From Owenia fusiformis (taxonomy: Eukaryota; Annelida; Polychaeta; Sabellida; Oweniidae): a stretch of 64,000 nucleotides of DNA. Below are positions 1-64,000 of the stretch, one piece after another. Positions within the stretch are counted from its first letter, which is position 1, and each line of letters starts with the position of its first letter. The translations under genes were made by a program, and so were the position numbers. The stretch is taken from NCBI GenBank assembly GCA_903813345.2, contig CAIIXF020000002.1, positions 27,785,223 to 27,849,222 of the forward strand, read 5' to 3'. Below the pieces are notes generated by a model. It saw only the letters and a list, made by a program, of their open reading frames with translations, was not told the DNA's origin and did no database searches.

Positions 1-456
1 GTATAGCTCAATGAATTGCATTGAATATTTTAACACGTAGCAAGAATGACCACCTGGTCATGCAACATCGACCTTGGGGAAGATGTATGCGGTTCCAAGT
101 ATTTCATAGCTTATGTTCATATGCATGTGTGTATTATACCTACTCTTATCAACTCTCAGATCTTACTTATAATGTTATTGGTGTTTATTAGAGTTCTATT
201 TTGTCTATTGTTTAAATTTTGATACGCATCCAATAATACTGTAATATATAATTATTATATTATCTCCAATCAATGGAGGGAAAATAAATCTAATAATAAT
301 AATAACCATATCTTTAGACCCAAAATAACAATCAAACCAGGCAAATTGCTGATACTGTGAAAAGGGCATACAGTAACATCAACGTATATCTGTCAAAGAG
401 CGGACGAATAAAGAACCTGATCATGGTGAACTAAAATAACACAAAAACATACATAC
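1..456. other. Intron 3' of L7, nothing recognised
   Basis: This is AT-rich sequence with a short poly-ATA run near 245-300. I found no exon, repeat pair or regulatory motif. The gene intron should continue past the window edge. Confidence 0.5.
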
Positions 457-567
457 GGCAGTTGTTCTCGTCATCCATGAAAGGACAATCTTTGAAGCTG
501 TCACACCTCTTATATAATGGTATGCATTTACTGCTGTTTGTACATGGATGTTCGTATGGCGTACAGC
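457..567 (-). CDS. LDLa domain L7 (first of pair)
   Basis: This 111-bp phase 1-1 exon (acceptor TTATAG, donor GTATGT) reads CTPYEHPCTNSSKCIPLY, then RCDSFKDCPFMDDENNC. It is a complete six-Cys LDLa and the most C-terminal exon in the window. From the quartet pattern a seven-Cys LDLa should follow below base 1. Confidence 0.9.
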
Positions 568-3500
568 CTATAATAAAAGCAAACGATCATTATGTAACTA
601 CTGGATCATTTAAACATGATATCTACATGTGTCCCACGAAAGAGAAAGGAAAATTAAAGAAAATATGCGCCTAATGGACAATATATTTAGTTATGGAATA
701 CACATTTACTGTCGATAATTGCAATATGTGGGATACTTCCCACGATAATATTAATGAGGGATTCCAAATTTTGAACACATTTTAGAAAACGTTTCACACG
801 TCCAAGATAGGTATCTTATGTCACGATTAGCCCGCTAGTTAAATTAATTATTTTTGAGAAGAGATGAGGTGTTAAAATTTAAATTAGGCGTAAACCTACC
901 CCCACTTCTTATCAGATAAATATCATCTACAGCGACTGCTATGGCTTGATATGAAACCATAGACTTGATGTTGATTCCGAAATAATCAATAGCATAATAA
1001 TAGCCTATCGAACGTAGATCTATGGTTTCAGTAAGCCATACATTCGTAGTCTCGGGACTGATTCGTACTGAAAAATTAGAGTTACTATGTTATAGTAGCA
1101 TAGACATTGACTATATCTAAATTTTTCCGAACAATGTAAATGGTATGTGGTGAAGTAAATGCTACGTGTCACTCTTGTACAAAATAAAATGACACTTTTC
1201 ACTTTATAATTAAGATGCATATCAACAATATAGATATAGATCCTTTCATTGGTATTTTAACTGTTTTAAACCAAATAATACGTGTTCACCAAACACTGTT
1301 AAATGCTTTTGAGTCTGGATTATTGTTGTTCACCTCGTCAATTTTTATGGACTTTTTGATTATAGAAACGCAAACATGTAACAATATTACACTACAGAAA
1401 TAGATAAATAAATCCTCAATGTTGTTGCACTAATAAGATCTAAGATTTTACCATATCTACTTAAAGTCGTCTGCCGCCTGCTATAGCTATTTAATCTGGT
1501 TCCAGCGAAAAATTCCCATACTTTCAACTGTCCAGAATACATATCAACATCGTATCTATCCATGATAACCATAATCTTCAACTGAACCACCCCATTTGAC
1601 GTAGTAGTTGTTGGGAGTGAAATGTTAAAAACACTGTTTGTAGTACTCTGTGAAAGGTCTGAACCATTGGTTTCAAAGTATGCATAATGTCCTGGAATAA
1701 ACAACATCAAAAAATGTATTTGAAACGTTTCATTTATTTGGGTTATTCACCTTTTAATGAATAGATCTTAATCAGGGGTACTACAGAGTAATCGGATTAG
1801 ACAGCCCACAGATAACTGGCATTATTCAAGGAATCAGGGTTCAATTTCTCTAAAATTAGTAAAGTTACTAATTAGCAACTTTACTAATTTTGTAAGTTTC
1901 AAAAAGTTGTTTAAAAGTTACGAAACCGCGAACTGTATTTCTCGAGTTTTAGAGACTTACAAAATTAGCAAGTTTATGTATAGTCAATAATTATATCAAC
2001 AATGATTTTTTTGAATACTTAATCCTTCTGTGTCATATAATATCTGTAAGAACGAATGTAAAGGGGTCTAGGATGACTTACGAAAGACTTACAAGACCTC
2101 TGGAGGTACTATAAGAGCTACGATATAAATCGCAGATGATGTCATTATTTAGTAACTTTTCGAAAAAAGTTACTTATCTTCGTCAAGTACCTATTTTCGA
2201 GAAATGCAAGTTGTTAGTAAGTCCTAGCAAAACAATAGACTCACTAATTCGTAACTTTACCAACTTTGGAGAAATAGACCCCTCTTTCATTAAGTTTAGG
2301 CCAAGATTTAATTTTTTTAGTATCCCTATGTCAAGAAAATATTCATTTCAGCCATGTCTCAACGGGTATTGCTTATATCAAAATGAATTCGTTATATTAT
2401 GTGAAAATTTCAGCTCAATTTCAATGAAAATATTCCCGTGTCATGTTGGTACATTTTTGATACACCCTGTAAATAAAGTTTAAAAACATTGAAAGCATCA
2501 AAACTACTCGAATGGAAACACCCGGACAGATGCCTGTATCAAATTGTTTAACATTAGTCTGCAAACGAGTAACGATCTGGAATGCTAGGTGTCGGTAGAT
2601 TATATTTTGAAAGAGGTGTCTAACACTACAGACGCAAAAAATCCTTATGCATATCACCAATGGTTTTTGAGACACAGATAATGTTCATAAAAATATGGAA
2701 GCAAGAGAAACAATAGCATATTTAGACCACTACTGCCTATGTGTATTACCCATGCATGTCCCTAATGTAGCATCAACAGCTGGCGCATTTGCAGATGAAC
2801 TTAGTTTTCTGTTTGTGATACTCCATGGAGATTTGTATCCATTCCCCATCATTAATGAATCTGAGCAGCTCTCCTCAGTCCGATTCTCAAATGAGCATTT
2901 GTAAATCATGCGCTCATTGTCAACACGCCCGCCTTTTCAAAAACATCAAGAAAAAGTACTATTTTGCATACTCCAGACATTCCTTTTACGGAAACTAAGC
3001 ATGCATACGCTATAGGTCATGGTATGACATTTCTAGAACCCCTAATTAAGGAGCTGGTAGCACACTATAGTGCAATTAGAATTGAGATTTGGATTTATAT
3101 TTACATACCTACATACCGGTATTTATTTTTTATTATGGGGACCAATATACTATCAGCGGATAGGCTGAATTATGCCTGTCATTAGCTGGTTTCAAAAAAT
3201 ACTAATTGATTTACATTTTTACAAGTTTAAGAAATTAATGTACTGCTTTTTTATTACACTTATATGTGCACTCATATCTTGTTGACTTATATTCTGCACT
3301 GTTTCGATGAATGGGTCACTTATTAGGGTTAGTATACAATTATGAGGTGTAGAGGCATAGATGATAAATCAGCTAAACTTTTTGTGTCTTTTGAAATCCA
3401 TTTGTATAGACGTGTCCCTACATCTTATCCAAATATGTTATTACATAATGACACATTATAGTATAATCGTTGGACGAGCAAAACGCTTGCCCCCCCATAG

Positions 3501-6500
3501 GGCATATGTGATGAATATGAAAAAATCGGGTCAACTGTATTTGAGTTATCAACCAGACGAACAGACGGGTGGAAGGACGAACGAAGGCGTTCCCTATATA
3601 TCACTGACCATCGTTCGATGGGATAATTAATAAGACAGTGGATGAGGAAAACGGTACTCACATGGTACTATAATTATGTCATCTAAAATAACGCCTTTGC
3701 CTGTTATTTCAAAGACCACTCTAAATGTTCCTGGGGTGATGGTACTGCTACTATAAGTTCGCCATCTGTAACTGGAAACTGGAATAAAGCGAATTTAAGA
3801 TGCATTTAAACATGCTTTCAAACAGTAAAAAATTTAAATACTTAATTTTAGATATCTTTGTCCATGTATTCAGAAAGTATAGTCATATTTACCAATCAGT
3901 CTCTTAAGTAATATGTGTGTAGAAGAAAGGATTTGAGTCAGTCAAACGACAATAAAAATAATATACTGAATATAATATAATATACTGACATAATATACTG
4001 AAAAGTTACAAAATGTCAAAATAAGTTCAATTACAATAGTATAAATTCCATCTATGTGGACGACTGCAATGCAATTGTTCATTTATTTATTTATTATTAA
4101 TCATCATTATTTTATTCCAATAATACAAGTTGAAAGAAGTAAACAATTGCAAAAGTCTAGTGACATTGATGGCAATTTTGAATGGCATCTATAAGAATGT
4201 TATTTAAATTTTATACATAGATGAGAAAAAAGTAAATGAAATACCACTTAACTACACTCGTATCTTTAATATGTAAGGTGCATTTCCTTGGTCAGAGGGA
4301 TTCCAGATGTATTATGTTAAAATTGATTATATATTCAATAGATCTTAACCACAAACAAACATTCGTTTTTCATTCTACTGAGGATTTAATATGTCCAAAA
4401 AGTAGGCAGTGGACATTCCAACAGGAAATGTAAAGTTATCTGGTTTGAATAATCATATGAACATTTCTGACTAGCAACTCGTTTAAAATTGTGTGCATGA
4501 AGGTGAGCTTGAAAGAGAAGCCCAGACCTGAGTCGGTTTAAGAAATTTCTAAGTAACAAGGCATGGTATTCTTTCGTTTTGACGTTGATAAGATAGAAGC
4601 GGTTTCCGGACAACTCGGACCCGGGATGGGATGGAGGGGGGGGGGGGGGGGGTCGGATGGAGGGGGAGATTAAAACAAAGGCTAAATAATCCCCCCCCTC
4701 CATCCCGTTTTTATTATTTTCGATTATTTTTTTATATAACGTATAGTAATGTGTTTTACAAAACCAACGATGACAATAGTTTATTGATAATAACTTCACT
4801 TCAAGTAATAAACTTCAAGTATTTATTACAGGTCGTGTAGACCCCTGTTGCTTTAGTTATAGCCAAAACATTGGCATTTGCACATTGGCGAGGCTGCGCC
4901 TTTTTAATAGATCTTTTACCTTAGAAGTCAATCGGTTCAAAAAAAATCGTAGAAGACCTAACATATTTCCCCGTGCACTGCGCCTATTCATTTAGCAATT
5001 CAATAGTAAACTTTCTGTTAAAAAATTAAATCTCCAAGATTTCTTGAATTTTCTACCAAAAATCAGCAAATCCCCCCTCCATCCAATTCGTCCGATCACC
5101 AGGTGTGGTTATTCCAAAGAGCCATTCCTTTGAGAATTGTTGATTTCTTAGTCAAAGCGCTTGTTTGGAGGCGAATCGTATAGTCCCTGTGATTTTTTGG
5201 GATTTTTTAAAATAAAAAATGAGAAAATATGTCCAAATGTAAAGCTAAAATGGAATAACAAGTATGAAAACCTACAATGGAAAAATGTATATATTATCAA
5301 AAATGGAAACTAAGTAATACCAAGAAGTGTAAGAAGTGTAAATATTGTGTAGAAGAGGAGGATACTTTTTTTACCAATTTTTTTAATTAATGTCACCAAG
5401 TAAAAAGTATTGGGATGATGTAGAAACAGTGTTAAAAAATATAAAAATATAACTTTCACTGATGTAAATGTACTTTTATTCTATAAGAACATTATGAGAA
5501 AATTATTGTGATAATTTGTGAATGTGATGTCCCTCTCTTTTAGACGACAATGTTTTCCATGTTATCATAATTGATGTTTTACTTTGTGTATCATACAAAA
5601 CATCTTGTACATACGTGTGATATTTGCGGTGATGTTGGTTTCCTGATGAGTTGTTAAATCCAGTCGTAAAATTCTTAAGACACCATAAGGAGAAGAACTC
5701 GACCATCTTAGAACAGAAACTTTCAAGCAGTATTCTGATTGTGTTGAAAGTACTGGTGTCAACAATCTATTTCTCTCTCCATTACCTTGATATATTTGCA
5801 TTACTCGCCCTGCAATACATACCATAAAATACATGTGAGTAAGTACAAAACAATTTTAGTCCTAGTATTGTTTAGGACATCATTCGATAATGAAGAAAGC
5901 AATAAATTATGTTTAAATAAAGAGTAAAAATAGTCAACAGAATATATTCTCCATCATTGTTCCCAAGAATGATCAAACATGCCGTCGGTTCTCTCTTGAT
6001 TTCTTGAAATGGATTTTTGTCCACTGTAATTTTCTTGACTGTTAAAGGCTCGATAATGAATGTGGCTTTTTGCACTCAGTTTAAGTGCATGCACGACGTT
6101 TATTTTATAAATTTGATTGGTTGATACATTATCAAATGAGCATATACATCACACTACTATACCTTGCATTAGGTGTTCATGAGTAACCCATTTGGCTTAT
6201 TAGTAATGATTATGTATTTGTTTTTATTTGTCTGTTCCTTATGAATGGTTTATCGGTTGAAAATTAGATGCTAGTAAGGCACTTTCAAAAATATATTAAA
6301 CAATTCAATTAGACAAACAAAGTATCTTATGCATTTCTAGGTGTTAGGTATAGTAGTGTGATACATGCGTGAAGTCTGATGAACACTTATGATGTAAAAA
6401 CGCGTAGCGGGAATTACTAGCTCTTAAATGAAATTCCGAAATTCGAATCATTTTACTATTTGCTAATCGTGGCTAAAGGAATAACAAGCTGCTCCAAGCA

Positions 6501-9500
6501 GATTATGTGCGAGTTTTCGACAAAACATTCAAGTATCTGAACAATTGCAATCCGTATGATGAGAAGGGTTTTTAAATCTAATTCTTGAAGTGCAAATCTT
6601 ATTCAAATAAGAATAATGTTAAATGATAAGCTATGATTTAATGATTATAGCCCATGCGATTCAAAAGAAAAGTTCACAAAATGTCAAAAATGAAGAAATA
6701 AAATAGAGATGTATATTGTCCACCTCATAGTATAGGTCATTTAGAAATGGAGAAAATTTGAAGTTGAACTTTTCAATGGTGAAAATAACTGGTGTTAATT
6801 GTAGTCGCTTATTGGGAAATTATTAGTTCTCCAATTCATACTAAAGGAAACAAGGTAAATAGCAGTCTATCCCCATTTAAACTCAATGCAAATGGGTTTT
6901 TACGCAGGCAAATTTCCTTTCATTTATCTGTAAGTAATAAAGACGGAAAAAGTGAAGGTAAACGGGATATCATAAAATCGATTATTCATATTATGCACAG
7001 AACAGGATCTTAAGAGGTTCTGGACAAATCATTTGATTCTGGACTTGACATATTTTTTTTCCAACGAAATCACATCCAAGGGTTGAATTTTTATTGGATA
7101 TTTAGAGAGCGAGTCCTGTTTTGATTTCAATAAAAAGGTTAAAATAGAACGCTATTTGAGAGTTAATCTTATACTTTCATTACATTGATAAATTAAGGCA
7201 AATTCTGAAAAATTTTAAAGTGCATTTTTTATGAAATATTATCCAAGTATTTAGATGAAACGGTCTTATTTAAATACAAATCATAACATGATGATATTTT
7301 TTCATAAAATATTTCTTCAAGAAATTCAATTGAAGGCTCAAGATAAAACGAGCTAATTTAGGTGAAAACCCTTACATGATGATGTGTTTTCATGACTTCT
7401 TTCATAAAATTCCATCAAGGGGTGAAAATAAAATGATCGAATTTAAGTGATTTAAGGATCACGAGGATAGGTTTTCTTGGATATTTTCTATGAAATCCCA
7501 TCCAGTGGTCAAGGTAAAATTTTTATTTGGTATATTTGGTCACGTGTTCGAACCCATAGAACCATATAGGAACGTCATTTTGAATGTTACGTGATAAATC
7601 CATATAAGGCTTTTAGAACAATGTGGGGAAAGATGAGGGGAAACCCCTGACACCTGTTCACGATTTTATCCGAACGTTCATCGGATCATTTCGGTTTTTA
7701 TGCACTTCATTATTTTACCGAAGTTTGCCGATTCGATTCGTCGTATTTCGGAATATTGGGGACAATTTTATACTCCATTGGGAGTATTTTTAATCTACTT
7801 CTTATTACGAAGATTCCCGAACCTTGTTCGGATTAATCCGGATTTTCTGACCTACTTCATCTACCGAGATTTAACGAGTTTACATTCGGCTCATTTCGGA
7901 ATCCTGGTGACAATTTTATACTCCATTGGAGTATTTTTGATCTACTTCTTATGACGAAGATTTCCGAACCTTGTTCGGATTAATCCGGATTTTCTGACCT
8001 ACTTCATCTACCGAGATTTAACGAGTTTACATTCGTCTCATTTCGGAATCCTGGTGACAATTTTATACTCCATTGGAGTATTTTTGATCTACTTTTTCTG
8101 GATTTTGCCCTACTTATTATATCTTTACAACAAGCAAATCAAAAAATTCGCCATGAACGGGTCTCGATCGACTAACCTAGAGCATGGAAGCTAGGCACGT
8201 TAGCCATGAGGCTAACGTGCAACCGATACGAAAGGATAAAAGTATTATATATTTATACCGAGCGTCAATTCAAAATGATCTTCACTTTTGACTGCACGTA
8301 AATACAACTCGTCAGTTGTATCCAGAATAGATGAACGCCTATGGTACTAGTGAATAACCAAGTCCCAGGCGAGTGGTTCGCACCCCACCGTGATATGTTA
8401 TTTTTGCTTTTTTAATACGACAGAAAGGAGCAAGGTCACTGTAGCGGTCCTGATATCGATACATTCTACACGCAATAAAACCAGATACCTGCGTGTGATT
8501 AAAACTACATGTTAGAGCGTCGATATCCTACAAATCCTATTTTTTCATAAAAATATTTTTTCATGAAATCCAATCGAAGGGTGAAGATAAAACGATCTTT
8601 TAGGTAAAACAGCTTTACATGATCTGGTGATGTGTTTTCATAACTTTTTTCATAAATAAGACCATTCTCGGTTTGGAGAACAAAGTTCGTCACTCTAATT
8701 GAGCGTTATCCCTGCTTCGGACAAATTTGATTTTTTTACATAATATAGATTTGAATGTCTTCTTTTGAATAGTCATAGTTTAATTTGGGTAATATTTCTA
8801 GATTTTTCATATAAAAATTACTAGTGAAACACCCAACGTCGCTTTTATGATTCGTACCACTTTTTTAACTTGGTGTATTGCATATTTCCGTGGGTTGATT
8901 TGAAAAAAAGACAAACAACGTATACATGAATATGTCATAAGCATATAGTGAGATAATTGTTAGATTAGGTTTGCTATAAGTGACTTTAAAACAAAAAAAA
9001 CAACAACATTAGTTCACGTGTTAAAGTCCCATTGACCACGACATCAAGGAAAATTGAGCTTTTTGTCATCAGACATCTTTATAGATGGAACTAGCTATGT
9101 ACTACATTTTTAAATACACTCACATTGTACATGTAGCTGTAATATCTAAGATGTTATTTTTATTGATGAAAAGATTCTTACATACTAAAGTTACATTAAA
9201 ATATCAATTGCAATAGCCACCTGTTTTTAACATCCCTTTGTCACTCATCCCTTAATTATCTCTGTGTATCTTAAACGTGTGTGTGTTCGATGTTGATAGC
9301 ACCCGAGTGCAACCTAAGGAGCACATACAATACATTTTGTGTATGCCCAGTCTGGCCGCCTTATATCTGCCTGCACCGAGAAATGGGCGCAGCTTTGACA
9401 ATTAACGAATGATATAACGATATCACGGATTTCACCGAATGTTATTCATCCCTAAATAGCTTTTTTATTTAGTCTTATGATCCGACTGATGTTTCAATTT

Positions 9501-12500
9501 TTTGCAGTGACTCTGAAATTGCTGCGCCAGATATGACATCACAGCGACTCATTTTCCTACATTTAAATCACTAAACTAAATCAATTGAAACATAATCATT
9601 AAAGAATGAGGACCTTGTATTTTACTTTGGACGAGGGTAGTGGCCATGTCTTGGCATGGCTAGTTGTGCATTAACGTTTGATACTGTTGTGCGGATAAAA
9701 ATAATGAATATATGTTAAAGTAGCACTAAACAGATACTTTTAAAGTTAAAAGAATATAGTTACATTTAAAGAATGGGCCCAACGAATAGATATTGAATAT
9801 AGGACTCGTTTGATGAAACGTTCGTTCTTTTAATTCTAATAAACCTAGAAATCAATCAACGATTAAGTAAATTGACAAGACTTCATGTTCAAGTTGGCTG
9901 AATTTCGTGTAACTTAACTCTGTTATGTTTCTAGATTTTACATATGGAGAACAGAATTCGAAATCATAATCACAATCGTATTTTAAGGCAAATAGGCCAT
10001 GAATATGCTTTTAGTTACACGGTGGATGATCAAATTAACACATTTTGGATGTTGAATTTCATTTCAAGTTCATTCGAATTCACGCATTATCGTGGGAAAG
10101 CCCATGGCATTATCCAATAAAATTGATATATATACTGTCTAGGCTGAGACTAACATATGATATTAATGTATTTAATATACAGGATATATCTGAGAAAGTT
10201 ATGCAATATATCTACACGAGAAATAGTAGGGACCGAGGGTTGATATATTACCTTTACCTGTCGAAAATCGAGTATAAACTATGAGGATTAGATACGCATT
10301 GAATGTAATGGAACCGTCATGTAATAATTAGAAATGATAATCACAATCAAATCATGAATATTTTATCTAGATTTAAAGTGCTTAAGATTTATTTTTAAAA
10401 CTCAACCGAACTATTAACATTTAAAAGCACCGAACGAATTTTATGGGGATTGCTGATGAGCGGGTGGGATGGGATGGGAGGGATAAAATGAAATACTAGA
10501 TAAAATATTGATACCTTTACGCATGTCAATCTCAAATTAGAATGCATATATCATTATCTCTTTTATTCTTCTGTATTGTAATACGATAGTCTGATTATTG
10601 TCAATATCCTATACATGAAATAATGTACAACGTGTATTCTACATTGAATAACAAACGAAATAAAACTCATCTTTGTACGAATTTATTTTTCATATGACAC
10701 AAAGTAACATAACATTGTTATATGTTGCATTTACGACTACTACAGCAAATCAGAAAATTCGTACAATATCAAACGTAAGAGTTGTTCACAAATACATTGG
10801 TATTTTGATATGAGTATCATGTAGTATTAAAATATTAAAATCATATGATCAGCAAGTTTATAAGCTTAATATTGTATTGTTTTTTATTTAAGTGTCGCAT
10901 GCTTAATTTCATACATATACATCTGTACAATCATCCAAAAAGCCTCGAGCCACCAATGGCTTATGAGACACTGCTAATCAAAATAAATCATATAATATTA
11001 TATAATAAGATGCATAATATGAGTCAGTTGCAGAAATAGGATTATGAATAAAGCAAAGTTCATGACCTCTATTACGAACATTGTTTGATGAACTCGATCA
11101 CTCAGTCAGTTGTTGAACATATGCAAATGTGGTCAGGTTATAAATATAAGTACAATTTAAGTCCATGATATTTTCACATATTGAACATAACACTCAGTTC
11201 ACAAAGAGATGTATACAAATCTAATCCACAAGTAGAAATGATTGTTTCATGCTGTTTATGCATTGTGTATAAACTGTAATCCAAAACATGAATAAAGTGG
11301 GCAAGAGGTGGTTGTATGATGGCCCATAAAATCACATTATGTAACACCGGCACCCTGGTTCAATATAGTGCAGTGGCCCATGTTTGATATACGTACATCA
11401 AAACTCATGTTTTTTCAAGGAAAGAAGCTAGATTAGTGATATATTGAAAAATCAAACTACTATACCCCAATACTGTAGCCCGTATTTCTTTAAAAGGAAT
11501 ACAGGCTACAGTGAAGTTGCAAATGGAGGACCTTTGTTTATTTCCATAGTTCTGGAGGAATACTAGATTTTACATTGTATAGATTCATCGAGCAGTTTGC
11601 AACGCACTATCACCAGAAATGTCCTATGGAAAAGGACAAAGAATACCCGCTCTATTTGCAACTTAACTGTACCCTGTATTCTTTTTAAATGTGTTCACGT
11701 GGTATGGTAGTGTGATACTCCCTCTGCCTATGCCTACATCGTTCAATCTTTTTTTCATAGTATAACGCCTTATTAATACAACAGTTATTGAGCTGTTAAG
11801 AAAACATACTAACAAACAAACCACCGAGTTTAGAGTAAGACATATACATGTATTGTTCTATTATCAAATCATATATTGTGTCCCAATTCTAAAACGTTAA
11901 CAGTTTATGGTGTACAATAAAACTATTACTATTAACCACTTTAATATATTTAGACATAAAATATCAAGTTACTCATCAGCCAACAAATCTCAAAATATCG
12001 AAAAATGAAAAATACGAGGTACTTGTTCACTCAAATCTAGGAGTCAATTGGTAATGTGTACCTATAGATAGTTCTCAAAGTAAATGAGCAAAAGCGTAAC
12101 ATTTGTATGTAGCATGCTTCATAAAACACTAAACTTAGCCCAAAAAGTAAGCGTGCATTTTGTTCCTGGCACTGATTGGTTAATAAGTGATGCAATTCGT
12201 TGAATGCACGATGCACTCAAAAGATTAGCAGCTGGGAAAGGCTATTGAACAAAAAGTACGCTTTCGTACTCAAAAAAGGATTACCCTTTTACAACTTTGA
12301 CAACTTTGAAGCATGAACTTCGGAAGATCTAACGAAATGTACTTACTGTTACCCTGTGGATCCCAGGGTTTTGATATGTTCTACAAAGTCATGCAAAGAC
12401 AGACCATATATGCACTAAAAATATCTGTGACACTTGTATGATATGTATTCCACTTTGAACCACCATCTATTTCAATATTGTGAAAATATATATTTCCCAA

Positions 12501-15500
12501 ATTATGAAATAAAAAAGGAGCTTGTATTCGCGAATGCCGCTAACGCCTGTCGGCTACCGGATAAACCTACTTTACTATTTTATGGGCAATTCATTAAAAT
12601 ATTAATGGAATATTGTCAGGTTCTTTTCATATTTAAATGAGTCGCCCATAGAATGGTAGGTTAATCCGGAAGCTGAAATCTTCCATTCCCAAATCATAGT
12701 CTTAGCTTGTATTCGCAAATGCAACTAACGCCTGTCGGCTACCGGATTAACCTATTATTTTACTGGAAACTCATGTCAATACGAATAGTACCTGCCACTA
12801 TTCCATTCATATTTAAATGACTTGGTCATATTATACTGGGTTAATCAGGTAGCCGGAAGGCGTTAGTTGCATTCGCGAATATAAGGTTAGCTTGTATTCA
12901 ATAATGCAAGAAACGCCTGTCGGCAACCGGATTAAACTACCTCTGGAGACATCGGGATTTTAAAGCGGCGTGCAAAGCGTAATCGGGTACACCCCAGTTC
13001 TCCGAAACCCAGTTGTCCGAAACCCATTACTCCGAAAAATAAAGTCATAATTAACCAGAGAAAGCGGGGGGCGTAGCTTACTTAAACTTACGTCAGTTTC
13101 ATGCCATGTATTTGGCCAAATTAATGACATGGACGCATTCTGTTATTCATAGATCTCTCTCTCACTTTGAATTGCATCCATTGCATGGCGTTACCAGAAT
13201 GGCAGGAACGGGAGATTTATTTTACATTGTGATTCTAAAAAAAAGGTTATTAAAACACAATATATATTACGGAACAGTTTATCTTATCTTCTTCAATCTC
13301 TTTTATATAGGCAAAATAAAATGAAACATTTTGAAACAGATAAAATAATTTATCGCATAGAACTTTAAGAATAAAACAGTATACAAATTACGTTGTCAAA
13401 ATATTTCGTCGCATTTAATTTCTTAGTCTCGGTCTCTTATCAAATCGTAAAAGAATAAAACATTCTATACTTAATCACTTGGGATTTATGTTTCGGCATT
13501 CGTTTCAGGCATTTGTTTTTTATGTTCTTCTCCTGAAATGTATTTGTTTGACAATAATCAGAGAAAGTGCGTATACGTATAAATATGCCACGCAAACAAA
13601 CGGATGTGACTTCAATTTCTTGTCTGTCTGAGGACGTATTGGGAACGAGGTAGAATTAAAGAATTCTTATGAACGAGTCATGCAAGATACTAGAACTAGT
13701 AAAGTAATGTAAATGGATAAGTTAATTTCTGATGGATCTGGATATAATATATTTCAAAACTTTGTAAACACTAGATAACTTCATTTAGGCAGATATAGTA
13801 TCTTGATATATTTGGCTATCATGCGTTTAAAATACGTTCCTAAAACTATGAAGACGTTAGGTGAGAAATATTGCTATTGTACGTTCGAAAAGTATTTGGT
13901 TGTATTTTGTAGTTCTCAAGTTACCCATGAACTTTCGTGGGCTAATTAACGTCTTGACTTAGCATATTTAGCCTAATTTTGCGATGATGTCAACGTGATT
14001 CAAATGTTATGCTGTCGTGATTCGCAGAGGTTGCGACAAGATTCGTTTTACAACAGATGTAACTATGAGAACATGAAAGCTCATAATCCTGATTATGCAA
14101 CCTTATACAATCGTTATCTTTGGGACAAGAGCCCAAAAACAAGGTACTCGTGAACGAGAGTTGAATTTGCTCCGTGAACGATAGGATACGCTGTTCCCCA
14201 CCAACAAAATACAGACATATGCTTCAGTGTCCTCAACGCAGATTGTAGAGAACAAGAGAAAAAATGAAATATACTTTGCCATAACAGAATACTGTTAAAG
14301 TATTGTTTATTAAGTTTATTAAGTTTCACAAATAACTTTTAAATGCCTTCTTTACCGTCAACGGACACTCAAATAAATACACAATACAATGCAATGCAAT
14401 GTAATACAACGCATTACAATACAAACTAAATTAGAGTATTTGTGCATAGCATTTTCCCCTTTTGTTTGAAGGATATTTTAAGAATAATTCCAGCGTTCGT
14501 ACACACCTGGAAATGTCAGGGTTTTGATTTAATTTTCCAAGTGCCTGAAATGTCAGAGAATTTTAAAATAAGGTCAAAAAGGGCCAAAGAGTCCGGGAAT
14601 TTTGAAACTGTAGACATGTCATGGAAATGTCAGGGAAATTTGTATCAGTGTTGAAAAAATGATGTTCCAGAAAAATAAATTTTAGGACTATGACAGGATC
14701 TCAATGAAATCCAAAATGTAACATTTAGTTGATTCCACACGGGGCGTGTACATTGTCTAACATATATCTAAAAGGTTTACACTGTCTTGATTAATGAACT
14801 TCTTAGATCTAGTCGCGCTTCAGAAGTGGAAATCCTTCATTTATCAGAGGTTAATGTTTCTAAAACTGTATTGAAATAAACGTACGTCTTGTTTTCAAAC
14901 CTACACCTTGCTCCTTTCTGTCGTATTAATAAAGCAAAAATAACATATCACGGTGGGATACGAACCACTCGCCTGGGATTTGGTTATTCACTAACACCAT
15001 AGGCGTTCACCTATTCTGGATACAACTGACGAGTTGTATCTAAGTGGAGTCAAAAGCGAAGATCATTCTAAATTGACGCTCGGTATAAATATATGATACT
15101 TTTATCATCTCACACAGGTGAACGTTAGCCTCATGGCTAGCGTGTTTAGCTTCCACTCTCTAGGTTAGTCGATCGAAACCCGTTCATGGCGAACTTTTTG
15201 ATTTGCTTGCTGTCAACTTATAATAAGTAGGGCAAAATCCAGAAAAAGTAGATCAAAAATACTCCAATGGAGTATAAAATTGTCACCAGGATTCCGAAAT
15301 GAGACGAATGTTAACTCGTTAAATCTCGGTAGATAAAGTAGGTCAGAAAATCCGGATTAATCCGAACTGATTCGGGAATCTTCGTCATAAGAAGTAGATC
15401 AAAAATCCAGAGAAGTAGATCAAAAATACTCCAATGGAGTATAAAATTGTCACCAGGATTCCGAAATGAGCCGAATGTAAACTCGTTAAATCTCGGTAGA

Positions 15501-18500
15501 TGAAGTAGGTCAGAAAATCCGGATTAATCCGAACAAGGTTCGGGAATCTTCGTAATAAGAAGTAGATTAAAAATACTCCCAATGGAGTATAAAGTTGTCC
15601 CCAATATTCCGAAATACGACGAATCGAATCGGCAAACTTCGGTAAAATAATGAAGTGCATAAAAACCGAAATGATCCGATGAACGTTCGGATAAAATCGT
15701 GAACAGGTGTCAGGGGTTTCCCCTCATCTTTCCCCACATTGTTCTAAAAGCCTTATATGGATTTATCACGTAACATTCAAAATGACGTTCCTATATGGTT
15801 CTATGGGTTCGAACACGTGACCAAATATACCAAATAAAAATTTTACCTTGACCACTGGATGGGATTTCATAGAAAATATCCAAGAAAACCTATCCTCGTG
15901 ATCCTTAAATCACTTAAATTCGATCATTTTATTTTCACCCCTTGATGGAATTTTATGAAAGAAGTCATGAAAACACATCATCATGTAAGGGTTTTCACCT
16001 AAATTAGCTCGTTTTATCTTGAGCCTTCAATTGAATTTCTTGAAGAAATATTTTATGAAAAAATATCATCATGTTATGATTTGTATTTAAATAAGACCGT
16101 TTCATCTAAATACTTGGATAATATTTCATAAAAAATGCACTTTAAAATTTTTCAGAATTTGCCTTAATTTATCAATGTATTGAAAGTATAAGATTAACTC
16201 TCAAATAGCGTTCTATTTTAACCTTTTTATTGAATTCAATACAGGACTCGCTCTCTAAATATCCAATAAAAATTCAACCCTTGGATGTGATTTCGTTGGA
16301 AAAAAAATATGTCAAGTCCAGAATCAAATGATTTGTCCAGAACCTCTTAAGATCCTGTTACAGAAATAATGTCAAATAACATAGAAAAAATGATAAAATA
16401 GAAGGTATAACTATAAACAATAATGAAATTAAAATACTACAACATGCGGACGATACAACAATTATGTTAAGACAAAAAGACTCAATAATATATTTTCTCG
16501 AAGAAATAAACAAATTCTCAAAATTAAGTGGCTTAAAGTTAAACTTAGATAAAACACATGGTATATGGCTTGGAAATCAGAACAATGAACCAGATTTATA
16601 CAAGAATATAAAAGTTACAAAGGAACCAATTAAAGTCCTTGGAGTTTATATTGGAAATGATCTTAAAAAGTGTGAAGAATTGAATTGGGACCCAAAAATT
16701 TTAGAATTCGAAAAATTATTTAAATCGTGGAGAAAAGAAAATTGACCTATTTTAGAAAAGTTCAAGTGATTAATAGCTTAGGGATTTCAAAACTAGTTTA
16801 TAATTTTTAATACTGAATGTGCCTGATTATGTTTTAAAGAAAGTTAATAAAATGATTTTTGATTTCTTATGGAAAAGAGATCGATTAAAAAGAAATAAAA
16901 TTATAGGAAAAGTTGAAAATGGGGGTCAAGGGTTAGTAGATCTAGAATTGAAAATAGCTTCAATTAAAGGAAGTTGGGTAAAACGAATCTTTTCTGAAGA
17001 TAATATATTCCAGTACATTATATTAAAAATGTGGATTTGAGGTAAAAGATTTCATTAAAACTACATTTACACATGAAATAAAGATAAATATGCTTATATT
17101 CTATAAGGATATTTTTAGTGCATTCAATAGATATAAAATTGACAAATTAAACAAATTAAGTTTTTTAAAGTCATAACTGGATAAAAAGTGGGTTTTTATA
17201 TATAAAGGATTTTTTAAAGATGGAGTTTTTGTTTATGAGCAATATATTCTGAATAAATTGATAAAGAAACATAATTGGATGATCGGATATATACGAATAA
17301 AAGGTTATTTAATAAACTCACTCAAAATTTGGATTGAAAAACAGAAAAATATACAAATATAAAAGCAAAAAACAATTACCTTATGAAAGATGGTAAATGG
17401 ATACATATACAGCACATCAATGCTAAACGATTGTATGATATTTTACTAGAAAGTAAACATGAAAGAAGCATTATGGAAAGACATTGGGCAACAATTTTCA
17501 GCACACCAAGATGTAAAACGTTCTATGGGAAAGTATATGATTCAAAAATAAAAAACATGATATATAAAAAACATGCAGAATTCAATTTTAAGCTTTTCCA
17601 TAATATTCTAGCGTGTGGGAATACTAGTATATACAAATGGAATGAAGAAATTAACAAGTATTGTAGTGAATGTAGAGTGATACAAACTCCAAAACATTTA
17701 TTACTGGACTGTAAGATTGTACAAAATATTTGGGGAAAAAATTAGAAATATCTTAAGATGTGATATCAAATGGAAACATTTTATTTTAGGGTTCTATATG
17801 TTGGAAGTAATGTCTCTCAGCCAAGAAATGTAATTCTCAGTGATATAGTGGGAAACACAATTTATTCAAATTGGGTTAAGAACTCAAATAATATGGACAG
17901 ATACAAAAGTATAAATTTTGAAAACACTAATCAACCGACTGAAATTCTACATAAACAATTTAGATATGATGAAAAGTGAAAAAAATTTATTCTAAAAAAT
18001 AGCTTAGAGATCTTTTTCAACAAATTTGAATAGACTATGTATGTGTATTGATATATTGTGATGTATTATGATATATTGTATATATGTTTAATTTGCAAAT
18101 AAATAAAAAATAATAGAAAAAATCGATTTCCTGACAATCACGTAAACTCCTCGTATACATGTATTACCTGACTTGAAATTTGTAGTATGATCTTTCTTGT
18201 AAATTCTGGATGCCTCCATCCATTGCCATGGTGATTGAGTAGGATGTGTCATATTGCAGTCAGACGTCTCAAAATTACATACGAATATTGGTTGAACTGT
18301 CGAATTCGTGGCTGCACTGAGCAAGTCATTCCCTAAGACAAAAGTACTGGTATAACTAGTTAACATGTACTGCAGTATGATCTGACATATCAAGAATCAA
18401 ATAATCAATATGATTTGAATAACAGAGTATGCAAGAACAAGTAACAAAGGGGAATACCTTAAAAAGCCTTATAAAACATGTCGGAAAGGAAATACCAAGG

Positions 18501-21500
18501 ACTAAAAACAGAATAAATTCCAGACATCCCAACGATGGACCAAATGTTATGTGCAAAGGTAATGAACAAAAGCGTAATACTATGTGACTTAAGAGAATAC
18601 AACTTACCACAGTTTGCTTCATCTTCCGCATTGTTGCAGTCGTCGACACAGTCACACACGGAAGAAGGCGAGACACATCGTCCATTATCACATACAAACT
18701 CATCTGCTCTACACACTAATGAAAACGTCCACTTATAAACACCATAATAATAGAAATGTTGTCATATTTCATAACGTACATCAATTAAAATCCGAATACA
18801 TTTTGAGGGAATTATGTGTGAATTACAGAAATTAATATATTACATTGGGTAAGGTTGCATTGAAAGTTATAATGAAATGACTCGAAAAATTGTTAGAACG
18901 TTCCGCCTGATATTTTAGAGGACTAAACAACAAAGTTATGTAATTTAATTGATATACTAGACATTTACAGGTGGTAGAATACTATTTTGGTAAGAAATAT
19001 CAAGAACTTCGCAAAAAATTGAAAAGAAGGTTTCAAATAAATGTTGGAGATGTAAATCTTACTCTAAATACTGATTAAAATATATTATTTTGATCATTCA
19101 ATGAAATGACTGCTTTGCGTTGAAAATCTAACGGATGGTTGCATCTCATCGCCCCATTTGACAAGATAATACTCACAACAGCCCATTTCATCAGTGGCAC
19201 CAGGACAATCAATTTCCCTGTCACAAATTTTGTTGAAAGAAATACAGATTGTGCTACCTGGACAACGCTCTTCATAAAAACGACACTCTGCAAAAATAAT
19301 CAGACAAAATATTTTTGACACTTTTTTCATTATCCTATTCGAGGCTATGCCATTTCATTTAGCTGCTATTATACGTAGAATTAAAATAATATGGTGAAAA
19401 TGAATACCTCTTTTTTGAACAATGACGTCATCTATCGCTACATGATCATATGGTGTTGCAAGTGTTTCTATTACAATAGTGTAAGGTTTGGAACCTGTCA
19501 TAGGCACATTTGCGTGGTACCATGTGTTGGATGTATTTGCTGTTGAATCAATGTACACAGACATAGCATATTAGAATCGATGTTAAATTAGAAATGAAAA
19601 TCAAAAGATATAAAAATCTCAAGAAAGCAATCAAATGTTAAGACACGATAGTTTCATTTAAATATTTTAAGAGATAAAATAAAGAATCTTTAGAATATGC
19701 AAAATCTTATTTACAATAAAATAAACAAATTAAAGGGACCAAAAGGTCGTTTCACTTTAGAGTAACACGAGATTTAAAATATTTTGATCACTGGCGGATC
19801 CAAAAGCTAACAGGGGAGGGGGCACATTTCAGGTCAGATTTTTTTTGAAAATATTGAAAATTTAAGGCCCATTTTTAAAATAATTTGGCCAGAAAAGCGA
19901 AGTTATGCCAAGAAAGGCCCATTGTTAATGACATAATAACGGCCTGCACTGTCACTGATAGACGCAATTATAGAAAAATGAATGACATTCGTACCAAGGT
20001 TTGTCGTCCAAAGCTGTTTGCCTCCTATATTCTGGTAAACTCTAAGTCCCATTTCTCGACTAGATAATGCTCTATATATAAAGAGCCCAATAGAGAGTAT
20101 ATAGTACTTAAAACTCAAATCAACAGATCCATTAATATTTGGGATCAAAAGTCTAGCTGGATAGGCTTTCCTATAGGTTAGGTATATTGTGTTGATGAAC
20201 AGAAAATGTCCTACAAAAAGAATGTACTGAGCTTTACGTACAATCTATGAACAGAGAATGTCCAAAATCTTTATAATTCTGTATAGAACAAAGGTTTGAC
20301 AGAAATGTTTTGTTGATTACAAAATTTAATTTATAGACATATGGAAGTTCTTATCTAAATGTTGTAAGAAAGGTGACGTTACATTGATATCGTAGTGCTA
20401 TTACAATGATTTGAACTATAGAGTACCGTGGCCCACTATTGAAATATATAATCCTTATAAGGTAATATCATCAGCTGACTAGAGAACTGATAGTACATAT
20501 GATAACTCACCTTCACAGTTGGCAAACGTTGCATCTCTATTGGGAAGGGATATACCCATGTTATCATTCCTCGATTTTCTTGACCATTCAAGGTAAGCTT
20601 TAGGATCATCTTCTAGTAAAGCACAATCTGAAGACCCCTCGAATGTACAATTGATTAAAGGAGTGTCTTCTTTGGGAATAATTACATCTGAAGAAATGAA
20701 TCGTTAATACAAAATATCATTTTTCACAAAATAATAGCACGTTAATGATCTTAATATCATTATCATCGTGAAATAAATCAACTGTAGCTCTGAGTCCCAG
20801 GCTGTAAGTTACCTATTTACAAAGTAATAGTATTTAGTTCAAGGATTTTCACAACGGATACATTGCTTTGTCTGGTATGTATAGCAAATAGTTTTCGCTT
20901 GTCTTTAACTAAAACCGAGGGTTAATGTTCAAGACTAGCATACAAGTAATATATGGCTGCACTCTATAACATACTACAGCTATGATTTGGCCAAGGATAC
21001 TGTAATAAAAAAAAATTATAAAAGAGACCCCAAAAATAGCTCATAACAAAATTTATGTGTCTCAGTCAGTATTTTATGAAATCTAGAGAAAATAGTTACA
21101 AAGAAGACCCTACCATTACAATGTCCCAGAAGCATAACGTTGTCGAGGCCGTATCCTTGTTCAGTGAGGTTCTTATCCACTTCGCCAGCAAATACGAGAT
21201 TAAATGTCCCTGCTTGAAGATCGTGAACAACGTGTCTTTGCCATACCTTTTCATGTGCTGAAATATGCTAACTTGAAAACAAAACAGTGCGTCTACCGCA
21301 TTTCCCCAGTTTATTATATTTTAATGAACTATTTATTTAAATATACGTACATGTATACGGCCAATGTTTAAATTTCCATACATTGCAGCATCTCATTTTG
21401 ACTTCTGACAAATCTCAACCAATTCCTGACAGTTAGGTAGTTTATATTCTCAACATTTAAATGTAATTTTAATTTTCATCTCCCCGAACATTTTATTTGA

Positions 21501-24500
21501 AGAAACACATTTCCCCGGAAAGGGAGATCATACTGAACAAAATATATTTTATCAAATTACTTGAATTCAACAACTATCTTAAAAAGTCCTCGTTAATCAG
21601 ATAGAGCTATGCCAATGCGGCATCAGCACAGACACATGTAACAGTCAAGCCAAGTAACAAAGTCAACATTCGAAAATAAAAATCTCAAAAATCGTACATC
21701 TTTGATTTCCAAAATAATTTGTGAGGTGGTTATTAAGATGATAATACATCTTTTAACGTATTAATTTTGAGTACATCTTGAATCCATTCTCAACAAAGCG
21801 TTGTCGAAATAAGGATTCGAAATATTTGAGTTCGGGATAATAAAAGTACGTTAAGATATACCGCTCCTTAACAAACTCCTTTGGGAACAAGATATAGAAT
21901 CAAATGCATATTCTTCTTATTTACTCCCTGACACATGCCAGCGAATGTTACATAAGTTAATATCTCCGTTTTAAATAATTTTGTAAACGTTGTTCTCTAC
22001 AGGTGCCATTTTTTATAATTGAAAAACAAAATTGAACATTTTGCATTTCTAAATTGATAATTTATAAGTTTCTTGGAATACAACTTAACTGTTAACGATT
22101 TAAGTCATTAATAATATTTCCCTCAGTGATCCCATGCTAAATAGACAGTAACTAGGTTATTATTTTGTGTTCAACCTTATTTTCATGACTTTTAAACATG
22201 AGTCGACAATTATGTAGGAAATTTCAATTCCAAATGTAAGCCTGTCAACTCCTGTTTTGCACAAAATTTAGCCTTTTATGAAGATAGATCGCCAAAATCT
22301 GCATGTACCTCTCAATGAGGCGACATGTTTTTAAATTTATAGATGCTGAGCTATAAACTCAAACAAAAATTCAAACCACCCGCTATTATTTTGAATACAC
22401 TAGACGAAATTTCCACTCCCGGGGAGCACTGTGATAACACTTTGAAGGAGGATTCTTGAAAAATCGTTCGAATTTTCACAAAAGGTTTCACGCAATTTTA
22501 TTGCTTTGTTTAAGCCTCAACTAAAATCATACTCAAATCCGATACCATAATTATAAATTAAAATGAAACATTAAACTCAGGTCAGGTTATATGATAAACC
22601 GTTTCGAGAATTGATGATTTGAGTTAACTGTGTATATTTAAATAAATGTAAGTCGGCATGTATTCGACAGTTAATGTAGAAACATGATGTATGCATCCAC
22701 GTGTGACTTAAATATCGATTCATGACTATCATTTTTGGCTTTCAAAAATTAAGTTGGAAGTTACAGTGGTTGGAGATTAACGAAAACGTCAATCACATCC
22801 GAATATCCGAACGACGTCAAGTATTAACAATACCCTTTCTGTGCATCTCGAACAAGGCAAGGTTCTGTGATCCAGCAATGTGCATTCCGAAAGAAAAAAT
22901 TCACAAATATCAACAAATTTCATTGAGTTGGATATTACATTCGAAATCACAACTTTCGAAATGTTTGTTTTAAACAAGAATTGTAAGAACTTAAAACATG
23001 TTGTTAGTTTTTCAAACCACATATCCTCACTTACGTTCTTTGACAAGGATGATTTCATTAGAAAACATGGATTTTCTTGATTATTCTTCAAAACTATCCT
23101 TGAAATATAAGTATGTGGGATATTACAGTGTAAATTGTCACGCATTTGTTTCCCCCATATCATGAGAAAATAAATGCAGTACCATCTTTCAATATTTGGA
23201 AACAAAAAGTTCATTCTGTATGTAAACAAGAAAAAATACATTTATGGTTGATTCATAATGAAAAATGACAAATAACATACTATATAAATAACATAAGAGA
23301 AATAACATACATCTTTTTAAGTAAGGGTATACAGGGACATAGTGGAAATTCAGAAATTTAGGCCATATCCTAAAGACTGCTTCACCAATATGTAACAGAA
23401 CATCAAATTTATCATTTACACGTTTGCTGATAGGTTTATTGAAAATAATTAAACAGAGGTTTACTTCAATTGTGGCACCATTCTAAGTTAATACTGATGA
23501 ACATACGAATATCGAATGTTGACTAAGTTACTTGGCTTGACCGGTTATAAAATCTGAGTCATGGAAAATTGTATTTTTGGCAATTGGATAAGCCTATAAC
23601 AATGTGGACAAAATGATGAACAAGGTATTAACATGACAAAATTTCACCACCTAGCTGCTCACAATATTATTAGTTCAATCTTAAGTCAAATCTGAACTTG
23701 TAGATGATTTTCAAAAAATAAATTGGTTAATTTGAAGCAAGTTGAAAAAATGCCTTTTTTACCCTGAGAAGGTCATTGAAGGTGAAATCTCAAATCTGAA
23801 ATCAGATTTGAACTTCTAAGAACATGAAGATGATTTTGAAAAGGTCAATTTGAAGCAAGATGAAAAAAGACCTTTTTGACCTTGAGAAGGTCATTGAAGG
23901 TCAAATCTTTTTTGACCTTGAGAATGTCATTGAATGTCAAATCTATAGTCAGATTTGGATCTTTGAGAACTTGTAGATGATTTTGAAAAAAAATTGGTCA
24001 GTTTGAAGCAACTTGAAAAAAGACCTTTTAGATCTTCTTTTGACCTTGAGAAGGTCATTAAAGGTCAAATCTCAAATCTGAAGTCAGATTTAAACTTCTG
24101 ATAACTTGTAGAGGATTTTGAGAAAAAGTGGTCAATATGAAGCGAGTTGAAAAATACCTTTTTACCGTTTTAACCTTTTTGACCTTGAAAATTTTTGACC
24201 TTAAAATATAAAGTCAGATTTGAATTTCTGAAAAATTGGAGATGATTTAAAAAGAATGAACTCAGTCTAAACAGTATTTGTAAAGTTATTGGAACCACCA
24301 ACCGCTGAACAAAATAATATAGAATAAAAACTGGGGGTAATTTTTAGAATTAAGCAGACTTTTACTTGCAATTACTGGAAATCAATGTATGGCTTAATGA
24401 TTTATACCATTTGTAATTTGTAGGCACACAGACTAGAATTAAACCTGGCAAGTCAAATATTCATAGCATGGAAAGCTAATATATGAAATTATAAGACAGT

Positions 24501-27500
24501 GCTGTATACTTATGCCTGACAGCTGTAGTATGCTTTCCTCAATTGAATCATTTCCTCTATAGATACTGAACTTCGTTGTATTGGATCCCCATGTCATCAG
24601 GTCAAAGACCAAGCAATGTTCTGAATTTATCGTTATATTTGGTGTCTTAAGTCTTTCCTTGCCTAGATAATATGGGTTATCATATGAGGAATCGATGCCA
24701 TTCAGAGAGTGTGTAATCTGCATCGAAGCACCTGTTAAAATGGAAATAAAATATTAGCACAATTTATAGTTAACTGACCAGGCAACATGTACATGTTGGG
24801 CCAAAAACGTCAATTTTAGGAATAACGTTTTAATAAGACATTGACACCACTGATGTTTTCGCTACTGAAGATGCAATATTTCAAACTTTTTGGATGGGCT
24901 TAATTTTTATATTAAATAAAGTCACATATACGTATGTCATAACATTGAATGAGAAGTAACACCGAAACATTAAAAGCATTGGGACAAAATCAACTATCTT
25001 TTTGAGCACATGTTGTGTCAAAGAACTAGAAATTAAAGACATTCTAAACCAAATCCTGGAAATGCTATTTCTAAGGTTTCAAGTTGCGTCTAAAGGATTG
25101 CCAAGGTTATAAAATCAGCTCATACCTTGGCTTTTTGAAAAGGTCCAATTCCATCTACTCAAGCTGTTTCCATTAGTAAAATTACACGGCCCATCCTCAA
25201 AATTACACATGTAATACACGATTTGGTCTTTCTCAAATACTTTCATTTTTGTAGACTCCATTGGAAACTCATTAACTTTTGCTAAAAATCACATAAGTAA
25301 CAGTCGTCATCGTTCACTAGATCAATTCAATACTGGATATGAAAGTCTCTCTAGTAAAATACCTCAGCTAAAATGTTACATTATGACATTTATGATCTTA
25401 AAGTTGTGCGTTTCGTATTCTTGAAGGAAAGCATCTCCAACTCAAAATCATGTATCACGCGTGATATCTACCGGGTGAGCCAAAAAAGTAAACCAAACAA
25501 ATGTTGATACCTGGTTCATTAGGTACGGTTTTAAAGTCATATTGCGCACGATTTAACCTTGTTCAATGTTCTTTCATTCTATGAAGTTCCATTGGTCTAT
25601 TCCCAATTGTCTTGATTTCATGGCCATTTTACAAAACGATCTACTGACCTGAGTTGTTCATTGTACATGCACATATCGCGTGACACAAAAACTGACACCC
25701 ACCCACAAAATGTTTCATAACATTTTTGTCTGAAGAAATTCTGACTTGAATTCTTTTGCAAATGAAAACTTCACTTTATTTTGCAGCTCCACAAGAAGTT
25801 TCAGATGACTAGCTCACCTAGATGCACATTTATGAGCGCTACAAAATGTGTCGTCTATTCATTTGCTGGTACAACTGGATCTTACACAAAAAATGAGACC
25901 CACCTTTTGTAACGTGATTTTGGAAATAAGTTATAATAATTTTATCAGCGACAACAACTACATGATTTTGTGTTTAATTGAATGGACTTCATTTCCCTGA
26001 AAGTACAAGCCAAAATCATTAGTATTTACAAAGTTATGTTACAAAACTTGAGTGGCAAAATGTAGTAACACTCATAAAATGTGATCAACTCGACCCACAC
26101 ATATTTTGACATTTCTTGAGGTGCTTTTGCATTATGCCAACTTTAAATGTACCAAAGGACAAGTTGACATGTTAATAGACAAAAAAGTTATGCAACGTCA
26201 GATGGTTGTCATTTTTGTATCACCCTAGTGTAAACGATAGTAAACAATATAAACACGGTATGTTTAGGTTACCTTCTTTAGTAAACTCACTGTTCTATAC
26301 TTTTAAATACAGAAAAATAGATCGTTTTCGATTTTTATGTTTACCTATAAATACAGGGTGGTCCAAAAAAATGGGACACTCGTATTTCAAAAATAAATAC
26401 TGATTTTCTTGATGAAAACGTGTCATATTATATACCAGTGGATAGGGAATTTACTGATGTTTAATTTGGTATATCATAAGTTCAAATTTATTATAATGTC
26501 TGTCAACCAGCGTCCATAATATAAATGACGTCATTTTCATTTTAAAACGAGTTTTCCAAAACTTGCAAAAACAAGTTTTATTGTCAACTTTATATACATA
26601 AACAGACATTCGATATGTTCACCATTTTGATCAATTGTACCCCTCAATTTTGGCCTTAACTGACCAATAGCATCATTGATATGCTAAGACATGGAACTTC
26701 ACTTCTCATTAATTCAATTCTGTCCTCAAGAGACTGAATAGATGTAAAGGATTCATGGTAGACGAGTTCTGTTAGTTCTCCCCTTATTTGGTAGTTGCAG
26801 ACGTTGGGTGATCGTGTGATCTGGTCTGGGGGAGGCAGCGATTAGGGGGATGAATCTAGGCACATTTTCCTTTAAACATTTGACACTCTTGTGAGATCTA
26901 TTGCTTGGAGCTCCATCTTGTTGGAAAATGTAATGATTCGAGAATGAGCTCATATCAGGGGGGTCTAAAAACAACATAGTTGGATAATGCGATGTCAACG
27001 TCTGCGACTACCAGGTATTTGGAGAACCTACAGAATTGGTTTACCATGAACCCCTTACATCTACTCAGTCCCTTATTAAGGATAAACTTGTTGAGAAGTG
27101 GAATTCATTGTCTCAACAGAATATCAATGATGTTTTTGACCAGTTTAGGCCAAAATTGAGGGCTATAATTGATCAAAATGATGAACATATTGAACGTCTG
27201 TTTGTGTAAATGAAGTTGACAAAAAACTTGTTTTTTGCAAGTTTTGGATAACCCGTTTTGAATCTAAAATGACATCATTTATATAACGGACGCTGGTTGA
27301 CAGACATTATAATAAATTTGAACTTATGATATACCAAATTAAGATAAGTGAATTCCCTATCCACTGGTATACAATATGACATGTTTTCATCAAGAAAATC
27401 AATATTTATTTTTGAAATACGAGTGTCCCATTTTTTTGGACCACCCTGTATATCCACCATTTTTTAAGTGATGCTATACATGTATAATCCCTTATACAAG

Positions 27501-30500
27501 CCCGACAACCATTAAGAATTTGTCATGCTTGTAACTGAGCTAGCTTATATACAAATACAGATCTGTATGAACTCTTCGACTTAGATAGAAGACTATGTAT
27601 ATAAAGTCTACTTACTACAATTCATTTCGTCCTCCCCATTCATGCAGTCATCAATACAATTGCAAACTTTATCTGCTGGATTCAAACACAGTCTTCTCCC
27701 ATCTTGATCCAAACATTCAAATTGCCTTATGATATGGCATACTGTAGAAATAACGTATTTAAAATTATGTTAACATCTATCAGTCCTTTTTACCAAGAAT
27801 TAATCATTTGTTTTTTTAACCAGCCATTTCAAATAAACTATTTTAAATAGGCTCCATGGTATATGGTGAGGTTTATTAAGATAAACCAGAAAACAGCAAT
27901 TCCAAAATTCAGCTGCCATCTTTGAAATTCAGTGGCCATCTTCAAAATATCTCCAGGAGCAAAATTCACAGCATAAAAACTGACTAAATCCGTCGACTAG
28001 TATTTGAGTTACAAAATATTACATTTTTATGAAACATTACGGCCGTTCTGAATTGGGTAGCCATATTGAAAATTCCTTCTCGAGCAGAGGTCCTACATTC
28101 AGAAGGCATGAGCCTATTTTGAACCCTATCCGTCAATTGTTAATTTAGTTATCGCCCGGACGGACGTTATATTTATCCCTCTCGAACTCCATTCATTGGG
28201 ATAATGATTCAAAAATAAGCTGTATGAGTGGTATATACGATATATGAGTGGTATATGCAGTATATGAGTGGTATATGCCTTCTATATGTTTCTTTAGGAA
28301 AATGAAGTTTCGGTTAAAATCCGTATTTACATGTTCATACACTAATTTGTATCATTGTTCCATAAACTGTATAGTGTATATACATGCACGGTTTGCATTG
28401 GTGCAAATGTTATCACTATCACTGGCGTTTAACGTAACCCAGACATGATCTTAACGTTACGGAGTAGTATGTCCGGGCTACGTTAAACGCCAGTGATATA
28501 TCATGTATACATCAGTTTACTTTGTATTATATTGTGTATTGCTTTAAACATATAACAACAATTACGTCAATCATTATAAAAGATTATGGAAGATTATGTA
28601 CACTATGTAACGATGACTCAGTTGAAACAGAAATACATTTTCTATTCTATTGCAATAGATATGATGATCTGAGAAAAACATATTTCGATGAGGTAAAGAA
28701 TGGGTATCGATATGGCGAACTTTTTGAACACACTTTTCTCTTAAACCAGTCATCAAAAATTTCTGAAAATCTTACAAATTGCCAATTTAATAGTCATCTT
28801 TTGAATGGTAAAAATATAATTTGAAATAGATATACATACTTTCATCTTTATTGTTTTAAAAAACACATCAAACACTTAATTTGTTCTTGGTATCATGTTT
28901 CCAGAGTGAAATGAAACATCTTTCCGAACCTCATTGGAACAAAACGACATAAACACAACATGTTTAGGTCTCTCAATATTGTAATTGTACAAAGGAAATT
29001 TTGGTTGATTTTTTTTTGGTTGGTTTTTCTTGATTTTTATCTATTTTTTTTGGGGGGGGGGTTGTTTTAATTTTTTGAATACTTTTTTAAAATCAACCAA
29101 AAATTCCTTTGTATAACTTAAATATTGAGAGGTCTAAAAACATGTTGTATATGCTATTTTGTTCCAAGAAGGTTCGGAAAGACATTTTATTTCATTCTCA
29201 AGAATTGGTAGAAAGGAGCAAAAACAATTGCACTAAAAAAACACAAAAAATATTAACAAAAACAGTTATATAAAATATTTCTAAATAATTTTCGCATTAA
29301 ATTGTTGTCAATCAGTCAACATTACATAAAATACCATATTTTTTACAGAATGTTTTCAATGATTGGTTTAAGAGAAACATTGTTGAATTCAGTTCTCCAT
29401 ATCGCTACCTATCCTTTTAAAGATTTGGAGAATGAAGATAGCAAAATTGAATTTATTTTTAGGGAACATACCTGTAAAATTGTTAAATTTATTAAGATAG
29501 CTTTTGTGCGCAGAAGTCTATTCATTTACAAGCTGTGATATTGATTTTCGTGTATTAATTTTGTATTTCCTATTGCTAACAGTGGTTAATAAGCCCAAGG
29601 TGGGCTGGGTAAAACTGATATTAATTTTTTATATATTATAATTGAATTGTAATACTGACGACTATAAATAAATAAATAAACTAAACTAAACTATATAATA
29701 TGTAAAATGTACTCACTGCAATCATCTTCGTCATCTCTTTCAGGGCAATCATTAATTTGATTGCACTTGTTAAGCAATGGTATGCAGATATTTGAGTTTC
29801 TGCATTGGTATTCATTAGACAGGCAGTCCTCTAAAAAATGATGGTAAATATTTCAGAATAACTTGTTGAGAGACCTCTTTTACAATGAAGCAAAATTTTG
29901 GATAGACTACATTTTAAGATCCAATATCTATAAAAATTAAACATTTATTCAATTTTGACGTATATTTATAGTGTATATGTGTTGATATTCGGTAGACCAT
30001 GAAGTAAAACAACTCCCTCTCGCGATTACTACAGTTTATACACGACCACTCTACTATACCTTGCATTTGGTGTTCATAAGCAACCCATTTGGCTTATTAG
30101 TAATGATTATTTTATTTGTTTTTATGTGTCTGTTCCTTATGAATGGTTTATCGGATGAAATAGTAGAGTCTTACGACTATAGCAAATAAATAGTTATCTG
30201 TCATGTGCTTACCCATTTGAGAAACAGAAATGTCATCTATAGCTACAAGTCCTAAAGTTTCAATCGTAAGAGTAAACGGATAAGGTGTACTGCTCAGTAA
30301 TATTTCAGCCTGACGCCATCTTGGTTCTAAGCCACCTTCAACTTGAACTATGAAATACATGGTCACAGTCAGATAATAAAAAACGTTATAGATCTCATAA
30401 AGTAAAACGTTTCAAAGATATTTATTTATTTCAGCTGTGGCTCGTTATTGCCGATATCATTTAACTTTAATTATTTGTATTATTCTAAAACTCTGTCCAT

Positions 30501-33500
30501 ATGTTACTCTATGATTGAGTTGCGGGATACAATGGCACGAGACATTGCATTTTTGTTTTCATGCATAATTCGCAAATCTAATTTGTTTTTTAACCTTTCT
30601 ATTAGTTAAATAGAGATGGCCGATAAGTACCGCCGTGTAGTACCTTAAAAAGGTAGGTCAATGGAACTTAAACATTTTACATTAATTTTAAATTATTTGT
30701 TAAGGCAGACTGATACGTTGTCTCATCTCAGATGAAATCTTCAAACTTTATAAAAATGATTCGCCTTTTTACTACTTGATCTTACTTCTCGATCAAAGAT
30801 CAATTGTGAATAGCGAAACATTCATATTGCCTAGGTTCTTACCATCCTTTGCATGCCACATCACATATATCTTGCCATTCATTTTTCTCAAAACAGAAGT
30901 GCGAGAAGTGCTTGATGCATAGTAATTAAATACTAAATATAGTGCCTTTGATCCGCTGAATATTGGCAGTGCCAGTATATACAATTTATCAATGGACAGG
31001 AAGGTCTTACTCCCACCGAATATGTAATGACCAGGAGCTGAAACAAAAAATGATTGAGCATGCGTGAATATACAGGATTTTTAAAAGGAGTGGTATCGAT
31101 ATGGAGAACTGAATTCAACAATGTTTTTCTCTTAAACCAATCATTGAAAACATTCTGTAAAAAACACGGTCTCTTATGTAATGTTGACTGTTTGACAACA
31201 ATTTAATGCGAAAATTAATTAGATCTATTTCATACAATTTTATAACTGTTTTTGTTAACATTGTTTTGGTGCAATTGTTTTTGCTCCTTTCTACCAATTC
31301 TTGAGAATGAAATAAAATGTCTTTCCAAACCTTATTGGAACAAAATAGCATATACAACATGTTTTTAGACCTCTCAATAATATTATAGATATACAAAGGA
31401 ATTTTTGGTTGATTTTAGAAAAGTATTCAAAAAATTAAAACAAAATCCCCCAAAATAGATAAAAATCAAGATAAACCCTTTATTTCATGAACAAGATACT
31501 TTTTTAAAATCAACATGTTGTGTTTATGTCGTTTTGTTCCAATGAAGTTCGGAAAGATGTTTTATTCTACTCTGGAAACATGATACCAAGATCAAAACAA
31601 GTGTTTGATGTGTTTTCTAAAACAATATAGATGGAAGTATATATATATATATTTTTCAAATTATATTGTTACCATTCAAAAGATGACCATTAAATTGACG
31701 ATGTGTTAAATTTTTCGATTTTTTTCATTACTGGTTTAAGAGAGACGTGTGTTCAAAAAGTTCTCCATATCGGTACCACTCCTTTGAGTGCTTAATATAA
31801 CGTTACAATCAGAAACTTCCCCATAAACTTCCGTTTGTACTACACAAAGTAAATGTATCTCTTCGGTTAGATCACTATCAATTTGATTTACAACATATTA
31901 AAACGGTACTTACCTTGGCATTGTTGCATAGTTGTATCTCTTAAGGGCAGTGAGTCAATGGTTACATTTTCTGTTGACATTAAAGACCACTCATATTGCA
32001 TATTTCCATCTTTCAATAAAGCACAGTCAGGGTCATTCTCAAACTTGCAGTTGAATACATTCAGCGATTTATTAGTACGCTGGGCATGCTTCAAATCTGT
32101 AAAGTATCGAACAATGTGGAAAAACAGTTTGAATTGCTTGAATGTCTATACATTGTAACAACAACAATCTCATCAAATAACGGTGCAATTTGATTTCATT
32201 TGAGATTTATATAATATTGATATCAGCCGGTTATTTTTAATTAATATTAATACAGAGTGACCCAGAAACTAAGATTTTGAAGCATTTTAATTCAGGCTAA
32301 ACTTGTCAACCTTACAGGTTCATACAGGGTGGGCCAAAAACGTCCATGTTTGTTATGTCAATACAACTTTTTTTGAAATTGCTGTATTTCAATGAAAAGT
32401 TTCCAGGATATGCAGGAATCAGTTGTACAATTGTTCCTAAATTACGTTAAATGAATCTCTAAGATTTTTTGATAATAAAGATAAACAAACACTAGAGGTC
32501 TATTTGAAAAAAATGTCCAGATTTCGGGATTTTATTTGAAGCGACGATTTTATAGTAATATTAGTCATTCCACAAATTAAAGATTGGCATATTATTCAGT
32601 ATGTTCGAGAAACACTTGGGGCAGCGTGTTCAGTATATTCTAAAACGATTTTGAGACAAAAATGGAGTATTAGAAGTATTACAAGACAGATAAGTAAGGT
32701 GAAGTAAACCTTATTCAGCCTCAGAAAAACTGTGATGTTGGAAAATATGTACAGGGAAAAGCTATTTTGAGATGTTATTTGTGCCCAAGAAGATCATTAT
32801 GGTGCTTGATTGAGCCTACACATTAAGGAATTTTTGTTTTTGATGTCCTTTAAGACTCAGATTAATACTTTAAAAATTTTACTGGATAGAATGAAAACAT
32901 CATTTCACCCAAAATTTACCTCTACAGCCAAAACCAAGATATTTGGTACCAAGTGTGATATATCATTGGAAAGGTCTTCCAAAGTTACGTTGATTTGCAT
33001 ATATCTGACACATGTCAATCGATCTCACAATTTTTTACATTGTATCAATTGAGGTGACCGTATGCCTAGAAACACGGCAATTTGGCATATTTGGCAGGAT
33101 TTTGAGAATCGGGTATAAGAAAGGTCAAGGGACCAAAAGATGACTAAATATATTTATGGCAATGAATTTAACCAATTTCTGGATAGGGTTAGATGTGTAG
33201 AAAATAGAGGGGCAGGGAAAGTGCTGAAAACCATTTTGTAACAAGTGGAATGCGAAAAAGATCAACTTTTTGACGTATTTCTGAGGTCATATCCTTGTCA
33301 ATTTGACGCAAAAAAGCTACTTAAAGGAGGGCACGTAGACTATAAAAGACATCATAAAAATATAGGTAAATTTCATCCAAAATACTTGAGAGTTGGTGAG
33401 TTAACATAACTTTGGATGATCTTTCCAATGGTATATCACACTAGGTACCGTCTGTTAAGGCTTTAGCTGTAGCAGGGGGGACGGGACTTATTTGACACCC

Positions 33501-36500
33501 TGTATAGATGTTTGATTAGAAACATACTAATTTTGTAGTTTCCTCTCATTTCTCTCTGAACACGAACCAGCTGACTATAATTAAATAAGTACAAATCTTT
33601 TTGAAAAAGAAATGGCATTTTAAAACTGTTCTCTAGCTATCACTCCATTAGACCTAACAAACGATTATAAAAAGCAAGTCGATGTCCTGTTTAAGAACCC
33701 CTAATCTTACTATTAAAAGTGGATTCTAGCAATGCTACCCCACATGAATCTACTTGTTGAGACTCGATCGTTGATGTGTGCAGATTTCTAAACAGGTTCT
33801 TATACTGGTGGAACGAAAACATTTGTGTTTGAGAAAAAAACTTGGAAAATTAGATGGCATGAAATATCAGCATTTCCTGGAGTTACCATTGACCTTTTAC
33901 CAGATTTACTAAATGAAAAGATCAAGGAAATTCACAGATACCTTCATACTTTATTTTGTACCAGAAAATAACATGTGCTAGCATTTTTTCAGAATTGTTT
34001 TCAACCAGTACCTTGACTAAAGCCTATATGAAAACTTTGGTTAGGACTACACATAAGACATAACGTACGGCATTACCTTGATTGCAGTCTTTTAACAATG
34101 TGAAGTCAACGAGAGTTATCAGATTAGAGCTTCTGATCGATTTGTGTAGTTTAACTTGAATGTTAAGACTGTATGACCCGGGATCTATACCAGTAACAAT
34201 TATACTCCTTATATCTGTGGAACGTCGATTATCGAAAACTGAAACGAAATATACCATTTCATCAGTATAACATTACATCGTTAATGAATCCATTTTTGGA
34301 GTAAAATTGGTACAAAAAGTAGTAGCTAACGGACCTCACTTAGTATGCAATACGTATGTCTTCAGAATTACTGGACAATAGTCCCAACGTTTGATCGCCA
34401 ATAACAGTTGGGTTTCACACGTAGTCTCACTTTTAGGAATGATAATTAAAACGTGCCAGGAATTAATAAACATGTCCTAATACCAAATACAAGTGCCTTA
34501 AGTTACTTACTCATTATATCCTCACTATGGATACGAACTGCCTGTGCATCACTTTCCTTTCTGTATACCAGTACAGTGGTTAAATAAGATTCATATTGAA
34601 GTCCGAAGTTCAGATGGAATATCGCGCAATGTTGTGATGTTGCATTAAACATGGGTGAAAATAAAAGACCAATCGTTGAGTTCGATGTACGTGTCCATGC
34701 AAAACCAATTCCTGAAATCACATAACACGTTTTACTCAAGGGGCGAGGAGGAAAATTCTCAATAAATGGTGTATAGTTGGTTTGGCAGTATTTTCAGATA
34801 GGGGAGAGTCTTGGATGAAATTTCCACCTAGGTGATAGCTTCGCAGAGTGGTAGGAAGTTCTTTTTTTGAGGAGTTAGCCCCCCACCCCCCAAAAACACC
34901 CTACCCTGGGGAAAAAATTGTTCACACTAAATAACCTTAGATATTTTGATGTTTGTAAGTGACATACATAGATATTATATATATGAATCATTTGCAGTAT
35001 AATTGATGCTGATTACTCCTAAAGAATTTGAATATCAGTACAAAGTGTGTACCCCAGGGGGCAAATTCGTGACTCATTTTCTTACTGTTTTGATTCTAAC
35101 TTTTCAATTAGACACTGTAAGAGGTTGAAAAAATTCATGTGAAGTGCCCAATAGCAGGGTTAGTAACCCTGAAAGATGCAAAGCCATTGAAGAAGTAGGA
35201 GCTGAAAAAAAAATTGTTGATTTTTCGAAAAATTTGACATTTTTGACAACTTGATTTTGTGTATGACTATAGCTGACCCCTATAGTTTCTAGATCCATCC
35301 CTCTATGATGATATTTATGGTTTTATACTGTGGAACTAAGATGTAAAACATAATTTAGATGGGTTTTAAGGAAGTTAAAGGTTTTAAACAAGTCCAAAAT
35401 TTGAAAAATTGTAAATATAAGGTTTCAAATTTACGAATTCCAGGTATAGCCATGGCTGACCCCTATAGTTTCTAGATCCATCCATCTTTGATGATATTTA
35501 TGCTTTCATAGTGTGAAACTAAGATGTAAAACATAAATTAGATGGGTTTTAAGGAAGTTATAGGTTTTAAACAAGTCCAAAATTCGAAAAATTGTAAATG
35601 TAAGGTTTCAAATTTAAGAATTCCAGCTATAGCCATGGCTGACCCCTATAGTTTCTAGATCCATCCCTCTTTGATGATATTTATGGTTTTGTAGTATGGA
35701 ACTAAAGATGTAAAACATAATTTAGATGGGTTTTAAGGAAGTTAATGATCTAAAACAAGTCCAAAATTTGAAAAATTGTAAATATAAGGTTTCAAATTTA
35801 CGAATTTTAGGTATAGCCATGGATGACCCTTATGGCTTTTTCATCAATACTTCTATGATGAAACATATACTTTTAGAGTGTGAAACTAAGATGTAAAACA
35901 TACCGAAGATGAATTTTAAGGAAGTTAAGAATTTTAACAAGTGCAATATTTGAAAAATTGAGAAACATCAGGTCTCAAAGGAGCACGGAAAGTATCGCAA
36001 CAGATTTCAGAGAGTCATATGTTGGATTTTGTCTGTTTTCTGAGGATTTAAGCAGGTGCATATGATAGGCCATTGCATTACCTACGGGAAAAGAACTCTT
36101 AGAGATGATAAAATAGTTTGGAATTTGAGACAGCGAAGGTGAAAACAATCCACCCACATGTTTTTGGGGAAATGTCGTCCTGATTTTCAACCCTATTCAC
36201 CCCTGGTTTTTCAATTTTTTTTGCAATATGTTGCGTTTGAGACATAGTTAACCATTAAAAGGATAAATTTCTTTTAGATAAAGCGGAAAACAATATTTTC
36301 CTGTTATTTTCCCATAGGTAAAACTCATGTGATCCATTGCTTTCAGCTTAATTTTGGTCACCCATATTTGATATCTTTAAAATCCCTGATGGAATGTAAT
36401 TTTCATTTAAAGTGGTTAACTGTATGTAAAACACATATATTCATACATATACACATATATATTTATGCATGTGGATGGGTTGTTTGCACCTTCCCTGTCT

Positions 36501-39500
36501 CAAAATAGAAATTATTTTATCATATCTATGGGTGCTTTTCCTGGAGGAAATGCATTGGCCTAACATGCAACATGAAATATGCACCTCCTCAAATCCTCAG
36601 AAAATAGCCAAAATCCAACATATGATTGCTGAAATCTGTTGCGATACTTTCAGTCCTCCTTTACGATTTCAGGTATAGCCCTAGATGTCCCTCTTTTTGA
36701 ATGTATGACTTAGCTTAGAAATTAGATGTTGAAAATATTGTGGTCAGGTTTGATCCATGTTACATGTATTGTTAAAAGAAAAATCATTAGAGTTGAGGAC
36801 TTAACCCTTGAGTTCCTAAGGGGGTGAGAGGTTAATAAATCCCCCAGTAAGTGTAACTGCTCCTAGGGATATCGTATACAGTGTAGTAATTGATTGATTA
36901 AATGGATTATAACTAGTTAATTATTATTTGATGATATTTATTATGTGATATAGCATTTTTACTTTTTCACATCAACATGTTCGATGTAATGTTCTGCATT
37001 ATCAAAATACATAAAGACATGGTTAATTGAAAGAAACATGTTTTCTCTATATTTTGTTATGCCCCTTCTGTAATTAAGCAATGATCATCTCCTAATACAA
37101 AATGTTGTTATGACTTATCAAATTATAATCACTACACTCCCAATAAAACAATTTGTCATCAGGCAACGGTAATTATTTGGGAAAATAAGGATTATAAGGA
37201 TCATACCCCCCCCCTGGGCCTAGAAACTTCCGTTAGTGCAATGATATAAGGAACTCTAGGGTAAAAGGGTCTTGTCACATTAAAATCTTCATGTAGATCA
37301 ATAAAGTATATATGGTGATATGATCAATATGTTTCAAACAAACAGACATTGAAGAAAATGTTTACATACTGACTTTGCAGATGACATTTTCTAGCATAGT
37401 TGAAGAATTTTTTTCATTTATTGAAATGATAGTCATAAAATTATAATATCAGTGTCATTTGATGCAAATTACTGCAGTCCCACATGTTCTGCTGAATGTA
37501 AAACAGAGTGAATAATTTTAAAATCAGCCTCTTCAGGAGTGGAATTTAACAGGAGATTTCAGTTATCATTTTCACAGATATTTGAGTTCTCTCCAGTAGT
37601 TCCACTTAAAACAATCTTGACATTTGGCACACTTTTAGAATGCTGCTTTATTGAATTTCTTTGTAATCTTTGAAAATTTGTCTTATATTACTTGGACAAA
37701 GGTATTCATATTTTTAGGTAATGGTGTAATTTCTTCTATGGATTAAAGTTCAATAGGGGAAGCATCCATTCTTCGCATTCTTTCAGAATCCTTTACTGAT
37801 GGAGACAACTAGCTAGGAGTCTAATATGAAATCTATTCTTTGGGCTCCTTTACTAGATTTGATGGAGTAGTCAAATCTAGCTTTCCAAAACTCTCCAAAT
37901 TTCAACATATAAGTTAATCTTCATTTTCCCTTTGTCATAGCCATTGCATCAATCATGAAAGTTTTATCAATTTGTGGTATGGTTTCATCGATCTCCATTT
38001 CAAACCCCTTTTTAAGTTCTGATTTTACAGGATAAGATAGATGATCATTGTCAAACGAACTGTTTGTATCCATATAAGATCATAGTTTACTCACACATTT
38101 CTAGGCAAGGTGTGTCCAATTCCAGCCAATTCAATATTCCATATAACTGCATTCCAATTTACTACTCTCATAAACCCAAGGTCAATTTTAGATTCTAGAG
38201 AAACTAATGAAACTAATGATCATAGGGAATAGCATGCCAAGTGCTTGTATTTGAATTTATGTGGATTACTCATTTGGTAGACACCTTTATCAAATGTTAA
38301 AGTGTTGTTGATTTTCAAGTTGTAGAAGCACAGTGTCATGGGTGCTTTCTTTTCCTGACATAGTATAACATTGTGGTAAAAATTATCAAAGGCACCTTGT
38401 ACAGTAGTTCTAGTTCATCATCTTGTATAAATGATATATCAGCAGTGAAACCTGTATATCCCAACATCTGACTATTGTGAACACCTACCAATCATCCCAA
38501 CACCTGACTTATCTGAAAACCAACCAATCTGAACACTTTTCCCCAGTTCAATTTTTCCTTCCTCCCATTGACTCCTATGTTTAAAAATTGAAATCTGAAC
38601 ACCTCTTAATTCGAACAGTGAACACTCATATTTGAAAAATCAACCTGTTTTACTTGAACTTTTTTTACCAAATATCACATATTTCTTACAAAATTGCTCA
38701 AATATTGTCAGTTTAACACTGAATTGTTATGATATCAAAACTTTTGAATTGGATTTTGGAATGCTATTAAGCTTTTTGGGTGGTCAGTATAAATATTATT
38801 AATATTTATTAATATTTTTCATTGAGAATGAATTCATATTTCTTCAAAATCCAGAATATTGCAGATGTAAAAACCTCAAAATTCAAACACTTCTAATTTG
38901 AAGGCTTTTAGCTGGTCCAAATACTATATCTAGTAGCATTCAGATTAGAAAGATTTTACTGTAGTTCATGACTTTTCACTCCATTTATATGCAGCAGACT
39001 AACTGCTGCAACAGGTATATATTCTACACCTGGTCTCTAAGCTATGATATCACAGTTGTTACTATTATGCTCATAACCTTCAAACCTGAATAACGTGAAT
39101 TTGAGACCAATTTTCGAGATCAATTTTTCAAATTTTGCACTTGTTACCTTGAACTTCCTTCAAACTCATCTTATGCATCTTTTACATTTTAGTTAAATAC
39201 TCTAAAAATATATATCTCATCACTGAGGTATAGATGTAAAAAAAACACAAGGGTCATCTTTGGCTATACCTGAAATTCATGAATTTGAAAACTTACATTT
39301 ACAATTCTTCAAATTTTTGACTTGTTTAAAACCTTAAACTTTCTTAAAATTCATTTTGGGTATGTTAAATCTTAGTCCCACACTCTAAAACTGTATATTT
39401 AATCATAGAGGTACGGATGTAAAAACCATAAGGGTCAGCCATGGCTATACCTGAAATTCGTAAATTTGAAACCTTATATTTACAATTTTTCAAATTTTGA

Positions 39501-42500
39501 ACTTGTTTAAAACCTTAAACTTCCTTAAAACCCATCTAAATTGTGTTTTACATATTAGTTCCATACAGCAATACCATAAGTATCACCATAGAGGGATGGA
39601 TCTAGAAACTATAGGGGTCTGCCATGGCTCTACCTGGAATTCGTAAATTTGAAACCTTATATTTACAATTTTTCAAATTTTGGACTTGTTTAAAACCTTA
39701 AACTTCCTTAAAACCCATCTTAATTATGTTTTACATCTTAGTTCCACACTATAAAACCATATATATCATCATAGAGGGATGGATCCAGGAACTATAGGGG
39801 TCAGCTATAGTCATACACAAAATCCAGTTGTCAAAAATGTCAAATTTTTCGAAAAAATCAACAATTATTTTCTCAGCTCCTACTTCTTCCATGGCTTTGC
39901 ATCTTTCAGGGTTACTAACCCTTCTATTGGGCACTTCACATGAATTTTTTCAACCTCTTACAGTGTCTAGTTGAAAAGTTAGGATCAAAATAGTAAGGAA
40001 ATTGGTCACGAATTCGCCCCCTGGGGTACACACTTTGTACTAATATTCAATTTTTTAGGAGTAATCAGCATCAATTATACTGCAAATGATTCATATATAT
40101 AATATCTATGTATGTCACTTACAAACATCAAAATATCTAAGGTTATTTAGTGTGAACAATTTTTTTCCCCGGGGTGGGGTGTTTTTGTGGGGTAGGGGGC
40201 TAACTCTTCAAAAAAAAGAACTTCCTACCACTCTGTGAAGCTATCACCTAGGTGGAAATTTCATCCAAGACTCTCCCCTAACTGAAAATGCTGCCAAACC
40301 AACTATACTCCATTTATTGAGAATTTCCCTCCTCGCCCCTTGAGTATTTAGTCTTTGAATGAATTAAAAATTATAAAGTGTCTGAAATAAATCTATAAAT
40401 GTATTTGGCTGTTGTTTTACCATTTATTCATTCGATATAAAGTTGGAGATCTACAAATTATGGAAATAATATTAGAAACAAACGTACTTCCATTCATGTC
40501 CCAACCGGCGAACTTCCAGGATCCGTATTCGTCAGAACTTTCGAATCCACATGGAGAAAGCTCAAAATTACACATAAAGATGACCTCCTGGTTGTTCATA
40601 TTCGCAGCAAAGCTATGGCTTCTATTAGCCATAAGAGGCACTGTAAAATTCGCCAAAAAATAGTAAATGACGTTTAAATGTTCTTGTAAAATCCATCTCT
40701 CCTTAAAGCAGGGTCCAAATATTGCGTTAGGTATTATGTTATTCAGACTTATTACAGATCCTTTTAGTGGTAGAAGAGTATGTATTTCAGTTGAAGATAT
40801 CGGGTAATCATCCATCTTGCCAGGTACTTCCCTATCTTAGTTCTTGGCTACTACAATACCTTCAGGCACCAAAAATATTTCCATAATTTTTATTGGAATT
40901 TTCACAAATTTTGCTCTCTAAATGTGTTCCTGTTCTATTTTAAAGCACCGGGAAAACTTAATTATTGGCTTTGACCTAACCCTAACCCCAACTGTACCCC
41001 TAACCCTAACGATACCCTAACCCCTGGGCCCAACCCTTACCCCTAACCCAAACCTTGGCCTAGCCCTAAGTGATCAAATACAGTGTACAGAGAAACCACC
41101 TATCCATTTAGAGATCTATAATTGCAACTATGAATTGTTTTGGTTTACTTTGATTGTTAACCTAGTGACATTACTGTATTACTGTATTACAATATCAATG
41201 ATTCCGTTTTCCATTGTCAATGATTTCGTTTTACATGTAACCTATATAGTTTTTCACGTAAACTATATAGTTTTGAATACAGATCTAACCTCATGTGCTA
41301 CTTCCAAAATACATTAGTCTGTTCAGTATGTGTAACAATTACTACAACAATTAGGCTTCAATCAGGTAGAGTTTATCCTACGCTTTTGCTTGTAGTGAAA
41401 TCAAAGAAGGACACATTTTGGATATCAGTGTCAGGAAACTATTTTTGGGTTCTCTCTGCAGGGGCGTAACCAGCTTTCAGTCAGGGGGGAGGGTGCGATC
41501 GCCACAAAAATTCGGTTTTCAGTCAGGAGGTGCGATTGTGCCATAAACAAGCCAAAACCTATAAGATTTATCTTGAATTTTCGAAATTTTGTTCAACTTC
41601 ATTCAAAATTGAGCTAGAAGCTTCAAATAAAAAGCATTTTAAAGCTTTTTTCCTCTTCTATATCATTGTTATATTTTTTTATTTGTTATGGGGTGTGGGG
41701 GAATGCGATCGCGACCCCCCCCCCCGGGTACGCCTATGCTCTGATTCATTAAAGACATGGTACCAGATTGGTGCCTTGTTGTGGTTATGTTACGAAGTAA
41801 ATAAGACAAGTATCAGGCCTATACTAAAACGGTTCGCGGATTCATGTTTTGTTTATATGTCATTATCAACACCAATCAAAAGTGTTGCCAAAGCAGCAAC
41901 AAACCAGGTGCTTGTTGACATTATTGTAACGCTCGCAGCCAGAATAGAGAATTACTTTACAAGATGGCGGAATACCTGATGCCTGAGGGGGTCAAGGTCA
42001 AAACGGCGGATTCACTTACCGGATGGCGAATTGTCTGAAACCTTGTACTGACGTACATGTAATTAAATTGTAATAACGATGAAACTTACGACAATTGTTC
42101 TCATCCTCTGCCGTACTGCAGTCTGGTTTACAATCACAAACTTTTCGTTTATCTATACAAGCTCCATCATTGCATTCGAATTGGACGGACGAACAATCTA
42201 CAGAGAAGATATTGATTGGTGTTAGCACCCCGGGGTTAGCACATATGTCTTAACAAAACGGAACCCATACTACTGTTTCTTAGTATCTTCCTAAGTCATC
42301 AATCAAATATAATTTGCACCTATACGTTTCAAAATTAAAACCGTGTCAATATCTTAACCTTTGTAACGGCCACATCTGGATGGCTCGACTTGAATTTGGT
42401 GGTCACATTGTTATTCAAATTGATTTGAAGTTTTTACCATTTTTAATAGAAAAATATGTGATCTGTGTATTATATTAGGACAACATAATCTCGAGCACAA

Positions 42501-45500
42501 GCCAATACTGATTTAAACCATTGTTTCGCACTACTTTTGAATTAAAATCGGAATGGATTACACCGGGTCTATATTCCATACTATTGAAAGATACACTTTA
42601 AAAATTTGTCTCCATTCAATCCGTAATATCCATATCAATGATTGTACTTTACCACAGTTTTTCTCGTCGTCCTTCTCTGGACAGTCGTACACACCATCAC
42701 AAATGTTGTAGAGAGGTATACACTTAGATGTGTTAAAGCATCGCATTCCGTCGAAATCACATCCTACAAATTAAAGTTTCAAAGTTATATTTACAGGTAA
42801 GAAACACATCAAAATTAGGTTTATCGTATGATCTGTAAAATGAAGCCTTCTGATTGGTCAGTTCTTGTGCTGTACCAATCTGTATTATTGCTACTGATAT
42901 TGTCCCCACTGATCATCTCCCTCGCAATACAGAAAATATTGGTACGGAGGGGACATTCTCAGTAGGAATACAGAGGATCACACGATAAAAACGTTATAGA
43001 ATGATTTGATGCAGGATATATTCTGTCTCGATATTCTGTATTGGCACGATCGACTTCGTATCGTTCCAATACGGAATTTCTCGAGCAGAATATATCCTGT
43101 ATTGCACTTCAAATCATTCAATAACTTATAGTATTTTAGTGCCTCCAATAATTAGAATTCCTCATTGGAATGTGATACACTAGGTTTTTTACCGGTACAG
43201 CTACAAATCATATTTGTTTTTTACTGATTTTCTATTTACCTCTAGTTCCCAGTTCTATGTCGTCTATTGCTACACTTCCTAGTGTTGCACCACTGGTTTC
43301 AATAGCAAACGTAACATTTTCAGCACCAGTAGGTGACTTAATGAACGCATACTGCCATGTGTTATTAGCTGTCAAAGTAAAATGTCAATATGAGTGCGTT
43401 ATTTACTGATCAGATTTCTAACGTGTAAATGGTTCAGATGTGCGGGAACGGGAAATTACAATTGGTTTTCTTTTGATAGCCTACGAAATGCTAGTCTCCA
43501 CATTGATAAAATTAACAAGTGATTCGTGTCCATAAACCAATACAGAAATCTTAAATATGAACAATTCGAAAATATATCTAATATAATCTTACTATATAGT
43601 ATTGGATTCCAAAGAAATTCCGATGTTGATTTCTCTTTTATATATACCCGCAGTCCACGCAAGGAAACAGAATGGTGTATTCTATAGGCAAATCTGAGCC
43701 CAACGGTGCCTGTCATTGTTGGCAGATAATACCTCGCACTGCCAGAAGCTGGCGATGAGGCAAACACACCTAATAATGGTAAAAAGAAGTTTGATTAGTA
43801 TAAATGCTTATATATGCGACCTACGTGACTTGTTATCATAATTGAGGACACTTTGAGTTGGTGAAGTGAAGCAAAATAGAAAATTATGTCATATCTCCCG
43901 ATATTTTAACTTTATCCGTGAAAATATCATTTAGTAATTGGAATTGAATAAAAAACATTTAAGCGTTTTAGTTGAATTAATAGTGATTGTACGATTTCAC
44001 AAACCTCTGCAATTCTTGAATGTATTATCAGATGTAGGTCCCCAATAATTGTCACTTGATCTCCCAGACTCAACGATCCATTTCAGCGGTGATATCATAT
44101 CATTTGTCATCTTAGAACATTTAGACATATAGTCGTCTTCCTCAAATGTACACCTAAATAGGGGGTCATCCTCCAACATGTCCTCGCCGTTAAGATCTGC
44201 ACAATCAAAGTTTTACTTACTAGCATTTCTTGAGTTATAATGACCTTCGCTAATCATATTTTATTTAAGTTTTTAGAGCTATGGTTGGCTTACCGGTACA
44301 ATTTGACGAAACAATTAAGTCATCTATGGCTATAAACCTAGAATTATCAGTAGCAAATCTAAAACGTATTTGGTATTCTCCTGGCTGTATATTGGTCAGA
44401 ATAGCACGCCGCCACGATGTCACTGGCCTACCTATTAAATACAAAACACAAAAGTAACAATGATGTATCGCTCTCTGTTATATGCAGAGGAAAAAACAAA
44501 CATGTTAGAATGTATTTGTTTGAGTAATTTTAAATAAATACTTCAAATTGAAATAATAACGTGACGGCCAACAAGCAGAAACGAAAAAAATGTGAACATG
44601 GACTTCAAAAAAGAATATAAAAATTATACCAGATTTTGTGTTTTTTGTTTATATTTATTAGGCCAGTGGATTTTAATTATTTGTTTAACGTCAGTTGTAT
44701 GCATGAGTTCTCGTTTTTTCAAAAACAAGAAAATGTTCTCTGAAATTCTCTTAGGAACCATGAAATATGTCTTCTGGAAGAAGAATTAAGCCTCAAAAGA
44801 GTAATATTTTCGGGTGGAACCAACATTTAGAGGTTTTAAGCTAAATGTATCAACCTAAAATAAATTCGACTTAAGTGTTGGAAGAGGAGATAAGTGGGAT
44901 CCGTTAAAAGGTATAAGTTAAGAATAACTGATTTTCCTTGACACGTTAGCATGATTAAATTTACAACACTGTTTTCATCTATTTTGACCCCTCTGAAAGT
45001 CTATAAGCTTTGCCAATTTTTTTTACAAAATTAACTCATAAACTACTGTTTACAGTGACATGTGTTTTTACAAGAACACAAATGTGTACAAAATGTCCCC
45101 ACCTATGGGTGATTTTGTCAAATGGTTATCCTAGAAATGAGTAGACAAGACTTTACCGACACAATTTGAGGACAGAAAATCCAAAATGGACACCTTGAAA
45201 TTTACCCAGAATGCCAAAGAACCACCCCTGAAAATTTGAAATTGATCCGTCACACAGTTAACCAGAAAACATGTAAACAAGACTTTACAGACAAGATTTG
45301 AGGACAAAAAATCCAAAATGGCTGCGTTGACATTTATCCAGAATGCCAAAAAACTAATCTCTTCTAGATTTTCATACTAAGAATCATCCCTGAACATTTT
45401 AAATTTCTACCAAACGGTTCACCTGGAAATGCGTAGACAAGACTTTACAAACAAGATTTTAGGACAGAAAATCCAAAATGGCTGCCTTGACATTTACCAA

Positions 45501-48500
45501 GAATGCCCAAAAACTAATCAGATCTAGATTTTCATACTAAGAATCATCCCTGAAAATTTGAAATTGATCTACCAAACGGTTCACCTAAAAACGCGTAGAC
45601 AAGACTTTACGGGCAAGATTTTAAGACGGAAAATCCAAAATGGCTGCCTTGACATTTATCCAGAATGCCAAAAAACTAATCAGATCTAGATTTTCATACT
45701 AAGAATCATCCCTGAAAATTTGAAATTGATCCACCAAACGGTTCACCTGAAAACGCGTAGACAAGACTTTACAGACAAGATTTTAGGACGGAAAATCCAA
45801 AATGGCTGCCTTGACATTTACCAAAAATGCCCAAAAACTAATCAGATCTAGATTTATACTAAGAATCATCCCTGAAAATTTGAAATTGATCTACCAAGCG
45901 GTTCACCTAGAAAAGCGTAGACAAGACTTTACAGACAAGATTTTAGGACGGAAAATCCAAAATGGCTGCCTTGACATTTATCCAGAATGCCAAAAAACTA
46001 ATCAGATCTAGATTTTCATACTAAGAATCATCCCTGAAAATTTGAAATTGATCCACCAAACGGTTCACCTGAAAACGCGTAGACAAGACTTTACAGACAA
46101 GATTTTAGGACGGAAAATCCAAAATGGCTGCCTTGACATTTACCAAAAATGCCCAAAAACTAATCAGATCTAGATTTATACTAAGAATCATCCCTGAAAA
46201 TTTGAAATTGATCTACCAAGCAGTTCACCTAGAAAAGCGTAGACAAGACTTTACAGACAAGATTTTAGGACGGAAAATCCAAAATGGCTGCCTTGACATT
46301 TACCAAGAATGCCAAAAACTAATCGGATCTAGATTTTCATACTAAGAATCATCCCTGAAAATTTGAAATTGATCTACCAATTGGTTCACCTGAAAACGCG
46401 TAGACAAGACTTTACAGACTAGATTTTAGGACGGAAAAATCCAAAATTGCCGACAATAAAAAAGTGATTATGAGTTTTTGCTGATTTCTTTTTACAAAAT
46501 TATCACATATAACTACTGTTAACAATAACATAGGCTTTTACAACAAAGCACATCTGAAATTAATTATAAAGCTACTAAATATTTAAAGTATGAAAACTCA
46601 AAAACACTATTCAATATGATACAAAGTATTATCGTGTGCTAACTTTTCCTAAAACATTCAAAATGGCTGACATGACTGAGCTAACAGGTCCAAATAAACC
46701 TAATCAGATCTAGAATGAAGTGATCTGAACAAGATATAAAGTTTTAAAAGCAACTGTGAAGCCGTTTTTCTTAAAGTTTGCAGACAAGGATTTTAGCATT
46801 TGACTTCAAAATGGCCGACAGGAAGTAGGTATCGAGTTAATTTTTTTTCATCCACATCTGTATGCACTCATAAGTTATCCCTGAAAATTTGAAGGTGATA
46901 TCTATAGCGGTTTTGGAGAAAACTGCCGGACGTACGTACGGACGGACGGACAGACAGACGGACGCGCCTAGGCCGATAATATGGCCCAACACTATGTGAT
47001 GGGGACATAACAATGCAGGACACCTGAAATTAGTTATAAAGGTATTGAATGGTCCAAAAGTGAACTGAGAAAGAGTCGAAGGCAAATATACAAAGCCGGT
47101 GTAAAAGGGTAGGAGGTCCTCTCAAATTATGGTCCTACTCTCCATTGATTTATATGGTGACCTAAATACAACTCGTTCCCTCATTATCTTATACGCAATC
47201 AGGGCCAGTAAGGGCCGTTAAGAAAGGGGACCATAATCCCTGGGGGACCATCATTTCTTTCACACCGGCTTTCAAAGCCGGCTTCTACAGTACATCTGAA
47301 GCCGGCTTCTGGCGTCACCAAGAAGCCGGCTTTTAAAAACCGGCTTCGAATGACTTACAGAAGCCGGCTTCTGCAGCTACCAAGAAGCCAGTTTTAAAAG
47401 CCAGATTCTCTCTCTCAATCATTTTGTTGTGCATTATGCATCTTATTCTCGTATAATTAGCATGGAAATGAGAGAAAAAATGAAAATAAGTAAAATTACA
47501 ACATATTGCAAGAGTTTTTGCAAAAAGTAATTTCAAACCAAAACTATGGGGGAAATTTAATTCTAAGTAAAAATATCGATGAATTAAATCATGTTCGTTA
47601 AATAAGAGTAGATTATGCATTGCATTTCTGTTTGATAAAAACGCATCGCTCATTTTACAAAACTGGCTCCAACTTGGAGCCTGTTTGCAAATCAGCTCGC
47701 TCCATCTTACACAAGCTATGTAGGGGCAATCTAGCAACTGGGAATAACGGGATACTGTTTCATGATAATTGTTATGTGCATTATGCATCTTATTCTCGTA
47801 TAATTTGCATGAAAATGAGAGAAAAATGAAAAATACGTAAAATTATTACATATTTCAAGATTTTTTGGAAAAAGTCATTTCTAGCCAAAACTATGACAGT
47901 AAATTTAATTCTAAGCACAGATATCGATGAATAAGATCACATTCATCAAATCAGAATATATTATGCATTGCATTTCCGTTTAATAAAAACGCACCGCTCA
48001 CTTTTCAAAACTGGCTCCAACTTGGAGCCAGTTTGCAAATCAGCTAGCCCCATATGACAAATGCTATGTAGGTACAATCTGATAACTGGGAATCACGAAA
48101 TACTATCTCACAGTTATTTTTATGTGCATTATACATGTTATTCTCGTATAATTTGCATGAAAATGAGAAAAAACTGAAAAATACATAAAGTTGTAATATA
48201 TTTAAAGATTTTTTGCAAAAAGTCATTTCAAGCCAAAACTATGAGAGAAAAATCAATTCTAAGTAAAAATATCGATGAATTAGATCATGTTCACCAAATC
48301 AGAACAGATTATGCATTGCATTTCCGTTTAATAAAAACGCATCGCTCATTTTACAAAACTGGCTCCAACTTGGAGCCAGTTTACATATCAGCTCGCTCCA
48401 TCTTACACAAGCTATGTAGGGACAATCTAGCAACTGGGAATCACGGGATACTGTCTCACGATCATTTCTATGTGCATTATGCATCTTATTCTCGTATAAT

Positions 48501-51500
48501 TTGCATGAAAATGAGAAAAAAACTGAAAAATACGTAAAATTGTAACTTATTTCAAGATTTTTTGCAAAAAGTCATTTCAAGCCAAAACTATGAGAGAAAA
48601 TTCATTTCTAAGTACAAATATCGATGAATTAGATCACGTTCACTTAATCAGAACAGATTATGCATTGCATTTCCGTTTAATAAAAACGCACCGCTCATTT
48701 TTCAAAACTGGCTCCAAATGAATTTTGAAAAATGAGCGGTGCGTTTTTATTAAACAGAAATTAATGCATAATATTTTTGGAATTGATGAACGTGATCAAA
48801 TTCATCGATATCCATGCTTAGAATTCAATTTACCCGTATAGTTTTGCAAAAATATGACAATATAAACTATATTCAAAAGCAATCTTCTGCAGTACGTCAG
48901 TAAGTAAGAAGCCAGTTTTAAAAGCCGGCTTCTTGGTGACTCCAGAAGCCGGCTTCTGTTGTCCTTCAGAAGCCGGTTTTTAAAAGCCGGCTTCTTGTTG
49001 ACTGTAGAAGCCGGCTTCTGTAGTACGTAAGAAGCCAGTTTGTAAAAGCCGACTTCTTGGTGACTCCAGAAGCCGGCTTCTGTAGTACGTAAGACAGTTT
49101 GTAAAAGCGGTTTTTGCCTTCGAGTACTTCTGAGTGAACTTGCCACAACTAAAAAGGCAGCCACTTTGATAATAGGAAAGCGTTTGAACCTGGACTCACA
49201 TGAGGGATTTCTGGATTAAAGAGGAACCAAAATAATTTAAAACAGTAATCCTATTGATCCAGGTTTTAAAATCTGCCACTATTGTTACCCGACTGAGAGA
49301 GACAGATGGTCAAATTAATTATAACTAAAATTGCCAACTATAAAAAGCAGATATGATGTTTTGCAGATTTTTATAATAAATTGATCTCTTAAAACAAAAA
49401 TGGCGGCTATTTTGAAAATAGATTTTAATCCAGGAGTCATAGGGTTTTTTCTCTATCAATGTTGAACAAAAATAACTTAAAACAGGAATTCTATCGGCAT
49501 AGGTTTTAAAACAAATGGTCCAAAAGTGAATTTCCCCAGACAAAAATGGCGGCAATTTTGGAAATAGGCAAGCCTTAAAACCAGGAGTCGTAGGGGTTTT
49601 TCTGTATTGTTGTACATACAGACGGACAGACGGACCGACGGACCGACAGACAAGTGAGTGATTGCAAAAACTCACCATATGATTATGAGATAAAAAGAAA
49701 AGAAGTTCTGAGCAAATGAGGATTTCATCAAGAATTTCTTCAAAGAACATTTTTTAACTCTATATCATTTTATTGTGCCTCATGATTTATGGTTATATAA
49801 ATAACTATGGACCAAAAACGATTGTATAAGTTGTTTTTAACCTATTGGATAAAGTGGAAAACTTTGGAGTGTAATTTTATTGTACTATAAATTATGTTGC
49901 ATTATATTGTATTGTAGTATTGTATTGTATGTATTTTAAACGAAATTGAAGTTCAAGGATTCGAACGTGAAACAAAAAACATTTTGAGCAATCCATTCCA
50001 ATATGTTAAATAAAGTCGCATTTTCTCAAACAATTTCTGTATGATAATAATTACCTATATAAATTCAGGTTTGGACATTTAGGAAAAGCCGTGCATGAGA
50101 GCAAAACGATATTGTAAAACTATGACAATTGATTCGACACTTATATCAACTACTTTATATCTCTTTTACTTGTGGGACACATTGAATAAACTGCACGCTT
50201 GTAATAAACTTATCGTACTTGACCATATGGTGGATACCGTCCCATTCGATGTTTCATTTCTGTCGACATATATTGTTTCGTAACTGTAAACATAAGTGCT
50301 TTTGTAGTAAAACATGATACAATGTGGTGTAGTGGTGCGAATTTTTGGTGATACTGCGTATGTGTAACGCCGGCTCCAAGAAGATGATGTGCGGACCCCC
50401 AAGTAGTGTCCTGGAAGCATACATGTACAGTTCAACTAATATTTCTTAACAGTGCTGATATGCAATATTCCAGATTCACATTGTTATAAAATTATTATTG
50501 TTATGCGGTAACGCGATACAAAAATATGTCATTATTCCGCAATGAATAAGGCATATCCACTTACGGTGTATGACAGATTCACCTGTGTAATATGACAAAC
50601 TCACTAACCAATAAGAATGCGATGTGGAAGTACGCAAATGTCAATTGCATCGATTAAACGAACGGACAAAAGTTTATAAATTATTATAATGATAACTGAA
50701 ACAACAGGTCTGTTGAATATATCAGCTACCATCGAATAACATACATTAATGGTACCTGCATTGTTTGATGTTGTTTTACACGCAAATACAGACCGCAAGG
50801 GAAAGGTTATTATACATAAATAAACGAACCTACGTTCGTGGAGCTTTATAAATGACTTTTTAACTAAATCGACAGGGGTTGATAAAGACTAGATAAAAAC
50901 CAACAAAATCACGAGTATTAATGAATTGTTGTATTGGCAACCACGGTTACACATTCTGATACTTCCGGTAGTATTATTCAGCAATTGCACATAATAAACT
51001 TACTTAATCAATCCGCGCTCACAATATGGGTAGTCCAGAGTAGTTTTACATTTATAATCGATTCATTCGACCAATAAAATCGAGGCTTTCTTTACCAAGT
51101 TTTCACCTGCGGCACATGGTATATTCTGCAGGTGAGTATGACATATTCACTGTGGAATATGCCATACTCACCTGCAGAATATGCCATATACCGCAGATGA
51201 GTATGGCGTATTCACCCGTATCACATATACCGCACAACCATGAATATATGCCATATGTATAACAATTATGATGGCTTGTACTTTTGATTTTTTATTTGCC
51301 AGATGGATTCTGCAGTAAAGTTTTGAATATCTATTGCACATCCCGTGTACCCCAAATTCAGCCATAGATTGCGCAATGATTGTGAGTACTATTTTAACAG
51401 ATGCTGGAGCCGCAGCATGCTCAAATATCAGAACTTATAGTAATACAAATGAATGCTAGTCCACCATAAACAACGAGACTGGAGTCTAACACGGACGGTT

Positions 51501-54500
51501 TTAATTGAACATCATGTCGTTGGAAAATCGATACTGCATGAATCATAGGAGATGTCTTTAATAAATGGTAAACTATCAATTTGAAAAAATTCAGGCTTGA
51601 GAATGCCATGGGCGAAACTCTTAATTCGATAGTGGCTTCATAGAGTGACACAACCTTTTTTCCAAGAGGCAAGTCACCCCAAAAAATAGTTTCATCCTGA
51701 AAACGTTGAGATAATGATTATTAAGTGAACCCTTAGATATTACATAAAATCATCATTTTCAGTAAGAATACTTGGACCACAAATATATTATTCCATATAG
51801 GCCGAAGAGAAAATTCTTGGAATGAATAGCACAACAGTCGAAAAGGTTTATACCACTCTGTGAATCCACTGATAAAATAGCATCCTTTTAACTGAAAACA
51901 CTATCAAAGTTGGTATACACCAATTAGAACTCTTGTGGCTTCTAGCGTATGAGGGACGTCCGCAAAATCAGGCCAATAAATTATTACAAAATTAGCTAAC
52001 TTACTTAAATTTCATAATAGTAATAACAAAAAAATTGCAATACAAACCATATGAATTTGATAATGTATGGTCCGAAAAAGCGGTGGCCCGTGCACGGGTC
52101 CAAATGTAGTACGAATTTAGACCTCCGCTTGTAAATCCACAGTCATGCATCTCAAAATTGCAGCTTAAGAGGACAGTTGGTTTATTCTGTTTAAATGTAC
52201 GTTTCCTTGTTGGCTTGGATATATGGGGCGTCCTTGCAATATTGACTGGGAACGATGCTGTGGAATTGAATGAAATACAAATATACAATGGTTTTAAAGG
52301 TGTGATTTTCACATATTCAGCAAATGTTATTCATAAAGTACAGATTACCAAGCAAAGGCATATATAAGTCATTCAATGAGTTCACAGGAAAATGCTCTCA
52401 GTTCAAAGGTTTTTAATATTTTTTCACGAAGCTTTCACATAACATCCACAAAACGTTTAGCTATTGAGTTGTAAAATATCAGCATCTTGATTGGTCGAAG
52501 ATGATGTTACTATGGTAACTTGACTTTTGGGTAGGCGGGCACTTTAGGTCACACAATTTACCATTACAGAAATATAGGAATGCATGCAAATAAATGCTTA
52601 TTTCCCTACTTTATTTTTTATTTGTTCTCATTTAAATTACAAAAGGTTAATGTAGAACAGCTACACGATATCAAAATCACTGTTCTAGTAAACTTTATAA
52701 CATGCATGATTGCCCTGATGAAATCATCAAACAAAACGACAATGGAGAGATTCCGAGATAGCTGAAATTGAAAGGGAAGAAGCTTTCACAGATCATAGCT
52801 ACCATTAGATACTGTAGCCCCGCCTACTCAAAAGTCAAGTTATTATAGTAAATGTTGTTTTCACCATCACATAAGGTAATGATATCTTGGGAATCAATAG
52901 TCAGATATTTTTTGTAGATGTAGAATATACGTCTGATTTTGTGTATCTTATACCTTCTGAGTTTTTTTGGCATATAACGCGCCTAACAATCCTAGCTTTT
53001 TTAAAAAATGTTTATAATATTTATATTTATATATTAGTCCATGGCATGACTTCATGAAGGATCCGTAGCACACTATAGTGAAGCAAAATTTGAACCAATA
53101 GTTAAGCAGGTGCATATGTATTGACTTTTTCGAACACCATGGTGTGAAAAACTTCCGGCTTTTGGGTCGAAAAATGTCTTTAACCACAAGGGGTCAAAAA
53201 ACGTAAATGTTTTGATTCGAACTTTTATAAATTCTCTCATATCATGACTAGTATTAGGTTGTGCACCTGCACCTAAAGTATTTGCCATTTTTATAACAGT
53301 TGTGACGTGATTTGCTATATCTAAATACCGTTCCGGGTGGCAGGGACCTGGTATGAAAAAAATATTTAGAAAAGTAGCTGTAATATAATATTTTTTGTTG
53401 AAACTGATACTGAAAGTTGTTAAGATGTTGATCTTTATTATCTGAATGTTTCATGATCATATTAGAAAATAGCAAAGTTAGAGTGGGGCGTCAAAGACTT
53501 TTGGATCAGCCTCGTACATTTTATAAGACACAGACCGTTTTTCTAAGTATAAGGACAAAATAAAATATTATCCTAATGTAAAGTTTTACTATAACTTCAC
53601 TGTAAATGTCGTTGTTTTATCAGTTTAATTACACAAGTGTGCTTTTCAGATTTTTTTGATTTTTCAAATACCTAGCATATCGACAAAATTGCATGTATGG
53701 AATATTTAGGTGATTTATAATTGCGAACATATTAGTTTTCTTACAATTTAATACATTTTATCACCAGAATGTATCCATATTATCGCAAGGGGTCAAACAA
53801 CAAATGGTTGTTCATGTTTTATAAAAAAATAATTCAATAACAAATAGGTAAGATTTATATTTAATTAAATGTTACAGAGGTATTGGTATGTTCATATATT
53901 CCAAGGACATGACTAATAATCTGTTTGAGTCAAATGCAATCGAACGCTTTACAATTCTTCCACGACGTTACTGCTGGCTATCATCAAATTTTCTGATGGT
54001 TGTTTCTTCTTTGACCTTACGGCTGGATACATTCAAATTTTAAGCAGATAATGAAAACTATTTTTCTCAATGATTCATCAATTCGACAAAGTCTTGATAG
54101 CTGTTTTATAAGCAACTGAGCAATATGTAACTACGTGAAATAGAATTTTGGCTGTAGTCGCAAATAGTCAGGGAAGAGCAATAGGCCCTCCTTTATTGAT
54201 AATGTTCACCGCGGAATAAAAGTCCATTTCTAAATACGTATTGAGACTCATTTTGTGAAAAACTAGCATAATTTAAGTCATTCTAATATAAAAGTGATTC
54301 ATTTGTACCATTTATCTCATTAATAGCTGAGAAACAATACAAAATGTCGATGCACTGATAACATAGTTTTTGGGTATCCAAGAGAAAAATAACCTCAAAC
54401 TTATAGCTTAGAAACCAAAATCATATATTTAAAATTGTTTTGTATTATTTTCTGTCGCGAACTCCCATGCAGTGTCTCGGTAATAGACACTGCGGCGGGC

Positions 54501-57500
54501 AGATGAAGAAATCCCCAAAATTTGGGGAAAATAGTTCCCTTTTTCATCATATATGTGGTCAATGTTCACACAACTTATAAAATATGTATTCATGAATGTT
54601 CCCCAAACATTATTTGTCAAAATTATTGAAATATGAGAAGAAATCACCGCGGAAGGAATTCTGAGTAAAAGTTGTGTTGACAATAGTTTACCGCACGTGT
54701 TGTTTATAAGTTCATACGCGCAATTCAAGCAATGAAATTGTCTAAATTTTACAATCACGCGACCTGAGCATGGGACTAGAACCAATCACGTCAGTTGTTT
54801 ATTACGAAGTTACCATACTTACGGTGAGATACCTGCCCGCCGCAGTGATATATCACTGCACGGGAGTTCGTTTCTGTCGCATTGTGTACTCCAAATTGTG
54901 AAAAATGGGATTTTTGTTTTTGGTAATTATTTAACCTCAGCTAATGACAGGCATTACTCAGCCTAAAACCCGGAAGTATGTTAAACGGTTATAAAAGATT
55001 ATTAGGGAACATATGTAGGTATGCTAATATGAGGTCAAATATCGCTGCGCTATAGTGTGCTACCAGCTCCTTTATTAGACGTCCTAGCGATTTCATACCA
55101 TGGACTATATGTATGTGTGAGACTTTGATAAATTATTTTACTGCTGCTATATATTCACCATTGCATGGTCCCGGTGCAATTGTTACGTCATCTATTGCAG
55201 CATCACCGCTATAGCCATCTCCAACAGTCCCTTCTATGATCATATAGTAAGACCCGGTACGCAATGGTATATCAGCCCTTAGCCACTTATCACCCTTATC
55301 CCCTTGTTCAAAAAAGATAAGAGGGAATATAGTACATCAAGAGGAACATACTACAAAACAATGATTATAAAAGTTACAAGTTATAGCACACTGTAACACA
55401 AGACCTGCTTTAAGTACAACCAAGAAGTCGTCATCTTAGAATATCAATTAATTGTCGTCAATAATGGTATGGATGACTTTTGTGTTCCATTTGCTAAATA
55501 CGATTACTGAGAAAGTCATTGCGAAATAAAGATGTATTCTTGAATCTTTTTAGAAATGACATATTTTTGTGATTTAAGGATTTAAGCCTTGGACCCAGTG
55601 CATTGTGTTCTGAACCATTCCACGGAGATGTTGTTTCCAAATTTTTGCATGACACCGCAGGGGGAATGCAAAGTTAGGGAAACAACATCTGAGTGGAATG
55701 AAGCAGCCACAAGGCATTGAGTCTTGGGCTCAAATTATTTTCACACAGTAAATCCATTATGTTGTAAGTGCTATGGTCCTGCATTGTGATAATGGTACTT
55801 GGATCGTTGGGAAGGGGTTTACGACATTGTTTCTTTTCACGTTGGATTATGGTTTTGGATAGTTGGGATTTGTTTTCTGATGATTGGTGTAAACTTAGAT
55901 ATTTTTAGTCGAACTTGTACTTACATAATAATATTGCCAATATTTGACTCTAAATTAATCAGAATTGAAGTCCAAAATCGAAGGGAACTGAAGATTTTAC
56001 GATTAATATTTCTTAAATCAGGAACGTTAACTGAAAGTGTACCTGATGACATCCACACAACCTCCTGTTCCTGTTCTCTTTGAATTATCACGCTGAGGCT
56101 CCCCATGTGTTTACCGTACATGTGGTAAAACAATGTTAAACATGCGTCGTCAGTGATTCTTAGCTGTGGTGACTGCATCCGTGCAATATCTCCATTTTTT
56201 CTTGGAGTTGATGCCTCTATGTACATATAACTCCCTGGAATAGTCGATTAAAAACAACATTGAATGCGACATTGATTTTTTAAAACACAAATTGACATAA
56301 AGCACTAGTATACACCGACCATGATACAATCTGGCGGAATATGAAGTCCTATGAACTGTTAAGGTAAGACTAATGATTAAAACTATTTATAAACCCATAA
56401 TCGTAGACATGTCTAACAAATGCTTACTCACCACATCTGTATGTATGGTCTGAAACGGGCCCCGTTAATTTGCTTGGTGTATCTCCAGAATTGAGCGTCC
56501 ATGCAAAATCACCAATCGGGAATGTCGCGTTGGATGTATTTTTCATGCCGCACATTCCATTTTCAAAGTCACAATGGTAATGGTTATCTACATGTTATGA
56601 ATAATATATTCAGCAAGAAATCTTTGCAAGCATGGGCTTTCATTTAAAGAAACCCCATGGTTCAATCATTTTTATCTTCATTTGATGTGTCACGGTGCAA
56701 GGATCTCCATGCCAACAATGTCACAACATACAGAATTTTTATTTTATCATTCACATTTGGTTTAGATTTTAATGAATGTACCTGTATTTAAGTATTTAAG
56801 GACCAGACTACTTGCTTTAAAGCAAAACTAAAGACTGTTACGTTGTCCTTCTTAATGCAATTCTAATTTGAAAGTACTTAGATATTCTGCTTTAGAAAGA
56901 GAATACAAAAATCTTACTTAAAAGTAAATTTTTAAAATGCATTCATCTTTTTGATGTTTTACAACAGCGGTCTGCTTGTTAGATAAATATACTGTAGTAG
57001 CAAGAGTTGGGGTTGCACACGTGTGGCCTTTTTAGTCAATTAAGGTCAAGGTCGAAATAACCATTCAATTGTTGTCGAATCTTAAATGGTTATACTGTGT
57101 TCTGATTGGTTACAAAGTGATTAAAATGCCAATATCTGTCATATCCTTGCAATAATTAGTTCTTTGATTTTCAGAATGGAATCGTTGATATTAATGCATT
57201 ACTTTTTTACTCACCAATATGTCGCATATAGTAATCTGCTGTACAATTAACAAGTACAGTAGTATTCGATGAAGATCTCAAAAAACATCTTCCGAGGGAT
57301 CTTATATACTCCACTGATCGACATGGAAAACTTTCTTCAAGAAGGCATCTGTGCAAACATTCATAGATTGTCAGTCTTACTCCATAATAACTTCTTTCAT
57401 AACGAAAAGGTATACAAGATTGTTGTGCCATTTGCCATGTTAACCCATACGTGAAGTTGACGAATCTTTCTGAAAATGTGTTATATAAATATACAAACAA

Positions 57501-60500
57501 AGAACAATGTTCACTATAATTCGAAATATTCACATCTGTTTAAGGTATGCTTAGGGTGCCTAATAATTGATTAACTGTAGTGAACATTGACTGTTCATGA
57601 AATGGGTCATGGGGATAAGCCATAATCATACTCACGTGCAGAATTTGTAGTTGCTTCTGTTGTTGGCATAGTTGTAACAAATGGCGTGAAACCTTGAAAC
57701 GATAATTATCTTTATGGGAAAATAAATTAATAAAAGGGACTTTTGCACACGGGCAATCTTTATCTAAAATCATACATTTAATTGCACATTATTGTTTACT
57801 AATAAATTTTAATTTCGTTTCACTAAAACAGACATTAAGTATGAGAAAAATTGGAAAATTTACTATCATAGAAAGAACGTAAGAAGGTTAGAGATGTTCA
57901 GCAAGGTTTTCCCCGCTTTCAACAAAATGTCTTTTTAATATAATTATTTATTTGTTTATTTGGTAAATAGATGACATATATGATCGATATCTACACCAAA
58001 ATAAATAAACCACGAGATATGTATATGACAGTTTAATTTTAGAACCGATTTCTTTACTTCAGGGGGAGTTTTATGCATTTAACTAAATGTGTTTTACATC
58101 TAAAAGGTCATGCACTAAGCAACGTTTTATCGACTTTAAGATAGCATCATATAATCCAAAACATATTTCTCATTTTCAAGGATAGGTATTTTTATTTTTT
58201 GAACATCGTGGAGAGTAGTTATAGAAACAAGAGTTCTGGCACACCTTTAACATGGAGTCCTATGGGGAGGCACACGATTTTTCATATTACCCTCCCTAAC
58301 GTGGGGTCCAATGGGGAGGGACATCTGTGAGCCTCCCTGAGCTCGGGAGGCACATACGGGAACCCCACCCTCCCTCTCGACGTGGTGGCGTGACATTTTT
58401 TCGGGGATCTCGGGATTCTCGGATCCTAGGGGTATAAGACGCTCTACCCTTAAGGCCACGGCTGTACATTAACCTTGTTGAGAGAGATACTTCGTATTAT
58501 TCGAATTCCCGCCATAAACCATAAATGATAGCCAGTACGCTATGTCCCTCCCCATTGGAGCCCATGCTAGGGAGGGTAATATGAAAAATAAAAACACAGA
58601 TAACTTTTTTGAAACTTAAATGATATGAATGCAGTTTTAATAGGTAACTTATGCAAATAAATGTTGAATATGAATATATTGTAGGCATTCCCCAACCCCT
58701 AGAAATCCTATTAAATAATTTATTTTGTGTGAGTGAAAGTAAGTTAGTGTTGCTGTATGATCAAATATACTTGTTGCTATTTTAAGATTTCAGTCAAATC
58801 TAGTTTTATCTGCTTATAGTCCGGAATGTGGGAGCTAAGTTTTCATACTAACCTGACGTATTAGTTCTTGTCTCGGGAGTTGGCAATGTAGAAAGTGTTG
58901 AACCTTAAAAAGTATAAATACAGGGTGGTCAGAAAAATGGGAATCCTGCATTTTCCTTATATCTTGGTCACTTTGAAATATTACTCCCTGATATTTCACA
59001 CATTGGTACATCATTCAATTTCCTACCATCCTACCATATTTCATGATCATCAGACTGATAGTCACAATTTTACAGTACTTTGAAAAACATGCTTCAGATT
59101 TGGCCATCATCACGCTGTAGGCAAAACAGCACAGTTGTCAATGACCCAAATGCATTCCTCAGCAGGTATGGCCTGAATGACACGAATGATTTCACTTTTG
59201 AGGTTTGCAATTGTCCTGAGGTCATTCTCATATACTCTATCTCTGCCATATCCTCACAGGTAAGGACATTTTAGACGATGAGTACAGGTTTCCCCACAAG
59301 GCAATAGTGGCCACTGGGCATGTTCTTTAAATTACTGTAACATTGTGACTATCAATCTGATGGTCATGAAATAAAGTAGGCAAGTAGCAAATTGAATGAT
59401 GTACAAAAGTGTAAAATATCAGGGAGTTATTTTATAAAATGACAAAGATATTAGGAAAATGGTATTAGGGTTTCCATTTTTTTTAATTGCAACTTATTGA
59501 ACTTTAAGATATTTGGTTCATATAGATTCTTTTAAATATAATATATATGAGTAGAGTATCCCTATTTCTCGTCCTCTCTGACTTTATAAGTAAAAGAATA
59601 CTGAACTTAAGCTAGAACGTAAGTGTTCATACTAACTTGGCGTATCCGTTGTTGTCTCGGGAGTTGGCAATGTAGAAAGTGTAGAGCCTGAGAGGAAAAA
59701 ATGCAACTGCAATTTATTAAACAACATTACATAACAAAGTAGTTGGTTTTTTGTTTGTATTTGAACAAGTTTAATTCATAGTAAATTCATTAATTGAATA
59801 CAAGGGCATGACAAAACGTATTCCTTTTATAAGTATGAAATATTAAACAAATCCCCTTTTGAGAGCTGGTTGCAAATATACTTTAACAAGTTGGAAATTA
59901 TCGAAGTACATGATACATCATTCATTATGTTGTCTGAGTTTATACTAGCAAACTTTGATTTTGTATTAAAAATGTTTCTAAGAATAAATAAGCGATATTC
60001 TCAGTAAACGTATATCGCAAAGTCATAAGTCATGATACCCAGTTGTGTTGACATAAAAATAGTGCACATCAAATGTCGTTGATATTAACACACATATTGC
60101 AAGCTTTGGTAGAGTAAAAGAATTTGAAAATATCAATTGTCGTAAAGGGGCAGGTACCTTATTGCAAGATTTTTTGACAGCTCTTACTTAAGTTCTAATA
60201 ATTATTTGACCACAAAAACAAATGCGTTTGTTTTCTGGGGAAAATTGCTGATGATGGGTGGATTAATGACAGCTTAATGGATAATATGATGGACTTTATT
60301 TTCATTCTATTGTCCCTTAATGAAGATAACGCATTGGCCAAACAAACCCATTTGTTTATGTGGTCAAATAATTATTAGGTCTTAGTTTGGAGATGTCTAA
60401 AATAGCTTGCAATAACGTACCTGCCTCTTTGCCCATATGTGAGTATTCCTATGTCTTGCCCTCCCTGCGTATATAAGCAAAATCTAAAGAATCCTGAACG

Positions 60501-60575
60501 TAAGAGCATAGTTTTCATACTTACTTGGCGTATCCGTTGTTGTCTCTGGAGTTGGTAATGTAGAATGTGTGGAAT
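457..60575 (-). CDS. Giant multi-exon MAM / LDLa / PAN modular extracellular protein gene (partial at both ends)
   Basis: This is the span of one minus-strand gene assembled from 39 exons listed separately. Together they code 1,976 codons: four Thr/Pro linkers, one PAN/apple domain, nine MAM domains of three exons each and seven LDLa domains of one exon each. Every exon starts after AG and ends before GT in phase 1, so all lengths are multiples of three and all joins stay in frame. MAM domains mediate adhesion and oligomerisation in extracellular or membrane proteins, and LDLa modules are calcium-binding disulfide knots. The closest known architectures are MALRD1, MAMDC4 and invertebrate MAM/LDLa proteins. 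No signal peptide, transmembrane segment or stop codon was found, so the gene must continue below base 457 and probably above 60,575. It is possible, though less likely given the uniform order, that two adjacent genes are merged. Confidence 0.85.
900..1067 (-). CDS. MAM9 domain, exon 3 of 3
   Basis: This 168-bp phase 1-1 exon (acceptor ATTTTTCAG, donor GTAGGT) reads NVWLTETIDLRSIGYYYAI, then AIAVAVDDIYLIRSG. Two other in-phase AGs lie downstream, but only this acceptor retains the conserved Trp. Confidence 0.86.
1452..1691 (-). CDS. MAM9 domain, exon 2 of 3
   Basis: This 240-bp phase 1-1 exon (acceptor TTATTCCAG, donor GTAAAA) reads GHYAYFETNGSDLSQST, GVVQLKIMVIMDRYDV and GQLKVWEFFAGTR. It is longer than the other exon-2 copies and has no Cys in the core strand, as expected for this subtype. 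Confidence 0.86.
1838..2283. mobile_element. Short fold-back element (MITE-like)
   Basis: The start (GGTTCAATTTCTCTAAAATT, on into a run ending in TTAC) is matched by the reverse complement of the end near 2,240-2,283 (TAACTTTACCAACTTTGGAG). A nested hairpin with 15-base perfect arms lies at 1,852-1,866 and 1,877-1,891. No coding capacity. It lies in the intron of MAM9 exons 1 and 2. Confidence 0.55.
2750..2932 (-). CDS. MAM9 domain, exon 1 of 3
   Basis: This 183-bp phase 1-1 exon (acceptor TTTGAAAAG, donor GTAATA) reads ERMIYKCSFENRTEESCS, then SPWSITNRKLSSS and ATLGTCM. The late third Cys marks the second MAM of the pair. A plus-strand open frame over the same bases is only its shadow. Confidence 0.85.
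3010..3195 (+). repeat. Dispersed repeat, copy A
   Basis: Sequence around GAGCTGGTAGCACACTATAG, through CCTACATACCGG to ATGCCTGTCATTAGCTG, recurs in inverted orientation at about 54,945-55,100, and a fragment (GTAGCACACTATAGTG) occurs at 53,066. It is probably a SINE or MITE family. Confidence 0.5.
3662..3778 (-). CDS. MAM8 domain, exon 3 of 3
   Basis: This 117-bp phase 1-1 exon (acceptor TTATTCCAG, donor GTGAGT) reads SSYRWRTYSSSTITPGTF, then RVVFEITGKGVILDDIIIVP. A Cys codon is completed across the donor, so the domain ends in Cys like MAM4 and MAM6. Confidence 0.85.
4623..5098. repeat. G-run / C-run flanked inverted repeat
   Basis: The stretch GGATGGAGGGGG occurs next to a run of about 18 Gs at 4,635 and is mirrored by CCCCCCTCCATCC at 4,690 and again at 5,071-5,085, followed by an inverted GGTCGGA/TCCGATC pair. 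It is likely a degenerate fold-back element. Long homopolymer runs make the local sequence less reliable. Confidence 0.4.
5615..5809 (-). CDS. MAM8 domain, exon 2 of 3
   Basis: This 195-bp phase 1-1 exon (acceptor ATTGCAG, donor GTATGT) reads GRVMQIYQGNGERN, then QSEYCLKVSVLRWSSSS and GVLRILRLDLT. The Cys position matches the other first-of-pair exon-2 copies. The intron to exon 1 holds the 9.36-kb element and a LINE. Confidence 0.82.
6147..6367. mobile_element. MITE with CACTACTATACC terminal repeat, copy 1
   Basis: Terminal inverted repeats TCACACTACTATACCT and AGGTATAGTAGTGTGA bound about 220 bases. The first 110 bases are nearly identical to 30,048-30,160 in the same orientation, showing a dispersed family. 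Confidence 0.6.
7001..8436 (+). repeat. Left arm of the 9.36-kb element
   Basis: The outer half carries degenerate subrepeats of the form TTTCATAAAATnnCATCnAG. The inner half carries a tandem unit of about 140 bases containing ATACTCCATTGGAGTATT (itself a palindrome) and GGATTAATCCGGATTTTCTG. The repeat keeps an open frame on both arms, but as a repeat it is not convincing as protein. Confidence 0.75.
8341..8389 (+). repeat. tRNA-like A-box/B-box module inside the arm
   Basis: ATGGTACTAGTGA resembles an RNA polymerase III A box and GTGGTTCGCACCCCACC a B box with T-arm stem, spaced as in tRNAs. A mirrored copy lies near 14,950-15,003. A full tRNA cloverleaf cannot be drawn with confidence, so this is more likely a tRNA-derived SINE head than a tRNA gene. 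Confidence 0.4.
11472..11694. mobile_element. Nested fold-back element
   Basis: A perfect-looking hairpin (CTGTAGCC...GGCTACAG) at 11,473-11,511 forms one end. The sequence from there through GTTGCAAATGGAGGACCTTT is mirrored by AAGGACAAAGAATACCCGCT and GTACCCTGTATTCTTTTTAA. It is a MITE-like structure of about 220 bases. Confidence 0.5.
12521..12937. repeat. Cluster of inverted and direct AACGCCTGTCGGCTACCGG modules
   Basis: The module TTGTATTCGCGAATGC-AACGCCTGTCGGCTACCGGATTAA occurs three times in direct orientation (starting near 12,521, 12,705 and 12,892) and once inverted near 12,840-12,880. Two short ATTTAAATGA segments lie between. It looks like nested palindromic MITEs. Confidence 0.5.
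14905..16359 (-). repeat. Right arm of the 9.36-kb element
   Basis: This is the reverse complement of 7,001-8,436 with scattered substitutions and a different number or length of the roughly 140-base subrepeat units, so the arms differ by about 20 bases in total. The high identity suggests either recent insertion or arm homogenisation. Confidence 0.75.
16370..18118 (+). pseudogene. 5'-truncated Tx1/L1-like LINE, reverse transcriptase C-terminus
   Basis: Successive frames encode an RT end: LQHADDTTIML (the catalytic Y/F-A-D-D is H-A-D-D here), SKLSGLKLNLDKTHGIWLG, VKVLGVYIG-like text, MIFDFLWKRDR and ENGGQGLVDLELKIASIKG, then a C-terminal CSECRVIQTPKHLLLDC. These are typical of Tx1/L1-clade non-LTR elements. 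Stops and frameshifts near 16,745, 17,040 and 17,748 show it is dead. It ends in an A/T-rich tail (AAATAAATAAAAAATAATAG). It runs antisense to the host gene and abuts the 9.36-kb element. Confidence 0.8.
18168..18332 (-). CDS. MAM8 domain, exon 1 of 3
   Basis: This 165-bp phase 1-1 exon (acceptor TTGTCTTAG, donor GTAATA) reads PIFVCNFETSDCNMTHPT and PWQWMEASRIYKKD. It is the two-Cys first-of-pair type. The plus-strand LINE tail ends about 50 bases downstream of its donor, and the next exon is over 12 kb away. Confidence 0.87.
18608..18715 (-). CDS. LDLa domain L6 (second of pair, seven cysteines)
   Basis: This 108-bp phase 1-1 exon (acceptor CATTAG, donor GTAAGT) reads CRADEFVCDNGRCVSPSSVC, then DCVDDCNNAEDEANC. 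The C-D-C motif again places an extra Cys at the turn, in register with L2 and L4. Confidence 0.92.
19177..19287 (-). CDS. LDLa domain L5 (first of pair)
   Basis: This 111-bp phase 1-1 exon (acceptor TTTGCAG, donor GTGAGT) reads RFYEERCPGSTICISFNKIC, then DREIDCPGATDEMGC. Six conserved Cys are present; a further Cys codon is completed across the donor. One of the usual acidic residues is Thr (ATDE), so calcium affinity may be reduced. Confidence 0.9.
19408..19539 (-). CDS. MAM7 domain, exon 3 of 3
   Basis: This 132-bp phase 1-1 exon (acceptor CAACAG, donor GTATTC) reads NTWYHANVPMTGSKPYTI, then DHVAIDDVIVQKR. The MAM C-terminal hallmark is intact and there is no terminal Cys. Confidence 0.9.
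19995..20210 (-). CDS. MAM7 domain, exon 2 of 3
   Basis: This 216-bp phase 1-1 exon (acceptor TTTTGTAG, donor GTACGA) reads GHFLFINTIYLTYRKAYP, then SVDLSFKYYILS and MGLRVYQNIGGKQLW. The core strand lacks Cys, as in the other second-of-pair MAMs. Confidence 0.83.
20511..20687 (-). CDS. MAM7 domain, exon 1 of 3
   Basis: This 177-bp phase 1-1 exon (acceptor TTCTTCAG, donor GTGAGT) reads PLINCTFEGSSDCALLEDD, YLEWSRKSRND and DATFANCE. The third Cys at the end marks a second-of-pair MAM, and the DCALL turn matches MAM5. Confidence 0.88.
21114..21257 (-). CDS. MAM6 domain, exon 3 of 3
   Basis: This 144-bp phase 1-1 exon (acceptor TATTTCAG, donor GTAGGG) reads KVWQRHVVHDLQAGTFNL, then GYGLDNVMLLGHC. 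The Trp is kept while the hallmark IAIDDI is altered to GLDNVM, followed by a terminal Cys. About 3.2 kb of intron separates it from exon 2. Confidence 0.83.
21258..23689. other. Intron of MAM6, largely featureless
   Basis: This is AT-rich intron sequence without recognisable exons or repeats. A 150-codon minus-strand open frame at 22,789-23,241 has no domain signature and no plausible phase-1 borders, so I do not call it. Confidence 0.5.
23690..24245. repeat. Degenerate tandem repeat, unit about 130-150 bp
   Basis: The block GTCAGATTTGAACTTCTGA ... GATGATTTTGAAAAGG ... TGAAGCAAGTTGAAAAAAG ... GACCTTGAGAAGGTCATT recurs about four times, with the TCAGATTT landmark near 23,804, 23,951, 24,083 and 24,214. 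GACCTT-rich segments form short inverted pairs. No coding potential. Confidence 0.6.
24510..24731 (-). CDS. MAM6 domain, exon 2 of 3
   Basis: This 222-bp phase 1-1 exon (acceptor TTAACAG, donor GTATAC) reads SMQITHSLNGIDSSYD, then NSEHCLVFDLMTWGSNT and KFSIYRGND. Several Asn-X-Ser/Thr sites are present. The donor choice keeps the frame; a GC donor slightly upstream is the alternative. Confidence 0.82.
25126..25281 (-). CDS. MAM6 domain, exon 1 of 3
   Basis: This 156-bp phase 1-1 exon (acceptor TTTTTAG, donor GTATGA) has a charged linker (MESTKMKVFEKDQ), then YYMCNFEDGPCNF and SRWNWTFSKSQ. It has two Cys only, the first-of-pair pattern. Confidence 0.87.
26753..26998 (-). pseudogene. Mariner-type transposase catalytic fragment (frameshifted)
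   Basis: The frame contains YIFQQDGAPSNRSHKSVK, the signature around the second catalytic Asp of IS630/Tc1/mariner transposases, then LKENVPRFIPLIAAS. Further on, the frame shifts: ELVYHESFTS lies in another frame. The SPD motif is damaged (SPRPD in one frame). It is a dead fragment. Confidence 0.75.
26998..27209 (+). pseudogene. Mariner-type transposase C-terminus, inverted second copy
   Basis: An open frame reads VFGEPTELVYHEPLTSTQSL, then NINDVFDQFRPKLRAIID and ends in ERLFV and a stop at 27,207-27,209. TELVYHE matches the minus-strand copy, showing the two halves are inverted repeats of the same gene end. It has no start and no catalytic part. Confidence 0.65.
27616..27741 (-). CDS. LDLa domain L4 (second of pair, seven cysteines)
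   Basis: This 126-bp phase 1-1 exon (acceptor TTCTACAG, donor GTAAGT) reads RQFECLDQDGRRLCLNPAD, then VCNCIDDCMNGEDEMNC. The extra Cys in V-C-N-C-I-D-D-C matches the position seen in L2 and L6. The loop between the second and third Cys is longer than usual. Confidence 0.9.
28418..28497. repeat. Hairpin with 29-base arms
   Basis: ATCACTGGCGTTTAACGTAA at 28,418 is mirrored by TTACGTTAAACGCCAGTGAT-like sequence ending at 28,497, with a 22-base loop. There are three mismatches in the arms at most. Its boundaries suggest a tiny fold-back element. Confidence 0.65.
28530..29690 (+). pseudogene. LINE 3'-end fragment with fold-back inserted
   Basis: The plus frame reads RLCTLCNDDSVETEIHFLFY, then CNRYDDLRKTYFDEV, the Cys/His motif found after the reverse transcriptase in many invertebrate LINEs. 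After the palindrome at 28,694-29,420 the frame ends in KIVKFIKIAFVRRSLF. A 3' tail follows with TGGGCTGGGTAAAACTGA and an AAATAAATAAATAAA run at about 29,665. It is truncated and non-functional. Confidence 0.7.
28694..29420. mobile_element. LINE-derived palindromic element, copy 1
   Basis: About 330-base arms around GGTATCGATATGGCGAACTT and TCTCTTAAACCAGTCATC are mirrored by AATGATTGGTTTAAGAGA and AGTTCTCCATATCGCTACC. The centre is a T/G-rich stretch near 29,010-29,060. The left arm reads in frame with the upstream LINE fragment, so the arm sequence itself is LINE-derived. Confidence 0.7.
29717..29830 (-). CDS. LDLa domain L3 (first of pair)
   Basis: This 114-bp phase 1-1 exon (acceptor TTTTTTAG, donor GTGAGT) reads DCLSNEYQCRNSNICIPLL, then NDCPERDDEDDC. 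Six cysteines are present. The C-D-G turn is C-N-Q here, with the acidic cluster intact. Confidence 0.9.
30048..30171. mobile_element. MITE with CTCTACTAT terminal repeat, copy 2
   Basis: This is a shorter relative of the element at 6,147-6,367, sharing about 110 bases through CCCATTTGGCTTATTAGTAA and ending in ATAGTAGAG, the inverse of its start. It lies about 40 bases downstream of the donor of MAM5 exon 3. Confidence 0.6.
30213..30347 (-). CDS. MAM5 domain, exon 3 of 3
   Basis: This 135-bp phase 1-1 exon (acceptor TTTCATAG, donor GTAAGC) reads PRWRQAEILLSSTPYPF, then LTIETLGLVAIDDISVSQM. The Trp and the VAIDDI hallmark are intact. Confidence 0.9.
30843..31037 (-). CDS. MAM5 domain, exon 2 of 3
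   Basis: This 195-bp phase 1-1 exon (acceptor TTTGTTTCAG, donor GTAAGA) reads PGHYIFGGSKTF, then KALYLVFNYYASST and GKIYVMWHAKD. The GHY start is conserved and the core lacks Cys, fitting the second-of-pair subtype. Confidence 0.83.
31081..31795. mobile_element. LINE-derived palindromic element, copy 2
   Basis: This is the same palindrome as at 28,694-29,420 without the flanking LINE: ends AAAGGAGTGGTATCGATATG and CATATCGGTACCACTCCTTT, with matching internal segments (GCAATTGTTTTTGCTCCTTT, CATGTTGTGTTTATGTCG). It lies between MAM5 exons 1 and 2. Being free of LINE flanks, it shows the palindrome moves or copies as a unit. Confidence 0.7.
31914..32096 (-). CDS. MAM5 domain, exon 1 of 3
   Basis: This 183-bp phase 1-1 exon (acceptor CTTTACAG, donor GTAAGT) reads VFNCKFENDPDCALLKDG, YEWSLMSTE and TTMQQCQ. 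It has the third, late Cys typical of second-of-pair MAMs, and shares the DCALL turn with MAM7. Confidence 0.87.
32325..33502. mobile_element. Mariner-like non-autonomous element
   Basis: Ends read CAGGGTGGGCCAAAAA and, inverted, CAGGGTGTCAAATAAG, flanked by TA on both sides. Inner arms are also inverted: GGTACCAAGTGTGATATATC near 32,945 and GATATACCATTGGAAAGATC on the opposite strand near 33,430. No transposase was recognised. Confidence 0.6.
34077..34238 (-). CDS. MAM4 domain, exon 3 of 3
   Basis: This 162-bp phase 1-1 exon (acceptor TTTCAG, donor GTAATG) reads SIIVTGIDPGSYSLNIQV, then LVDFTLLKDC. The IAIDDI motif is degraded to LVDFTL and the usual Trp is missing, but the terminal Cys is kept. 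It is a diverged MAM end identified largely by position and phase. Confidence 0.78.
34511..34711 (-). CDS. MAM4 domain, exon 2 of 3
   Basis: This 201-bp phase 1-1 exon (acceptor GATTTCAG, donor GTAAGT) reads GIGFAWTRTSNST, FSPMFNATSQHCAIFHL and TTVLVYRKESD. The Cys position matches first-of-pair MAMs. The 5.6-kb TIR element ends only about 20 bases upstream of this acceptor. Confidence 0.84.
34735..35990 (+). repeat. Left arm of the 5.6-kb element with 183-bp tandem repeats
   Basis: After about 530 bases of unique arm, the unit starting GCTGACCCCTATAGTTTCTA repeats near 35,272, 35,455, 35,638 and, degenerate, 35,822. The unit includes GATGGGTTTTAAGGAAGTTA and AAGTCCAAAATTTGAAAAAT. No protein is encoded. 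Confidence 0.7.
35991..39059. other. Interior of the 5.6-kb element
   Basis: A second inverted pair lies here: 36,000-36,190 (CAGATTTCAGAGAGTCATAT onward) against 36,469-36,680. Beyond this the roughly 2.4 kb from 36,680 to 39,060 is AT-rich with no open frame of note and no domain that I recognise. Confidence 0.5.
39060..40344 (-). repeat. Right arm of the 5.6-kb element
   Basis: This is the reverse complement of the left arm, with about four copies of the 183-base unit between 39,090 and 39,830 and then the unique arm. Differences from the left arm are more frequent in the tandem units than at the terminus. Confidence 0.7.
40488..40640 (-). CDS. MAM4 domain, exon 1 of 3
   Basis: This 153-bp phase 1-1 exon has acceptor TTTTACAG and donor GTACGT. 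It contains VPLMANRSHSF as linker, then FMCNFELSPCGF and GSWKFAGWDMNG. It lacks the third Cys. The next exon is about 5.8 kb downstream because of the large inverted-repeat element in this intron. Confidence 0.87.
40972..41070. repeat. Interstitial telomere-like CCCTAA tract
   Basis: About 100 bases are made of CCTAACCC variants (for example CCCTAACCCTAACGATACCC-like text, interrupted by CTGTA and TGGGCC). The reverse strand is TTAGGG-rich, the common animal telomere repeat. It is degenerate and short, lying between L2 and MAM4. Confidence 0.6.
41459..41743. mobile_element. hAT-like MITE candidate
   Basis: The ends CAGGGGCGTAACCAG and, on the opposite strand, CAGAGCATAGGCGTACC resemble the CAGGGGCGTA termini of non-autonomous hAT elements. 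The interior has a GTGCGATCGC box near each end. I could not see a clean 8-base target duplication, so the family is tentative. Confidence 0.45.
42090..42197 (-). CDS. LDLa domain L2 (second of pair, seven cysteines)
   Basis: This 108-bp phase 1-1 exon (acceptor CTGTAG, donor GTAAGT) reads QFECNDGACIDKRKVCDC, then KPDCSTAEDENNC. The Gly of the usual C-D-G turn is replaced by Cys, giving an unpaired seventh cysteine. The same change occurs in L4 and L6. The acidic calcium-binding residues remain. Confidence 0.92.
42653..42763 (-). CDS. LDLa domain L1 (first of pair)
   Basis: This single 111-bp phase 1-1 exon (acceptor TTTGTAG, donor GTAAAG) encodes a full LDL-receptor class A repeat: MRCFNTSKCIPLYNICDG, then YDCPEKDDEKNC. 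The six cysteines and the calcium-site acidic cluster (D-C-P-E-x-D-D-E) are present. Confidence 0.92.
42993..43125. repeat. Fold-back hairpin with ~60-base arms
   Basis: GTTATAGAATGATTTGATGC at 42,993 is mirrored by the sequence ending GCACTTCAAATCATTCAATAAC at 43,125. The centre GGCACGATCGACTTCGTATC is also partly symmetrical. Non-coding, in the intron between L1 and MAM3. Confidence 0.65.
43240..43368 (-). CDS. MAM3 domain, exon 3 of 3
   Basis: This 129-bp phase 1-1 exon (acceptor TTGACAG, donor GTAAAT) reads NNTWQYAFIKSPTG, VTFAIETSG and SVAIDDIELGTR. The domain ends without Cys and leads directly to the LDLa pair. Confidence 0.9.
43593..43769 (-). CDS. MAM3 domain, exon 2 of 3
   Basis: This 177-bp phase 1-1 exon (acceptor CATTATTAG, donor GTAAGA) reads GVFASSPASGSARY, GTVGLRFAYRI and LRGLRVYIKE. 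The core strand has no Cys, as in the other second-of-pair MAMs. Confidence 0.83.
44005..44196 (-). CDS. MAM3 domain, exon 1 of 3
   Basis: This 192-bp phase 1-1 exon has acceptor TTGTGCAG and donor GTTTGT. An acidic linker (NGEDMLEDDP) is followed by RCTFEEDDYMSKC, LKWIVESGRSS and NTFKNC. The third Cys at the exon end is diagnostic of the second MAM of a pair. The intron before it is only about 100 bases. Confidence 0.87.
44294..44431 (-). CDS. MAM2 domain, exon 3 of 3
   Basis: This 138-bp phase 1-1 exon (acceptor AATAG, donor GTAAGC) reads SWRRAILTNIQPGEYQI, then FIAIDDLIVSSNC. It ends with the Cys typical of first-of-pair MAMs. The intron separating it from exon 2 is about 5.8 kb and contains the two satellite arrays at 45.1-49.1 kb. 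Confidence 0.9.
45125..46440. repeat. Satellite array, unit about 161 bp, about eight copies
   Basis: The unit contains GCGTAGACAAGACTTTACAG, GAAAATCCAAAATGGCTGCC, AGATCTAGATTTTCATACTA and CCCTGAAAATTTGAAATTGA. Landmark spacing is about 161 bases, which is not a multiple of three, so open frames across it are accidental. A diverged tail continues to about 46,920 (AAAATGGCCGACAGGAAG). Confidence 0.85.
46924..46968. repeat. GGAC/GGACAGAC microsatellite
   Basis: The stretch is built of ACGT and ACGG/GACA tetranucleotides (for example GTACGGACGGACGGACAGAC). A similar tract lies at 49,618-49,655. Both follow an AAAATGGC-type satellite block, suggesting they belong to one composite repeat family. 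Confidence 0.6.
47268..49112. repeat. Fold-back satellite: GAAGCCGGCTTC arrays flanking 347-bp tandem repeats
   Basis: Both ends are arrays of the palindrome GAAGCCGGCTTC with spacers (47,268-47,410 and 48,900-49,112). Between them a unit of about 347 bases starting TGTGCATTATGCATCTTATT repeats near 47,428, 47,774, 48,122 and 48,470. Each full unit holds the palindrome CTGGCTCCAACTTGGAGCC. The last unit turns back into an inverted copy at 48,720-48,870. No gene; frames across it are repeat shadows. Confidence 0.8.
50219..50410 (-). CDS. MAM2 domain, exon 2 of 3
   Basis: This 192-bp phase 1-1 exon has acceptor CTTCCAG and donor GTACGA. It reads GHYLGVRTSSSW, then TTPHCIMFYYK and TIYVDRNETSNG. 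The PHC position matches the Cys of the first-of-pair MAM subtype, consistent with MAM2 opening its quartet. Confidence 0.85.
50609..50755 (-). CDS. Extra MAM exon-3-like segment inside MAM2 (cassette candidate)
   Basis: This 147-bp segment has clean phase 1-1 borders (AATGCAG acceptor, GTTAGT donor). It reads VVSVIIIIIYKLL and then LIDAIDICVLPHR, resembling the MAM C-terminal IAIDDI strand but lacking the conserved Trp. Together with the segment at 51,465-51,696 it could be the remnant of a lost second-subtype MAM that followed MAM1, or an alternative cassette. Confidence 0.42.
51121..51182. repeat. Hairpin with 28-base arms
   Basis: ATATTCTGCAGGTGAGTATG at 51,121 is mirrored by CATACTCACCTGCAGAATAT ending at 51,182, with a 6-base loop. 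Additional partial copies (GCAGATGAGTATGGCGTATT) follow to about 51,230. The arm contains GGTGAGTATG, which looks like a splice donor on the plus strand but is not associated with an exon. Confidence 0.65.
51465..51696 (-). pseudogene. Extra MAM exon-2-like segment inside MAM2 (possibly decayed or alternative)
   Basis: The open segment after CGTTTTCAG contains LNFFKLIVYHLL and HAVSIFQRHD, matching the core strands of MAM exon 2 but without the usual Cys, as in the second MAM of each pair. Its best acceptor is phase 0 and its donor (GTGGAC) is weak. The 232-bp length is not a multiple of three, so including it would break the frame. It is therefore either a decaying exon or an exon whose border I have misplaced. 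Confidence 0.45.
52048..52257 (-). CDS. MAM2 domain, exon 1 of 3, with basic linker
   Basis: This 210-bp phase 1-1 exon (acceptor TTCCACAG, donor GTTTGT) opens with a basic linker (KPTRKRTFKQNKPT), followed by the MAM start LLSCNFEMHDCGF and YYIWTRARA. It lacks the third Cys seen at the end of some exon-1 copies. It most likely joins to exon 50,219-50,410, skipping the two cassette-like exons at 51.6 and 50.7 kb. Confidence 0.85.
52258..54450. other. Intron between MAM1 and MAM2, mostly featureless
   Basis: No LDLa or MAM exon was found here, although an LDLa pair would be expected after a second-of-pair MAM. A fragment of the dispersed GTAGCACACTATAGTG repeat lies near 53,066. The rest is AT-rich with no feature I can support. 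Confidence 0.5.
54451..54881. mobile_element. Fold-back element with hairpin termini
   Basis: The left end (GAACTCCCATGCAGTG...CACTGCGGCGGGCAG) is mirrored by the right end (CTGCCCGCCGCAGTG...CACTGCACGGGAGTTC) and TCTGTCGC/GCGACAGA-like outer bases. Each terminus contains its own hairpin: GCAGTGTC...GACACTGC on the left, and the perfect palindrome GCAGTGATATATCACTGC on the right. About 330 bases of unrelated interior follow. No TSD was identified. Confidence 0.65.
54945..55100 (-). repeat. Dispersed repeat, copy B
   Basis: This is the inverted counterpart of 3,010-3,195: CAGCTAATGACAGGCAT at the start and CTATAGTGTGCTACCAGCTC near the end. It lies just downstream of the MAM1 exon 3 donor in the gene's sense. 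Confidence 0.5.
55159..55302 (-). CDS. MAM1 domain, exon 3 of 3
   Basis: This 144-bp phase 1-1 exon has acceptor GAACAAG and donor GTGAAT. It contains the conserved Trp (DKWLRADIPL), SYYMIIEGTVGDG and the family hallmark AAIDDVTIAPGPC. The terminal Cys marks it as the subtype that closes its domain with cysteine. Confidence 0.9.
55586..55732. mobile_element. 147-bp fold-back (MITE-like)
   Basis: GCCTTGGACCCAGTGCATTG and ATTCCACGGAGATGTTGTTT are mirrored by AACAACATCTGAGTGGAAT and AAGGCATTGAGTCTTGGGC. The arms are about 55 bases with a roughly 37-base loop. Confidence 0.6.
56043..56234 (-). CDS. MAM1 domain, exon 2 of 3
   Basis: This 192-bp phase 1-1 exon follows TTCCAG and ends before GTACAC. 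It shows the classic MAM core: GSYMYIEASTPRKNGD, then DDACLTLFYHMYG and GSLSVII. The Cys and the FYHMYG strand are textbook for the family. Confidence 0.92.
56432..56587 (-). CDS. MAM1 domain, exon 1 of 3
   Basis: This 156-bp phase 1-1 exon carries the MAM N-terminal signature HCDFENGMCG, then FAWTLNSGDTPSK and SDHTYRC before the donor GTGAGT. The acceptor is CATGTAG. MAM1 is the most canonical MAM of the gene. Confidence 0.88.
57215..57469 (-). CDS. PAN/apple domain exon
   Basis: This is a single 255-bp phase 1-1 exon (acceptor TTTTCAG, donor GTGAGT). It contains the PAN/apple cysteine framework: IYECLHRCLLE, then FPCRSVEYI, then GRCFLR, and a final Cys in VNCTADYY, plus an earlier QQSCIPF. 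PAN/apple domains bind proteins or carbohydrates in secreted adhesive proteins. It is the only PAN domain seen in the gene and separates the Thr/Pro linkers from the MAM/LDLa array. Confidence 0.8.
57636..57692 (-). CDS. Thr-rich linker exon 4 (19 codons)
   Basis: This is a 57-bp phase 1-1 exon with acceptor TTTCAAG and donor GTGAGT. It encodes FTPFVTTMPTTEATTNSA, a Thr-rich segment related in style but not nearly identical to the three upstream linker exons. It joins directly to the PAN exon, so it is probably the glycosylated hinge before the first folded domain. Confidence 0.68.
58277..58589. mobile_element. 313-bp TIR element with GC-rich, tRNA-like interior
   Basis: ATTTTTCATATTACCCTCCC at the left is mirrored by GGGAGGGTAATATGAAAAAT at the right, with the arms continuing over GGTCCAATGGGGAGGGACA. 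The interior is unusually GC-rich. On the minus strand it has TGGCCTTAAGGGTAGAG followed about 30 bases later by GGATCCGAGAATCCC, loosely resembling RNA polymerase III A and B boxes. Confidence 0.6.
58853..58903 (-). CDS. Thr/Pro-rich linker exon 3 (mucin-like, 17 codons)
   Basis: This is a 51-bp phase 1-1 exon with acceptor TTTAAG and donor GTTAGT. It encodes STLSTLPTPETRTNTS and is the most diverged of the three near-identical copies at its 3' end. A mariner-type MITE begins about 17 bases upstream of its acceptor (58,921). Confidence 0.7.
58921..59483. mobile_element. Mariner-type MITE with one worn end
   Basis: It starts CAGGGTGGTCAGAAAAATGG after TA. Arms of about 150 bases are inverted (CATGATCATCAGACTGATAG near 59,040 against CTATCAATCTGATGGTCATG near 59,347). 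The far end is degraded to GGTTTCCATTTTTT. No transposase was seen. Confidence 0.6.
59637..59687 (-). CDS. Thr/Pro-rich linker exon 2 (mucin-like, 17 codons)
   Basis: This is a 51-bp phase 1-1 exon with acceptor CTCAG and donor GTTAGT. It encodes STLSTLPTPETTTDTP. It differs from linker exon 1 by a few bases only, and similar sequence just downstream of the donor shows that it arose by tandem duplication of exon plus intron. Confidence 0.72.
60145..60430. mobile_element. 286-bp TIR element
   Basis: AGGGGCAGGTACCTTATTGC at the left is mirrored by GCAATAACGTACCTGCCTCT at the right. Inner arms also match (AATAATTATTTGACCACA against TGTGGTCAAATAATTATT). It lies between linker exons 1 and 2. Confidence 0.65.
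60525..60575 (-). CDS. Thr/Pro-rich linker exon 1 (mucin-like, 17 codons)
   Basis: This is the most upstream exon recognised. It is 51 bp, phase 1-1, preceded by CTAAG and followed by GTAAGT. The peptide is rich in Ser, Thr and Pro and contains STLPTPETTTDTP, so it is a likely O-glycosylated stalk segment. It is nearly identical to the exons at 59,637 and 58,853, and the flanking intron sequence is duplicated with it. No exon was recognised further upstream in the window. Confidence 0.72.
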
Positions 60576-62021
60576 CTTAGAGAATAAGAAATACAATTGC
60601 AATTTATTGATTAACATCCTTGGAGTAGTCTTCAAAATTACAATTTATGAAAAATCAACAGCTACACCAGCTGTTTATTGGGAGCTAGGACGTTATCCTT
60701 TAAAAATTCGTTTTGACATTAAGTGGATTAAATATTGGTTGCGTTTAATGAAATGACATGAAGAAAATATGCTCAATAAATCATATTTGTATGACCTTGA
60801 AACGAATGGTTTAGGCTACGCTAGCACTTGGTCCAGTAAAGTTATTGATATATTAGACTGTGGACTACTCTGATATAATTGCAACTTCTACTTTTCATGG
60901 AAGGTCACACATTCCAACATATTTCAAACAGTCTGTATGGTTATGCTGGGCACTTTCTGGGTAGTTGGACTTCATGTAGGGGTGCCAGACGGCCCTCAGG
61001 CCAATTCATACCCCCACCCCAAGAAAACCTTGGGGGTACTTTAATACCACCTAATAAAAAGAATACTAATGCATGTCATACATTCTTAGTTTTATAGTAG
61101 ACAGGGCATACCATGGTTAGTCAGTGCCAGGAATGTCCAATCTCTAACTTATATGGTTACCATAGAAATAGTATTTATATCTCAAAATCTTCTCAATTTG
61201 ACCTCCTACAAAATATGTCCCTTAGCCCTCAAAGTGAAATATTTGCAAAGTTTGGATTTTGTGGCTATTACTTTGTCAAAAAATGTATAAATATGTACAT
61301 ATTCACACTAAAGCACTAAAAAGAGTTGATATAATGCTCCAATAAATCAATAATATTTATCAAATATAGTCACACACAACTACTTTTAGGGAAAAGTGGG
61401 CGTGGCACTTTTTGGTACTTGTGTAATTGTTGCAGCATTAAGCGAAAAATACATATTACACTAACAATAATTGACATTTAATTATCATTTACTAACATTG
61501 TGTAACATTGTAATATGTCCATTATCATTATTAGATACTTAGGATAGTTTATGTAAGTGTTATCATGAACTTTCCCTTTATCCCTATACCATACAGGGTG
61601 GGCATCACCAATGGTGTCAAACTAACTTTTCTGTTTAACTTATTTTTTACCATAGACAAGGGAAAAAGCTTTACTTGAAGTAGTGACCTCATTAGGTGCT
61701 ATGTATATGGATAGATGGATTGATACTAGTCGGTAGATGGCAGCACTTGTGCTAGTTGAGCTCGATACTAGTATTTACCATTGACTTGACATATTATGTC
61801 AATGTTTATTGATTTACCGTATTCGTTCTGTTGGATTAAAGTAAAACTGCATTTGCATTGAATTTGATGATGTTCAGATAGTGTTTGAAACTTGATGATA
61901 ATCAGAAGTGTTTGAAACTGGATGTTGTTCTGATTGTGTATACATGAACTTTAAAAGGACCACTGAAACAATAAGCCAATGTTTAAGATTCTTTAAAATT
62001 ATCTCAATGAGAATTTAGCCT
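60576..62021. other. Upstream region, no exon recognised
   Basis: No further linker, signal-peptide or promoter signal could be supported. A CAGGGTGGGC motif after TA at 61,594 looks like an orphan mariner-type terminus without a matching partner. A GGGGGTGGGG/CCTTGGGGGTACT inverted pair lies near 61,010-61,040. Confidence 0.4.
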
Positions 62022-62217
62022 GTTAACCCAAGGGCTTATTTAATACCCGGCTTAGTTGTGTACCAAACGAAACGACACGACACCCGGGGCTTTGTTTGGT
62101 CTTCATTAGACAATAGTGCATCATGTTTATTGTTTATTGGCTAATTCAAATCGGATGCGGTAAAAAACCGAACGCCAATTTGCGAACGATCCGGGTATTA
62201 CATTCGCCCTTGGTTAA
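62022..62217. mobile_element. 196-bp TIR element
   Basis: GTTAACCCAAGGGCTTATTT...ACCCGG at the left is mirrored by CCGGGTATTACATTCGCCCT...GGTTAAC at the right, with 27-29 base arms and few mismatches. Non-coding. Confidence 0.65.
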
Positions 62218-62901
62218 CCTAAAGTTAAACTATACTTCAGCAAGATTTCGAAGCTATATAGCAGATCTCATCATTTGCAACTTTTTCATTATTTGATAAT
62301 TTAGCCCATTATTAATTGCTGATTTAAAAATAGCAAGGAATTCAAATGACCTAGAGAAGCCAGTGATATGAATTTGGCCTTATTCATTGAGTTACATTAA
62401 AATGGAAAATTGTGAAGAACAAGAGAACTGTTCCACGGCTTCACAGGAAATATGGAAGCAAAGTCAACAAGGGAAGTGGGAACTAGGCTGTTAACATATA
62501 GAGACTTAGAACTCTCCAGGGAAGTGTCTCTATTTGGTATAAAATACACAGGTCTATGCATGCACACCATTTTAAATATGAATCAAAATTAGTGATATCC
62601 ATGTTTCTGGTGAAAGCATCAATTGAAAGAGACAAACATCCTACCCCCTATGGTATCAAATATAAGAAAGTTCGAAGCAGTAAAAAGGTATTGCCATTTT
62701 AGATTTGATTGAACAAATTGAATCAGAGGCAATTTTTAAATTTCGATATATTAAAAAAGAGGCTCTCGTGGTTAGATGGGAGAATTAGCTGCATGTTAAA
62801 GGTGCCACTTTGTTCAGTTTATAACAAAATTGATATTAAGCCCGAAACAGTAAGAAATATTAAGCAAATATTTCATTCTATGGAGGGCAATACCTGTTCA
62901 T

Positions 62902-62979
62902 CTTTCAATGATTTTTGCAATATGTATTGCCCACAGCCTGTAGGGCAATGGTAATACATGTTGCAAAAATCATTGAAAG
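62902..62979. repeat. Hairpin with ~31-base arms
   Basis: CTTTCAATGATTTTTGCAAT at 62,902 is mirrored by TTGCAAAAATCATTGAAAG at the right end. A TATGTATTGCCC/GGGCAATGGTAATACATG pair extends the stem, with a short loop around CACAGCCTGTA. Confidence 0.65.
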
Positions 62980-63207
62980 TGCAGTTGTCAGAATCCCCAG
63001 GCTGGCAATACGTTGGGCAATACATCTTTTAAATATGCCAATAACAGAATAATTCAGGGAGCTGTGAAATACGCTATGGTATTTTTAGTCACATGGTACT
63101 GAATTAGCCAATCAAATCACACGATTTATAGCAATGATGTAATAATTAGTGCTACTTCCATGAACACCCATTTTGTAGAATAAGATTCTGATTCTCGTAT
63201 TTGGTAT

Positions 63208-63896
63208 GACGTGTCGCAAAAAGGTCGCGCACGCATTGTTACACATTTTCGCTTTTTAACACCACAGAATGTGACGTTTTTTGAGAAAAAATGTACACAC
63301 ATGGAAATCCTTTCGTCCTCCACATTTACCTCTATATCTCAAAATGTTTAAGTCGAATAACTATGATATCGTACATGTATTAACAATGGGATAAGAGCAT
63401 CATAAAACACGAATCAATTGATATTTAAGGTGAAATAGATATACGTGTTGTTGTGCTTGAAAATAGGCGAATGGCGTAAATAAGCCCTATTTTAATGAAT
63501 TTTGAAAACCTTTCGTCCTCCACTTTTCCACATACAACAGAAAACACATACTTTTGCGAACAAAATCAACTGTTTATTAATAAAATAGAGTTTAGGAGCA
63601 AAATAATCATGTATGATTTATTAAAAATTGATCTCGTATTTTTTGTTTAATGTACACCTGAAAAGCTGAAGGTAACAAAAAATGAGCAAAAAAGGTCGCT
63701 GTCACCGTATTCTATTTTTCAAACTCTAAAAAAGAACGCGCAAGAATCGTGAACGGAGTGTAGTTGATCTAAAAACTTCATCGAAACAGCTTTAAAATGA
63801 TATATAACTTTAATTAGAATATTATCTTATAATCCGGGGAATCAAAGTTACATTCACGCGATACCCTTAAAAAGCGCCACCTTTTTGCGACACGTC
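63208..63896. mobile_element. 689-bp TIR element near the window end
   Basis: GACGTGTCGCAAAAAGGTCG at the left is mirrored by CACCTTTTTGCGACACGTC at the right. TAT flanks both sides, a possible target duplication. The interior has a direct repeat CCTTTCGTCCTCCAC at about 63,310 and 63,510, and an internal AAAAAAGGTCGC. A 65-codon frame inside has no domain. Confidence 0.65.
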
Positions 63897-64000
63897 TATA
63901 TATATGAATTAGATAAAAAAAAATCCAGTCAAACATATTGTTGAGCATTAAACAAAGGTACAAGCTATATATCATTTCTCAAAATGGCCACTTTACTGAA

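Follow-up and report, generated by a model that had tools for sequence, protein, structure and literature searches.

The MAM and LDLa quartets encoded in this part of the Owenia fusiformis genome are likely to form the stalk of a large enteropeptidase-type protease, a mosaic protein of the S1 serine family, and their origin by duplication of a whole block, made up of four protein-binding domains, is well supported by sequence comparisons. The quartets lie within the window (the whole analysed stretch of 64,000 nucleotides), and the catalytic part is found beyond its first letter, at positions that are given here as negative coordinates. All described features belong to the minus strand.

The gene model within the window comprises 31 exons from 52257 to 457, namely 24 MAM exons (eight domains of three exons each) and seven LDLa exons. 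Each exon has a length divisible by three, is flanked by AG and GT and is of phase 1-1, and the spliced frame is free of stops. The preliminary description had proposed three full MAM-MAM-LDLa-LDLa quartets, a fourth one up to its first LDLa, and phase 1-1 throughout; this order and phasing are confirmed by the 31-exon model, and the limits it gave, 457 and 52257, turned out to be exact splice borders. A ninth MAM domain that it lacked, U3 (55159..56587; exons 56587-56432, 56234-56043, and 55302-55159; Pfam MAM 1.6e-34), is located in the window upstream of quartet 1. The 5' end of the gene was not located, a scan for signal-peptide-like first exons having produced a single weak candidate (61477-61384) that was not adopted. 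Further MAM exons occur outside the window, at 66.8-69.4 kb, and were left out of the model.

Quartet 1 consists of the first-position MAM, MAMa (44294..52257; exons 52257-52048, 50410-50219, and 44422-44294; Pfam MAM 2.6e-14), the second-position MAMb (43240..44196; exons 44196-44005, 43769-43593, and 43368-43240; 1.4e-12), a six-cysteine LDLa at position 1 (L1, 42653..42763; one of two Pfam LDLa stretches in the MAMb-L1-L2 protein), and a seven-cysteine LDLa at position 2 (L2, 42090..42197). The same parts in quartet 2 are MAMa (34077..40640; exons 40640-40488, 34711-34511, and 34238-34077), MAMb (30213..32096; exons 32096-31914, 31037-30843, and 30341-30213; 5.8e-13), six-cysteine L1 (29717..29830; Pfam LDLa 2.2e-06), and seven-cysteine L2 (27616..27741), which forms no separate Pfam stretch. 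Quartet 3 includes MAMa (21114..25281; exons 25281-25126, 24731-24510, and 21257-21114; 5.9e-13), MAMb (19408..20687; exons 20687-20511, 20210-19995, and 19539-19408; 1.1e-15), six-cysteine L1 (19177..19287), and seven-cysteine L2 (18608..18715; Pfam LDLa 3.1e-09). In quartet 4, MAMa (3662..18332; exons 18332-18168, 5809-5615, and 3778-3662) and MAMb (900..2932; exons 2932-2750, 1691-1452, and 1067-900) are followed by L1 (457..567; Pfam LDLa 1.9e-06). The first intron of quartet 4 MAMa is 12,358 bases long and contains a LINE-like relic.

The Pfam MAM model matches U3 and five of the eight quartet MAMs, and it gives nothing at E up to 1 for MAMa of quartet 2 and for both MAMs of quartet 4. 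In a control against 183 spurious exons, 13 of the 16 second and third MAM exons took rank 1, including both later exons of MAMa in quartets 2, 3, and 4 and of MAMb in quartet 3. The middle exon of quartet 2 MAMb (31037-30843, rank 17 of 184) and the last two exons of quartet 4 MAMb (1691-1452 and 1067-900, rank 6 each) are tentative, since they were not top-ranked in this control.

Past the window edge, the same strand continues with two LDLa exons (-2302..-2409 and -2541..-2651), SRCR exons (-3131..-3345 and -4799..-4922), and the exons of a complete S1 protease (-34669..-34777, -37538..-37827, -45241..-45386, and -47222..-47431). Neither of these LDLa is of the seven-cysteine position-2 type, and the fourth block, when they are included, reads MAM-MAM-LDLa-LDLa-LDLa. 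Altogether, 42 phase-compatible exons splice to 2252 residues with the sole stop at the end, in the order U3-[MAMa-MAMb-L1-L2]x3-[MAMa-MAMb-L1]-LDLa-LDLa-SRCR-S1. A possible phase-1 donor precedes the stop in the exon of the catalytic Ser, and the protein might therefore extend further. The S1 domain is matched by Pfam Trypsin at 6.9e-47; the SRCR domain is matched by SRCR_2 (3.8e-07, 31.1 bits at a cut-off of 27) and scores 21.7 bits with PF00530, under the cut-off of 26.1 for that model. The catalytic His, Asp, and Ser are all present in alignments to 1ekb and 7wqx. The latter, an enteropeptidase, is the solved structure that matches the tail best (3.7e-47), ranking first among 47 PDB sequences with E up to 1e-30, and its alignment spans SRCR through S1.

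The connection of the quartets to the protease is read from genomic DNA and rests on phase, order, and a paralogue in the same genome. Two adjacent genes, one for a MAM/LDLa receptor or adhesion protein that stops close to the window edge and another for an SRCR-S1 protease, would be suggested by the length of the introns at the junctions (2.8 kb from the last exon in the window to the next one and about 29.7 kb from the activation-site exon to the His exon). However, every junction from the final exon of the quartets through to the stop of the protease is phase-matched within a single open frame. Moreover, the paralogue, found at about C3:6102450-6191548 and likewise known as genomic sequence, has a MAM chain ending in MAMa-MAMb and followed by three LDLa, SRCR, and S1, the same order as in the quartet gene. 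We thus regard two separate genes as unlikely.

The proposed single mosaic protease shares with enteropeptidase (TMPRSS15) a C-terminal SRCR followed by S1 with an intact triad, an LDLa directly before the SRCR, and MAM in the heavy chain, here tied to the protease by frame. In the alignments, Asn stands opposite the pocket Asp of enteropeptidase, at a position that we take to be 189, and Leu precedes the activation cut, again in contrast to enteropeptidase. As residue 189 is Asn and not Asp, and the residue before the cut is Leu, the protease is probably neither trypsin-like in its specificity nor activated by trypsin. Also aligned in the tail are two cysteines that, by our own count of residues, correspond to the heavy-light chain pair of human enteropeptidase, given as Cys772-Cys896 in the part of the source available to us (PMC9663175). 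The zymogen would be cleaved between VIPL and IIGG, with the stalk remaining disulphide-linked to the protease, and the quartet array may serve to position the protease or to collect substrates. In human enteropeptidase, according to the same portion of that source, a single MAM is accompanied by two LDLa, two CUB, and one SEA domain (PMC9663175), whereas the quartet gene has no fewer than nine domains each of MAM and LDLa, a repeated quartet, and no CUB in Pfam scans of its assembled parts.

Domain relatedness follows position in the quartet. Leave-one-out profiles assigned the correct position to all eight MAM and all seven LDLa domains, a test that is partly non-blind, as some exons had been chosen in part for resemblance to their own class. 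For MAM and LDLa alike, the split by position is the best among 35 possible splits, and domains score higher against those at the same position than against those of the same quartet (128.8 versus 71.8 and 95.0 versus 73.7 in the two domain types). Position-specific cysteine patterns are also observed: MAMb has three cysteines in all four copies, and L2 has seven in all three. In the C3 paralogue, seven MAM domains and only one quartet were found within the fetched stretch. Its last two MAMs score 63.4 with the a profile versus 15.1 with b, and 63.9 with b versus 1.8 with a, respectively, and its first LDLa scores 68.3 with L1 versus 3.7 with L2. U3 groups with the MAM preceding this single quartet (support 90/78). 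The C3 order is read from separate exons, and 48 kb, 2 kb of it unread, separate the last MAM from the first LDLa. The paralogue was identified through its domain order and profile scores and not by the MAMb-L1-L2 protein query of the whole genome, in which nothing outside the locus beats 2.7e-4 among the 63 matches listed and the lack of a match is no proof of absence. Position-wise similarity, the cysteine patterns, and the single-block paralogue together support the quartet-level duplication that had been proposed initially.

Grouping by position in trees, which had been put forward as a check of this duplication, was obtained for MAM and in part for LDLa, both trees being weak. In the MAM tree, one branch parts the a and b groups, counted against each other only, in 100% of 200 bootstrap trees, although the branch support is only 91/79; the a group and the C3 MAM are joined with support 34/0. 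In the LDLa tree, built on 36 columns, L1 and L2 are apart in 88% of 200 bootstrap trees, Q3L1 is placed beside L3, and 12 of 17 inner branches are open. Pairing of neighbours within quartet 1 was not rejected either (AU p 0.235 for MAMa with MAMb and 0.229 for L1 with L2).

The weakness of the trees, and the branching order of copies, which is not the same at each position (Q1a groups with Q2a and Q3a with Q4a, but at position b it is Q2b and Q3b that group), would fit a piecemeal duplication of single domains, with likeness by position produced by convergence or gene conversion. Such a history appears improbable, because same-position scores are higher in both domain types, cysteine patterns are common to same-position copies, and the C3 paralogue holds one quartet with matching domain order. 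Nor is there a sign of recent conversion: when the four blocks, cut so as to exclude 27499-25501, were compared with one another by same-strand blastn (six comparisons, E up to 1e-5), one alignment resulted, of 114 bases at 93% between quartets 2 and 4. This almost empty result argues that the block duplication is old, and it rules out a recent duplication or an assembly artefact. Under whole-block duplication, the ancestor would have been a paralogue-like gene with one quartet, and the extra quartets could be gained without harm to the frame since all quartet exons are of phase 1-1.

A MALRD1/Diet1-type protein without catalytic function, a type invoked in the preliminary description and suggested by numerous MAM and LDLa domains intermixed in a single frame, is very improbable here, given the arrangement of two MAM followed by two LDLa and the in-frame SRCR and complete S1 downstream, which speak against MALRD1, a protein not known to have an SRCR or a catalytic protease tail. 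MALRD1 is described, in the portion of the source at hand, as having nine MAM domains with nine LDLa domains scattered among them (PMC8804323); it thus resembles the quartet gene in its long mixed array and differs from the 2+2 pattern with a protease tail. An S1 protease linked to MAM domains is also known from the MAM-trypsin proteins of Nematostella, and the SRCR-trypsin pairing is said to originate in the stem metazoan; the available part of this source makes no mention of a MAM-MAM-LDLa-LDLa repeat (PMC6767649). No paper joining MAM, LDLa, SRCR, and a serine protease surfaced in our literature search, and we do not claim that the quartet repeat is absent from print.

The quartet gene is a clearly legible example of the way in which exons of phase 1-1 allow a block of several domains to multiply while the gene stays unbroken, and the genome apparently still contains the form with one block. 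Its product would represent an enteropeptidase-type protease with a non-catalytic part grown several-fold and with a pocket and activation site that point away from trypsin, which opens the question of whether stalks of this kind adjust the reach of a protease or its choice of substrates. It is conceivable, though doubtful, that the odd cysteine of MAMb and the extra cysteine of L2 form a disulphide bond, making each quartet a rigid physical unit; the stalk would then resemble a ruler, attached to a protease with altered specificity. This reading is weakened by quartet 4, where MAMb has the odd cysteine, yet the second-place LDLa has six; a pattern search for a hidden seven-cysteine LDLa over 164 kb of the minus strand matched only the three known copies. 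In the paralogue, MAMb has two cysteines, compared with three in the quartet gene. Finally, a second SRCR-S1 set, read by eye, stands in tandem at the C3 locus, and two loci on C1 carry MAM/LDLa chains beside S1 motifs.

The window spans C2:27785223-27849222 of a 498 Mb genome (C1, C2, C3 and C5 are contigs), whose MAM, LDLa and spliced genes mark it as that of an animal. The domain array lies on a minus-strand exon chain mapped by home-made MAM and LDLa profiles, of which the MAM profile was seeded with copies from elsewhere in the genome. Where the chain had gaps, exons were chosen from a list of candidates that were open, phase 1-1 and flanked by acceptable splice sites, or from open frames. 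Each MAM is encoded by three exons and each LDLa by one. The mapped order is a ninth MAM (U3, 56587-55159), three MAM-MAM-LDLa-LDLa quartets, and MAM-MAM-LDLa ending at 457 by the window edge, as the preliminary description had proposed for the quartets; the limits that it gave, 457 and 52257, coincide exactly with exon borders in our model. Including two LDLa exons just beyond the window (minus strand, -2302..-2409 and -2541..-2651; negative coordinates continue on the same contig), all 36 exons have lengths that are multiples of three, AG/GT ends and phase 1-1, which bears out the phase claimed earlier, and they join into 1888 stop-free residues.

Pfam MAM matches were obtained for five of the eight quartet MAMs and for U3; none was returned for Q2a, Q4a or Q4b (a and b denote the first and second MAM of quartets Q1-Q4) with the E-value limit at 1. 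The second and third MAM exons were ranked against 183 spurious phase 1-1 exons of the opposite strand, using profiles that omitted the tested copy but included U3 and a paralogous locus on contig C3. Rank 1 of 184 was reached by 13 of these 16 exons, the exceptions being the second exon of Q2b (Q2b-M, rank 17) and the second and third exons of Q4b (Q4b-M and Q4b-C, both rank 6). Five domains were also compared with random exon sets. None of 2000 wholly random triplets scored as high as the genuine domain in any case, and when only the second and third exons were swapped, the result was again 0/2000 in four of the five. For Q4b, 760 of 2000 such swaps reached the real score, and its support thus comes from the first exon, the order and the splice sites.

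Block duplication of the quartet, proposed in the preliminary description, predicts grouping by position. Mean pairwise BLOSUM scores are 128.8 within the same position vs 71.8 within the same quartet for MAM, and 95.0 vs 73.7 for LDLa. For both domains the split by position is the most extreme of 35 possible splits (for MAM, 2 of 70 labelings count as one split). Leave-one-out profiles assigned position correctly for 8/8 MAMs and 7/7 LDLa, a test that is not fully blind because some exons were picked partly by resemblance to their own class. Fixed cysteine traits agree with position in the quartet: MAMb has three cysteines in 4/4 copies and MAMa four, the last one in Q4a being encoded by a codon split across exons, while the first LDLa (L1) has six in 4/4 and the second (L2) seven in 3/3. 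For the MAM tree (20 rows), all of the 200 bootstrap trees (100%) place a and b, counted against each other, on opposite sides of a single branch (branch support 91/79), but only 1 of 17 inner branches is starred. For the LDLa tree (36 columns), 88% of 200 bootstrap trees keep L1 apart from L2. The neighbour pairs Q1a+Q1b (p 0.235) and Q1L1-Q1L2 (p 0.229) are not rejected, and Q3L1 adjoins a further LDLa class, L3 (97/78). Same-strand blastn between the four blocks yielded a single alignment in six comparisons (114 bases, 93%), which indicates that the quartet duplications are old.

The C3 paralogue contains one quartet. Of its seven chained MAMs, the penultimate fits profile a (63.4 vs 15.1 for b) and the last fits profile b (63.9 vs 1.8 for a); other MAMs of the chain are not cleanly a or b (e.g., C3_2, 23.9 a / 18.0 b; C3_4, 24.1 a / 36.7 b). 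The general MAM profile that found them held five quartet MAMs and U3, which could favour detection but not the a/b assignment. An LDLa 48 kb past the MAM chain fits L1 (68.3 vs 3.7 for L2) and is followed by two further LDLa, SRCR (39.9 bits, Pfam cut-off 26.1) and S1 exons; the search skipped 2 kb, and these exons are known singly, not joined into one frame. In the trees, the MAM directly before the C3 quartet clusters with U3, directly before Q1 (90/78); the a group with C3_6 is present in the best tree (34/0), the b group with C3_7 is absent from it yet not rejected (p 0.412), and the L1 group with C3_L1 is not rejected either (p 0.197). The simplest history would be that the one-quartet C3 form is ancestral and that the window gene gained three more quartets.

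Beyond the window the minus strand continues with two SRCR exons (-3131..-3345, -4799..-4922) and four S1 exons: -34669..-34777 (His), -37538..-37827 (Asp), -45241..-45386 (pocket cysteine) and -47222..-47431 (Ser and the stop). These six exons are phase-compatible with the preceding 36 and give 2252 residues in total with one terminal stop; the Ser exon has a possible phase-1 donor ahead of its stop. Pfam reports Trypsin (6.9e-47) and SRCR_2 above cut-off. The top PDB match is human enteropeptidase 7wqx (3.7e-47, SRCR through the S1 end; 47 sequences at E up to 1e-30). The catalytic triad is aligned, as are two cysteines read as the human heavy-light chain bond pair, Cys772-Cys896 according to a passage of PMC9663175. 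In contrast, the tail has Asn opposite the human pocket Asp, and VIPL-IIGG at the activation site vs human ITPK-IVGG. A protease with Asn189 and with Leu ahead of the cleavage point would probably neither cut after Lys/Arg nor be activated by trypsin. In the C3 paralogue the activation sites are PLIVGG and PLIIGG, also with Leu preceding the cut, in tandem SRCR-S1 units (C3:6182138-6191548) whose S1 exons occur in duplicate about 1.5 kb apart and whose pocket residues, as read by eye, are not Asp.

Portions of the same account report that efficient substrate recognition needs the enteropeptidase heavy chain, and that its LDLR-CUB-MAM part moves around a loop adjoining MAM (PMC9663175). By analogy, the quartet array may act as a long binding stalk, which would stay disulphide-bonded to the activated protease. 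The kind of protein is already known: a section of PMC6767649 describes MAM-bearing S1 proteases from Nematostella and dates the SRCR-trypsin pairing to the stem metazoan, and contig C1 of this genome has two loci with MAM/LDLa chains adjoining S1 motifs. The four-fold quartet with the altered pocket is a variant within this kind; a genome search, which cannot show absence, found no further copy of the repeated quartet.

On C2, divergent MAM-like exons (CDFER.GWDN...) of the same strand lie to either side of the gene (window coordinates 66827-69416 and about -48088..-50483, both outside the window). The downstream set, less than 1 kb past the protease stop, matches Pfam MAM (3.8e-10), and the upstream exon tested fails it; both sets may represent parts of adjacent genes or the ends of this one. 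The 12.4 kb first intron of Q4 MAMa contains a LINE-like relic (16380-17745, plus strand) with a reverse transcriptase ORF (RVT_1, 5e-08) and a further ORF with a zf-RVT match under its cut-off. A tandem repeat with 162/322-base periods (45217-46447) occupies the intron between exons 2 and 3 of Q1 MAMa. Tandem repeats seem to have arisen more than once in this genome at or within MAM/LDLa exons. At C3:6112802-6117764, a 127-base unit is repeated 39 times (96% match) and contains a MAM exon end with the splice donor GTAAGA, so that the array multiplies splice site and exon end in a unit length not divisible by three. At C1:2769746-2772552, 24 copies of a 117-base unit (97%) contain the end of an intron, including an acceptor-like site, together with an LDLa exon start, and at C5:1881018-1882013 MAM matches run at 147-base spacing.
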